From NCBI GenBank assembly GCA_963922205.1, contig CAWUHX010000371.1:194560-258559 (forward strand): a stretch of DNA of 64,000 nt. The letters run 5' to 3'. This DNA is from Romanomermis culicivorax (Eukaryota > Nematoda > Enoplea > Mermithida > Mermithidae). Shown here piece by piece: positions 1 to 64,000 of the stretch. How positions within the stretch are numbered: position 1 is the first letter of the stretch; every line of letters begins with the position of its first letter. Made by a program: the position numbers and the translations under genes. Below the pieces are notes generated by a model that did no database searches, had not been told where the DNA came from, and was given only the letters and a program-made list of their open reading frames with translations.

Positions 1-2
1 GC

Positions 3-3000
3 CCTCTTTCAACTCGTGGTGGAACTTATCTAGACGAAAAATTAGAATTACCACCCCGTACAGTAACCGAATTTACTGTCCCCTTGCCCAAATCGTACTT
101 ACAGGTCAAACAGCTTGAATTCACCCCAAAACCCAAACAGAATCCCAAAGTCCATTTCGCAGCTTGCATCTCTGAAAATCAAAACAGTCGCATACGCATA
201 TCCGTCTTAAACACACAAGAAACAGCCCAAATTCTTTATCCTGGAACATGCATTGGTACAGTCTCATGTTACATCCCAAAACAAAATACTCCCGCTAACG
301 TAACCCCTTCAACGCAAAACCAGCCCAACCGTTTTGATACATTCACATGGTTAAAAGAAAATGTTAATTTAACCTCCAGTGACCTCACAGAAACCGAGAA
401 AATGCAACTCCTACGCGCCCTATCGAAGTATCCTACATTATATGCTAAATCCAAAATGGATGTAGGTAGAACCACCCTCGTTTCACATACAATTGACACC
501 AATGGCTCCCAACCAGTACGTAGACAACTTTATCGGACTTCCCCAAAAGAAAAGCAAATCATACAAGCAGAAGTTGAGCAACTCGCAGCAGCAGGTGTCA
601 TAAGCCAAAGCAATTCCCCATGGTGTACCAACACAGTTTTAGTTCCCAAAAAAGATGGAGGCCATCGTTTATGCATTGATTTTAGAGGCCTCAACAAAGT
701 CACAAAAAAAGATACCTACCCCCTGCCCCGGATAGACGAAATTCTAGACACCCTTCGTGGAATGAAATATTTCACCTCCCTTGACCAATCCAATGCATAC
801 TATTCCATTCCCATAGCACAAGCAGACAGAGAAAAAACGGCCTTTAATTGCTCAGCTGGCCAATATCAATTCAATTACCTCCCTTTTGGACTCACCAATG
901 CCCCAGCCACATTCCAAAGGTTGATGGATGTTATTCTTTCGGGTCTACAATGGAACACATGCCTTGTGTATCTCGACGATGTTTTGGTATTCGCAGACTC
1001 CCATGCCCAAATGCTAGAACGTTTAGACACTATTCTTGCCCGATTCTCACAAGCAGGCCTTAAGCTAAACATACAAAAATGCAAATTCTGCCAGCCCCAA
1101 GTCCAATACTTAGGCCACGTCATTTCTCAGCAAGGCATTTCACCAGATCCCCATAAGGTACAGGCAATCTATGACATACCCACGCCCAAAAGCTCAAAAG
1201 AAGTTAAGTCATTCCTTGGCCTACCCTCATATTATCGCAGATTCATTCCAAATTGCTCTCAAGTTTCTAGCCCACTCACATCGCTACTCAAAAAGAACTC
1301 AGAATTTTCCTGGGGCCCTGAACAGCAAAATGCATTCACTAAGCTAAAAGAATTACTCATTCATGCCCCAATACTACAGCATCCCGATTTCACAAAACCG
1401 TTTATCCTGCAAACTGACGCCTCAAAACTCGGCATCGGCGCCATTCTCAGTCAGCTAGATAGTAAAGGTCAGGATCGCCCCATTGCTTTTGGGAGCCGCA
1501 CATTGAAACCCGCAGAACGCAACTATCCGATCACTGAGTTAGAAACCCTTGCAGTAGTCGAATTTGTCAAGTATTTCCGCCCCTATCTTTTCCAGCAACA
1601 TGTTATTGTACACACTGACCACACAGCAGTTCAGGCAGTCTTACAAAAGGAAAACCCATCCCCTCGCATTGCCCGTTGGGGATTAGCTCTCTCTGGCATT
1701 CAGCTAGACATTCGACCCAAGAAAGGCACTGCTAACCGCAACGCAGATGCAGTTTCCCGATTCCCCTCACAGACAGCAAAGCAATCCTTTGATATTGAGC
1801 AATTAGAAACCCGCCCCGAAATATCAACTATCAATTCAGTTTTGGAGGCCGAAGCAACTGAACAAGAAGAGCAACAGAAAAACTTTGCCGAACTCCAACG
1901 CACTGATCCAACTGTCAAAAGTATTTTAGCAAAAATCGCCCAAAAACACCCCCTTACCCTTATCAAATTTGCAGTGCATCAAAACATTCTCTTCCGTATA
2001 GTCGACAAACAGGCAAAACTATACATTCCCAAGTCCCAAGTCCAGCATCTCATCGCCTCACATCATGACAGCAAATTCACAGGTCATTTTGCAGCCCGGA
2101 AAACTTTACACTTGCTCAGACAGAAATACTTTTGGCCCCAAATGAGCCGTGATATCACACGGTACTGCAAAACTTGCCACCCATGCCAGACACAGAAAGC
2201 CCTTAGACACAAAGTGCATGCAAATTTGATACCAATTCAGCCAACTGGCCCATTTGATCGAGTTGGTGTTGATTGCATGGGACCGTTACCCCTCACAGAA
2301 GACGGCAACCGATTTATTGTCGTTTTCATCGATTATTTCACAAAGTATGTAGAGGCATTCCCGACCCCTGACATCACTGCAGCCACTATTGCCAAGCTAT
2401 TCGTAACCAAAATTGTTTGTCGTCATGGGTCCCCAAAAATCATCCATTGTGATCGTGGCACCGATTTTGTATCCGATCTTTTCTCACGGATCACCAGTTT
2501 ATGCAATACTCAGAAAATTCATACCACCCCATACCATCCCATTGCCAATGGGGAAGTTGAGCGTTGCAACCAAACCCTAGCCACCCGTATTCGCATGTAC
2601 ATCAATTCAAATCACACTGATTGGGATACTTATCTCCCGTACGCCGTTTTTTCGATCAACATTCATAAAAATGATAGCACTTCCTATCCCCCATTTGAAT
2701 TACTCCACGGTAGGCAAGCTAATCTGCCGTCGGATGCAGCTCTAAATTTTTTCCCCACGTCCTACATGGTTGACTTAGACGATTACGCCCTTCGTGTAAA
2801 ATCGCATTTCACAGAAGCACTCTCAACCGTGCAGAAAAGTTTGCAAAAAGCCCAAGCCCGCTATACCCGTCAGTATAACAAGCACGCTCAGAACATACAT
2901 TACAAGGCAGGTGATCTTATTCTTTATAAAAATCATTCGTGTAAACAAGGGCTGACTCCCAAATTCCTCCCTCGCCAAAACGGGCCCTATACAGTTACGA

Positions 3001-3143
3001 ATTTCATGTACCCCAACGTTACACTCAAACACCCCCATAAGAATCTTACATTTACGGTGCATGTAAATGAGACAACCCCTTTCTACCCTCGGAAAGCAAC
3101 TATCGAAGCTACCCCCACCCTTCCTCAACCTCGGAAGCCTTGA
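3..3143 (+). CDS. pol: Pol polyprotein (RT, RNase H, integrase), 5' partial
   Basis: This encodes the replication enzymes of a Ty3/gypsy retrotransposon. The frame is open to the window edge, so the TTG at 84 is not a real start; residue numbers below count from codon 84. Reverse transcriptase spans about 135-340, with catalytic YLDD at 296-299 and the VPKKDGGHRLCIDFR motif. RNase H follows, with TDAS at 444-447. The integrase zinc finger has H661, H668, C698 and C701. The integrase core has D730, D790 and E826, the last two separated by 35 residues as in the family. A chromodomain-free C terminus carries a GPY-type module near residue 985. There are no stops or frameshifts. Synthesis and integration of element cDNA is the role known for the family. 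Confidence 0.95.
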   Translation, partial: PLSTRGGTYLDEKLELPPRTVTEFTVPLPKSYLQVKQLEFTPKPKQNPKVHFAACISENQNSRIRISVLNTQETAQILYPGTCIGTVSCYIPKQNTPANVTPSTQNQPNRFDTFTWLKENVNLTSSDLTETEKMQLLRALSKYPTLYAKSKMDVGRTTLVSHTIDTNGSQPVRRQLYRTSPKEKQIIQAEVEQLAAAGVISQSNSPWCTNTVLVPKKDGGHRLCIDFRGLNKVTKKDTYPLPRIDEILDTLRGMKYFTSLDQSNAYYSIPIAQADREKTAFNCSAGQYQFNYLPFGLTNAPATFQRLMDVILSGLQWNTCLVYLDDVLVFADSHAQMLERLDTILARFSQAGLKLNIQKCKFCQPQVQYLGHVISQQGISPDPHKVQAIYDIPTPKSSKEVKSFLGLPSYYRRFIPNCSQVSSPLTSLLKKNSEFSWGPEQQNAFTKLKELLIHAPILQHPDFTKPFILQTDASKLGIGAILSQLDSKGQDRPIAFGSRTLKPAERNYPITELETLAVVEFVKYFRPYLFQQHVIVHTDHTAVQAVLQKENPSPRIARWGLALSGIQLDIRPKKGTANRNADAVSRFPSQTAKQSFDIEQLETRPEISTINSVLEAEATEQEEQQKNFAELQRTDPTVKSILAKIAQKHPLTLIKFAVHQNILFRIVDKQAKLYIPKSQVQHLIASHHDSKFTGHFAARKTLHLLRQKYFWPQMSRDITRYCKTCHPCQTQKALRHKVHANLIPIQPTGPFDRVGVDCMGPLPLTEDGNRFIVVFIDYFTKYVEAFPTPDITAATIAKLFVTKIVCRHGSPKIIHCDRGTDFVSDLFSRITSLCNTQKIHTTPYHPIANGEVERCNQTLATRIRMYINSNHTDWDTYLPYAVFSINIHKNDSTSYPPFELLHGRQANLPSDAALNFFPTSYMVDLDDYALRVKSHFTEALSTVQKSLQKAQARYTRQYNKHAQNIHYKAGDLILYKNHSCKQGLTPKFLPRQNGPYTVTNFMYPNVTLKHPHKNLTFTVHVNETTPFYPRKATIEATPTLPQPRKP

Positions 3144-3161
3144 ACGAGGACGTTCAACTCC

Positions 3162-3174
3162 GGAAGGAGGGAAA
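3162..3174 (+). promoter_or_regulatory. Polypurine tract of the gypsy element
   Basis: A 13-base purine run, GGAAGGAGGGAAA, directly abuts the TG that starts the LTR. This is the expected plus-strand primer site of LTR retrotransposons. Confidence 0.85.
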
Positions 3175-4058
3175 TGTAACGTACCTGCTAAAGCAGTACT
3201 GTAAATATGTAGCATACTGTATGTAATAGACATTTATTAGATATTATTTTATTTTTCACATTTTATCGTCTCAAGGATGTCTGGGATTCACACCCAAACA
3301 TTCCTACAAAATTGCGTGAAGTACTTTATTTTGATCCGTTCACACCCCGGTAGCCCAATTAAGACGCCCTAATTAATTTGCACAAACGGCAGCTGTTCCC
3401 CTAGAACCCACACTAAACTACACATTCCACAGCTACCGTAATCCCCAGTAAAAATCGTAAACAACACCTGCACACAGTAAAATACGTAGAAGCCCCGCCG
3501 TACAGTAGTCTCAAGTGTAACAGTAGCGGCGGCCCCATAAAACATGTGTATACAAAGAAACCGATACAGGAAGCATGCACAGAAGCACAGAGGTGTGGCC
3601 AAGCCCACCGTAGAAAGCAAGCAAAGCACAGAAAGCATACAGTACCAGAAAAGCATTAGAGAGGCGTAGTTAAGAAAGCATGGAAAGCGTAGCCGGAAAC
3701 GACGATTGGCGGAAGAAAATGGACAGAAGCTCGACCTCCCGCAGCGTCCAGGGAGTGGCCAAAATCGCCGTATAAAAGAAGAAGCAAAGCGTGATTTTGG
3801 TCATTATATTCTGATTCTTATTCTTGTGTTTTTCCGCGCTCGCCCCGTCTTTATACATTTGCAAGCGGCCGGCTATTCGAAAGCATTTAAACCGAGGCCC
3901 CCATCCGTTTTTATTCGAAGCGCGTTTTATTTGTCGACGTTCAAGCGACCGTCGAATTACCCGCTGTTGTTGTAACCGTTCGTCCCATCCCGTTATTGCC
4001 CTCGCCGTAACGCCGTTGGTTGAGAAGTAAAGTACCTCACTCAAAACTGGTCGTTACA
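3175..4058 (+). repeat. 3' LTR of the gypsy element (884 bp)
   Basis: The repeat starts TGTAAC right after the polypurine tract and ends GTTACA, a perfect 6-bp terminal inverted repeat with canonical TG...CA ends. After it the sequence returns to host PAN exon coding. A TATA box lies at 3771. A diverged relative in reverse orientation is found at 11828-12721. Confidence 0.88.
3771..3777 (+). promoter_or_regulatory. TATA box in the LTR
   Basis: TATAAAA lies about two-thirds into the LTR, where the U3/R boundary would be expected. Transcription would start roughly 25-30 bases downstream. In the 3' LTR this could drive transcription outward into PAN gene I. Confidence 0.5.
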
Positions 4059-4608
4059 ATATCCAACCTCCAGAATATATCATCTGTTGGGGAATGTGTT
4101 GCACAGTGCTACAAAATATTCAGGTAATGTTGAATAATTTACAGTGTTGTAGTTAACTTGGAATTTGGATAAGCAAAGACGCCATTTATTTTCATATATG
4201 TATTTGACAAGCTGAATAATTGTGGGATATTCCATTCATTGATCAGCTTTTGGTTTCAAGAAACAGCTGAACATGTTTTTCTTTTGATTTAGATGACATT
4301 GTTGAACGTAATTTATTTTCAACCAGGGTATAGTGATAGGTTTTGTTCGAGCCCAGGAGATGCTTTTATTCAATAAGATATTTTGAACACGAATTTTTTC
4401 AGATGCACTCACGTCACATATAATGGCAACAATAAACTTTGCTTTTTGAAACACGCCTATACGAAACAGAGAATTTTAGATCAACGCTATGATTCATACA
4501 ATGCATGGTGTGCCTATTATGATGGTGAAGATCGTTTTGCCCTACCAGCAGAAACAACTACTACTACTATTGAACCCAAAACGACAACTCAAGCTTCAGT
4601 TCTGAAAA
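4059..4608 (+). other. PAN domain 1 of gene I (exons A1 truncated + B1)
   Basis: A1 retains NISSVGECVAQCYK with cysteines 2 and 3 but has lost the CGWHGF start. B1 (4403-4608) carries cysteines 4-6, ending AWCAYYDGEDRF, and a linker with a run of five threonines. The donor after B1 is weak (GTGGGA). Confidence 0.7.
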
Positions 4609-7600
4609 GTGGGATACATCTTTTCCTTCCTCATTTTATAAATGAACCTGTGAATTTGGCGTATCTTGTCCATGACTTTGAATATAAATCTGTATAAAAT
4701 TTTCAGCTGGCAGAGAGTTCATACTGATAAACAATCCTTTCACTCCACTTGTTGGTGCTATAGAATACAATACAGAAAAGTACAATGCAATAAACACAAT
4801 GGCAACACAATTTGAAACTATACAATACAATAGAAGGAAGAGTGGCCACATAATACACCACATTCCTAATACAGGTTGTAGTCAGCCATACATGGATGTT
4901 AATCATCCTAAAACAATTTATACAAATTGTCCAATTTTTTCCTAGAGGAAATTTCTCCAAAACTGTTGGGACAAACTTTTTGAAACAAATAATAATCAAG
5001 AAGCTTTGTGAAGCTCGAGATACTGCCAAGGCAGTTTTTAAAATTCTGTTTGACAGTTTTTATGCCTGATGAAATGAAAATCACTACACAAAACCAGGGC
5101 AAAATTTAATTAGGATATGCATTGACTTGACTGAGTTTTCTCAAAACTTTTTGCTGGATTAGAATTCATTAATTCTTCATAATTGTACACCTGCTTTTTC
5201 ACAAAGATCAATATTGAAAAAGTTTTCCTGCTACAATGATTATTGAATTTTTTGGAATGAGTCACAAATAACATCAAATGACTGCTCAGAAAATGCGTAC
5301 ATACAATACAGAACAAAACTATAACACAATGCATGTAATGCAACACAATGCAATAGTAGATATTTGGGCCAATATACAGGGTACAAAAACCATACCTATA
5401 TACAAAACATAGGCCTCAAGGTATACTGCCATAACTGTGCGGGGCTATACTGGGGATGTAAAGAGTATGGTTGACAGTGTATGCTGGGTGATGGGGTGTA
5501 GAAAGTATAGTCGACAATCTGAATTCGAACAAGGTGTGGTGCAATACATGGGATGTAAGAAGTACACATGAAGCTTTAACTTGTTAAATTCCACATCAAT
5601 GAAGAAAGTAAATCAGACATTAAAATGAGACATTAAAATTGATGATGAAATGTTGTAAAAATCACGTCCCCGAAAATTTTATGGCATCTCAAGATCCTCG
5701 ACTCTTGGAATCTGATGATACTTTGCGTTTACTCGTTTTTCAACAGAATTTTTACATGAAATTTTGTTCGGGACACAATTTTTACCTATTCAGGACACAT
5801 TTATTGTTGATTCCCTATGCTGAAGCATTGTTTTCAGGACACGTTTTTTATTGTTATCGTGTCCCAAAATGGTGAAAAACATGTCCCGAAAACAGTGCTT
5901 AAGCACAGGGAATGAACAAAAAACCTGTTGCGTATAAGTAAAATCATATCCCAGATAAGTAAGAATTGTGTCCCGAAATATTTGTGTACAATTTTAGTGC
6001 AAAAAACCATTAGACAATAAGATCATGTGAGCCTTGAACCTCTTGGTTTTACTGGCATTTAAAATTTTTGGCTCAAGAATATGCACAATAAACCAACAAT
6101 CTAACAAATCATAAAACTACAGAAATGAAATATAAATTTATTGTAGACTATGATCAACAGCTGACCTACTAGACGCCATCATATCACCAGCCAGTATGGA
6201 TTTTTCAATAGTCTCATAACTTCATTTGTTTTGTAAATAAATTTTCAAATTTTTAAAAATATTCTACATTTTTGAGCTTAAAACGAAGACCCTCGAGATC
6301 CGTGATCTTTTAGAATCTAAAATTTTTATGGGTTTACTAATTTTTTACAAAATTTTTTCAAATATTATTGTTCAGAACACAATTTTTAATCATTCTGGAT
6401 ACATTTTTCATTGTTTCAGGACACGTTTTTGATGTGTTTTGTATAAAAATGTGTCCTGGTTAGGTTGAAATCATGCCCCGAAACATTGAAAAATGTGTAA
6501 GGAATACAAAGCTTAAACATAGGGAATCAATGAGAGATGTGTCCTGAATAAGTAAAAATCGTGTCCTAAAACAATAAGAACGTTTTCAAAAAAACTTTCA
6601 TGTGTACATTTTACTCAAAAATTCGGGCATATTATCTATGTCAAGCTTAGGCGTGCTTCTCTACATCAAGGTTCGGGCGTATCCCCTGCATATTATAGGA
6701 ATTTGGATCATATTATATTGTGGACTATACTCGACGAGCATACAGCAGTACCAGAAGCTCTTTATTTTCTTACTTCTTGAGCACCCTCAACTCAAACAAA
6801 AATTTAAATGCGTATTATGAAAGTCATGTCCCACACACAATTCGATATAATGAAATAAAATATGATGTGATATGATGCAATGTTCAAGATATTATACAAT
6901 ATCATACACTATAATACAATATCATAAACTACAATACAATGTCATACACTACGATACAATATCATACAATACAATACAATATCATATACTGCAATACAAT
7001 ATCATACACTACAATACAATATCATACACTACAAAACAATAAAAACATATCATACACTGCAATACAATACTAACATATCATACACTACAATACACTACAA
7101 AACAATAAAATACAATACAAATAGTAAAATACAATACAATATGATACAATACAATACACTACAATACAATACAACACTATACAATACAATACAATACACT
7201 ACAATATGATATGATAGGATACAATATGATATGATACAATACGACAGGATATGATATGATTTGATATGACACAATATGATATGATACAATATGATGCAAT
7301 ATGTTATGATATGATATCATATGATATGATATGATATGATATGATATGATATGATATGATATGATATGATATGATATGATATGATATGATATGATATGAT
7401 ATGATATGATATGATATGACACAATACAATATATGATATAATACAATGTTATTGAATGTGATAGGATGCAATGAGATGCGATGGGATGCGATGTGATGCA
7501 ATGCGATGTAATGTGATGTTATGCTAAGAGATGTGATGCAATGTGATTAGATGTGATGCAATGTGATGTAATGCAATGTGATGTGATGCAAAGTGATGTG

Positions 7601-10600
7601 ATGCAATGTGACATATTTAAAATCTAAATCATACAACACAATACCATTCGGTAAAGTACAAGCATAGCTCTCTAACAGAGGTGGCATGGATAGCTTTCTA
7701 GTGGGATGAATAACAATCTATTTTTTTAGATTTCATAATCAACAAACGTTGTGGTTGGCATGGTTTCGACTTATATAACCTGGATAACATATCATCTGTT
7801 AATGAATGTGCTGCACAATGCTACAAAAAATCCAGGTAATGTTGAATAATTCACACTGTTGAAGTGCACTTGGAAAATGCATAAGCAAAGACACGATTTA
7901 TTGTATTTGGAAGACATAGTATTTGACAAGTTGAATAAGTGTGACACATTCCATTCATTAAACATGTCATGGTTGTCAAATTTGTTGAACATATTTTTTA
8001 GGTTTAGATTACATGGTTGAAAATGTTTCTTATCCAACTGAAGTATAGTCCTAGGCTTTCTTTGAGCCCTGAAGATGCTTTTGTCCAACAAAATATTTTG
8101 TACTCTAATTTTTCAGCTGCACTCATGTCACATATAATGGCAAGAATAAGTATTGTTTTTTGCAACATGCTGATACGAAACAACAGATTCTAGACACACG
8201 CTATGATTCAAACAATGATGCTTGGTGTGTCTACTATAATGGTGAAGATCGTTTTGGGGGAGCAGCAGCACTAACCACTGTGAAACCCACAAAGACAACA
8301 ACGGAAAGTGCAGTTTCAAAACCAAGTAAGATAATTCTTTCATGTCTTATTAATTACATGAAATCTGGAGAAGATCAATTTCTTGTTTATATCACACAGT
8401 ATATGGAACTATTTTCGAATTTTCAGCTGGAGATGCAAGTCAATACAGAGCTGCAGAATATTCATATAAAAAATAATCTAATCCAATACAATACAACACT
8501 AAATGACACAATACAAAACGATAGAATACAGAAGAAGTTGGTCAGCACAATGTCATGCAATACAGTACACAGTACACTACAATGAAATGTGTGTAATACA
8601 ACAAAATACTATATGAAATAAAATGATAATAAAAAATACAGTACTTCCCTCCAAGGAATGCTCGCACAGTTTTGTCTTGAAATTTATATAAAAAATTGTT
8701 TTTCAGAGTTCACATTCGAGAAAGGTTGTGAATATGAAAATTACGACTTGTCCAACATCAAGAATATACCAAGTCATGCCATGTGTGCTAATCAATGCCA
8801 AATAAACAAGCGGTAAAATAGAAGGATTCACATTTTTGTATGTATGGTACTTACTGATTGTGCAATGGAGTCAAAGGTCTGCGTGAAATATTGCAGTATT
8901 TGCTCATGCATACATTGGTTTACTTCGGTCTGATTAATGCGTCTTCCAGCAATTGTATCTTTGGACTCCTTTGGATTGACATTTGAAAAAATTAGAGATA
9001 TATCTCATGATTGAAGAAATTATTTTATCATTTAAGCAATTTGAGTGATTCAATTGCATGCCATTTCAATGTTTAGACATTGTGATGCAGTTCTTCATGC
9101 TTTAAGATACAATGTCTAAGAGATTCTACCTTCTGCTCCATTGACTTATGATAAGTTGGAAATTAATAATACACATGAAAAAGATATATCTTGGTTAGTT
9201 TTACATGCTGAGTATCGTGACAGCATTCATTCCACATAGAAATCGGAAGTCGCATAGCTACAGCATTGCAAAGTTTAGAATTTTTAAATTTTTTCGTTTT
9301 TCGGTCTTTAATCGAAATATCACAGCTCAGCAAAGATGTAACTCTAAAGCCGAATGTTCATTGCATGCAGAAGACCACGCTCTATATGCAGGCATGAAAA
9401 ACATTCTGTAATCCTTTACTTTAAACTTTTCTTTCCATTTTTAAGTGTCAAAACGGAAATTAACTAAAAAAGTCCAATGGGGCCTTCTTTGGGCACCTTC
9501 CCATAGGATGCCGCAGAATTTTTTTCTTGATTTCTGTAGCCACTAATGTCTGTGTTAAATTTCAATCAAATTAATGTATCGTTTTGGTAGCTGTAGGTGT
9601 CTGTACATTCTGAAAGTTTATACAAAAATGCTTTTTAATTCCACTAAATATGCCATCAACAAGATGCAGGAAAAATTCAGAACGTTCAGATTAGACCAAT
9701 AAAAAGAAAAGATGTGAGTCGAATCACTGGTAAAATTTCAACGATCAATTTACAATTGTTGGGCAACAGGATGTCTCGATGCAACAAAAATTTCTCTTTT
9801 CATTATTTTGACCAGAAAAAAATCGAAGCTGCGATTTAAACGTTACAAAATTGATGTCGGCTATCTGACTCTGCCTATCTTATAAGCTGTACGAAAGTGC
9901 TTTATGGTTGAATGCATCCTTGTTCCTCACCATGCGATGTTAGAGTGACGAAAATAGAGCAAATGATAGCAGATTGCAGTGTTATTCCAACAGAGCAAAC
10001 AGTATCTGAATACCTGCCGCCATTTTCCTGTCAATGGATTTCAAACAATCACCCAATTTCCGAAATTTAATGAAAATTTTCGAAGTTTTCGATTTTTGAA
10101 GCGCTCTGTTTAGAAACCAATGAAAATTTATCAGGACTTCAAGCCGCATTTTTTCTCATGATGTGTTGAGTAAAGACGCATCCTGTATTACGAATACTTT
10201 ATTGACTGGACATTTATCCAGATTAAAAAACATATTTGAATGATAGTGGAGTGTATGCAGATGTCTACTGCTGCCAAAACAGTGTGCAATAATGAGATGT
10301 AACTTTCGCAGCTACTGTAGGAATGTATGAACTAAACAGTAAAAAAATAAAATTCCTTCGCCCTGGTTGAAGCTGTTTCGGAGGGCCCATAAACGGAATT
10401 TTTTTTTTGCTTTTCATTTTCGACAGTAAACTTTTTTGCGGAGTGTAAAATTTTCGTTTGTGAAAGAGTCAGTACATGAAACTATAGTCTGTTACTTATT
10501 TGATAATTCTATAGTACAGATAATAAACGTATCATACATATGTGTTAGACAAGGGCCACCTGGAAAATGCAATGACTCATGAGTGCCTGCTTCAGAACAG

Positions 10601-11416
10601 TGCAGCTCCCCAAATGGAATACAAATTTTTATAAAAATTTAACCAATACAGTAAGAATTCATTAGCTATAAAATGAGAAAATAAAATCCTGCGGCATCCT
10701 ATGGGAAGGTGCTCGGGAGTGCCCATAAACCAATTTTTTTCTCATTCTGACGACTCATTTTTGATACTTTAATATCTCTTGAAAGGTGAATGTGCAAAAA
10801 TTTACAGGAAATTTTACATCAAATGATAGCTTATCTCTTCTTGTGTACAACAAACTTTTATTTATCGGAGGAGATCAATCCGATCCTGAAATATTGCTTG
10901 ACTAGCATGACCACTGAAAAATGCGAAAAACGCAGTCTTCAGAATTTGGCATACTTTAGCAGTGTGAATTTTCGTTTTCGAGCAAAACGAATGATAACAT
11001 GAAAGTCAGTGCACAAAACTACCTAAAATATCTCATTTTGAGGTATGATTAATTTTCAACTTATCATAGGAAGGTAGAACTGCTCAGAAATCGTGTCTTA
11101 AAACACAGCTGCCTTACATTGAATGATGTAATCTCCTTTGCCCTTCAATTTTTAGTTTTCAGATGAACCCAGAAGCTGCTTTCATTTAACAAAATGTATA
11201 ATATGATAAATTTTCAGCTGCACTCACGCCACGTATTACTTTAATAATCAAGTGTGTTTTTTGCAACGCGCTAGTTCAAAAGCACTAATTCAAGAGACTC
11301 GCTCCAAGGCGATTAATTCGTGGTGCATTTTGTATAATGACGAAGATCGTTACGAACCAGCAGTGGGAATGGCCGTCAACGAATCAAGAAGTGAGGCAGC
11401 TGAAAGCGTACTGTAA
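4059..11416 (+). CDS. PAN-domain secreted protein gene I, 5' truncated by gypsy insertion
   Basis: Exons read from splice sites and paralogues: 4059-4123 (A1, first 41 bp missing), 4403-4608 (B1), 7730-7835 (A2), 8117-8325 (B2), 8707-8812 (C), 11218-11416 (D, stop TAA). Phases fit throughout: A and C exons end in phase 2, B exons in phase 1. The visible part encodes 296 residues, namely two and a half PAN/Apple-like domains with six cysteines each, joined by Thr-rich linkers. The upstream start and signal peptide lie beyond the inserted gypsy element. The B1 donor is GTGGGA instead of the usual GTAAGA, and the C-D intron holds a 2-kb inverted-repeat insertion. The gene may therefore be inactive, although A2 to D are intact. 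PAN domains bind proteins or sugars; no specific ligand can be named. Confidence 0.72.
4707..4945 (+). other. Candidate alternative terminal exon after B1 (E1)
   Basis: A TTTTCAG acceptor 98 bases past B1 is followed by a segment open for 78 codons in exactly the frame a phase-1 splice from B1 would give. It begins TGREFIL and ends at TAG 4943-4945. Similar GREFIL-type segments follow B4 and B5, with a more diverged one after B6. It could be intron conserved by duplication; transcript data would decide. Confidence 0.35.
5379..6830. mobile_element. Inverted-repeat element, copy of the 28287-32012 family
   Basis: The left arm starts GGGTACAAAA and runs through text such as ACTGTGCGGGGCTATAC that matches 28287 onward. 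The degraded right arm near 6620-6760 reads as the reverse complement of the same arm. Between them lie short hairpins, for example TTCCCTATGCTGAAGC at 5810 against GCTTAAGCACAGGGAA at 5897. No coding sequence was recognised. It lies in the B1-A2 intron of PAN gene I. The right end is approximate. Confidence 0.55.
6880..7200. repeat. Pentamer-based array with a 20-bp higher-order unit
   Basis: From 6901 to 7040 seven consecutive 20-bp units of the form ATCATACACTACAATACAAT follow each other in exact register, each made of four pentamers. Flanking sequence up to 7200 is a looser TACAA-type array. Confidence 0.8.
7200..7425. repeat. (ATATG)n microsatellite
   Basis: Pentanucleotide repeat, nearly pure from about 7311 to 7421, with variant units before it. 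It lies in the intron between PAN domains 1 and 2 of gene I. Confidence 0.9.
7446..7612. repeat. Degenerate GATGC/AATGT pentamer array
   Basis: An irregular alternation of GATGC, AATGT and GATGT pentamers follows directly on the ATATG tract. Confidence 0.75.
7730..8325 (+). other. PAN domain 2 of gene I (exons A2 + B2)
   Basis: A2 (7730-7835, 106 bp) encodes FIINKRCGWHGFDLYNL and cysteines 1-3. B2 (8117-8325) encodes CTHVTYNGKNK, cysteines 4-6 and a TTVKPTKTTTES-type linker. The 281-bp intron has clear TTTTTTTAG and TTTTTCAG acceptors. Confidence 0.82.
8427..8476 (+). other. Candidate alternative terminal exon after B2 (E2)
   Basis: A TTTTCAG acceptor 101 bases after B2 opens a short phase-1-compatible frame, TGDASQYRAAEYSYKK, ending in TAA. 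It is related to segments at 32377, 35302 and 49641, which also precede C-type exons. Confidence 0.3.
8707..11416 (+). other. PAN domain 3 of gene I (exons C + D, C-terminal)
   Basis: C (8707-8812, 106 bp) encodes FTFEKGCEYENYDLSNIKN. D (11218-11416) encodes CTHATYYFNNQVCFLQ, cysteines 4-6 and a short linker-free tail ending in TAA. The 2.4-kb intron is enlarged by an inverted-repeat insertion. Confidence 0.8.
9125..11079. mobile_element. Inverted-repeat (MITE/foldback-like) element in the C-D intron
   Basis: Ends match as TIRs: TTCTACCTTC...CTTATGATAAGTTG on the left against CAACTTATCATAGGAAGGTAGAA on the right. An inner pair, GCACCTTCCCATAGGATGCC near 9492 and its complement near 10693, is nearly perfect. 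Orthologous introns of genes II and III (309 and 448 bp) lack this segment, which supports insertion. No transposase was recognised inside. Confidence 0.65.
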
Positions 11417-11827
11417 AATGATGAGATAAATCTACTCCATCCTCATTAAACACATATCAACTTTGGTCAACTTCCATCCTTTGTCCCTGGTCTTAGAACA
11501 CGAGACCATCTGTAAGCTTTTTGCAGTCAGGGTGTTCATATGAGGATAGAGACAAAATTTTCAATTTTATTTTTGGAGGCGAGAGAATTCGTCAAGATTT
11601 TGCATTTTTCAATGTTTCCGAGCAGGTTTAATCCATATCTTCGATGGTGTCAGTATTCTGTAGATTACTGTATCGAAAAGTTAATTTTTCACCTTCAATG
11701 TATGGAAACATAGTATGCAAGTTTTGTCACTTTGTTCTTTGAATTAGCGGGTTTTCTACATAATTTTGATGACATCAACTTTCGGTAGATTAGTTTATCA
11801 ACTCGCATAAATTTTTCCCTTTCGATC
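11417..11827. repeat. Duplicated 3' flank of PAN genes, part 1
   Basis: Starting about 100 bases past the stop, the text AACTTTTTGCAGTCAGGGTG and the following 300 bases recur after genes II (36370) and III (50815). It contains degenerate AGATTACTGTA-type motifs. No gene is seen. Confidence 0.7.
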
Positions 11828-12721
11828 TGTAATGCCCAGTTGTGGGAATTAGTTGGGTTTCACTCTAATTTCTACAATACTTTTACTTGTCCAATCTAAT
11901 CAGTCCATGAGGCGCCCGGGGCAATAACACGACAATTAAACGACAATTAAATTGAGAATAACTTCACCGACGGCTTTATGCTTAGCATCAATGATAAGGA
12001 ACATTCTGATTTCACGCAATTACAGAGTCAAGCTTTTACACATGAATTGGCGAATAGAATATAACTGAACAATTTCACCATGCTTCTTTCTTTTATATGG
12101 CTCCCTTTTTGACCACACCCTTAGTCAGTGGGGGATCTGCTTCCAAAAATCTTTTTCCAACCAATCGTCACTCTTTGCTTTATGTGCTTCTGTATATTGT
12201 ATGCTTGCTTAACCACGCCTCTACCCTTTCTGACTATGATATGCTTTACCACGCCTTTTTGTTTTATGCTTAGCTTCTCTGTGTGTGCTTCTGGTTCATT
12301 GTAGGCTTAGCCATGCCTACGTGCTTCCTTATTACTAACTACATGTGTATGTCCTTCTGTAATGTAATGGCAGCTACTGTTCTACTTAAGACTGGTGTCT
12401 GGGTTAGGGTTTCTACATTTTATTGCAGGACAGGTGTTTTTATGATTTCGGGGGGCGGGGAATACTGTATCCATGGGAAAGGTGTGTTTCAAGTGCCTCG
12501 AGTGGGTTATGGGGCCAGGTGCCGATGTGCGATTTAATTATTTAACGATTTCTAATTGGATCAATAGTGCTTTTTGGGGTTCAGGAACGTCGAAAACAGA
12601 AACTTCAAAAGAATATACAGGAGTGTCAATACAGGGGAACCCAGACATTTTTGAGAAAATATATGACAAATAAAATTATATACAGTAATCCGATATACAT
12701 GCTGTACACTATGCGTTTACA
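11828..12721 (-). repeat. Solo LTR related to the gypsy LTR, reverse orientation
   Basis: The reverse complement of the 3175-4058 LTR aligns here patchily, for example CTACTGTTCTACTTAAGACT against CTACTGTTACACTTGAGACT. The proposed ends TGTAAT...TTTACA give 894 bp, close to the 884 bp of the intact LTR. Equivalent positions after genes II and III lack it. No internal region is present, so it is a solo LTR by recombination. The exact ends are uncertain. Confidence 0.6.
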
Positions 12722-13814
12722 CTAATGTGTTATCACCTATCTTTCACATCTGCAGGTCTCAACAAATAGCAGCGACGCCAGCTTTTGCAAACGGATGGCA
12801 GCATATTTTACGCAATCAACGTTTAAAAGCTGAAATTTAATAAAACGAGATTTCATGTTTAAATTTTGAAATTAAAATATCGATTAATTCTAATTTATTT
12901 GTTATCTCACCTTCCGCGGTTATTTTTCAAGCTGTTTTTGGTCTTTTTTTGAATGTTGTCATTCCCACTCGCGACTACTGTAGCGGTTTTGCTTGCCTGA
13001 ATGTTCGCATCGAGAATTCATTTTGGCAATCTTGACGTGTAACGCATTGTATTTTTCTGTTGGATGATGCCTCATACATACTTTTTCTAATAAATTTTAA
13101 TTCGTGTTGTGTGGTCGGCTACAACAAACCGCTGTTCTCGCATATGTACTTTAGTATAATCCTTTTTTAACCTCCCTTGCGCGAATTCAAGACCACGAAA
13201 ATATCTAGGTAGCATCGGGCAAATCGTGAATATATCTAGGAATAAACGTTCCTGTTAAAACCATCAAGTTGAAACCTACAGAATCATGTGTAAAAATTTA
13301 TCGATTAAAAAAATCAATGAAGCTGAATTTCCATATTAAAACTTTGGAAAAATTAAAATCAAACACAACAAAACAACATATTTCCTCGGCGAAATGTTTC
13401 TGATGATTTTAACTTTTGAAATTTTGCTCAATCTTTGAAAGATCTACCTCAGTTTCATGAATATTTTGACCTTCTAACGACTGAAAAAGTAGAGTTTCCA
13501 GTTTTTTCATTGAAGAAAAATTCAAAACGAATAGAATATTGAGTTTATCAGATTTAAAATTTTCAATTTTTTCGCATGAAACTGATTTTTCTTGAGGCCA
13601 TTTGAGTTTTATATTTTTTTTTCTCCACAAAAATCACTTCCTCCTGATTATTTGTTGACTAATGTTTCGAAAAGCAATTTTTTCTTTTCCTCCAGGATAA
13701 AAATTAGGAAAAATATTATTATGTGGCATTTCTTATCTACTGATTTGATTTCTGGAAACGTTACTTTTTAGAATGAGATATTATCTCAAAGAATGATCGG
13801 CATTTATTCTACGT
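12722..13814. repeat. Duplicated 3' flank of PAN genes, part 2
   Basis: This segment (GGTCTC...ATAG, ATCAACGTTTAAAAGCTGAAA, TAAATTTTAATTCGTG) recurs at 36700-37160, partly at 38580-38900, and at 51140-51700. It is AT-rich and has no supportable ORF. Confidence 0.65.
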
Positions 13815-16800
13815 ACTGCTAATTGGCAAAGAAAAACTGATGCAAAAACTTTTATACTGCGGAAAATATTATTTAAATTTAATTCTAACAGTAGTTTTCG
13901 TTCCTGATCCTGAACATAAACGACAAACTCCATCTTTTGGCCACATTAATAAGAATGTGAATAAGAAAAAAACTACAAAACGAGTGAAAACTAGCAAAAG
14001 CGAATCAGCACAAAAAAATAAAGTCAAGAGAAAGGAAATATAATCTCAAAAAGCAGATGAAAAATCGAATTAACTGAAAATGAGAAAATTTAACAAATTG
14101 AGAACATAATTAAAGTAAACAAAACGTGATAAAATACCAAAAAAATCGAAAAATATGGAAATCATGCATACAGTAAACAAATAAATTTCCAGAAAAATCA
14201 AAAAATACAAAAAGAAAACAAAAACAAAACTTCGAAAAGTGAGGTGGAAAAACGATGTGGAAAAAAAGGGAAAATATGGAAAACGGAAAAATAACTTGCA
14301 AAATGTCGTACAGCAGAAGGAAGTATGAAAAACATTAAAAAACAAAAATAGATGACGGGAGGAAATCAAAAAATTGAGAAAGCAGAAGGAGAAACAAACT
14401 AATCCAAGAGCACAAAAACAGTAAACTTATACTGAAATTAAATCGAAAAAATTGAAATCAGAGTCAAAAAAGAAGACAAGAGGAAAACAAGAAACAGAAG
14501 CCACATAAAAAACTAAAAACTTATACACCTGAAATGAAGAATTGATGCATAAACTAAAAGAAAAAACAAAAAAACAAAGAAAATGAAAAAAACAAACCCA
14601 AGTCAAAAAAGAAAAACATAAAAACAACATTGTTACACATAGAAAATGTTAAACTAAGCAGAAAAATAAACGTAGAACAAGAAAGTTATACATAAAACGT
14701 GTAAAGCAAATCAAAGTTTGGAAAACAATGCCAGTAAAGAGTATAAGCAAAAAATAAAAATAAGTGGAGAAAAAAGAAAAGTAAAACAACTTTTTGAAAA
14801 CAGCCAATTTTGACATGAAAGTTAAAAACAAAAAAGTCAAGAAAGAAAACAGAAGGGAAACAGAAAAGCAAATACAAAACAAACGAAATATGGAAAAACA
14901 GAAGGGAAAGAAGCAAATACTAAACAAACGAAAAATGGAAAAACATATATAAAACAAATAAATTAAAAATAAAAAGTTGAATTAAAATTTTTTGCCCAGC
15001 CATCGAAACATAAATACGAACGAATAATTCCTGAAAAAACTCGGCGTCCGTCATCCAACGCTATTCAATAAGAAACTTCAGCTTGATTTCATCGATGGCG
15101 TCATTCTAACACTAAATTACTGTAGCAATTGAGAAAACTTTTTTCTTTTATAACTCGTAGATGTCACCTAAAATTCCCATTTACATTGGATCAATTACTT
15201 TCTTATTGCTGCGGAAAATTTGTCTTTTTTCATCTCGATAAGCAAGTTCTCCAGATTTTCGGAGCTGAATTCGATTGCATGCAAGTTACTGTAGCAAGTA
15301 ATATGAATTTCCTCCATGTGAATATTCTCAAAACATGTACTCTTTTTGACATTGATGCGCAAGTTTGTAAGGTTTCCTCGTGGACGTCAACTCACACCAG
15401 ATAAATATATCGATTGGAATACATTGTTTTTTGGCACTTAAAATTCACATTTTTCTATCATGTCCACGAGTGAGTCGCCATCATTCTCCCAATGACGTCA
15501 CTTTCTGACAGATTACTGTATCGAACAGAATCAGTTCCTTGTTGCTGCAGACGTCAATATCCCCTAAATTCGACAAGAGGTTTCCCGAAGAGATCTTTCT
15601 TAGCCGCGCGGGGTGAATTCAATCCCATACAGGTTACTGTAGCGGATGTATCGATTTACTTCTAAAAAAATTTCCTTCTTGCTGACATAGATGTGCAAGT
15701 TTGCAGTATTTCGTCGACGACGCCAACTAACCCTAGATTACTGCATCGATAGGAATAAACCATAGTTGCCATTTTTCGATCTCAATGAGCAAGCTCTCCA
15801 TTTATTGACGACGTTAACCTCGGTTAGATTACTGTAGCGCGTCAGATTTTTCTTCTTCATCTGACATTTGAGGACGTCAATAGCAAATTTGCAATTTTTC
15901 CTTTTCGACGAGCAAGTTTTCTATATTTTCTCGGTAAGGTCAAATTGTCGCAGATTACTGTAGTGATTTAAAGGAATTTTTTGATTCAGGGCACTGTTAA
16001 TACACGGACGAATTTTTCATTTTTTGATGCCGATGAGCAAGTCAGTCGGACTTTATCGACTATGTCAATATCCCGCAGATTACTGTAGCGATTGAGTTTT
16101 TTCATTTTTTCCGCCCTTTTCCGATATTTATTTCCTACGCGTTTTTTTGTATTTTTCTCTTTTTCGACGTTTGTTGGTTTTTTCACACTTTTTTGTTCTA
16201 TTTTCAATTTTACTCTTACTTTTTTCATCGGATGTGTGTAACATTTTCTTACACTTTTATGCTTTTTCCTTTGTTTGTCTGGTTCATTCGCTTTTTTCTG
16301 TTTCCCGTTTTTTTCTCGTTTCCTTATTGTCTTCTTTGTTGACTTTATTTTTCGTTTTTCCTGTTTTCTATTTATGGGTATAAGTTTGTTATTTTTGATG
16401 CCTTTCGACCATTGTTTGTTTCTTTTTATGCTTTCTCTATTTTTTGTTTTTCTCGTCTTTTGTATTTCTGACTTTATTTTCCGCTTTTTCATATTTCGCT
16501 CTGGTTTTCAACATTGTCTATTTGTTTTACTGTTTTTCCTTTTTTCAATTTTCTTTTGCTTCGTTTCACATCGTTTTTTCCATTTCTCTTAGTTTTCTTT
16601 TGGTCTTTTCTTTTTTTTGCTAATTTTTTATGAATTTTTTCTTGAATTCGATTTTTTTTCGTTTATATTTTTTCCTATTTCCCGAGTTTTTAATGGTTTC
16701 TTATTAGGTTTTATTGATTAATTTCAAATTTACCAATTTTTTAACATTTCCCTATTTTCAGTTAATTTCTTTTTGTAACCTGCTTTCCGACAAATGCATT

Positions 16801-17027
16801 TTTCTTAATTTGTTCAATTTTTTTGCATCGTTTTTATTAGTTTTTTGTTTTCTTTCTTGTTTGTTGTTTTCGCTCATATTGTTCTATCTTCTGTGTCCAG
16901 AAATTTGAATTCTACATATATGTTCCGGATCAGAATGAAGAACTAGAGTAAGAATCAAATTTGAATGATATTTTCTAAAGTATAAATCATTTTTCTGCAT
17001 CATTTCCTCTTTGCTAAATAGCAGACC
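13815..17027. mobile_element. Large inverted-repeat element with satellite core
   Basis: The left arm (13815 to about 15000, A-rich) and right arm (about 16100-17027, T-rich) are inverted copies. For example TACTGCTAATTGGCAAAG and GATCCTGAACATA on the left correspond to CTTTGCTAAATAGCAG and TATGTTCCGGATC on the right. The roughly 1-kb core is a TACTGTAG-type tandem array. Lys/Phe-rich ORFs in the arms are compositional. Partial copies of the left arm occur at 38040-38500 and 52140-53250. Confidence 0.65.
15050..16100. repeat. Degenerate satellite carrying AGATTACTGTAGCG
   Basis: At least eight units, spaced roughly 90-170 bp, share a GACGTCA-like word, then AGATTACTGTAGCG, then a T-rich run and GATGAGCAAGTTTTC. 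Clear motif positions include 15113, 15283, 15510, 15632, 15735, 15824, 15953 and 16076. The array resumes at 53290-53800. Confidence 0.75.
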
Positions 17028-17416
17028 GACTGGGTGATGCACCTTCGCTTGTCCAAAAAAACACGAAGCCTGAGCTGCTGTAACAGTTCGGCGGTTAGCT
17101 TATGGTCAAACAGGAGAACAATTTCAGACGGTTGTTGACCACATAGCTGCAAGAATGTTCGGAGGGAATTCCGCGTTTGTGTATTGAATAGATGTAGGCA
17201 AAATCTATCACCTTTTTATTTCAAAAGATCGTTGTAATCAAGGTGGGTGCAGTTTTCATTAGATAAGCACATGTTTTAATACAGTTTGCGTTACTCTATT
17301 TTTGATCAAAACATAAATTGGTAGGTGATGTTTTGCATAACACCATGAAAGATGTTTTTGACGTTTTTTGTATTGCAGTTAGTTGGTCGTGGCCAGTCTC
17401 TGTGGCTGGAAAATTA
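17028..17416. other. Intergenic sequence, nothing recognised
   Basis: Unique-looking AT-rich sequence between two mobile elements. Neither strand has a supportable ORF. Confidence 0.6.
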
Positions 17417-18216
17417 GGCTCGTATTCACAATCACGTGTTAACGGTGTGTTAGGCCGACACAGTGTTAAATTTTGGCTAACACATTGGTTCCCCGTATTC
17501 ACAATCGCGTGTTGGGGTCGAAAAATGGAAAAGTTAACACGGCGTTCAAAACCAGCACCCTACCAGTTTTAGCGGCGTGTTAGCAGTAGTCTGTTTGCTA
17601 ATTTTCTCAATTGTCATGGATATTGTTGACCTATTGGATCATCTTGATGAAATTGAAGAAATACTACATCATATTCGTCACTTTCGGGATAGGGCCAATC
17701 CATTTGAGGGCTACGATGACGTTACCTTTAAATCAAGAAACAAATTGTCGAAAAATGGTTCCCGAGACTTGATTACGCTTCTCCAGGATCAGTTAGAAAC
17801 TTTTGGTCGAAATCATGCGATTCCTCCAGCACTTCAGGTTAATACGAAATCATAAGTTTTATTCATGAAAATTAATTGTTCATCAAATGACTGTTCAAAC
17901 TCAAATATTACATACTGAAAAACGCTGGCATTGTTGAAAAACCTTGTTGACATTGACCACAATGTTATTTTTTCCGTTATATCGTTTTTCATATTAAAAA
18001 ACATGCTTGAGCTTATTCTGCCACCCTGTTACAAAAGTAACACGGTGGTAACGAAAGTAACATGGTGGTAACATAGTGTTGGCTGACAGGGACTTAACAC
18101 GCTATTGTGAATACGAGGTGATACTTGACACAGTGTTAGCTCGATTGCCGTGTTAGCCGACACAGTGCCAAGTCCTAACACCATGTTGACTTGACACGCG
18201 ATTGTGAATACGGGCC
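17417..18216 (+). mobile_element. PIF/Harbinger element, internally deleted (800 bp)
   Basis: The element is bounded by TIRs GGCTCGTATTCACAATCACG and its complement ending CGTGTCAAG-type text to GGGCC, with TTA target duplications at 17414-17416 and 18217-18219, as expected for Harbinger. The TIR word CGTATTCACAATCGCGTG recurs internally in both orientations. It carries only the N-terminal part of a transposase. Confidence 0.82.
17616..17855 (+). pseudogene. HARBI1-like transposase, N-terminal fragment
   Basis: The frame reads MDIVDLLDHLDEIEEI, then DRANPFEGYDDVTFKSR, then FGRNHAIPPALQV and stops. The order (acidic start, DR..NP....DD..F, RNHA..P.LQV) is that of the N-terminal region of Harbinger transposases just before the helix-turn-helix part. 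The catalytic domain is missing altogether, so the element is non-autonomous. Confidence 0.7.
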
Positions 18217-19057
18217 TTAGTGTCTTTCTTTTTGTTTTGAGTATTACTTATTCGATTTGTGTCTTAGGATGGATACTGTTGCTTTTGCAAGTAGCATTTT
18301 TGGGTAGGGCTCAGATCCGCAGCCTACTGCATATTAGCAGCCAACTGCACATTAGCAGCCTTAGTCAGATTCATACATGTATTTGGGGGGAAGTGCTATG
18401 GGACCCCCCCCCCCCACAAATCGTCGACCATATGGCTGGGCAACCGCCCCCCCCCCCAGAATTTTCCAATCCAATGGCTAGCCATATGGTAGCTGTTGGG
18501 AGCCACATACTTTTCGTCGGAAAAACACTGAAAAATGTCAATTTTTTGATGAAAAAGTTCAATTTTCGAACAAAAAATGGTCAAAAATGTGAATTTTCTT
18601 GGCACCTCGCGCCAAAAATTCATTTTTCCCATCTTTTTAAAAGAAAATTCCTATTTTTTTGAACTATTTTCCGGACTTTTTTCGTCAAAAAATCGAATTT
18701 TTTTCTTCCGAGAGACCCCTCCACCCAGAATTTTGGGAATTACTGACCCCCAGCCCAAAAAAAGTCGCCCAACTCCCCTCCCCCCCAGTCCTCGGGGCAT
18801 CGTTACATGTATGATCAGATCCGTAGCCGAAGAATATTTTATTTCATGTTTTTGCAATCCGTGAAAAACATACTTGTATACTTGAGTTTGTGAACAACCC
18901 TTGACCACAGTTAATGTTTTGTGCGTGTTTGACGCCAGTGTGTTTTATTTCGACCTTTGTGCTTTGCGTTTGGACAATCTTTTGTCTATTTCGATGATCA
19001 AAAAATTGTGATACATATGCATTTCGTATATCTGGTGATTAAAGGGTCATTTAAGCG
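18217..19057. repeat. C-homopolymer-bearing repeat, otherwise unassigned
   Basis: Runs of 11-13 C occur at about 18405 and 18447, with further C-rich stretches near 18780. A word close to CAGATCCGCAGCC occurs at 18314 and again, slightly changed, at 18815, suggesting a roughly 500-bp inserted repeat. TACATGTA-centred inverted ends lie at 18371 and 18806. No gene is seen. Confidence 0.45.
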
Positions 19058-19502
19058 TCATTTATACTTGCCTTTTTCGATGGAACGGAACGGAACCGAT
19101 CGCCAACAGCTTGAAACGTTCAGCCTGGAAATCAACTTTCGATCGCAGAGGATAACTGCAGTTTTCTAGAAAATGACCGACAGTAACCTCCAACTGAACG
19201 GAACGAAAATTTCCCTTTCGTTCGGTAACTTTGTGTCGATTGCATTCCGTTCCGTTTCGCCGGAAAAGGCAAGTATCAATGACCCTTAATACTGGCCTTT
19301 TTCGGCGGAACGGAATGCAATCGACACAACGTTACTGAACGAAAGAGAAGTTTCCGTTCGGTTCCTTTGGGGATTACTGTCGGTCACTTTCTAGAAAATT
19401 TCAGTTATCCTCTCCGATCGGAAGAGGATTTCTAGGCTGAATGTTTCAACCTGTCGGCTATCGGTTCCGTTCCGTTCCGTCGAAAAAGGCAAGTATAAAT
19501 GA
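19058..19502. mobile_element. Palindromic MITE (445 bp)
   Basis: The two halves are near-complete inverted copies, with 23 perfect terminal bases beginning TCATTTATACTTGCCTTTTT. Each half also ends internally with the same GCCTTTTTCGGCGGAACGG-type word, so it looks like two MITEs joined head to head. No coding capacity. Confidence 0.75.
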
Positions 19503-20960
19503 TCGTTCAGATCGGCTAATCCACTTAAATTTCGCTTTGCCTTTTGTAATTTGACCCTCCAGTGCGTTTAGTCCTGACCCCGACGAAATCTGGCCAGCGT
19601 TTGGTGAATTCTGTATATCTTGAAAAACGGAACATATTTGTGAAAGCGTCAAATTGAAATCTAAAAAATGGTGTTCATAAGTTTAACAATAAGGAAAATT
19701 AGCGTGTCCAGGATATCATCCTGTTCTCGAAAAAAATCTTACAAATTAAGAATTGCAAATTTAATTCCAAAAAAATTGACTAAAATTGAAGCATTGGTAC
19801 ACACTTTGTTCCGAGGAATAATTATCATTTTTCGTTTATACCTTCGGATTTCGGAATTCAAAGAGAAATAAGAAATTCGGACTGGAAGAAAATTTTTTTC
19901 TCGAGTTTCAAGTCGTTTTCTTTGAGATTCCGCTGCGTATTTTGAATTTAAAACTTTTCAACGTTTGAAAATCGGACGTCAAGAAATCTTCCAGTGTTTA
20001 AAATCTGCTTTCTTTCTTAATTTTCCTAATTCGTTATCAAGTCTGGTCCATTTTCTTACGTCTTTGAAATTTTAAATTTTTTTTTACGAAACTTAGTCTT
20101 CGAAGTAGTAAAAGTAAAATTATATTGATTTCCTGTGAGAAAATTCAAAATTTTCCATTGAAAAAACATTTTTTTAGAATATCAAGCCCTGTAGTGAGAA
20201 AATTCAATTTCTCTGGGAAGTCTCATTTCTCCAACGGAGAAATGCAAATTTTTCGAGCAATTTCGAGTCTTCCATTTTTTTGTGAAGAAAATTCAATATT
20301 TTTTTAAAAGAATATAAATTTTCCAATTAAAAAAAGAGAAAATTTCAGAAGGGGAAATTGAGTTTTCTGATCAAATTGTTTCATCGATTTTGGAAAAAGT
20401 GCTCGAGTTTTTTGTGAAGAAAGTGCGGATTTCTAGAGAAGTTATGAGTTTTTAATATTCATGCTTCGGAAGTTGATGTTTTTTTGAAAAAATGCTAATC
20501 TTTTACAAAATATATTGAATTTTTATTTTTTTGTCCTAAAACAAGAAGCTTTTTGGGGTGAAGATTTGTCGGCCGAAAGAAGTCGTCCACCTTTATATGA
20601 AAAAAAATGTTTTTTTTTGCACGAAGTGTCGCTTTTCCAACAAAAAATGCAGCCTTTTTAACAAACTCTTAGTTTTATCAGTTTTTTCTCTAGAAAGATC
20701 ACTTTTGTCGCATAAAACTGTGGATTTTTTTGTTGACTACTGATTCGAAAGGCGGTCTCACTAGAAAAAATGTGTTTATCTGACATGTCGCATCGGCAGA
20801 TTTGACCTCTGGAAACGCGACCTTTTCTGGAAAAGATGTTATCTTCAATCTTAATTGGCATTTATTCTAAGACAAATTAAATTTTCTTCCGTTTTCGTCC
20901 TTTTCGAATAGTATTTTCGTCACCCTTCCGTCATTGTTCCTCATCGGTTCAGGATTTTTC
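19503..20960. repeat. A/T-rich dispersed repeat, 5' flank type of PAN genes
   Basis: Its last 180 bases (for example GATTTGACCTCTGGAAACGC, AAAAGATGTTATCTTC) match the 200 bases immediately upstream of the gene III signal-peptide exon (42430-42614). The remainder is degenerate AAATTTTTC-type sequence like 39000-40950. No ORF is supportable. Confidence 0.55.
20923..20950 (+). pseudogene. Relic of a PAN-gene signal-peptide exon
   Basis: CCTTCCGTCATTGTTCCTC and ATCGGTTC align with the start and end of the gene III first exon (CTTTCCGTCATGGAAC...CTCGTCGGTTCG). The ATG has become ATT and about 25 central bases are missing. It marks the former start of a gene upstream of gene II. Confidence 0.45.
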
Positions 20961-21191
20961 TCTCTAAAAGTTTTTGTAGTAAATCTCCCATGTGGAAATT
21001 TTGGCCGCCAATCTTTTCTTACATCTGCAAATCAGTTGTTGTAGATTTTAACCAGCTGATTTCGGAAAAAACTATGTCGAACATCGGAAAACTCTTACAT
21101 CTTGATTGTTTGAGATGCATCTTGAAATTTTTGCTATGCATCTTGAAAAAATGTTGTGTATCATGTTCGAAGGTAACCATCTTTCAGAATA

Positions 21192-22503
21192 ACGGGTGTC
21201 CGGTAAAAATCTGGACTACCATAAAGGGTCGTTTTTTTCAATGCCAATTTTTAATATGGGACAATCAATACATCAAGTTGAAGAGCAAGAAAAACTCTAC
21301 AAGATAGGGCTAATTACAAGCTTTAATGATTCCATTTTGTCATACAGTATCAATCTTGTTGCGAGTACTCACAGCCAACTTATGTACAATATTGTTATAT
21401 ACTTTCTTTAAACAGAAGTTTCTACGAGTTATCAGTTGTAAAGTTTTTGCTTGCCAACCTTGGACGTAGACTGAAGACTTCAGATAAGACCAAAAATCTT
21501 CGATGGCTCGAACTTCAGGAACACAGGCAGGGTTTATAGACTTTTCCAGAAATTCCACATTTTTGACATGCAAGCTATCCAAAACAATTTTGGCATAATG
21601 TGCACCCATTTGGTCTGGCCAAAAGACATGTCCACTTTGAGTGTAGTTGGCACAAAGTAAGGGATCAACCTGAGCATACTACATTCCTTCAAATAATGTT
21701 GAGCATTGATGGCATAACCAGATTTGCAAATGAAAGCTTGTGACAAACCATTCGGCCCGATGGTGACCCAAACCAAAACTTTCTGTTCGAATTGTGCTTT
21801 TTTTTATCAAATTTAACATCTGAAGGTGCACCTGATATGTCCTGAGTGTAAAACTCGCTACTGCCATTCATTGAGGAGTGTGACAAAGTGAAATATGACT
21901 CATCATCCTTGATGAAATGTTTTTCACCAAAACATCAAAGAAGCTGGCCACACTTCATTTTTGCCAGTTGAATTTGCACATTAGATGTAGTGGGAATTCG
22001 AATTTTCTTCCTATACTGCAGTTTTAACTTCTTCTGAACAATTCCGTGTATGTACGACTTTGAAGCTCCAAATTTTCTGACGTTCAGGTGAATGGACACA
22101 GAGCAACTGTCCTTGAATGCTGAAGTGAGCCGTTTCAGCTTGGTTTTCGTAATAATTTTTGACTTTCTGCCGGATCCAGGACGACGATTAAATGGCTGAC
22201 CATCCGCATACCTTTGTAGCATACTATGGATCATACTTTTCGGGACGCCTTCGTTTTTGAAATGAGAAAACGTAAATTGGTTGCTTTGATCTAAGTGGTT
22301 AGAATGAAACTTGTACACGCGAGAATGTAAAGCTTCCTCTTTTGATGTTATTCTAGAAGCAAAAAGTGAGTTCGAGAAAACAGAAATTTCAATTCTTAGA
22401 TGTGGATTTCACGCTCTTTATAATGGAGTCACTTTACACAATTTCAAAAATTGCTGTCACAGTGAAGGATTGAAAAAAGTTAAGGTTTTTACCGGACACC
22501 CGT
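21192..22503 (-). mobile_element. Tc1/mariner-superfamily transposon (1312 bp)
   Basis: Perfect 18-bp terminal inverted repeats ACGGGTGTCCGGTAAAAA are flanked on both sides by TA (21190-21191 and 22504-22505), the target site of the superfamily. The minus strand encodes the transposase. Ends are complete but the ORF is broken. Confidence 0.92.
21345..22318 (-). pseudogene. Tc1/mariner transposase with two frameshifts
   Basis: Minus-strand reading. The N-terminal DNA-binding region (22318-21935) has GVPKSMIHSMLQRYADG, then RRPGSGRKSK. A catalytic core follows with DDESYF, then WPDQMGAHYA, then VPEVRAIEDFW near the end. One shift lies in an A-run near 21805 and another near 21625. The second Asp and the Glu fall in one uninterrupted frame with 37 residues between them, suggesting a DD37E-type catalytic triad. 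The first Asp lies before the first shift. The protein is not functional as it stands. Confidence 0.8.
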
Positions 22504-22699
22504 TAGTAAAAGTTTTTTCAAGCGGTCTTTCTCGTATTGATTGGAAACAAAATCGCATACATCAGGTTTTTATCTATTAAACTTTTTTTCGGATCTGTCG
22601 AGGGAGCCAGAGACAGAGGTGAATTGATCCCATTGATTGTCGTTTGGGAGGCTACGAGTTTCAAATTTTTGATCGAAGCCAGCTGTAGTTTTGCTGAAT

Positions 22700-23875
22700 A
22701 CACCCCATTGAGCGAATTCCCAATTGAGCGATTCCCATGTGAGCGATTCCCAAGTGAACGAATTCCCAAGTGAGCGAATTCCCAATTGAGCGATTCCCAT
22801 GTGAGCGATGCTCAAGTGAGCGAATTCCCCATTAAGCAAATTCCCAATTGAGCGATTCCCAAGTGAGCGATTCTCAAGTGAGCGAATTCTCAAGTGAGCG
22901 AATTCCCATTTGAGCGAATTCCCAAGTGAGCGAATTCCCATTTGAGCGAATTCCCAAGTCAGCAAATTCCCAATTTGTTGATTGAAAACGAGTGATCGCA
23001 AATTTGATAACACTTTCCTCAAATTTTCCTTTTTTACCTCATGTTTTTATTTGTTTTTCTTTCCTTTTTAGTGTGTATTGCTTATGTTATCGTTCATGTA
23101 TGTTTTTACGCTTTCATCTTTTTTCTCTGCTTTCTTTCCTTTTCTTCCTTCTTGTCATCTAATTTTTTCTCCTTTTGCTCATGATACAATACCTTATAAG
23201 TTGTCATTTTAAGGAACCGTAGTTTCCAAAATAATTCCGGTGCAGTTCGGCATGCTCGACTGTTTCATCGTAGTAGTCTTCATAAAAACATAAAACATTG
23301 CTCGAAGAAACAAAACATCAAGATTAAGCAAATGTTAGCAAAAATGAAGACACTAAGAATAAGTGAAAATTAGTGGAAAAGCATAAGAAAAAGAAGAAAA
23401 ACATGAAAAAAGTGACAAGAAAGGAGAAGCAACATAGAGAAAGCAGTAAGAAAGAAAGAAAAAATAATCCAAAAAAGGAACAATAAGGAGAACAGAAAAA
23501 AGCAAAAAACTAAGATTATAAATAAGTGAGAATGAAGAAAAAATCACAAAGGATAAAGTTAAAGAAAATGCTGAATTGTATAAGAATTATACGACAGACT
23601 ATGCTTATTAGAAATGACAGCCTGTAATGCGAGCAAAAATGAAAGAAAACAGAGATAAGAGATGAAAAGGTGAAAACATACATAAAAGAAAACATAAGCA
23701 ATACATGCACACAGAAGACGAAACAAAAAAGAAATACATATACAAAGAAAAATATAATGTAAAGAAAGAAAATATGAAGAAAGTGTTATTACATTCTCGA
23801 TCGCTCGTTTGGAATTGCCCCCTTGGGAATTCCCTCACTTGGGAATGGCTCACATGAGAATACCTCATCAATATG
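22700..23875. mobile_element. Foldback-like element with minisatellite arms, copy 1
   Basis: The left end is a tandem array (22705-22970) of a roughly 16-bp unit, GAGCGAATTCCCAAGT, with variants. The right end (23800-23875) holds the same unit in reverse complement. Inside the arrays the body is itself an inverted repeat: ATAACACTTTC...TGTGTATTGCTTATG on the left mirrors CATAAGCAATACATG...GAAAGTGTTATT on the right. No transposase was found. A second copy starts at 62905. Confidence 0.75.
22705..22970. repeat. Minisatellite GAGCGAATTCCCAAGT (about 16 bp)
   Basis: About 17 units of 15-16 bp with variants GAGCGATTCCCATGT and GAGCGAATTCCCATTT. Many units contain an EcoRI site. The reverse-oriented block at 23815-23870 and the 62908-62975 and 63838-64000 blocks use the same unit. 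Confidence 0.88.
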
Positions 23876-24430
23876 TTGTTATGCATAAAGGATTGGTTTT
23901 TTGTGCGTTTCTAATGAACTTGAATCATTCCAATGCATAAAAAAGGCTTCGTGAAGCACGGAGAACTCCACTCTGATTTGCTATTTGGGCGCCTTTGACG
24001 CATAATCGAGACCCCATTCCACAGGCTGGTCCATGATTCCAGTTTTTTTCGAGCTGTGCGCAGTATTTCTTATCAATTACCAACTCCGATAATGATAAGG
24101 TCATCATTATTTTTTATTTGAGTTCCACGGATGATTTTTGCTTTCGGTGATTATATTGTTTTTGAAATGCTGAGTTTACTTTTTCGTCTTGGATGTTATG
24201 GGCACGTTTTCATTGCTTTTCATTTTTTTAACCAAAGGATGCACGTCCCATCAGAAGTTAGCGATTGATTTCAAACATTAAATCGAGACTTTACCGGAGA
24301 AGAATCGGAGGAGCATTAGCAGTAATCCGGTCCATATGTGTTTTAATATGTTACACATCTTTATTTGGTAACATATAGGGCGCGGAGGTTACTTTACGCA
24401 ATGGATTAAACCGATCGATCGACTTTACTA
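23876..24430. other. Intergenic sequence, one doubtful minus-strand ORF
   Basis: A 60-codon minus-strand frame (24107-23925) has a balanced composition including CAQLEKNWNHGPACGMG, but no splice or family support. The rest shows nothing recognisable. Confidence 0.3.
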
Positions 24431-25135
24431 TGGTACGATACAATGGCAAAATATTCCAATATGGTCGTTCAAACTAAAAGATCAACTCTAAGGACCTTGG
24501 ACAAGTTTTTGGACAATACCGACTACTATACAACTTTTGGCAACTTTTTTCGAAAACTTCACAACTTATTACAATTAAGTTTTTTTGACACTGTGTCAAC
24601 ACTGTTCACGACGTTTTTCGACAAATTTACAATTCCTGACAACTATTTCGGAAAAATTTCCAACTTTCGATTATTTTCGGCACTTGTGACATATTTTTGG
24701 ACAATTTCATACTTTCAGAATTTTTTTCAACAACTTTTTTCCATAAGTTTCGAAAACTCAGCATTTGTTTACAACATTCCTCAGTTGTAAAACTTACAAT
24801 GCGTCCGGAAAAGTTTCCAAAGGCGGTGTCCACAAGTTGTCAAACGTGTGAATTTGTCAAAAAGTTTTTGGTGAGTGGTCAAGGCTTCTACAAAACTAGC
24901 GAATTTTTCGAAATTTGTTAGAAACAGTTGTAAAGTTTTCGGGCATTGCCAGAAAATATTGTCAAAGATGTAAAGTTGTTATTAAATTGTCTGAATTATC
25001 AAAAAAATTCTGAAAATTTCGACAAGAACTTAAAAATTGTAAAGTCAGAAAAGTTGTTAAATTTGTTGGAAACAATTTTTGAAAATTGCCGAAAATTTGT
25101 AAGAACTGTTCGAACGGTTGTTCAAAGTTGAATAG
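24430..25135. repeat. Degenerate short-period repeat with inverted halves
   Basis: The first half repeats words like GACAA-TTT-CCAACTTT. The second half (from about 24910) repeats their complements, AAAGTTGT and AAAATTGT. The 115-codon frame here is a by-product of that composition. Confidence 0.4.
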
Positions 25136-25339
25136 GGAGATTTTTTGTTTTTACTACCATATTAACAAATTATGCCAACGAATCTTACTGTAGTACGGTC
25201 AGTTGCTAGTTTAATCTCTTGTGCGAACAAAGCTCCGCCCTTCCCCTATACTATAACACGTGTATATGCTTAAATATTCTACCTGTTGAGGACAGGATTA
25301 CTACTAATGTTGTAAAACACTAATTTTTGGAGAAAGGAA

Positions 25340-26070
25340 TCATTTTCCCCCTAGAATAGCACCCTTGGGGGGATTGACAAGAGGTCTAACTCGGGAGAGC
25401 ACATTGACTGACCTACATCAAAATCCTGGCTGGCCAATGGAAGTGGGCAGCAGATATTGTCCAAACGGTGAACCCGGATGTGGGCTACCAATGTGGGTTT
25501 TTCTTGACTAATTCGAACTGGAACAGTCAAAGCTGCATCTGCAAGTAAATATGACCGACCACATAGTAGGTGCAAAATCCGCCTTCTCCGGGACTTCATG
25601 GCAGATCCGCATGGTGGATGGCAACTTGATCCTGCGACATTTAATTCGCTCCATTCACAAATTTTTTCTACTGTTCATTGATGTGGCAGGTGAATGATAC
25701 GGATCCGTCATTTCTCAAAAAGCCACCATTCAAACGTGCAGGTCTGCCAAAAGAAATTCCAAGATTGACATGAACATCGAGAAATTTCTAAGAAACTATG
25801 CCCTGTGTTTCATGCTGATCCAACATTTAGTCCAACATTCAGTCGGTCATATCAACGAAAAAAGTGCATTGGAAATCTGCATCCACGTCTGTCATTCAGA
25901 CCATATCTGCCGACAACATCCAGACAAATTCCACATTTTAGTCATACCCTATCAAGCATTAGCCACCAGAACGAACTTTCCATCTGATAAGCATTTGTCA
26001 GCTTGTCAAAATGATGTATATGTGAATAGAACCCTTGTGGTCCTTGAAAAGGTCGCCATCAATGAGTGAA
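25340..26070. repeat. Inverted duplicate of a roughly 130-bp segment
   Basis: 25440-25570 (GCAGATATTGTCC, GGATGTGGGCTACCAATGTG, TATGACCGACCA) matches the reverse complement of about 25815-25930 (GGCAGATATGGTCTG, GGATGCAGATTTCCAATGC, ATATGACCGAC). A weaker copy lies at 27950-28200. No ORF runs through both arms. It could be a MITE or an old gene fragment. Confidence 0.4.
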
Positions 26071-26161
26071 GCAGTCCTTATCTACTGTATTAATATATGT
26101 TTGACTCTTGCCAAGATTTACATTCCGCCATTTCATTAACTTGAAATTGTGTTCAACAGCC

Positions 26162-26487
26162 ATGATATTTCTTTTACTATCTATTATATGCGGCTACATT
26201 ACTGGTAAGGCTCTACTGTGACAGTTGTCCAGCATTTCTCGCGAAATTTTCATTTAGCTGATCAGCTGACATGCCCATCTGACAAAGTACTCAATCCATG
26301 CGGTGATCTTTGTCAAGTGACATGCACTGACGTAAAGATAAATAATGTGCCCAAAGCATGCCCCACAATTTGCGATCCGCCCGCTTGTGTGTGTCCCGAC
26401 GGATTAGCCTTGATTCGTGGTCAATGCGTTGCTTACGGGCATTGTTGGCGTTTACCACCAGAAGATCCAGGTAATAAAAATGTCTAG
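26162..26487 (+). CDS. Secreted TIL-domain serine protease inhibitor (two exons)
   Basis: Exons 26162-26204 and 26258-26487 are joined across a 53-bp GT-AG intron and give 90 residues. Exon 1 encodes a hydrophobic signal peptide, MIFLLLSIICGYIT. Exon 2 encodes the mature chain from DQLTCPSDK onward. It contains exactly ten cysteines in the trypsin-inhibitor-like (TIL) order, including NPCGDLC, CPTICDPPACVC and GQCVAYGHC. Inhibition of trypsin- or elastase-like proteases is the usual role of this family; the target is not predictable. A GTAATA donor at 26471 could extend the gene further downstream instead of the TAG at 26485. It stands alone among transposon relics. Confidence 0.8.
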
Positions 26488-26687
26488 AGCTGCCACCCAA
26501 AGGTGTATCTCTTCATTTCGAACAGACTCCTCATACTACAGATTTCCACATGACCATGCTCAAAAATTTGAGTCTTGTGTGCATTCGATGACTTGAGATA
26601 ATCAACATTCATAGAGAAACATCAAATCAGGCGGTATTGCGATTCCATTTCGTCTAAATGGATGTAGTGTCAAGAATATATGAGTAA
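26488..26687. other. Spacer between the TIL gene and a Harbinger element
   Basis: No ORF or repeat recognised. The last bases, TAA 26685-26687, are the left target duplication of the following element. Confidence 0.5.
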
Positions 26688-27713
26688 TTGCGCCTGGTGC
26701 CAGTTGCACCAAGGACTACTGAACTACTGAAAGACCGCTGAAGTTCAATAGTCGAAAAATTCGGTTATACCGACGCGTTTCTACTGAACTAATCTAGTGG
26801 AAGTTCAGTAGTCCAGTAAGCCTTTCTAATGGTCGAAAAACGACTACTAGAAAAGCTCCGGTTGCACTAAAAATCTAGATGTTCCGTAGTTCTGTAATGG
26901 TTAACATTAGGTTTTCTAGTAGTCGAAAAATAATTTTTATGAACGGCAGTTAGAGTCATTTTTGTCAATTTGAATAATTTATTTCAAGTTAATAATGCTG
27001 CGGATTAGCAGTAAGAATAAATATAATGATAACGTGGAAATTCCGCCTGAAAAACGGCTTTATCGACCACGTATTTATTTTGATTTGGATGATTTGGTGT
27101 CTAGATTTAGAATAAATCGCGCTACTATGGATGGTGTACTTTATAAGATAGGACTTGAACTAAGCTATGACAGATCGAAATTTTCCGCTCAGTCCGAAAG
27201 AACAGTTACACTGCTGGCTATTCGATTTTTTTGCTACTGGTGCGTTTATGAAAATTGTGGGCGATGCTCATGGACCTCATAGATCGACAGTTTCCAGAAA
27301 ACTTAAAAAGGTTACAGAATTGTTAATTGAGCTGTATTTTGACTGTGTCATTCGATGGCCGGATAATATTATAAAGTAGCGATTTTCATGCAAAAGGAAA
27401 ACAGTTATGCGTCATCGGCAGTATGGATCTAACCCATATTCCCATTAAGGCCCCTGTAAAAAACGAACCTCAATTCGTTAATAGGTTTATTTTTTTTCTT
27501 TTTCTTTCTTATTTCTTTGAATTGTATGATGATGTGCGGTTGGTTTGTGGGATTTCTACTGAAGTACTACTAGAAGCGACTACTGAACAACCACTGAACT
27601 ACTAGAAACCGACTATTCTATTAATTGGTGGTGTAACTGAAAAATACTGAACTACTGAACTGCTACTGGTCCACTGAACTACTGAACGTTGGTGCAACTG
27701 GCCTCTGGCCTCG
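26688..27713 (+). mobile_element. PIF/Harbinger element 2 (1026 bp)
   Basis: Both ends contain GCCAGTTGCACCA (inverted) at the same distance from a TAA on each side (26685-26687 and 27714-27716), matching the TWA target preference of Harbinger. The outermost TIR bases have diverged. Subterminal regions are rich in CTACTGAAC words in both orientations. A broken transposase lies inside. Confidence 0.75.
26995..27490 (+). pseudogene. HARBI1-like transposase fragment
   Basis: The reading starts MLRISSKNKY and continues DLVSRFRINRATMD, then LLAIRFF, where a T-run near 27227 shifts the frame. It continues FATGAFMKIVGDAHGPHRST and VSRKLKKV, the helix-turn-helix signature of Harbinger transposases. 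A stop at 27377 and another shift precede VIGSMDLTHIPIKAP (about 27410-27454), which holds the first catalytic Asp. Everything after it, with the remaining acidic residues, is deleted. Confidence 0.75.
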
Positions 27714-27716
27714 TAA

Positions 27717-28286
27717 CAAGAAAATCAGTGATATTGGTCATCACTGTTCTCGATCTAATACAATGCTTTCTTACGCCCAAGTAATGATTGCAGGCCCTGA
27801 TGTAGCTTATGCTTAATGAAAAGGATGAAAACGATTTAGCTTACTTCTTTGGGATAATAAAAATTAGAATAACAAAGTAACGAAAAATGTTTGATGTGGA
27901 ACATTGAAAAAAATGCAGTTTCCAGTGCTTATATGGATATCAATCCACTGAATCTGCAAAATTCTTTTGTCATTGAGTTATGTGGCCGATGGTGTATACA
28001 CATTTGCTATTTCTTCAAAATTCATTTAGAAATGCATATCCACCAAGAAAAAAATTTGGAGTTGGACAAAAATATTTACTAGCTGCTACGCTGATCTGCC
28101 ACTTAGCTTTGAAAAAGACCGATTCTGTACTCACTATATTTAATCTGTCACATCTGCCGAAAATGTTTAGATTCCGCATCTACCATCCAAATTTGTGTTA
28201 GCAATTTCCACCATATCGACTACTTGCACCTAAAACCATGGACAGATTCTGCCATTTAGACATTCTCTTATTAGGGCATGTACACG
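27717..28286. other. Intergenic, diverged copy of the 25.4-26.0 kb repeat
   Basis: Words such as CATCTGCCGAAAATG and AAATGCATATCCACC resemble the inverted segment upstream of the TIL gene. The short ORFs at 27891-28201 have no family support. Confidence 0.35.
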
Positions 28287-31200
28287 GGGTACACAGAAGA
28301 TGTCTGTGCACAAAACATAGACATCAAAGCGTACTGCCTCAACTGTGCTGGGTCATACAGGGAGTGTAGAAGTGTTGTTGACAGTGTTATATGGTCCAAA
28401 TCGTGTCATGTTAGACTGATAAAGAGGGTGTAGAAAGTATGCCACAGCTCGGACATGCGGGGTGATGCAGTGGATATAGAAAGTACACCCGGAGCTTTAA
28501 CATGTACAATTCTCAATGTAGAAAGCATGCCTGAAGTTTCAACATGTAAAATTTCACCTTGATGTTGAATGTATGCTGCAGCTTTTCCACCTTGTTGTAG
28601 AGAGTACGCCCGAGTTTTTTCACCTCATTGTGGAAAGTAAATCTTAGCCTGACTCGGACATTAAAAATTGATGAAATGATGCGTCTGAGTGCAAAAAATT
28701 CTAAAATTTTACTGTAAAACCTGGATCAAGAAATTTTTCTGACAAGGAAAATCATGTCGCAGATTTTCCTTGTCAAAAATAATGCTTAAGCATCGGAATT
28801 CAACAAAAAATTGTTCTGAATAAGTAACAATCGTGTCCCAAATAAGAGTTTATGTACAATTTCAAAAATCTTAACGCCTAGAAACCCTCGAGACTGTTGT
28901 TGACGCTTCGGAACCCAATAGTTTCATCAGTTGAATGATTTTTTTAATTTTTCACTAAATTTTTCTTGTGTGTAAAACCATTAACCTATAAAACCCTTGA
29001 GTCTTTTGACCCTTTTAAATCTAATAGTTTTAAAAGTTTCTCGCTTCCAAAATATCTTCACAAATTTTTGTTTGTAAAACTGTTAACCTGTAAAACTCTT
29101 GATCCTCGAGCCTTCACTGTCTAATGGTTTTACAGGTTAACTTAGTTTTTACAAATTTTTTACAATCTTTGTCTGTAAATCTGTTAACCAATCAAATCTT
29201 GAAGACCCTTGAGCTTTCAGAATCAATAAGTTTATCGGTTTACTCAATTTTTTTACAAAAATATAACAAACTTTTGGGCAGTTTTTACAAATTTTTGTGC
29301 ATATAATCCCGCACCCATAGAAATCTTGAGACCCTCTACCTTTCGAAACTTGATGGTTGTACAAGTTTACTCAATTTTTGAAAATTTCTACAAAATTCTT
29401 GTACAACATTAGAAAATTTGCATGAATGCACACGCACGACACCAAACCATAAAACTATCGGAATGAGTTATTTTATTAATATTGTTGCAGATTAGGTATA
29501 GAGTCAACAGCTGACTCACCGGATGGTATTGATATTTGAAAAATTCTTGAGGGTGTAACACTTATCATAGATTGAAAGTTGCCAAGTATGACGCAGCACA
29601 TAAAACAAACTGGTTTTTCAAGAAACAATAAAACTAGCGAAATGAATTTTTATAAAAAATATTGTAGACTGTCTATACAGTCATAAGCTGACTGCCCATC
29701 AGACCAGATGGTATCATAATATGAGACATTATCATTTTACAATTTTTTTAAATATAGTACATAAAACGACTCTTTCCAGCAGTGGAGAAAATCTACCTAA
29801 GATTGCACCCCTCAGGTCCCAATATAAGAGGAAAGCCTGCCTGTAAATGTACAACAAAAACTAATTCGAGGCCTGATTCTGTCTGAAAGGACATACAGGT
29901 CATGATGGTAAGCTCATTAATTTCTTCATTATTTAGACATTTCAATATATAACAAAAACAGTTGATGATGCATTCAATTTTTTCATGTGAATCAATAATT
30001 GTGGGAGAAATATTGTGACTGCAAATTTATGGACATCAGGATATAAATGTGATACATTAGGTATGTCAATTTTCCACTTACAATCAAACTGAATACTTTA
30101 CAAAAGCGATGTGAAACCATTTTGCTACGGATTATGGCATATAATTTCCAAATTTAATAGTATCTGGATTTATGAACAGTAATTCTCCCTGAATATTTGC
30201 ATTAACGAGGCAAAAGAATGGATCATAGTAATGAGGGAATAATCATAGTCAAACAAATCTATAGAATTAGCTGTAGGACGTTTTATCTCAGCTAGATCTC
30301 CCTTAACCAATACTTGCATTTCATACTTACACATATCGTTCTGAAACTTCCCGCAATGGAAAATGCATTTTCAAATTTATTATACTATTATATTAGTTTT
30401 TTTTCTGTTAAAAAGGAATTCTCGTTGCTTGGTAACATACACCTTTCCACTGATAGGATTGATGTTTCTGTCAATCCACAGGTTTTGAACCCAGCCATTT
30501 TTTTGAGACCTGGTTGTTGTGGCACAGCTCCAGCATCACCCAGGAAGCCCTTCAAAATTCTGGTATTCTAGACATACCAGTGATTTTCCAATACAATTGA
30601 TTGCTGTGTACCATCATTCAACATGCCAAATCAAAATGGTAAGTTCTACAGGATCATCAATGTACTCATTTTTTTGTCACAAAGGCTCTTGTTTTGAGGT
30701 AGAGTCAATTTGAAATCAACACTAATAGGATATTTTTGTTGGTAGATATGGATGGGAAGACAAAATCTATGTATTTTTTCTGACAATAATAGTATGGAAT
30801 GCTTCTTTCTTTGTCAAGAATAATTTGTGCACCAGTAGTAGTACTTAAAATTGTTGCAGCATAAATGGGGGCAATTGATCTGGTTCCACTTGCAGTTGTT
30901 CTGATTTCTGCTGCACTTATTCTGTTTGTGGCTGGGGCTCTTCCAGTTGCAACTGTTCTGGCACAAACATTTGTGAAATTGTAGAAAAATTAGTGAAAAA
31001 CGAGTAAACATATAAAATTATTATATTCCAGGGTTTCCTGGGTCATGCGGGATAACAGTTTTAATCACAAAAAATTGTCTAAATTGCACAAAAAATTGGA
31101 AAATTTTTAAGAGAAAAAAATTTGTGAAATTTTGATGAGAAATATTTTTTAAATGGGTAATTAAAACCATCAGGTTTGGAATTATTGAGGATCTTACAAG

Positions 31201-32012
31201 TTAAAGGCTGTATATGCAGAAAATTGTAAAATTTTTAAAAAAATATATATGGGTTAACAGATGCACAAAAATCTGTAAAATTGTGAAGAATTTGTAAGAA
31301 ATGAGTAAACCAATAAAACCATTAGGTTCTGAGGGCTTGATTATCTCAACAGTTCTATAGGCTAAGAGTTCTATTCACTAACATTTTTAAAATTATATAA
31401 AAATTTTCATTCAGGACATCAGTTTTACTTATTTGATACACATTCAGTCTCAATTTCCTATGCTAAAGCAATGTTTTCTCTACCAATTTATTCTCACTGT
31501 TCGAAAAATTTGTGTGCCTTCTGTATCAAAAAACTTTTTTGGGTAAATGATTTTTTTTATTTGGGACACTTTCTGTTGATTTCCTATGCTTAAGAATTGT
31601 TTTCGGGATACAATTTTCCTTTTGTTTCAGATATAGGAACATGATTTTTGAAAAATTTTTTGATCAAGGTTTTGTGGTATAGTTTTGGAATTTTGTGCTC
31701 AAAAACATCATGTCATCAATTTTTAAGTCCCAGTTGGACCCAGGCTTACTTGAGGTGAAAAAACACTGGGTATATTTTCAACATTAGGATATAACTTTAC
31801 ATGTTAAAAACTTCCTGTGTAGTTTCTGTATTGATGTTGAATTTTACACGTCAGAGATTGGGGCATACTTTTGACACCCCTGTATCATCTGCATGTTTCA
31901 TGATTTCAGGCCATGCTGCCAACTATACTCTTTACATCCCCTGTATGGCCCTGCACAGTTGAGGTAGTATGCTTTTACGCCTGAGTTTACTACATGGTTT
32001 CTCTGTGTACCC
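28287..32012. mobile_element. Large inverted-repeat element (3.7 kb)
   Basis: The ends GGGTACACAGA (28287) and TCTGTGTACCC (32002-32012) are inverted copies. The arms continue for hundreds of bases, for example CTCAACTGTGCTGGGTCATACAGGG mirrored by CCTGTATGGCCCTGCACAGTTGAG. Subterminal tandem units contain AAACC-TTAACCT-TAAAAC-type words (28970-29350 and 31180-31380). The middle (29800-31000) shows no recognisable transposase. Copy 2 lies at 5379-6830. Confidence 0.65.
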
Positions 32013-32719
32013 ACCATTTGGGCCAAACTAGTTTCATTTTCACTTAAAAAGGGAAATCTGAGTGTTCCTTCAGTCATGAGTTCAAAGTACAAATTAACAG
32101 TCAATTGAGCAGAAACTGATGAAACGGTCCATAGACATCTGATCAAGGAACTATATTATAATGGCATTAGGATAGGTTTATGTCCAACTGGTCCGAAATC
32201 CAACAAGTTAACTGATGGCCACATGAGTTTAAGAGCTAATAGATACATTTGCATTGTGGATTGCATGTATTCTTACCAAATATTTTTATGTTTTTGCCAA
32301 TTTCGAATTTTTCACAGCAGGTAGTTAGGTGTAGAACTTTGTGTTAAACTGACAGCCTCCATTTATGAATTTTCAGCTAGACTAGTATATCAATGCAAAG
32401 CTGTAAAGTCATCTTACAAAAAATTCCAATCTAACACAGACTAAATCCCACAGAACAAGAGGATAAAATACAGTAGAAATTGGACAATGCAGAAACTGGA
32501 CAATGCAATGTGAATGAACAATGAAATATGCATAATACTGTAAAATATAGTGGAATACCATATGACTGTATCTTAAACAATGCAATATATGACAGAAGAC
32601 CATGGGATAAAACATAATAGGATAAGATGTCATGTGAAACAATATCATGCAATACACTTCATCCTTGAAAAAATTCTCAGACGGTTTTGTCTTGAAATTA
32701 ATAAGAAATTGTTTTTCAG
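32013..32719. other. 5' region of PAN gene II, intron-like
   Basis: Sequence from about 32330 matches introns that normally lie between a B exon and a C exon in genes I and III, including the terminal-exon candidate at 32377. The B exon expected before it is absent, so the gene's 5' end was lost or displaced by the upstream element. Confidence 0.5.
32377..32444 (+). other. Candidate alternative terminal exon upstream of gene II
   Basis: A TTTTCAG acceptor is followed by a phase-1-compatible frame, YQCKAVKSSYKKFQSNTD, ending in TAA. It is related to E2, E3 and E7 but its donor-side B exon is missing. Confidence 0.25.
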
Positions 32720-33463
32720 AGTTTACAGTCGAGGATAATTGTTTATATCGCTATTACGACTTGTCCGACATCAGGAATATACCGGATGCTGCCATATGTG
32801 CAGATAAATGTGGAAAAACAATCAAGTAATGTAGGAGGATACAAAATGTAGTACAGTATGGTAGTTACTGATTGTCCAACAGTCAAAGGTCTGTGTAAAG
32901 TGTAGCTCTTTTGCACATATTGATGCATACATTTGCACCAACGGTTGTATCTTTAGACTCCTTCAAACTGACATTTGAAAGTGTTCATGCTCAACAGGTT
33001 ATGCCTCATTACTGAACGAATTGTGTTATTATTTAAGCAACTTCTCAGCAATATATCGACATGTCATTATCAATGAGTAGACATTCTGTTGCAGTTCTTT
33101 GTGCCTGAAAAAAATCTATTTTTCAGATGGTATTACCTTAGGATAGAGCACCAATTAGGTTAGAGCACCAATTACATTTTATGCACATAAATTTTTTGAT
33201 TTTTAATGTACCCAGAAGCTGGTTCTATTCAGTAAAATCTATACAATGATAAATTTTCAGCTGCACCCATGCCTCATATAATGCCAGAAACAAAATTTGT
33301 CTTTTGAAACACGCGAGTTCAAGAGAGCAAATTCAAGGAACTCGCCAAAAGTTCAATAATGTTTGGTGCATCACCTATAATGGTGAAGATCGTTTTAGTG
33401 CACCGGCAGCTCCAACTACTATTCAACCTATAACAACGACCACTGAAGACGTAGTTTCAAAAA
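32720..33463 (+). other. PAN domain 1 of gene II (exons C + hybrid D')
   Basis: C encodes FTVEDNCLYRYYDLSD. D' has the D-type start (CTHASYNARNK, HASSREQIQGTRQ) but continues into a B-type Thr-rich linker (TTIQPITTTTED) and a phase-1 donor instead of a stop. The exon is therefore a D/B chimera. Confidence 0.7.
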
Positions 33464-36270
33464 GTAATACATATCGATTCATTCACCATTGGACACATAA
33501 AGTTTTCGAACCTTTCCTTGAATGCAAAGATGGTATCATCTGTGCATTACCAGCTGTCAAAAGTTGCTACCAGCAAAGATCTTTTTTGAACAACTGTAAA
33601 TTCAAAATATTAAACACAAAATTCTGTACATAGCAAAAAATATTCAATCCAAAACAGGTTAACAAAATATGACATAATAGATGATAAGAGAATACAATAT
33701 GATGCAATGCAATACATCCCAAGGCAGTACAAAATAATACAATCTGAGTAACAAAATACAATACAATACACTACTATGCAGTACAAAACAATACAAGACA
33801 ATAAACTACAATAAAATAAAATTCAGTACAATGCAATGCAATATGATAATACATTGCAATACAATACAATGCAGTCCAATAGTGCAACACAATACAGTGC
33901 AATAAGGTACACTGCAATACAATGCAATGCGATACAATACACTGCAATACAATACTAAGTAATACAATACATGCAATAAAGTACAGTGCAATGCAAATCA
34001 ATACAATGTGATACAGTTCAATGCAATACAATGAAATACAATGCAATACAGTGCTATAGAATAAAGTGCAATGAGATACAACACAATACCATGCAGTGCA
34101 ATACAATACAGTACAATACATTGAAGTGCAATACAATACAGTGCAATTATAATAAATTACAATTCGATACAATACAACACAGCACAATTATAATAAATCA
34201 CAATTTAATACAAAACAGTGCAGCACAAAACAGTACACTGCAGTACAATGAAGTGCAATACAATAGGATACCAAATATTGAAATACAATGCAGACAATAC
34301 AATACAATAATATGTAATGACATAGAAAATATGGGATACAATACAAGAAGTTTTAATACAATATGATACAATAAAATACAGTACTATACAACACAATACA
34401 ACGCAATCGATACAATACAATGCAATTGGATGTAGTGCAGTACAATACACAATACAATACGAAGCAGTGCAATACAGTGCAATGCGATACACTTCAATAC
34501 AATACAGTGTAATTCAATACAGTGCAATACAACACAGTGCAATAGAAAACAACACATAACAATATGGTATGATGCCAACAGTACAAAGCAATGCAATACA
34601 ATAAAATAGCATGGTGTACAATACAATACACGAAAATACAATAGGATATAATACAATACAGTGCCATACAATACAATACAGTTTAGTAAACTTCAAATCT
34701 AAATGATACAATACAATAATATGCAAAACAACAAAATTTATGGCTTCCCTGTAAGATGAATGCCAGACAATTTTTTCCAGATTTTATAATCAACGAGCGT
34801 TGTGGTTGGCACGGTTTGGACTTACATAACCTCGAGAACATTTCGTCTGTTAGTGAATGTGCTGCACAATGCTACAAAAATTCCCGGTAATTTTGAGTAA
34901 TTCACACTTTTGTAGTGTACTTGTAAAGCAGATAAGCACAAAATTGATTTTATTTGAGAAGATGCCTTCACCCAATAAAATGATTTTACTCTAATGTTTC
35001 AGCTGCACTCATATCACATATAACAGCAAAAATAAGTTTTGCTTTTTGCAACACGCTGATACAAAACAACAGATTCTGGACACCCGTTATGATTCTTACA
35101 ACTATGCTTGGTGTGCCTACTACAATGGTAAAGATCGTTTTGGAGCAACAGCAGCACTTACCACTGTGAAACCTGTAAAAACAACCGAAAGTGCCGGTCC
35201 GAAACCAAGTAAGATAAATCACCTACGTCATCTTTAAGTAAATGAAGTCTGACGAAGATATTGATTTTCTTGAGTACATGAAACTATTTTCGAATTTTCA
35301 GCTATAGATGCAAATCAATACAAAGCTGTACAACATTCACGACACAAAAAATCCAATCCAGTACAATACAACACTATAGGGCACAATACAAAACGATAGA
35401 ATACAGTAGAAGTTTAACAGTGCTATGTATTGCAAAACAATGTGATACAACACAGTACACTGCAGTGAAATGAGCCTAATACAATCAAATACAATGGCAT
35501 GCCATACGATTGTATATGGAACAATACAACACGCAAAAAATTAAAATATAATGGGATTGGATATTGAACAAAACAATACTGTAAAATACAGTACTTCCCT
35601 CAGAGGAATGCTCCCACGGTTTTGTCTTGAAACATATTTAAGAAATTGTTTTTCAGTGTTCACGATGGAGAGAGGTTGTGAATTTGAAAATTACGACTTG
35701 TCCGACGTTAAGAATATACCGAGTCATACCATGTGTGCTGATCAATGCAAAAAAAACAAGCGGTAAAGTAGGAGAGTTCACATTGTTGTTGTTATTTATT
35801 GTCCAACTGGGTCAAAGGTCTGTGTTAGATATATCTGCGTTTTCAAATATTGAAGAAACTATGTTATCATTTCAGCAGCTTGAGCAGTTCATTTGCATGC
35901 CATTGTCAATGTTTAGGCATTGTGATGCATGCTTTGAAACATTGAATTTCATTGGATGATGTGATCTCCCTTCTAAAGTCCCTTCAACATTTCAAGCTAG
36001 TTAATTTAGGATTTCCAGATGAACCCAGAAGCTGTTTCCATTTTAGCAGAATGTATATCATAAATTTTCAGCTGCACCCACGCCACGTATTACTTCAATA
36101 ATCAAGTATGTTTTTTGCAACACGCTGGTTCAAAAGCGCTAATTCAAGAGACTCGCTCGAGGGCGATTAATTCGTGGTGCATTTTGTATAATGACGAAGA
36201 TCGTTACGAACCAGCAGTGGGATTGGCCATCACTGAACCAAAAAGTGAGGCAGCTAAAAACGTACTTTAG
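32720..36270 (+). CDS. PAN-domain secreted protein gene II, 5' end missing
   Basis: Exons 32720-32825 (C), 33261-33463 (D-like with B-type linker), 34781-34886 (A), 35003-35208 (B), 35657-35762 (C) and 36072-36270 (D, stop TAG). All phases agree and no internal stop is present; 308 residues and three six-cysteine PAN domains are visible. Domain 1 begins with a C-type exon, normally found only in the last domain, so the gene looks recombinant or truncated. No signal-peptide exon is found nearby; the relic at 20923 may have been its start. The role would be extracellular binding, as for the paralogues. Confidence 0.68.
33554..33633 (+). other. Candidate alternative terminal exon after D'
   Basis: The acceptor TTACCAG is followed by a phase-1 frame beginning VKSCYQQRSFLNN and ending at TAG 33631-33633. 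A recognisably similar segment follows the PAN pseudoexon at 62430. Confidence 0.25.
33660..34740. repeat. Degenerate TACAA pentamer array
   Basis: About 1 kb of imperfect 5-bp units (TACAA, TGCAA, TACAG, GATAC) fills the intron between PAN domains 1 and 2 of gene II. Substitutions are frequent, unlike the cleaner arrays in gene III, so it is probably older. Confidence 0.85.
34781..35208 (+). other. PAN domain 2 of gene II (exons A + B)
   Basis: A (106 bp) encodes NERCGWHGLDLHNLEN and cysteines 1-3. B encodes CTHITYNSKNKFCFLQ, cysteines 4-6 and a short linker, TTVKPVKTTES. The intron is only 116 bp against about 280 bp in the paralogues. Confidence 0.82.
35302..35399 (+). other. Candidate alternative terminal exon after B (gene II)
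   Basis: A TTTTCAG acceptor opens a phase-1 frame, TIDANQYKAVQHSRHKKSNP, that continues to TAG 35397-35399. It is related to E2 and E7. Confidence 0.3.
35657..36270 (+). other. PAN domain 3 of gene II (exons C + D, C-terminal)
   Basis: C encodes FTMERGCEFENYDLSDVKN. D (199 bp, the same length as in gene I) encodes CTHATYYFNNQVCFLQ, SWCILYNDEDRYEP and a short tail ending in TAG. Confidence 0.82.
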
Positions 36271-37168
36271 AATGCTGAAATAAGCCTACTCTTTACTGAT
36301 TAGATAAATAATAACTTTGGTCAATTTCCAGCATTTGTCTCGGGTCTAGTAACGCAAGACCATCTATGAACTTTTTGCAGTCAGGGTGTTCACATGAGGA
36401 CGCTTATATCCTGTAGATTAGTGCAGCGATAAAAACAAAATTTTAAATTTTGCGATTGCAGACGAGAGTTATTTGTCAAAATTCTACATTTTTTGGTGTC
36501 TATGAGCAGGTTTCCTCAATATCTTCTATGGTGTCAGTATTCCGTAGATAAGTTAACTTTTCACTTTCAACAAAGGGAAACATAGTTTGCAAGTTTTGTC
36601 ACTTTCTTAGGATTAGCAAGTTTTCTACATAATTTTGGTGATGTCAACTTTCTGTAGATTATTGTATTGATTCACATAAATTTTCCCCTTTCCATCTCTA
36701 GGTCTCAAGAAATAGCTCCAACGCAAGCTTTTTCATAGAGATGGTGGCAAAGTGTTCACGATCAACGTTTGAAAGCTGAAATTAAAAAAAAGCGATTTCA
36801 ATTTTTAAATTAACATAAATCGGTTAATTCAAATTTATTTGTTATTTTAGCTATCGTGGTCATTTTACGAGCTCTAATTGGTGTTTTTTTTACGTAAGAA
36901 TAATTTTGTGACTATCTTTAAGTACCATTTTATCTATGGTATGATGTCGTTTCCGCTCGTGATTACTGTAGCGATTTTACCTGCCTGAATTTCCGCTTCG
37001 AGAATTCATTTTGACATTCTTGGCGTATAACTCATTGTACTTTTCTATTGGATGTTGCGTCAAACATACTTCTAATAAACTTGAATTCGTGGTGTGTGGT
37101 CGGCTGCAGCAAACCGCCGTTTTTGCTGCTCTATTGCACGAGGTCCAGACCAGGAGTATGTCTAGCTA
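36271..37168. repeat. Duplicated 3' flank of PAN gene II
   Basis: This matches the flanks of genes I (11417-11827, 12722-13190) and III (50704-51640), without the solo LTR. It contains AGATTACTGTA-type motifs. No gene is seen. Confidence 0.65.
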
Positions 37169-37413
37169 TACTCTGTTTTTCTAGAAATGCTTCTAAATAA
37201 TGAAAGTGGCAAGCAAGTAGCATTTCAGATTTTCACGATTTTCTGATAAACAATATGTCTTATGGGGCTCGATATTTTTGTACGTACTGACCTCACCTCA
37301 AAAAATTTTTCGAGTTAAAAATTTTACGGTAAGCGCTTTATGTAAGCGATTTTGAGGACAGCACTGATTTGTGTCACTTTTCTATTTGGAAGCATTTTAT
37401 AAAAAACAGACTA
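37169..37413. mobile_element. 245-bp MITE with TA target duplication
   Basis: The left end TACTCTGTTTTT..AAATGCTTC and the right end GAAGCATTTTATAAAAAACA followed by GACTA are inverted, and both are flanked by TA. Homologous flanks of genes I and III lack it, showing a clean insertion. A single end of the same family, TATAGTCTGTTTTTTATAAA, occurs at 61314. Confidence 0.65.
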
Positions 37414-40400
37414 TAGAATTGGGTGAATTGTGAATATTTCTAAAAACGGAATTTTCTGAAAAAAACCAAGTTGAAAGCTACAGAATCGCGTCTAAAAATT
37501 TATCGATTGAAAAAAATCTCTGAATCTGAATTTGCATATTGAAACTGTAAAAAAATTAAAAATCGACAAAACAAAACAAGTTCCATTGCAGAAGTTTTCC
37601 GATCGATTTATCTTTTAGAATTTAGCTCAATATTTGAAAGGTTTACCTCAGTTTCAAGAATATTTAAATTTTTTCCAGCGATTCAAAAAGTAAACTTTCC
37701 AGTTTTTTCATTGACGGAATATTCAAAACAAAAAAATATTTAGTTTGTCAGTTTCCTCTGTCTCAAAAGCTTCATTTTTTTCGCATAGGAGTGATAATTT
37801 TCCTACAAGAAAAGGCAGTTTCTTGAGAAATTTTTAGTTTTATGATTTTTTTTCAAGAAAGATCACTTCATTCTGATAAATATGTGGACTATTTGTTGAT
37901 TAATATTCCGGAAAGCAGTTTTTTTCTTTCGTTGAGGAGAAACATTACGAAGATGCCTATCCAGCATGTGTTATCTACAGATTTGATTTCTGGAAACGTG
38001 ACTTTATAGAAAGAAATGTTATCTCTAAAAATAATTGACATTCATTCAACGGACTGCTGATTGGCAAAGAAAAATTTTTGATTCTTGCAGTAATTTTTTT
38101 GCTGATGCAGAACATATTCGACGATCTCTGTTTTTTGGTGAGACTAAATAGATGAATAAGAATAAAAACTACAAACAAGAGAAAAAATTAGCAAAAACGA
38201 AGCAGTCATAAAAAGATAAAAATCAAGAAAAAAGAAATATCATCTCAAAAAGCAGGTGAAAAATTAATTGAAGTGAAAATGAGAAAAATCGATAAATTGA
38301 AGAAACAGATAAAATGAACAAAACGTGATGAGAAACCATTAAAAAATCGAGAAATTGTTAAATTATGCAAATCGAAAAATTGCCTGAAAATCACAGAACT
38401 CAGAGAGAAAACGAAAAAAACTTAGAGAACTAAAATACAAAAGCGACATGAATAAAAAAAGGGAAGAAAATTAAAAAAAATTTTAAACTTCCAATGACAA
38501 GATAAATTTAGAAAAATAAAATTTTTTTTTAGATTTTAAAATCAACGTCATTTGTTATAAATTGGACCATCAAAATCAATCAATAAATCGATTTTCGACC
38601 TATATACGTTCTAACTTCTGATCACTGTATCGATTCTACATGCCTGAATTTTTGCATCGAGAATTCATTTCTTATAAAACGATGCGTCAAATGTACTTTT
38701 TCTAGTAAATTTAAATTCATGGTGTGTCGTCAACTGCAGCAAACCGCTTTTTCGCGTGTGCAATCTCAAAATTTGTGTTTTCAATTTTAATCCTCGACTG
38801 CGCGAGGTCCAGACCACGATAATATCTAGCATTTTGCGAATTGTTAATATGCCCGAAAAGGAATTTCTCTGCTCAAACCATCAAGTTGAAATATGCAGAA
38901 TCGTGTGTAGAAGTTCATCGGTTGAAACAATCTGTATTTCTGAATTTGCATATTATTGCCTTGAAAAACTAAAAAAATTGAAAATTGACTGAATGAAGAA
39001 AAATTTTGTGCGAAAAAATGCACTTTTTTTCCTAAATTTTTTCGAGAATTAGGAAAGTTCTTCCTCAGATCATGAAATTTAGATCTGTTCGATAAAAATG
39101 GTGAATTTTTCATTCTTTTAATCGTGAAAAAATTCATGTTCTTGGAGAAAAATATGAATTTTTGAATTGAAAGATGCCATTGTTTAAAGAAATATTGAAT
39201 TTCACAATTGTTCCCTGCAAGCATCAATTTTTCATGCAATTGTTTTAACCCTAACACACTGCAGATGCGATAGTGAAGAAAAATAACTTCAGTAAATGCA
39301 GCCTTCTTATTCAATTTCCCTCAAAAGAATTGTCGTTTTTTCATTAGATGCGCAAGGTTTAACGTTTCAGATACAAGTAGTTCTTTTTTACTGTAGAAAA
39401 GGTCGCATACCTGAATTTTCCGTCCCGGGTGCCAATTTGTTGCTGTTTTTCCGGACGTTTTTATTGATTTTTCCATTCTTTCTAAAAAAACTTTCCATAT
39501 CTGTGAAAAAATATATTCTGCAGCTAGGTGCGTGAACACACTTCCCGACCAGACATGTGCATCTCCGGAATTTTGAGCAAAGACCGTAGTTTTTTGGACC
39601 ATAGTTTTTTGGCATTTTGCGTGAAAAAAATTCAAAAAATCGGCAAAGAATTTTTTAAACTAATTGTCCACTTTCAAAACTAGCGGGGTAGTTTGTACCC
39701 CCATGTCTCCTCACATATAGTGTGCTTTCAACTGCGTTGAACTTTTCTGTAAATACAGTATCAATAAAATTTGGAATCAACTGTGAGGACAAATTGCTGG
39801 ATGCTGCAGAATACACTTTTTCACAGACGTGGAAAATTTTTTAACGGGAGAGGATAAAAATTCAATTATGCAATAGCGAATTTTTCCAATTTCAAACCAA
39901 GTTCTCAAAAATCTAGTTCACTCCTTTTTCTAGCTTGGCAACTATCCAAGCAAGTATATTCTTCTTTTTTCTGTCTCATCGTTGAATTTTCTGATAAACT
40001 AGCTAATTTACTTAAATGAACAATTCAACTATTTCGATGCGGTTTTCGAGACGGGAATGAGAAGGGACTCTTGAGTCAATTTCACCATAGAGGTACGGAG
40101 CTTAAATATTGATTTTTCTATTCAGGAGTGCAAACTTTCTTGAAATGTTTGCATTTTGATAATTTTTTCATTCAGAAACTTCATCTTTTCAGCGATGCTG
40201 TGAACATTTACTAAAAATGTAATTTGTTTTGATAATTTGGGATTCATTTTTTAAATATAATTTGAAAAAACATTGGTTTTTTATTGATTTTTTGTTGTCG
40301 CATAAAAACTAAGTTTTTTGATTTGTTGCTTGAAAGACCGAAATTTACCGCAAAAAATAGTGATTTTCAGCGGTAAATTTGAATTTGTCGAATAATATTC

Positions 40401-40997
40401 AATACTAATTTTTTTCAATTCGAAAAAAATAAATTTTTCTCTACAAATATGCCTACTTCGGGACAATTTTGGAATTTTCAATTTCATTTCGGGGACAATT
40501 TAAATTTTTTTCGAGAAACGTTTTTTCCAACTTGGCTGATCAAATTTTATAATTTATTCCGATTTTTTTTGTTCCGCCGAATGCCGATGTTTTAAATCTT
40601 TTCTCCAAAAAATCGGTATATTTCCGTAAATAAATTTTCCGTTAAAAAGGTTTTTGAAACCTTGAATTTTTGGACTCTATGTTTTATCGCCCATAAAATT
40701 TAATTTTATTTTATTAAGAAAAGAGAGCAATTTCTCAATTCTTCCATACATTGCTCGAAAAAAATTATTTTTCTGTCAAAAAAAGACAATTGTCCGATTG
40801 AAAAATAGAAATTTTCCCAGAGGAATCAACTATCCCAATCGAAAAATTCAATTGAATTAAGGAAGAAATCTCAATTTTTCAAACAGAGGATGTAATTTTG
40901 TTTAAAAATTTTCAGTTTTCTAATTTGTTCTCCTGAAAAGTCAAAATTTGTTTGTTAATTTTTTAACTATTTTTTCACCAAAAAATGCGATTTCTAG
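37414..40997. repeat. A/T-rich dispersed repeats between genes II and III
   Basis: 37414-38500 resembles 13240-14400 and 51660-52700. 38580-38900 is a second partial copy of the PAN 3' flank (GAGAATTCATTTC, GCGCGAGGTCCAGACCACG). 39000-40997 is degenerate AAATTTTTC-type sequence. The short ORFs present are compositional; no gene is supported. Confidence 0.55.
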
Positions 40998-42195
40998 TTC
41001 TTTTCTTTTCTTTTCTTTTCTTTTCTTTTCTTTTCTTTTCTTTTCTTTTCTTTTCTTTTCTTTTCTTTTCTTTTCTTTTCTTTTCTTTTCTTTTCTTTTC
41101 TTTTCTTTTCTTTTCTTTTCTTTTCTTTTCTTTTCTTTTCTTTTCTTTTCTTTTCTTTTCTTTTCTTTTCTTTTCTTTTCTTTTCTTTTCTTTTCTTTTC
41201 TTTTCTTTTCTTTTCTTTTCTTTTCTTTTCTTTTCTTTTCTTTTCTTTTCTTTTCTTTTCTTTTCTTTTCTTTTCTTTTCTTTTCTTTTCTTTTCTTTTC
41301 TTTTCTTTTCTTTTCTTTTCTTTTCTTTTCTTTTCTTTTCTTTTCTTTTCTTTTCTTTTCTTTTCTTTTCTTTTCTTTTCTTTTCTTTTCTTTTCTTTTC
41401 TTTTCTTTTCTTTTCTTTTCTTTTCTTTTCTTTTCTTTTCTTTTCTTTTCTTTTCTTTTCTTTTCTTTTCTTTTCTTTTCTTTTCTTTTCTTTTCTTTTC
41501 TTTTCTTTTCTTTTCTTTTCTTTTCTTTTCTTTTCTTTTCTTTTCTTTTCTTTTCTTTTCTTTTCTTTTCTTTTCTTTTCTTTTCTTTTCTTTTCTTTTC
41601 TTTTCTTTTCTTTTCTTTTCTTTTCTTTTCTTTTCTTTTCTTTTCTTTTCTTTTCTTTTCTTTTCTTTTCTTTTCTTTTCTTTTCTTTTCTTTTCTTTTC
41701 TTTTCTTTTCTTTTCTTTTCTTTTCTTTTCTTTTCTTTTCTTTTCTTTTCTTTTCTTTTCTTTTCTTTTCTTTTCTTTTCTTTTCTTTTCTTTTCTTTTC
41801 TTTTCTTTTCTTTTCTTTTCTTTTCTTTTCTTTTCTTTTCTTTTCTTTTCTTTTCTTTTCTTTTCTTTTCTTTTCTTTTCTTTTCTTTTCTTTTCTTTTC
41901 TTTTCTTTTCTTTTCTTTTCTTTTCTTTTCTTTTCTTTTCTTTTCTTTTCTTTTCTTTTCTTTTCTTTTCTTTTCTTTTCTTTTCTTTTCTTTTCTTTTC
42001 TTTTCTTTTCTTTTCTTTTCTTTTCTTTTCTTTTCTTTTCTTTTCTTTTCTTTTCTTTTCTTTTCTTTTCTTTTCTTTTCTTTTCTTTTCTTTTCTTTTC
42101 TTTTCTTTTCTTTTCTTTTCTTTTCTTTTCTTTTCTTTTCTTTTCTTTTCTTTTCTTTTCTTTTGTTTTCTTTTCTTTTCTTTTCTTTTCTTTTC
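40998..42195. repeat. (CTTTT)n microsatellite, about 240 units
   Basis: 1198 bases of perfect TTTTC repeat with one substitution (C to G at 42165). It is strictly homopyrimidine on this strand, with potential for triplex DNA. The 416-418-codon frames on both strands exist only because this pentamer has no stop in any frame. The assembled length should be treated with caution. Confidence 0.97.
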
Positions 42196-42614
42196 AATTT
42201 TTAATTCTTTTCTTCTCTCCTCAACTTTTAATTAGTTTATAATTTCTAAGTCTAGAAGTTTTAACATTTTTTACGCAAAGGTGTCTATTTTTTAACGAAA
42301 AAATCTGAATTTTCTTGACAAATTACGAATTTTATCAATTTCTTGTTAAACCAAATTACTTTCTCCATATTAAAATCGGCTTTTTTGTTGAATAGAGCAG
42401 TTTTTCTTTTTTCCATCGTGATAAGCAATGGGAAAAATGCGCTCATCTGGCATGTCTTATCTAGAAATTTGACTACTGAAAACGTGACCCTTTCGGAAAA
42501 GATGTTATCTCAGAATAGGGCTGTCATTTATTGTACGACACAGCGAAATTTTCTCCGTTTTTAGACCTTTTTGAGCAGTGTTTTCTATATTATATTTTTC
42601 GGCATCTTTCCGTC
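42196..42614. promoter_or_regulatory. 5' flank of PAN gene III
   Basis: The last 200 bases are homologous to 20760-20925 in front of the relic signal exon, so this is the ancestral upstream region and probably includes the promoter. ATATTATATTTTT at about 42585 is a possible TATA-like element. The evidence is homology and position only. Confidence 0.35.
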
Positions 42615-42669
42615 ATGGAACTATTCGTAGTCATTCTATTGAGCCTCGTCGGTTCGTTTGTTTGTGAGG
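42615..42669 (+). other. Signal-peptide exon of PAN gene III
   Basis: ATG, 17 further codons of strongly hydrophobic sequence (MELFVVILLSLVG), then a GTAGGA donor leaving one base. That base plus the first two of exon A4 makes Asp, giving a smooth join into FIINERCGWH. A relic homologue lies at 20923-20950. Confidence 0.72.
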
Positions 42670-45600
42670 GTAGGAGTACAAGTTCTACTTTCAGATGATG
42701 AAGCAAGTAGTTTCTTGATAAGAAAGTAATTGATGTATAGATCACAGAAAGTAGACAGGTACAAAAAAATTTAAATTAAGAGTTACAATGAAAGCTTTTC
42801 TCGATTTAATATATTGCATGATTGATATCAATCGATAGATCTTGCCTAGATCAATTCAAACTTATGTTTTTAAAACTTTGCGACATCTTTTTGTCGAAGT
42901 TTTCTGATTTGAAGTTACCCGATCAACTTTTCTGATATGACCATGCAAGGTTTCAGTGATTATCAGGGGATACGATATTTTCTTCATAAATACCAAAACG
43001 GATATAAACTCATTGATGTCGACGAGCTCTATTCAAAAACATGCTTAAAAACTCTCTGCAGTCGATTTCAACCGAACAAAAGTGCAAAGACAATTATGTA
43101 GAGGTGTTTATCCTTGATAATGCTTGGAGACACCCCTGCAGACGTACGAGATTAAGCTACAAATAATTATCATATACTAGCATGTAGAGAATATAATTTT
43201 GTATTTGTGGACTTGTAACTTCCACGATGAATATCAGACAATCTTTTTTAGATTTCATAATCAACGAACGTTGTGGTTGGCATAATTTCGACTTATATAA
43301 CATCGAGAACATATCATCCGTTAATGAATGCACTGCAGAATGCAACAAAAAACTCCGGTAATGTTGAGTAATGCACACTGCTATAGTTCACTTCGGATGT
43401 GGATAAGCAAGGCATGATTTACTGTATCTAAAAGACATTGTATATGAGAAGCTGAATAATTGTGACACATTCTAATCATTCAACATGTCTTGGTTGTCAC
43501 AATCTGTCCAAAAACTTTTTTGGTTTAGATTATGTAGTTGGACATATTTCTTATCCAACCAGACCATGGTCCTAGGTTTCACCGGAGCCCTTAGGATGCT
43601 TCCATCCAACATAACATTTTATACTCAAATTTTTCAGCTGCACTCATGTCACATATAATGGCAAGAATAAATTTTGCTTTTTGCAACATGCTGATACAAA
43701 ACAACAGATTCTGGACACACGCTATGATTCATACAGCTACGCTTGGTGTGCCTACTATAGTGGTGAAGATCGTTTTATGGCAGCACCAGCACTAACCACT
43801 ACAAAACCCGAAATTGCGACTATTCCAGATTCAGTGTTGAAAAGTAATATAAATTTTTTCCTTCCTCTTTATGATGAATTAGGAGAATTTTGTATTTCTT
43901 GTCCATGACTTGGAATATGCAACTGTATCCAAATTTCCAGCTGGCAGAGAATTCATACTGACAAATGTTATTGAATACTTCTTGAAACAATACAAGGCAA
44001 CAATAACAATGTCTGGAACTATAAAATACAACAGAAGAAAGCCACGCAAAGGGATTCAACACAGTAAAACATAGTTCAATATGTTGCAATGAAATTCAGT
44101 GCAATACAATGTGCTGGAATTCAATGCAATGCCTTACTACCCAATACTTTACAGTACAATACAATATATAATCTCACATGATATTACTGAAGATCATACC
44201 TCAAGAGAGAATAAAAATGTAATGCAATACCACACAGTAAAACACGAAATAATACAACACAATGCAATACAATACTATACAATACAAAACAATACAATAC
44301 AATACAATACAATACAATACAAAACAATACAATACAATACAATACAATACAATACTATACAATACAATACAATACAATACAATACAATACAATACAATAC
44401 AATACAATACAATACAATACAATACAATACAATACAATACAATACAATACAATACAATACAATACAATACAATACAATACAATACAATACAATACAATAC
44501 AATACAATACAATACAATACAATACAATACAATACAATACAATACAATACAATACAATACAATACAATACAATACAATACAATACAATACAATACAATAC
44601 AATACAATACAATACAATACAATACAATACAATACAATACAATACAATACAATACAATACAATACAATACAATACAATACAATACAATACAATACAATAC
44701 AATACAATACAATACAATACAATACAATACAATACAATGCAATACAATACAATACAATACAATACAATACAATGCAATACAATACAATACAATACAATAC
44801 AAAATGATATGAAATGATATGATACGATGGGATATGATAAGATACGATATGATACGATATGATATGATACGATATGATATGATACGATATGAAATGATAC
44901 AATACAATACAATACAATATGATACGATATTATAGGATATGATACGATATGATACAATGCAATGCAATACAATACAATACGATACAGTACATCACAATAC
45001 AATACAAATCAATATAATACAATATGATAGGATACCATATGATAGGACGCAATATGATTTGATACAAGACAATACAATCGGATATGATATGATATCATAC
45101 AATACAATCTGATATATGATATGACACGATACAATACAATACAATACAGGACAGTACAATACAGTGCAATACAGTACAGAACAATACAGTTCAATGCAAA
45201 ACAATACAAAGCATTACAATACAAAACAACACAAAACAGTACAAAACAATACAAAACAATACACAACAATACACAACAATACACAACATTACAAAACAAT
45301 ACAATGCAATACAATAAAATGCAATCTACTTGAAATATATATGATACAAGAAAAGTATATGATACAAGACAATACAGTGCAATATACTTCGAATCTAAGG
45401 ACACAACACAATATTATAGAGTACAGTACAAAACTTAGTAATCTACAGGAGATTGCTTTGATGGCTTTCTTGTAAGATTAACATCAAACAATCTTTTTCA
45501 GATTTCATAATCAATGAACGTTGTGGTTGGCATGGTTTCGACTTACATAACCTGGAGAACATATCATCCGTTAATGAATGTGCAGCACAATGCTACAAAA

Positions 45601-48600
45601 AATTCCGGTAATGTTTAATATTCACACTGGTGTAGTGCACATGTGATTGATAAGCAAAGGCACTATTCACTGTATTTGAAAGACATTGTATTTGACTACC
45701 TGAACAGTTTTCACACATTCTTTTCATTGAGCATGTCTCAGTTGTCACAATCCACTGAACAAATATTTTTGGTCAAGATGACATTGTGAAAAATGTTGCT
45801 TATTCAACTGGAGTGTAGTCATAGGTTTTATATGAGCCCTGCAGATGCTTTTATGCAACAAAAAAATTAATACTCTCTATTTTCAGGTGCACTCATGTCA
45901 CCTACAATAGCAAGAATAAGTTTTGTTTTTTGCAACATGCTGATACAAAGCAACAGATTCTGGACACACGCTATGACTCATACAACTATGCTTGGTGTGT
46001 TTACTATATTGGTGAAGATCGTTTTGGGGCAGCAGCAGCACTTACCACTATGAAACCCGACACTGCAACCACTCTAGATTCAGTTTTGAAGAGTAAGATA
46101 AATCTTTATCTTCCTCACTATATGAATGAAGTATGGGTATTAGTGTTCCTTGTCAATGACTGGGAAAATGAAACAATATCTAAATGTTCAGTTGGCAGAG
46201 AATACATACTGACAAATGTTTCTTTTATAAGACTAGCAGATGTTATGGAATACTTTTTAGAATAGTACTAGGCAACAGAAACAATGTTTGAAACTATACA
46301 ATACAACAGAAGAAGGCAATGCAATGTAATACAGCAAAGTGAAACACTATCAATACAATACTAGGCTATTCAGCACAATGCAATGTGCTGGGATTTAATG
46401 CAATTCCCTACTACATAATACTTCATTGTACAATACTATGTACAGTCCCACAAAATATAATACAATACCTTACCCCAGAACAGAATACAATGTAATACAA
46501 TACAGTTTAAATACAATAATATACAATACAATGCAATACAACACAATACAAAACAACGCAATAGAATACAATCCAATACAATACAATACAAAACAATACA
46601 ATACAATACAATACAAAACAATACAATACAATACAATAGAATGCAATACAATACAATACAATACAATACAATACAATACAATACAATACAATACAAAACA
46701 ATACAATACAATACAATGCAATACAATACAATACAATACAATGCAGTACAATACAATACAATACAATACAATACAATACAATACAATACAATACAATACA
46801 ATACAATACAGTACAGTACAGTACAGTACAATACAATACAATACAATACAATACAATACAATACAATACAATACAATACAATACAATACAATACAATACA
46901 ATACAATACAATACCATAAAATACAATACAATACAATACAATACAATACAATACAATACAATACAATACAATACAATACAATACAATACAATACAATACA
47001 ATACAATACAATACAATACAATACAATACAATACAATACAATACAATACAATACAATACAATACAATACAATACAATACAATACAATACAATACAATACA
47101 ATACAATACAATACAATACAATACAATACAATGCAATACAATACAATACAATACAATACAATACATTGCAATACAATACAGTCCAATGCAATACAGTGCA
47201 ATACACTGTAGTGCAACACAAAATATTGCAATACATTACCATGATGTACAATACAGTGGAAGACAATAGAGAAAAACACAATACAGTCAAATACAGTCTG
47301 CTACAATGCAATACAGTGCAATATGCTTGAAATCTGAATCATACAACACAATAGCATGCAATAGAATACAAAAGATAGCTCTCTGTAAGAGATTGCTTGG
47401 GTGTCTCCCTTGTAAGATGAATGTCAGGAAATCTTTTTAGATTTCATAATTGAAGAGCGTTGTGGTTGGCGTGGTTTTGACTTATCCAGTCTCAGGAACA
47501 TATCATCAGCTAAAGAGTGTGCAATGCAATGCTACAAATTATTCAGGTATTCTCGATAAATTTACACTTCTGTAGTGGACTTGGAATGTGGATAAACAAA
47601 GACACCATTTATTGTTTTTGAAAGACATTGTATTTGACAAGCTGAATAATTGTGACACATTCTATTCACTAAACATATTTTGGTTTTCACAATCTGTATT
47701 GCAAATTTTTTTGGTTTGGATGACATAGTTGAACTTGTTCTTTACCAAAGCCATAGTATTGTCTTATTTGTACCCAAATTTGTACCCTTGTACCCAAATT
47801 TTATTTGCACCCAAAAGGTGGTCTCATTCAACAAAATATTTTATCTACTAATTTTTCAGCTGCACTCACGTCTCATATAATGGAAACAATACATCATGCT
47901 TTTTAAAACACGCTGGTTCAAAACAACAGATTCTGGACTCACGCTACAATTCATACAACAATACTTGGTGTGTCTACTATAATGGTGATGATCGTTTCGA
48001 GGCAGCAGCACTAACAACTAGAAAACCGGAAACTTCAACAACACTTGATTCGGTCTTGAAAAGTAAGATAAATATTTTACATCCTCATTATATAAAATAA
48101 CTTCGGGATTTCCATGCTGCTTGTCCAGGACTTGAAATATGAAACCACATCGGAATTTCCAGGTAGCAGAGATATCATACCAACAAAAGTTTCTTTGATC
48201 ATACTGGTAGATGCAATGGAATACTATTTAGAACAGTACAATGCAGCAAAAACGCAATTCGAAACTATACGACACAACAGAAGAAGGCCATGCAATGTAA
48301 TTCAACAGGATATACAATCTAATGCAATTCAGTGGGATGCAAAGTGCTGGAATTCAATGCAATGCCTTACTCCTGATTCTTCATGATACAACACTATATA
48401 TAATCTTGCAAGATATTATATAATACCACAGAACAAAATACAATGTATTATAATACAATACAATTCAATACAATACAACATAAAGTAATACAATACAATA
48501 CAATACAAAACAATGCAATACAATACAGTGCAAAGCAATGCAATATTATACAATAAAATACAAAACATAACAATAGAATACAAAACATAACAATAGAATA

Positions 48601-50703
48601 CAATACAATACAGTACAAAGCAATGCAATACTATACAATAAAATACAAAACATAACAATAGAATACAAGACAATACAATAAAATACAATATGACACAATA
48701 CAGTACTACAATATGATGCAATACAATACAAAACAATGCAGTACAGTGTTACACAATACAATACAGGTCAATGTACTTTAAATGTAAATGATACAACACA
48801 ATAGCATGCAATTCAATACTATACAGTGCAATATTTTCGAAATCTGAATGCTACAATTCAATACCATGTAAAACAATACAAAGCATGGCTCTCTACAAGA
48901 GATTGCTCAGTTGGCTCTCTTATAAAATGAATCAGACAATCTTTTTTAGATTTCATTATCAACAAGGCCTGTGGTTGGCATGGTCTCGACCTATCTGGCC
49001 TAAAGAACATAGCATCTGCTAATGAATGTGCTGCTCAATGCTACAAAATATTCAGGTAATGTTGAATAATCACACTGCAGTAGTGGACTTGGAATGTGGA
49101 TTAGCAAAGACACCATTTAATGTGTTTGGAAGGGATTGTATTCGACCAGCTGAATAATTGTATCATATTCCTTTCATCCAACATGAGTTGGTGGCCACAA
49201 TCTGTCTTACAAGTTTTTTAGATTCACAGGACATAGTTTAATCTTTTTGTTATCTAACCAGAGTACAGTCGTACTTTTTGTTCGAGATGAGAAGATGTTC
49301 TCCAACAAAAAACTTCGTCCACTAATTTTTCAGGTGTACTCACTTCTCATATAATGGCAACAAAACGTCATGCTTTTTTAAACACGCTGATACAAAACAG
49401 CAGATTCTGGACACACGCTATGATTCATACAACAATGCTTGGTGTGGCTACTATAATGGTGGAGATCGCTTTGGGGCTGCTGCATCACTAAGCACTACGA
49501 AAGCCATATTAACAACAACTGCAAGCGCAGTTGCAAAACCAAGTAAGACAAATCTTTCACATCCTTATTAACTACAAGGACTCAAGAAGATCAATAGCTT
49601 GTCTATCACTCAGTATATACAATTATTTCCGAATTTTGAGCTAGAAATGCAAATCAATGCAGAACTGTACAATATTCGTATCAAAAAAAAACTAATCCAA
49701 TACAATACAACACTACATGACCCAATACAAAATGATAAAATAGAGTAGAAGCGGGACAATACGATGTTTTGCAATACGAAACATTACAACACAGTACACT
49801 ACAATGAAATGTGTGTAATACAATAAAATACAATGGCTTACTATACGATTCTATATGGAACAATACAATATATGATGCAAGGCAATAAGATACAATAGAA
49901 TAGGATAATACATGGGACAATACCATACATAACTGTACTTCCCTCAAAGGAATGCTCGCACAGTTCTGTCTTGAAATAGATATAAGAATTTTTTTCAGAG
50001 TTCACGATCCAGAAAGGTTGTGAATATGCCTTATACGACTTGACGCAGGTTTGGAATATTGGAAATCATAACATGTGTGCTATTCAATGCCAAATAAACA
50101 AGCGGTAAAGTAGAAGGATTCATATTGTTTTATGTAAGGTATTTACTGATTGTCCAAAAAGCAATATTCACACATACCTTTTACAAAAGGTATGTGTAAA
50201 TATTGCAGCATTTGCACGTGTCAAAATGCATACATTGGTTTACCTCAGTCTGATCACTGCAACTTCCAACAATTGTGTCTTTTGAATACTTTGAATTGAC
50301 ATTTAAAAAAGAGGGATCCTATCTCATGATCAAGAAATTATGATATCATTTCAGCAAATTGAGTAGTTTATTTCGATGCCATCATTCATGGTTAAATGTT
50401 GTGATACAGTTCTTTATGCTTTTAAAACACATGCCTTCCTTCTCATAATATTATCTCCTTGTTACATCTATATTTGATGGACATCAATTTTCTTTAAATG
50501 TACAATGAAGCTGCTTTTATTTAGCAAAATGTATTATATGATAAATTTCCAGCTGCACCCACGCCTCGTATAACTTTGGTAATCAAATATGTGCTCTGAA
50601 ACAAGCCAGTTCAGAAGCGCAAATTCAAGAGTCTCGCTGGCCGTTGGTTAATTCGTGGTGCATTTTGTATAATGGCGGGGATCGTTACGCACCAGCAGCT
50701 TGA
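42615..50703 (+). CDS. PAN-domain secreted protein gene III, complete (five PAN domains)
   Basis: Eleven exons: 42615-42669, 43252-43357, 43638-43843, 45502-45607, 45887-46092, 47441-47546, 47860-48062, 48950-49055, 49334-49542, 49999-50104 and 50553-50703 (stop TGA). Summed length is 1560 nt, in frame, 519 residues. Exon 1 starts at the first ATG after the conserved flank and encodes a signal peptide, MELFVVILLSLVGSFVCE; its phase-1 donor fits the next exon. Four A+B domains with Thr-rich linkers are followed by one C+D domain. Every domain keeps the six PAN/Apple cysteines. Linkers are likely O-glycosylated (inference). No membrane segment or anchor is seen, so the protein should be secreted. 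Ligand unknown. Confidence 0.78.
43252..43843 (+). other. PAN domain 1 of gene III (exons A4 + B4)
   Basis: A4 encodes NERCGWHNFDLYNIEN with cysteines 1-3 (ECTAECNKK). B4 encodes CTHVTYNGKNKFCFLQ, AWCAYYSGEDRF and the linker ALTTTKPEIATIPDS. Confidence 0.83.
43941..44074 (+). other. Candidate alternative terminal exon after B4 (E4)
   Basis: A TTTCCAG acceptor 97 bases past B4 is followed by a phase-1 frame TGREFILTNVIEYFLKQYKA that continues basic (NRRKPRK) to TAG 44072-44074. It ends before the TACAA array. Confidence 0.35.
44259..44800. repeat. (TACAA)n microsatellite in PAN gene III
   Basis: Perfect from about 44358 to 44738 (roughly 76 units), with sparse variants at both edges. It lies in the intron between PAN domains 1 and 2. 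The ORFs of 180-240 codons across it are artefacts of a stop-free pentamer. Confidence 0.96.
44801..45320. repeat. Mixed pentamer arrays (GATAT, TACGA, TACAA)
   Basis: The TACAA tract grades into a GATAT/GATAC array (44805-44940) and then a degenerate TACAA/CACAA array. All keep the 5-bp period. Confidence 0.85.
45502..46092 (+). other. PAN domain 2 of gene III (exons A5 + B5)
   Basis: A5 encodes NERCGWHGFDLHNLEN, close to the family consensus. B5 encodes CTHVTYNSKNKFCFLQ and AWCVYYIGEDRFGAAAAL, then a TTMKPDTATTLDS linker. Confidence 0.83.
46192..46265 (+). other. Candidate alternative terminal exon after B5 (E5)
   Basis: A TGTTCAG acceptor is followed by phase-1 GREYILTNVSFIRLADVMEY and a few more codons to TAG 46263-46265. 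The 99-base gap from B5 has no stop either, so intron retention would give the same end. Confidence 0.35.
46519..47170. repeat. (TACAA)n microsatellite, second tract
   Basis: About 130 units with occasional substitutions, perfect from about 46919 to 47132. It lies in the intron between PAN domains 2 and 3 of gene III. The overlapping 219-291-codon frames are artefacts. Confidence 0.96.
47441..48062 (+). other. PAN domain 3 of gene III (exons A6 + B6)
   Basis: A6 encodes IEERCGWRGFDLSSLRN. B6 encodes CTHVSYNGNNTSCFLKHAG, TWCVYYNGDDRFEAAA and the linker TTRKPETSTTLDS. More diverged than domains 1 and 2. Confidence 0.82.
48163..48386 (+). other. Candidate alternative terminal exon after B6 (E6)
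   Basis: The longest of the type after gene III domains: TTTCCAG acceptor, phase-1 frame open for 73 codons. It contains VDAMEYYLEQYNAAKTQFET and ends at TGA 48384-48386. Confidence 0.35.
48420..48780. repeat. Degenerate TACAA pentamer array
   Basis: Imperfect 5-bp units with internal duplication of a roughly 20-bp AAAACATAACAATAGAATAC block. It sits in the intron between PAN domains 3 and 4 of gene III. Confidence 0.85.
48950..49542 (+). other. PAN domain 4 of gene III (exons A7 + B7)
   Basis: A7 encodes NKACGWHGLDLSGLKN. B7 encodes CTHFSYNGNKTSCFFKH, AWCGYYNGGDRFGAAA and a TTTASA linker. Confidence 0.82.
49641..49720 (+). other. Candidate alternative terminal exon after B7 (E7)
   Basis: The acceptor here is TTTTGAG rather than TTTTCAG. 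The frame NANQCRTVQYSYQKKTNP continues to TGA 49718-49720 and is related to E2 and E3. Confidence 0.28.
49999..50703 (+). other. PAN domain 5 of gene III (exons C + D, C-terminal)
   Basis: C encodes FTIQKGCEYALYDLTQVWN. D (151 bp, shorter than the 199-bp D exons of genes I and II) encodes CTHASYNFGNQICALKQ and SWCILYNGGDRYAPAA, then stops. The Glu/Ala tail of the paralogues is missing. Confidence 0.82.
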
Positions 50704-53290
50704 ATGGTCATCATTCCTACTTAATAATGGTGAGATATCCTCGTTAGACACATTAGTGGCTTTGGTCACCTTCCTGCCCTTGTCCCTGATGTTGCTACAT
50801 ACGATCATCTGTAAACTTTTTGCAGTCAAGGTGTCCATATGATATTATTTTGCAGATTACTGCAAGGAAAAAATAGAATTTTTAATTTTGCAATTGCAGA
50901 TGGGAGTTATTTCTCAAAATTCTACATTTTTTGGTGTCGACGAGCAGGTTCCCTCTGTATTTTCGATGAGGTCAGTATTCCGTAGATTGCTGTAACGAGA
51001 AGTTAATTTTTCACCTTCAGCCTTTAGAAGCCTAAAACGTTTTGTCACTTTCTTCATTTGACTAGTTGGTTTTCTACATAATTTACATGACGTCAGATAA
51101 CTGTATCCATTCGCATCAATTTTTCCCTTTCCATCTACAGGTCTCGAAAATAGCACTAAAGCAAAATTTTCCATGCGTGTGGTGGTATAGTTTACGCGAT
51201 CAACGTTAAAGCTGAAATTTTGAAAAACGAGATTTCTGTTTAGATTTTGAAATCGAATTCAATTGATTTACCAATTTCCGAGCAATAAACATTCAAATTG
51301 ATTTCTTATTTCAGCTATCGGGGTTATTCTTCAAGCTCTTATCAGTTTTTTGAACGGAAAAATATTTTTGCAACTATCCGTAAATGAAATTTTTTCTACA
51401 GTACTATGTCGTTTCTGCTCGTGATTACTTCAGCGATTTTACTTACCTGAATTTTCACTTTGAGAATTAACTTTTGCATTATTGACGTGTAACTCGTTGT
51501 ACTTTTCTATTGGTCAAACACGCCTTTTCTAATAAATTTGAATTCGTGGTGTGTGGTCAGCTACAGCATGTCAGCTTTTTTGTATGTGTATTTTGGTCTA
51601 ATGCTATTTCTGACCTCGACTGCGCGAGGTCCAGACAACGAGCATATCTATCTAGCATTTGGTGAATTGTGATTGAATCGATGGTTTATCGATTGAAAAA
51701 ATCTATGAGGCTGAATCCACATCTTAAAACCGTAAAAAATCAAAATCGACGAAACAAAACAACAAATTTTCGCGGCAAAAGTTCTATGATCGTTTTAATT
51801 TTTGTAGTTCCACTCAAAATTTGAAAGGTTTAACTCCGTTTCAAGAATAATTAGCCTCATTTTAAAAATGAAAAAAGTATATTTACCAGTTTTTTCTTTA
51901 CAAAAAAATTCAAAACAAACAAAATATTGAATTCCTCAGTTTTTTTGTCCCACAGGTTTCAATTTTCCGCATAAAAGTGATAATTTTTCTACAGGAAAAT
52001 GTAAGTTTCTTGAGAAATTTTGAGTCTTATAACTAATTCCTCAAGAAAAATCACTTCCTTCTGATAAATATACGGATTATTTGTTGACTTATGCTTCGGA
52101 AAGAAGCTTTTTCCTTTCCTTCAGGATTAACATTTTGAAAAATATGCGTATCTGGAAACGTAACTTTTTAAAAAGAGATGTTATCTCTGAACATGATTGG
52201 CATTTGTTCTACGGACTGATGATTGGCGAAGAAAAACTGACGCAGAAATATTTATACAGTAGAAAATATTATTTAGATTTGATTCACACAGTAGTTTTTG
52301 TTTCTGATCCAAAAAATAAGCGACGAACTCAATTCTTTGGCGACACTAAAAAGATGAATAAGAGCAAAAACCACAACCAATGAAGAAAACAAGAAAAAAC
52401 TAGCGAAAACGAAGCAAAAAAATTAAAATTAAGAGAAAAAGGAATATCATCGCAAAAAGCAGGTGAAAAATCAAATGAACTGATATTGAGAAAATTTGAG
52501 AAATTAAGAACATAGGTAAAATAAACAAAACGTGATTAGATACCGTAAAAAATCGAAAAATAAAGAAATTATGCAAACGGAAAACAAACATATTGGCAAA
52601 AAAATTGAAAACCACAAAGAGAAAACAAAAGTAGAATTTAGAGAAGTAGGATGGAAAAAAACGATATGGAACATTAAAAAATATAAAAACAAAGAAATAA
52701 TTTCAAGAATATCTTAAAGCAAAAGCATAAATACAATAAACTTTTACTCGAAAATAAAAAATCAAAAAACGAAAAAAGAGTGAAAAAAGAAAATAAAAGA
52801 GAAACAAGAAACAGACTCCTAAAAGCGGAGAAAGAGGAAACAGGGGAAAATTAAAAAACAACAAAGTTATACAGTTGAAACGAAAAATCAAAGCCTAGAC
52901 TAAAAGAAAAAAAAACGAGGAAAATGAAAAAACAAACAAAAAACAAAAGGGAGAAAAACATAAAACGTAGAATTCACGTAGAATGATTTGTACATCAAAC
53001 AAGGAAAATCAAAAAAAGGTGAAAGAACAATGTCAAAAAAGAAGATAAACAAAAATCGAAATAAGAAGAGAAAAAAGGAAAGTAAAACAACTTCTCAAAA
53101 ACAACTAATTTTGACATGAAGGTTAAAAACAAAAAAATATAGTCAAGAAAGTAAACACAAGGAAAATAGGAAGTACGTAAAAATAGAGAACATACAACAA
53201 CAAAATAAAAAAAAACAAAAAATACTAATCTTTTTTTGCCCAGCCATCGAAACATGAATACGAACGAATAATTCCTGATCAAAACTCAGC
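50704..53290. repeat. Duplicated 3' flank of PAN gene III
   Basis: This matches the flanks of genes I and II in order: TTTTGCAGTCAAGGTG, ATCAACGTTAAAGCTGA, GCGCGAGGTCCAGAC, then the A-rich arm family of 13815-15000 (CTGACGCAGAAATATTTATA). Phe- or Lys-rich ORFs are compositional. No gene is seen. Confidence 0.65.
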
Positions 53291-53810
53291 GTCCGTCATC
53301 CGACGCCATTCTATAAGCAAGTTTCAGTTGAGATTATCGATGACGTCATTCTAACACTAAATTACTGTAGCAATTGAGACACTTTTTGTCTTCCATTTCC
53401 ATCACTTGCACATGTCACCTAAAATTCGCATTTTTTCATGTCGATGAGTAAGTTTCCGACATTTATCGATGACGTAATTTTTCCGGCATATTGCTGTATC
53501 GAACCGAATCAGTTTTTTTGCTCTAGCAGGCGTCACACGTTAACTTCTTGCGCAGATTACTGATTGGATCAATTACTGTCTTAATACTGCAAAAAATCTG
53601 CCGTTTTTTCATCTCGATAAGCAATTTCTCCAGATTTTCTGGATGAATTCGATTGCATGCACGTTACTGAAGCAAATAATATGAATTTCCTTGATGTGAA
53701 TATTCTCAAAGCATGTGCTGTTTTCTGACATTCATGCGCAAGTCTGTGAGATTTTCTCGTCGACGTCGATTGACAGTAGACTACTGTATCAATTGAAGTA
53801 AATTTTATCG
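53290..53810. repeat. TACTGTAG-type satellite, second block
   Basis: Continues the unit of 15050-16100: TCATTCTAACACTAAATTAC at 53347 is nearly identical to 15101, followed by GATGACGTAATTTT, GATTACTG and GACTACTGTATC units. Confidence 0.65.
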
Positions 53811-54104
53811 GCCTACAACTTATTCAGTAAGCTTAAGGTTAAAATTTTGCGTACAAAAACATGTCTTCATCATTACACAATTCACAAAAAACTCATATTT
53901 TTTTAAGTTCAAAAAAACTTCAAGTTAAGCTTCAAATTTCTAGGGATCCACGACGGATATGAATTCAAGCTCGACTCCAGGTTATAGCTGCAAGAAAGTT
54001 GAAAAAATCGAGATTGTGATTTTTTAAATCCACAAAAATTCATCTTTTTCATAAGAAACCCTCATATTCTTTCTCTCTTCAAATTTTTTTTTGAATTTTG
54101 CAGA

Positions 54105-55170
54105 AATTTTCAGACGTCAGATCACACAGAAAACAATACCTAGCAACTGCTCTGCATCGAATTTTTCCAAAAATAAACGTCGATCTAAACTTTTTTTCCT
54201 CCTGGAGCCACTTGATCTAATCCCGATAAAAAATTTGCGGAAATCTGGTCACACTGAAAACAATACCCAGTGACTGCCCTGCATCGAAATTCAACAAAAC
54301 AACTAATGATCAGCTAATTTTTTTACTTCCTGATCAACTCGATTCGATGAGAATCAAAATTTTGCAGACATCAGATCACACTGAAGACAATACCTAGCAA
54401 CTGCCCTGTATCGAATTCTTCAAAAACAACCATTGATCTGCTCTTGTATATACTTCCCGATCAACTTCATCAGATCTGAATCAAAAATTTGCAGATATTA
54501 GATCAAACTGAAATCAATACTTAGAAACTGTTCTGCATCAAAATTTTTCAAAAATAACTGTTGATCTGAAAATACTTGGGGACATCACATCCCACTGAAA
54601 ACAGTACCTAGCAACTGCTCTGCATCGAATTTCATCAGAAACAGTTGTACTAATTTTTCTACTGGTTTTTTATACTGATTTTTCTACTGATTTTCTACTC
54701 GTGGATCCACTTGATCTGATCCAGATAGAAAATTTAAAGACATCAGATCACTCTGACGAATATACCCAACAACTGCTCTGCATCGAATTTCATCAAAAAC
54801 AACCATTGATATCTGCTTTATACTCCCTTATCAACTTGAGTTGATCTATATCAAGTATTTGCAGACACCAGATCACACTGAAAAAAATACCTAGCAACTG
54901 CTCTGCGTCGAAGTTTTTCAAAAACAACTACTGATCTGCTCCTTTATATACTTCCCGATCAACTTCATCCGATCTATATCAAAAATTTGCAGACATCAGA
55001 TAACACTAAAACCAATACCTAACAACTGCTCTGCATCAAATTTCATCAAAATAACCATTGATCTGCTAATTTTTATACGATCTGCTCAAGTTGATCTGAT
55101 GGGGATGAAAAACTTGATGACTTCTGATCACACTGGAAACAATACCCAACAACTGCTTTGCATCGAAAGT
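54105..55170. repeat. Satellite array of roughly 125-bp units, nine copies
   Basis: The word CTAGCAACTGCTCTGCATCG, with variants, recurs at about 54142, 54267, 54391, 54522, 54606, 54766, 54890, 55017 and 55145. Most spacings are 124-131 bp. Each unit also has CAGATCACACTGAAAACAAT and GATCAACTTGATCTGAT words. Confidence 0.85.
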
Positions 55171-55399
55171 TGCAGCTGTCAGAGGAACCATCTCACATTA
55201 TAGTTATTTTGGTGCAAAACAATCTTCTCTCTTGGGCTAAAATTATGGTCAATCTTTGGACGGGCAAAACTGTTGCCACCACTCTCAATCCTTTTGTCCT
55301 GCGTGCCTTAATGTACCCACTCTTTTTTTAGAACACAATGTCAAATGTTCAATCCACATTGACAACCTCAAACGCTGGTACGTATGGCTATTTGTGCAG

Positions 55400-58300
55400 C
55401 TGCCCAATGTATAGCAGCTGCCTATCTTCTTATCACCCTGTTTTTTGGGGGTGGTGTTCACCACCCAGATCAGGCCAAATTTCTGGGGATACAGGTTGGT
55501 TGATTTTGACACAGAATCGATCCCTGCTGGTGATATGAAAAATGTTAAATTCACAGTCCTGATGCAGGCTGACTCAAATGCTTCCAGCTATCCATGATAT
55601 ATCCAACTTTTGTTCCCCAATGGAAATATGTTCATTTTTGAAACCTTTGCTGTGACACCTGAAGACTGGACTGCATTTTTCTCCCTAATCAATGGGGACC
55701 ACACCATCATGATTTCTTCCGTTGGATCCGACTATTGGGGTGGAATATGCCCCCTCCCCCAAACCCAATTCTGCACTGACCGACAAAAGAAAAACAAAGA
55801 TGCTGTGATCAAGGCTATCCACTTCAACGCCTACCAAGTCCCTCAGAATATTGCCCTCTCCCGGCTGCTCTATGAGCTGGCTCGGAGCATCAGCTTCATG
55901 CCAGAGAAATGCACGCTGAAAGCCACCATTTCCACCATGTAGGCGCTCGACACTTCCCACATCATGCTGAAATTTCCCTACATGTTATGCCTTTCCAACG
56001 ATTCCAAAAATTTGTTCTTGCAACCCCATATTCTGGCCTACATCTGGCTCGATGCCTTCAACCGGATATTGCTGTTCCTTGCTACAGCTTTATTCCAAAT
56101 TTACAAGGCCATGTTTTTGTATCCGCATTATTCTTTGGAAGCTGGGTTGGGCTGACTGAAATGCTAATTGCCACGTTCCACAAATTCCATTCACCAATGT
56201 GTACACTCTCCCAAAGTGCCTTACCAACAATTATATGATGTGAGGTTTTATCAGCCTACTATTCCTTTACGATTGCACATCATCCAACCATGGTCAGTCT
56301 TTATTTTCAGGCATGCAACTTAATGGTGTTTGAGACATCAAAACATCGACTCGAACAACCCACCTGAAGTTGCTAACTGTACCAAAAATGCCTAGGAAGA
56401 AAATGAAGAAACAAGGTGATGATTGGAACTGATCATCTGAAGTTTCTGACAATGATGACCCATTGCTTTAGTCCAAGAAAGTCTATGATGATCCCAAACG
56501 CCTTCAAGCAGTTATCACCTTGGCCATGAAAAGCAGTTTGATGATGCGCCTCAATGACCTACTCAGCTTCCCCATGTTGCAGATATACAAATTGGAAGTC
56601 TACACTCATTTGGACACTGACAATGACCTGCTACTCACTACAAACATCGATGACATTTGGATAGAACATGTTGCACCAGACCAACTTCTTCGAGATCGCA
56701 CCTATCAGGGTACTCATTATTGTTACCTGCCTAACACCCTGCTTTATATTTTTCAGGTAGATAGTAGCTGGCTCAGCAGGTTGATGGTTACCCTGCCACT
56801 CACCAGGGCCATAGCCTCACCCTGCTCAGCTGCCCAGATTGCCTACATCAACAACTTATTATCCCAGCATGCTCAAATGCTCGACGACCTCTCTCGCACT
56901 GCTTTTTACAATTGCATGTGGTTCCGTGCCTATGGAAATTCCAGGACCCATCTGATGGAAGAGATGAATTGCATCCACAAGCTTTAACCTGCTTTTGATC
57001 GTGACCCTGGCACATATATTTGCAACTATTTTCCTCTGGGCCTCATCATGTTTGATGAAGATCTACACATAGAAACCAGCATCCAAGAAATCGACATTGA
57101 TGAAACTGATTATGTCTCCAACTGGCACTGTGCATTCCACATCTATTCACATTGACTCAGCAATATCGACTTCCCTAACAAATTTTCATTCCCCGTGCCA
57201 GTCTACACCTACCCATTGCAGACTACAGCCTTGGTGCAGGCATTGACCACCAAGAATTGCTGGAATCATTAATCTTGACCTCCCCTCATGAACCATCTAA
57301 CAACCAGTTGCTCGAAACTCTTATATTGGATTTGGATATCACAAAACTACTGCCTGATGTTGTCTGGCCCTCAGGGACTGATCCACCACCCATGTTTCAG
57401 CAACATCAATCAACAAATGCTTAAAATTGACACTCAAGGACATATTGACTCTTGCCTGGGTCTCTGCGGAAATGCTGCTCCATCAACCAGAAACTCTAAC
57501 CAAAGAGGACATAATGAACATATCCAACAAAACATTGAAAAATATACCCGAAGCATCCATTGCTGATGCCAAAACTTCAATGGATGTCATCCTGCTGGCA
57601 GTTGACCCTTGCATTTATTTGGTCATGCCTACAGCACTACCCAGCCCTTCTATGATCGCGGCTGTGGCCACTGCCAGGTATATCTCCACTGTTCATTTGT
57701 TGCAACAGTATATTCCAGATTCCCAATCATCTTCTTTGGCTGCCACTCTCAAAGCCTATGTGTTCCCTGCTCCACTGCCCCACATACTGTTCCCAGAACA
57801 CCACTGGCGAGATTATCCACTGTCATTACACAGTCAGACCACCACTATATTGATGCCAGCTCACATTACAACTACCCCTGCACTGCAACCCACACCACCA
57901 GTACCAACAGCTCAGATTGTTGCACAATCTGTGCCTCAGCCTATTTCTGCTCAACAGATGCTGTCTGTAGAAATGGATATTCAACAGTAGAAGCCAAGTA
58001 CCTCCACCCCTCAACTAAATAGACATGGCCAACCAATCAGGAAGTTCACTCATTACGAGCACTCCGTAAACCCTAAGACCGAGCAGCAAGAAGAAGTTGA
58101 GTACTGCAAAGCCCATGAAGCCCGCACGATGGATGAACCTCGATTGAAATGTACACTACCACCCAGCAGGTCTTGTGCTGAATGCAGCTAAACACCCAGT
58201 GAAAGGGCAGTGAAATGCCAGGACTGAAGTGCCAAACAAAGAGCTCTATCTAAAGAATGTAAAATGGCTGGTCAAAGCTAGCCTGTACATTGGTTTGACG

Positions 58301-59950
58301 TCACACCTGGAAGTAACCCCGACACAACAGCCACCTCCAAAAACGACCACTCAAACAAAAACAGGTCAAACATTGATGACGCCACCCAAAGCGCTGCTGC
58401 CCTGAAATTCCCATTCTCACTGATCCTGACATGATTTGTACCAATGGGATAATCGCCACCCCTGTGAAAGGGACCAATCTCATCACCAAGATGGCAACAC
58501 TCGAGATAGCCGCCACCATGATTGCTGATTGCAAAAGTGAACACTGCCATGCTTTTGGTCTCTCACCGCTCACTTTGATCAATTATATTAGCCCACTGCA
58601 ACCTGATGCTGAGGTTCAATGCTGGCTAGAAGTGCTCAAAAATCAGCTGCCCAAACTTGTGTTCAAAGCTTCACTACCTCTGGCTCTGCCTATGGACATA
58701 GAACAACTGACCTCTACAAAATGGAAAATGGCCTTGATGATGATGGCATCATTGCTGACTATGGCCTCAGCACCACCACCCTCCACTGTGGTCACATCCA
58801 CGTCCACCACAACTTCCACCATCTCAACAACCACGAGTACCTCAGGTTGGCAGCTGACATTGGTCATAGGCACCACTCCCATATTTGCAGCTGCCTCCAA
58901 GGCTGACACCTTGATGCAGATTTCACCATGCTTCCCCAGCCAAGCCATTATGCTGCCCAATTATACCTGCTTCGGAACAATGGACCAAGTGCACACAATC
59001 ATGCTGGCCATGCCCCATTATCTGGCGAATATTAATCCAAATGTAGAATTTTTCCAGTGGCGCACTATGCAAGAAATGGTGCTGATCAATTTCTTTGGTC
59101 GATTGAATATCAGCCTAACCATAGTCATTCACGTTCATGCAACCAACGCTTCTTTGGCACTTTACTAATATTTCTGCAAACAACCACCTAAGTTACTAGG
59201 AACTGAATCCATCTGTCTCCCACAAGGTCACTACTCTCATTTTGCGACCGGTCAGTGCAACATGGGCCAAAGAATTAGGGTGCCTGGACTCTATCCAAAC
59301 TGCCCATTTCACCATATTCTTGAATGAAGCCTGTGGCCTAGACAATCGGAGTTGTCTCATTTAAGCATACAATATCACTATTGACTGCATCAATTCATGG
59401 ATGCAATATACACCATTCCTGCTGCCACCTAATATTGCCGACATATACCAAACTTTCCTCCAATACCACAGCAGCCCAAATCACCTGATTCCAATGTTGT
59501 ATCGCCACAATCTTTAGGCACAATGGAATTGGTTTCCAAGGCAACCCTTGCCACCCACAGGTCTCCCATCAGACAGGCCAACCTTTGTTCTGGAACTGAT
59601 CCCATGGCCCAGAGCCAACCAGCTTTCATCCCTTCCTATCTGCACTTATATGCCGTCTTCACGTCACAGGGCTGATGCTGACTGCTACAACTGCCCTCAG
59701 TACCAATCTCAAACTTATCACTACTACAACTGCTACAATTCCTGCCATCAAAACCATTCTTGTCATTGCGATGAATGCTACCATGATCACCATAACCATC
59801 TGTGCTCTGCCTCGTGGGACCAACGCCGTCATTTCTGCCACTGATCCATGCCATTTTGTACAAGCACCTATTTTTGTTTTTGTTTTGTTACTCATCTTAT
59901 TTTTTCACTTGGTTGTTTCCTTCTAATCTCGTTTTCACGCTTTATTTTTT
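55400..59950 (+). pseudogene. Broken coding region inside retroelement 2, not recognised
   Basis: Long stretches of one frame survive between lesions: 55610-56155 (one stop), 56520-57270 (few stops), 57427-58430 (about five stops), 58431-59168 and 59675-59926. The 57427 frame holds a Pro/Thr-rich segment, then EQQEEVEYCKAHEART, then paired cysteines SCAECS and VKCQD that look like a small zinc-binding motif. The last frame is Thr-rich and ends in a hydrophobic stretch, VFVLLLILFFHLVV, that could span a membrane. I do not recognise a family. It could be the non-pol part of the retroelement or an unrelated captured gene. Confidence 0.4.
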
Positions 59951-60428
59951 TTACTAGTTCAACTGCCCGCCAGGAAGCTGTTACCTGTCCACTACTGTAT
60001 GGATGCTTTGAAATGTTCTATGGTGAACCACCTCACCACCGCAAGATTGTTGGTTCCCTTTCCTGCTGCACCCCTGTTCGCCATTATTCGTTTCCCCAGG
60101 ATTTCACCCAAAAGTACCAGCCCCCCTCACCCTCCCATGCGCATGGACTCCTGTGCTGGTGCTCTCCAGTATATTAGTGCAGATGGAGTGAATATTTGGG
60201 CTGTGGTGTTGCTGATGTGTTTTCAGCCTCGCTAATTGTGGAATGAGTTGGGAGGTCTCACCCTACATGTTGCCAAATCAACTCAAAACACTACAACGAA
60301 TCTGTCGGCCCCACTGTGCACTGCCAAAGGGTACCTTCGGCTTCCCTGGTGATGGCCTGTTGGGATGAAGTCCCTCCCCTTGCCAGTTCTGTTTGTCCAC
60401 GTGACAATCACTTAAGGTGATTCACCTC

Positions 60429-60441
60429 AAAGGTGGAGGGG
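60429..60441 (+). promoter_or_regulatory. Polypurine tract of retroelement 2
   Basis: AAAGGTGGAGGGG, purines apart from one T, directly precedes the TGTTGTA start of the LTR. Confidence 0.55.
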
Positions 60442-60954
60442 TGTTGTAGTGTGCTACCGCCGATTTTTGGGATTGTGGATTTCACAAAGACGCCTGCAGG
60501 TGCAAACTGGATCAGGTGAAGCAGACCACTTTGGAGCGTCTTACTGTTTCTTGGATTTAGTACTCGTGCGGGTGAGCTCTCTTTCATTGTTGTTGGTATA
60601 TGTTTTTGCATTAGTCACTGTTCCCCATGCCTTTGGTTTTCATCCGCACGTGGAACATACATTGTATTAACCCCGCCCCTTTCATAATATTTTGTATTGG
60701 TTACATAAGTTGTCATTTTATCAGGTAGAATTTATAGCAGAAACTTCTCCTCTCTTGGCCTTAAGCATTTGGGAATTAAAAATAGGAAACCAAAGGTTTT
60801 CTGACTAGGGTTGTTACATCTGGTTAAGTACTTTAAAAGTTTAGCTCTTTGGATAAGTGTGGGTGTTGGAAACACATGCATTGGTCAATCCCTGGATAAC
60901 TCCTATTGCCTGCCTCCTTCATCTATACCTTGAATATATTTTACAAATACAACA
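60442..60954 (+). repeat. LTR of retroelement 2 (513 bp)
   Basis: It begins TGTTGTA and ends TACAACA, a 7-bp terminal inverted repeat with TG...CA ends, and follows a polypurine tract. No second copy is in the window to confirm it. Confidence 0.6.
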
Positions 60955-60977
60955 CTATCATCATCATCATCATCATT
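60955..60977. repeat. Short (ATC)n microsatellite
   Basis: About seven ATC units immediately after the LTR. Confidence 0.8.
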
Positions 60978-61386
60978 AAATGTTACAAGTGATTAAAGAA
61001 ATGAAAAGTGTAGAATTTAAGTCCTTTAAATTCAGCAGACAAAATATGGAACAATTTTTCTACCATTTAAATCATCATTAATGTCAACTAGATTGACCTT
61101 TTTTGCTGTTAAATCGCCAAATGTCAATGTATGTTTGATTTCTTTTGGCGCCGAAAAATTATCCGAGGTTCTAAGATAAAAAAATATTTGTCTACATATA
61201 TAATTGTAAAGCAGCACATGTAAATAAAGTTACTGGCGACTTTCGACGGAACTTCTCAAAAACGTTAAGCTTATATAAAATCGCCAATGTGGGGTAGACG
61301 TAACAATGTATTTATAGTCTGTTTTTTATAAAATGCATCCAGATGCAAAAGTGACACAAATCAGTATGGTCATCCAAATTGTTTAC

Positions 61387-61597
61387 AGAAAGTTCTTACT
61401 GTAAAAATTGTCGTCCATTTCTAGAAAAGAAACGCCCTCACTGCCCCATGATAATTATATCATCAACGAACCCAGTTTTGATGAATAATTTTGATTCTTC
61501 AATGGAAACGTTGCGGACGTCGAATAGTGGAGAAAAGACGTTTCCCGTAGGCCTTGTGGCTAGTTCCAACCCGAATTTGGTCAAAATCGAAGCTTAA
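61387..61597 (+). CDS. Possible last exon of an unknown gene
   Basis: Follows a TTGTTTACAG acceptor and stays open to TAA 61595-61597. It encodes SSYCKNCRPFLEKKRPHCP, with a CxxC and a further Cys, then a Ser/Asn-rich tail. AATAAA at about 61765 could serve polyadenylation. No upstream exon was found and no family is recognised. It may be chance or a gene fragment beside a MITE end at 61314. Confidence 0.25.
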
Positions 61598-61880
61598 GAT
61601 TTCATAGACAAATCGGTTGTTGTGAAAAATGAACCCGCAGACTGATAAAGCATGAAGAAAAATTTATACTCCAGTTTCGTGTTGTTGTTACCTTTTTTGT
61701 TTAGAAATGTGTTCAGAAAACTTATTCATCTACCACAAAAAACCTCAGGGTTTTTATCTTAGGAAATAAACTAGCAGTGAGGCTCGCCCCGCCCTGAAGC
61801 TGCATTTCTCAACAGAATTTTTTTCAGCATAAAGCAACAACGCAAATATTGCATAGTCTACTATGATGTTTTTTCGTTTT

Positions 61881-62174
61881 TCAGATGATTAGGGTCATTT
61901 TTTTCGTGAGGATCTTCTGCACAATTGGCGATGGAGCAGATAAGTTTACCACATTATAACATTGATTTTTTTGTTTTTTTAGTCCCTTGAAATTGTTCAT
62001 TAAAGCATGTGAGTGATTCATTTTACGTTTGTTTCTGTGCTCCTCAACATCGTAAGAACTAAAAACCGCTTTTCGCAAAAACATTTCAATTTTTATCTTT
62101 CCAGAATAATTCCTGATAATTTCGTATTTTTGCGCATACTTTTCCATTATTTTTGTGACCAACTCAAAAGGCAA
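61881..62174 (-). CDS. Hypothetical 97-residue ORF
   Basis: A minus-strand frame with protein-like composition (PFELVTKIMEKYAQKYEII, FSSYDVEEHRNKRKMNHSHA) and no low-complexity bias. No domain is recognised and no splice partner was found. It might be a fragment of a transposon or host exon. Confidence 0.25.
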   Translation of the reverse strand: MPFELVTKIMEKYAQKYEIIRNYSGKIKIEMFLRKAVFSSYDVEEHRNKRKMNHSHALMNNFKGLKKQKNQCYNVVNLSAPSPIVQKILTKKMTLII

Positions 62175-62429
62175 TAGTTTTTATATAGCCATTCCAAAAA
62201 AAAATTTTTACTTGCGTATCCAAGCAAAATCTCATTATGGTCCCTACCCTGTATTCTCCCTCCAACTACAGTTTAGCAATCAGAATCTGTTGAACATGGC
62301 ATAGATTGCAAAGTCTTGGTTGACTAAACATGATTAGTGATATTGTGGTAGATGGATCGTACACTGTATGTTTTTAATCAGATACTAGCTGTTGTTAATG
62401 AAAAAAATTTGTAATAACAATACATTTTG

Positions 62430-62641
62430 AACTGCATGCACCTCACATGTAATGTCAAGAATAAGCAATTGCTTTTTGAAACACGTTAATATCAAACAGA
62501 ATATTCTAGATACTTGCTATGATTGATAAATTTCTTGGTGTGTCCACTTTAATGATGAGAATCGTATTGGTGCAGCAGCATGCAGCAACAACCACTATTC
62601 AGCTCATAAGCTTGACAACTAAAGATACAGTTTCAAAAGGT
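62430..62641 (+). pseudogene. Decayed PAN B-type exon
   Basis: The sequence is clearly homologous to B exons (CACATGTAATGTCAAGAATA, TTCTTGGTGTGTCCAC, a linker-like AACAACCACTATTCAGC). The acceptor AG is lost (GAAC), the cysteine-4 region is altered, and the conserved Tyr-Asp is followed by an in-frame TGA near 62524. The donor GGTAAGAT survives. Confidence 0.7.
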
Positions 62642-62904
62642 AAGATAAATCTGCTCTTCCGTCATTAGGTACTTTCATTTTCATTTGGTATAGTTTTGGA
62701 TAAGTTTCATTTTTTGCCAACAGCATGCAATATAAAACCATCTCTAAACTTTCAGCGGTCAAAAGTGACTACTGGCGAAAGTTATTTTTCATATTACCCA
62801 TGAATTCAAAACTGTACAATACAATACAATACAAAATACAGAGTACAAAAAAATCTAACCCAATACAATACAGGCCAATATAAGAGAATATAAAATAACA
62901 TATT

Positions 62905-64000
62905 CCCAAGGTGAGCGATTCCCAAGTGGGCGATTTCCAAGTGATTCCTAATTGAGCGAATTCTCAAAGGGCGATTCTGAACAAGCAATCAATAACACTT
63001 TCTTCATATTTTCTTTCTTTACCTAACATTGTTTTCGTTTGTATTTCCTTTTTCTTTCGTTTTCTGGGTGTATTGTTAATTATTCCGTTTATGTATGTTT
63101 TTAAGTTTTCATCTTTTGTCCTCTACTTTCTTTCCTTTTCGTTTTTCTTGTCATCTACTTTTTCTTTTTTGCTCATGAAACAACACATTAAAAGTTGTCA
63201 TTTTAAATAACCGTAGTCTCTGTAATTTCTAGTACAGTTCGATATGCTTGAGTCCTTCATCACTGTGAGGTGTGAAAATCTTCATAAAAGCATAAACAGA
63301 AGAATACTGAAACGAAAAAAAACATTAAGAGGAAACAAACATCAACAAAAATGAAGACATTAAGAATAAGTGAAAATATGTGGAAAAGTATTAAAAAAAG
63401 AAAGAAAACCTGAAGACAGTGACAAGAAAGGAGAAGCAACATAGAGAAAGCAGCAACAAAGAAAGAAAAAAATGTGAAAAAAACAAGAAAGAAAAATTCA
63501 GGAGAGATTGGAAGCAAAAAACTAAGATGAAAAATAATGAAGAAAAATCACAAAGGATAAAATTATGTAGAAAAAAGAGCATACCAAATTGTATATAAAA
63601 CTATGCGGGAGACCACGCTATTTAAAAATAGGAACTTGTAATTTAGTGTTTCATGAGTAGAAAAGAAAAAAGTAGATAAAAAAAAGGAAAATAAATGAAA
63701 GCAGAGACAAAAGATAAAAACGTAAAAACATACATAAACGAAAACATTAACAATACACACAAAAAAACAAAGAAAAAATACATACAAAGAAATATATAAG
63801 GTAAAGAAGGAAAATATGGAGAAAGTGTTACTACATTCTCGATCGCTCGTTTGGAATCGCCCAATTGGGAATTCGCTCGCTTGGAAATTCGCTCAGTTGG
63901 GAACTGCCCACATGAGAATTGCTCATTTGAGAATGTCTCACTTGGGAATCGCTCACTTGAGAATCGCTCACTTGTGAATCGCTCACTTGGGAATCGCCCC
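62905..64000. mobile_element. Foldback-like element with minisatellite arms, copy 2 (cut by window end)
   Basis: The left GAGCGATTCCCAAGT units (62908-62975) and the reverse-complement units (63838-64000) frame a body that is an inverted repeat. TAACACTTTCTTCATATTTTC at 62990 mirrors GAAAATATGGAGAAAGTGTTA at 63808. The body aligns with copy 1 along its length, including the centre (GACAAGAAAGGAGAAGCAAC). The right array runs off the window. Confidence 0.75.

Follow-up and report, generated by a model that had tools for sequence, protein, structure and literature searches.

Tandem genes of repeated two-exon PAN modules in the nematode Romanomermis culicivorax, probably encoding secreted multivalent binders

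Vertebrate apple domains, like the PAN units described here, are encoded by two exons each. For the domain itself, the accessible text of PMC10499198, in which we found no exon plan for apple domains, gives the disulfides as C1-C6, C2-C5 and C3-C4, a pairing that stays a prediction for the present units, and describes kalliklectin of catfish as a lectin with eight apple domains and no protease activity. Leech antiplatelet protein (LAPP), which belongs to the PAN proteins, is secreted and binds collagen, according to the accessible part of PMC7191736. Repetition of a two-exon domain is documented for LPA, whose kringle IV type 2 (KIV-2) domain consists of two exons (160 and 182 bp) and is present between 1 and more than 40 times; introns lie both within and between the repeated domains, and the amplicon of the intron inside the kringle contains a microsatellite (PMC6314250, accessible text). 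Our literature search found no paper describing the multi-PAN two-exon architecture reported below.

The window analyzed here is a stretch of 64,000 nucleotides of contig CAWUHX010000371.1 (C371) of R. culicivorax, and all window features given below lie on its plus strand. A sequence-only reading had proposed a tandem family of three PAN-domain genes in this window; profile searches and exon models upheld all three (genes 1 to 3) and added a fourth, gene 0, upstream. Indeed, PAN_1 matched each of the three spliced window models, with 2, 3 and 5 matching stretches (whole-protein E values of 4.7e-17, 1.7e-24 and 1.8e-38; 62, 85.9 and 130.7 bits, against a curated cut-off of 21.4), and gene 0 scored 63.7 bits, above the same cut-off. 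Six cysteines in apple order were invariant in 10/10 aligned units, and four more units were read by eye. Judged by profile and cysteine pattern, these units are PAN/apple domains. Moreover, the 3' flanks were related in 6/6 pairs of the four genes. The number of PAN domains differs between genes, as had been suggested: gene 0 has two, gene 1 five (rather than at least three), gene 2 at least three and gene 3 five.

Each domain is encoded by a first-half exon (A or C) carrying cysteines 1-3 and a second-half exon (B or D) carrying cysteines 4-6 plus a linker or C-terminal tail. Introns of phase 1 precede the first-half exons and introns of phase 2 follow them (10/10 in the window), and the internal window units are bounded by phase 1 on both sides (class 1-1). 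Across the four contig gene models, acceptors were AG in 30/30 and donors GT in 28/28 cases. The gene 3 model is open from ATG to stop (519 aa) and comprises a 55-bp signal-peptide-like exon ending in phase 1 (42615..42669; related exons at C371:39851, 61210 and 64651) and five PAN domains: A5 (43252..43357) and B5 (43638..43843, 206 bp), A6 (45502..45607) and B6 (45887..46092, 206 bp), A7 (47441..47546) and B7 (47860..48062, 203 bp), A8 (48950..49055) and B8 (49334..49542, 209 bp), and C8 (49999..50104) with the terminal exon D8, which has an early stop (50553..50703). The 55-bp end of the signal exon was picked since three related exons share it, an alternative phase-1 GT lying 6 bp earlier. 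Gene 2 contains C3 (32720..32825) and the internal D3 with linker and donor (33261..33463, 203 bp), A4 (34781..34886) and B4 (35003..35208, 206 bp), and C4 (35657..35762) with the terminal D4 and its stop (36072..36270). In gene 1, two further complete units upstream of the window precede a broken domain, whose second half is B1 (4403..4608, 206 bp; a PAN second half, Thr-rich linker and GTGGGA donor), followed by A2 (7730..7835) and B2 (8117..8325, 209 bp) and by C2 (8707..8812) with the terminal D2 and its stop (11218..11416). The coordinates of D2, D4 and D8 take in the whole stop codon. Gene 0 is modeled as an open ATG-to-stop frame of 204 aa with two PAN domains.

The break in gene 1 is due to an insertion. 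Position 4059 had been read as an exon start, which proved wrong: A1, the first A exon in the window, is split into two halves, the right one of 65 bp (4059..4123) and the left one of 45 bp (L009:4747-4791, L009 being a contig piece outside the window). Between them sits an element of 9,267 bp (C371:189351-198617), with its 3' part at 1..4058 and its 3' LTR at 3175-4058. The two LTRs are identical (884/884), a 4-bp ATAT repeat stands at the element's two sides, so that A1 comes to 45+65-4 = 106 bp, and Pfam identified RVT_1, RT_RNaseH, Integrase_H2C2 and rve domains. The order RT-RNase H-integrase marks Ty3 rather than copia elements. By its paired LTRs, target duplication and domain order, the insert is a young Ty3-type LTR retrotransposon.

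All complete first-half exons of the window are 106 bp long and share their phases (10/10; nine had been counted before). Four more complete 106-bp exons with these phases lie outside the window on the contig, giving 15/15 with the LTR-split exon taken as 45+65-4. The alignment of 13 first-half copies had no gapped column, the second-half PAN core had 6/138 (length 45 or 46 residues), and the intra-domain introns, with long ones trimmed, had 423/516. Internal second-half exons of the window measure 203-209 bp and terminal ones 151-199 bp including the stop (n=3), a variation that comes from linkers and tails. The sequence-only reading had set fixed A/C exons against varying B/D exons and introns; this holds for total B/D lengths and for introns, but the second-half core is nearly as constant as the first half.

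Further analysis of trees supported the domain shuffling that had been suspected. A domain tree, proposed earlier as a check on whether units cluster by position or by gene, grouped the terminal C/D units by position, C2, C4 and C8 forming one clade (support 100/99), whereas internal bodies did not, and the idea of a clean tree by gene or by position was dropped. The body tree rejected {A2,A4,A8} (p-AU 0.0016), and the linker-plus-flank tree, in which row Am1 forms a long branch with an unusual composition, rejected {A7,A8} (6.5e-5) and {A2,A4,A5,A6} (2.4e-9); these p values are post hoc, as the clades were picked after the distances had been seen. The two trees reject each other's groupings, and therefore PAN bodies appear to have moved between positions, leaving mosaic units. 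Identity switches where the PAN core ends.

Within the family, dN/dS had a median of 0.36 (51/66 pairs, those with 0<dS<1.5) and was well under 1 in most pairs. The terminal domain of gene 3 gave 1.22 against C4D4 and 0.79 against C2D2, and looks to be under relaxed constraint. A hydropathy scan showed that the products of genes 3 and 0 both begin with a hydrophobic stretch, and the frame closes soon after the last PAN domain, suggesting that these proteins are likely secreted. No exon resembling the gene 3 signal-peptide exon was found by blastn for genes 1 and 2. Searches with other models gave no Rfam match at the gathering threshold in the window or in L009-L023 (15/20 contig pieces outside it), no NCBIfam match for the gene 3 protein and no Pfam match above cut-off for nine further open frames in the window. 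Of 26 PAN_1 matches recorded, 14 fall within 11 partly overlapping stretches taken around other PAN_1 matches (L001-L008 and L029-L031). These stretches yielded no first-half exon match, one weak second-half match (E 0.03) and 14 AATAC 8-mers, and in L001 and L002 a whole PAN domain lies inside a single open frame each.

We strongly favor the reading that these are tandemly duplicated genes for probably secreted proteins of 2-5 PAN domains, built from two-exon 1-1 modules whose bodies have been exchanged, and acting as multivalent extracellular binders. On this reading, each PAN domain is encoded by one phase-symmetric (1-1) two-exon module and mostly joined to the next by a Thr-rich linker, whole genes were duplicated in tandem and PAN bodies swapped between positions, and the 106-bp length has been retained through common descent together with constraint on a compact half-domain. 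The genes are presumably transcribed, and their products would most likely serve extracellularly as multivalent binders of proteins or sugars. It is highly improbable that the 106-bp length itself is selected beyond the need of the protein, for instance by exon definition or nucleosome spacing: the length is common to 15/15 copies while introns of the same genes range from 116 to 11,505 bp, but, although chance is not at issue, the equal lengths are non-independent observations because the copies are related, and the second-half core is near-constant too. The 106 bp is better seen as the ordinary outcome of inheriting a single exon that encodes a compact half-domain; common ancestry and constraint on the coding sequence are explanation enough, and the idea of a separate 106-bp rule was dropped. 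A larger doubt is that the array is mostly a graveyard, in which one or two genes still work while the other copies decay, which we hold to be less probable though well worth weighing. The LTR insertion in gene 1 and the relaxed terminal domain of gene 3 count against the favored reading and fit such decay, as do a degenerate B exon at 62432..62638 (a relic without an AG acceptor and with stops inside, followed by AATAC-bearing sequence), the signal-peptide-like exons at C371:61210 and C371:64651, from which no PAN exon was found up to C371:186141, and gene 2, which has no start exon like that of gene 3 nearby. Against it, genes 3 and 0 are open from ATG through stop, all counted splice sites are kept, and dN/dS is as low as reported above in most pairs.

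Two further proposals concern what the favored family of PAN chains may add to or do with its modules. Genes 1 and 2 may be fusions in which upstream signal-peptide (SP) and TIL exons come first, giving a protease inhibitor followed by a tail of PAN domains, and here we regard the chances as evenly balanced. An SP and TIL exon pair lies 5.3 kb before the first known PAN exon of gene 1, with a TIL exon at C371:180630-180842 (Pfam TIL, 26.8 bits against a cut-off of 24.5, E 5.7e-6), and another lies 6.2 kb before that of gene 2. The latter, a candidate header that would join the PAN exons, consists of a signal-peptide-like exon of 43 bp ending in phase 1 (26162..26204) and a TIL-like exon of 213 bp running from phase 1 to 1 (26258..26470), whose protein is 71% identical to that of the former TIL exon (dN 0.18, dS 0.51 between the two copies). 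Both pairs end in a phase-1 donor compatible with PAN exons, and comparison of the intervening stretches by blastn and tblastx gave a single match of 67 bp, close to the TIL end, and none that is open and coding. On the other side, a fusion would need introns of more than 5 kb, and the TIL exon may instead belong to a small gene of its own, whose final exon is not conserved or which reads into the intron. For gene 2, the hydropathy scan also gave a weak alternative start at 31801, for which a phase-1 GT lies at 31943. The second proposal, that the AATAC arrays cause domains to be gained and lost through misaligned recombination between inter-domain introns, like a coding VNTR, strikes us as unlikely. 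The arrays lie in introns B1-A2 (6894..7242), D3-A4 (degenerate, 33755..34680), B5-A6 (44251..45325), B6-A7 (46484..47205) and B7-A8 (48437..48765). Of the sense AATAC 8-mers on the contig, 1425/1475 fall within 11 inter-domain introns, 10 of which hold at least 4, while 0/15 intra-domain and 0/2 signal-peptide introns exceed 2; the arrays of canonical unit AATAC among those listed for the contig by TRF (period no longer than 10, score at least 60) are all inter-domain (5/5), and the arrays share one direction and are thus direct repeats. However, a seed in an ancestral inter-domain intron, copied along, would explain this placement, the inter-domain intron Bm2-Am1 has no exact AATAC 8-mer, and the sole switch point found lies outside the arrays. 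As proven recombination sites the arrays were dropped, since the switch point lies elsewhere. A bolder version, to which we give slightly less credence still, is a coding VNTR in a non-vertebrate animal, in which arrays retained as direct repeats in phase-1 introns would allow entire PAN domains to be inserted or deleted in frame by misaligned recombination, so that individuals would differ in the length of the secreted chain, some with a TIL inhibitor head. If domain number does vary between individuals, the link between an intronic repeat and protein length would be directly testable.

The locus offers a clean case for change in a module family, with one two-exon unit in four genes on one contig, 2 copies in gene 0, 5 in gene 1, at least 3 in gene 2 and 5 in gene 3. 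A fixed exon length alone is ordinary; what is of interest is an exchange that switches at the domain edge together with a repeat almost confined, on this contig, to inter-module introns. Among known systems, plasma kallikrein and factor XI of vertebrates, which the family profile matched with E values of 6.9e-5 and 0.015, likewise have tandem PAN/apple domains with six cysteines, but the present genes lack a protease domain and have Thr-rich linkers. Kalliklectin is alike in being an apple-domain chain without protease activity and differs in coming from a vertebrate. MIC4 and microneme antigen L2, apicomplexan microneme PAN proteins that act as adhesins, were among the best PDB sequence matches (E 9.9e-7 and 4.9e-5); the present genome differs from that setting in being large and intron-rich, with LTR elements. 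LAPP has a single PAN domain, in contrast to the chain of 2-5 in the present proteins. LPA KIV-2 is likewise a repeated two-exon domain, but it is a kringle rather than a PAN domain, its microsatellite is intra-domain whereas the arrays here are inter-domain, and its wide range of copy number is on record whereas the present locus is known from one assembly.

Profile searches show that the PAN family is real, as the sequence-only reading had proposed. PAN_1 was found in all three spliced models of the window, with E values of 4.7e-17, 1.7e-24 and 1.8e-38 and 2, 3 and 5 matched stretches, respectively (the gene 1 model comprised its last two domains only). Against solved structures, a ten-unit profile matched a kelch-domain protein, microneme protein 4, microneme antigen L2 and plasma kallikrein, and weakly factor XI (E 0.015) and plasminogen (E 0.29). 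The PAN_1 profile scored 26 places in this genome versus none in 14 control genomes; 0 of these 26 lay on contig CAWUHX010000371.1 (C371; this prefix marks whole-contig coordinates, bare numbers being window positions), as expected because the domain is divided between exons. Gene 3, the last of four tandem models (genes 0-3, gene 0 lying upstream of the window), is open from the ATG at 42615 to the TGA at 50701-50703 and encodes 519 aa with a hydrophobic start; the gene 0 frame is also open (204 aa), and both frames stop shortly past the final PAN domain. Among 12 units (two-exon PAN modules, excluding gene 0 and the unit with a broken exon), the median dN/dS was 0.36 (51 of 66 pairs, dS between 0 and 1.5), meaning that the frames are coding, or were until recently. 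Gene 3's terminal unit stands apart, with dN/dS of 1.22 versus C4D4 and 0.79 versus C2D2.

The window is the final 64 kb of C371 (258,559 bp; assembly of 359 Mb in 595 contigs), and the rest of the contig was covered by a profile search of both domain halves and by blastn. The presence of introns and LTR elements, together with genome size, indicates a eukaryote. All ten first-half exons complete in the window (A2, A4, A5, A6, A7, A8, C2, C3, C4 and C8) are 106 bp long, enter in phase 1, leave in phase 2 and carry cysteines 1-3, confirming the claimed uniform length and phases with ten exons instead of nine. The second-half exon carries cysteines 4-6 and closes either with a stop or with a linker that ends in a phase-1 donor. 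Acceptors counted in the family are AG in 30/30 cases and donors GT in 28/28; the base before the acceptor AG is C in 24 and T in 6 of the 30, preceded by a run of T, and TTTTCAG is a form typical of nematodes, which is a lead only. First exons are likewise 106 bp in two extra units on the 5' side of gene 1 (at C371:186141 and C371:187594) and in both domains of gene 0 (A0, C371:44424; C0, C371:56697). The second exons of the two extra units are 161 bp, with short linkers that have no Thr-rich stretches, and exon B0 of gene 0 is 197 bp. No gapped columns occur among 13 aligned first-half exons, the second half, over its initial 135 bases, has gaps in 6 of 138 columns (core of 45 or 46 residues), and the intra-domain introns have gaps in 423 of 516 (introns >500 bp trimmed). 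Both PAN domain halves are rigid in length. The contrast drawn earlier between fixed A/C and variable B/D exons is due to the linkers and tails that sit on the second exon; the 106-bp length is ordinary.

The family had been thought to start at 4059, but this position is the first base past a Ty3-type LTR element (C371:189351-198617) that splits exon A1 of gene 1, not an exon start. The 4-bp repeat ATAT flanks the element on both sides, and the exon halves of 45 and 65 bp, less this repeat, make 106. Gene 1 has five domains, one of them interrupted, and the identity of the two 884-bp LTRs suggests a young insertion. Three more LTR-like copies lie on the opposite strand within C371:24560-64559, matching the exon-A1 LTR at 94-95% across 624-655 bases and, in a further piece, at 83-85%.

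Genes 0 and 3 begin with related signal-peptide-like exons of 55 bp ending in phase 1. Two more related exons occur at C371:61210 and 64651, and no PAN exon was found between these and gene 1. For genes 1 and 2, a signal-peptide-like plus TIL exon pair, ending in a phase-1 donor, lies 5.3 and 6.2 kb upstream, respectively; the TIL exon of the gene 1 copy has a Pfam match (5.7e-6), and the two copies differ by dN 0.18 and dS 0.51. In the sequence that separates header from PAN exons, blastn and tblastx detected no open coding stretch that is conserved, and gene 2 has an alternative weak start at 31801. Splicing of the TIL header to the PAN exons of genes 1 and 2 is an even guess. Upstream of the TIL exons, 24043-25623 and C371:176288-177845 are common to the two gene regions (67-68% identity), and therefore the duplicated block extends past the PAN exons. 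Near-perfect (AAAAG)n arrays occupy 40998-42195 (1.2 kb), stopping ~420 bp ahead of the gene 3 start codon, and C371:172407-173070 (0.66 kb).

The region 54101-60200 has raised G+C, strong C-over-G skew and several open frames, and the five that were scanned gave no Pfam match above cut-off; it contains a 127-bp tandem repeat (54229-55167), parts of it resemble other C371 places (66-69%), and it is possibly an old mobile element. Broken transposase-like frames at 21340-22408 (-), with DDE_3 weak and under cut-off (E 0.038), are presumably mariner/Tc1-like. A minisatellite with a GAGCGATTCCCAAGT-like unit (22709-22975, 62902-62944 and 63842-63997) is dispersed over several C371 places, on both strands.

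Every one of the six pairings among the four genes shows related 3' flanks (66-84% over aligned pieces), so the family grew by copying of whole genes. The terminal domains C2, C4 and C8 form one clade (100/99), adjoined by C3 (100/100). Body trees, built from A exon, intra-domain intron and B core, group A2, A4, A5 and A6 (99/96) and reject {A2,A4,A8} (p-AU 0.0016), whereas trees of linker plus 3' flank unite A0, A2, A4 and A8, the next-to-last unit of each gene (90/90), versus A5, A6 and A7 (95/97), and reject {A7,A8} (6.5e-5) and {A2,A4,A5,A6} (2.4e-9), with Am1, from upstream of the window, outermost on a long branch. These groups were picked after viewing distances and the p values are post hoc, though the two data sets pull strongly in opposite directions. 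The internal units are mosaics in which identity switches where the B core ends; either unequal exchange or gene conversion fits. The proposed domain shuffling is supported by the conflict between body and linker/flank trees; clustering by position holds for the terminal domains but not for the bodies of the internal units.

On C371, 1425 of 1475 sense-strand AATAC 8-mers fall inside 11 inter-domain introns, ten of which hold at least four (Bm2-Am1 has none); elsewhere, two each occur in 2 of 15 intra-domain introns and two in one of two signal-peptide introns. Their density is 5.70 per kb on the sense versus 0.10 on the reverse strand. Among the TRF arrays listed for C371 (period ≤10, score ≥60), five have the canonical unit AATAC, and all five lie in inter-domain introns. 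Eleven partly overlapping stretches around other PAN loci (55,869 bases) hold 14 such 8-mers on both strands, and the 2-kb bin with the B-exon relic at 62432 holds 19. On a plain reading, a seed in an ancestral inter-domain intron would have been copied with each unit and then lengthened via slippage. Lying between phase-1 modules, such direct repeats would be well suited to adding or removing domains with the frame kept, but no breakpoint was found inside an AATAC array. The mosaic units and the array placement are worth following.

Our best guess is that the gene products are secreted multivalent binders, by analogy with kalliklectin, described as an apple-domain chain without protease activity and a known lectin (PMC10499198), and with LAPP, a PAN protein described as binding collagen (PMC7191736).
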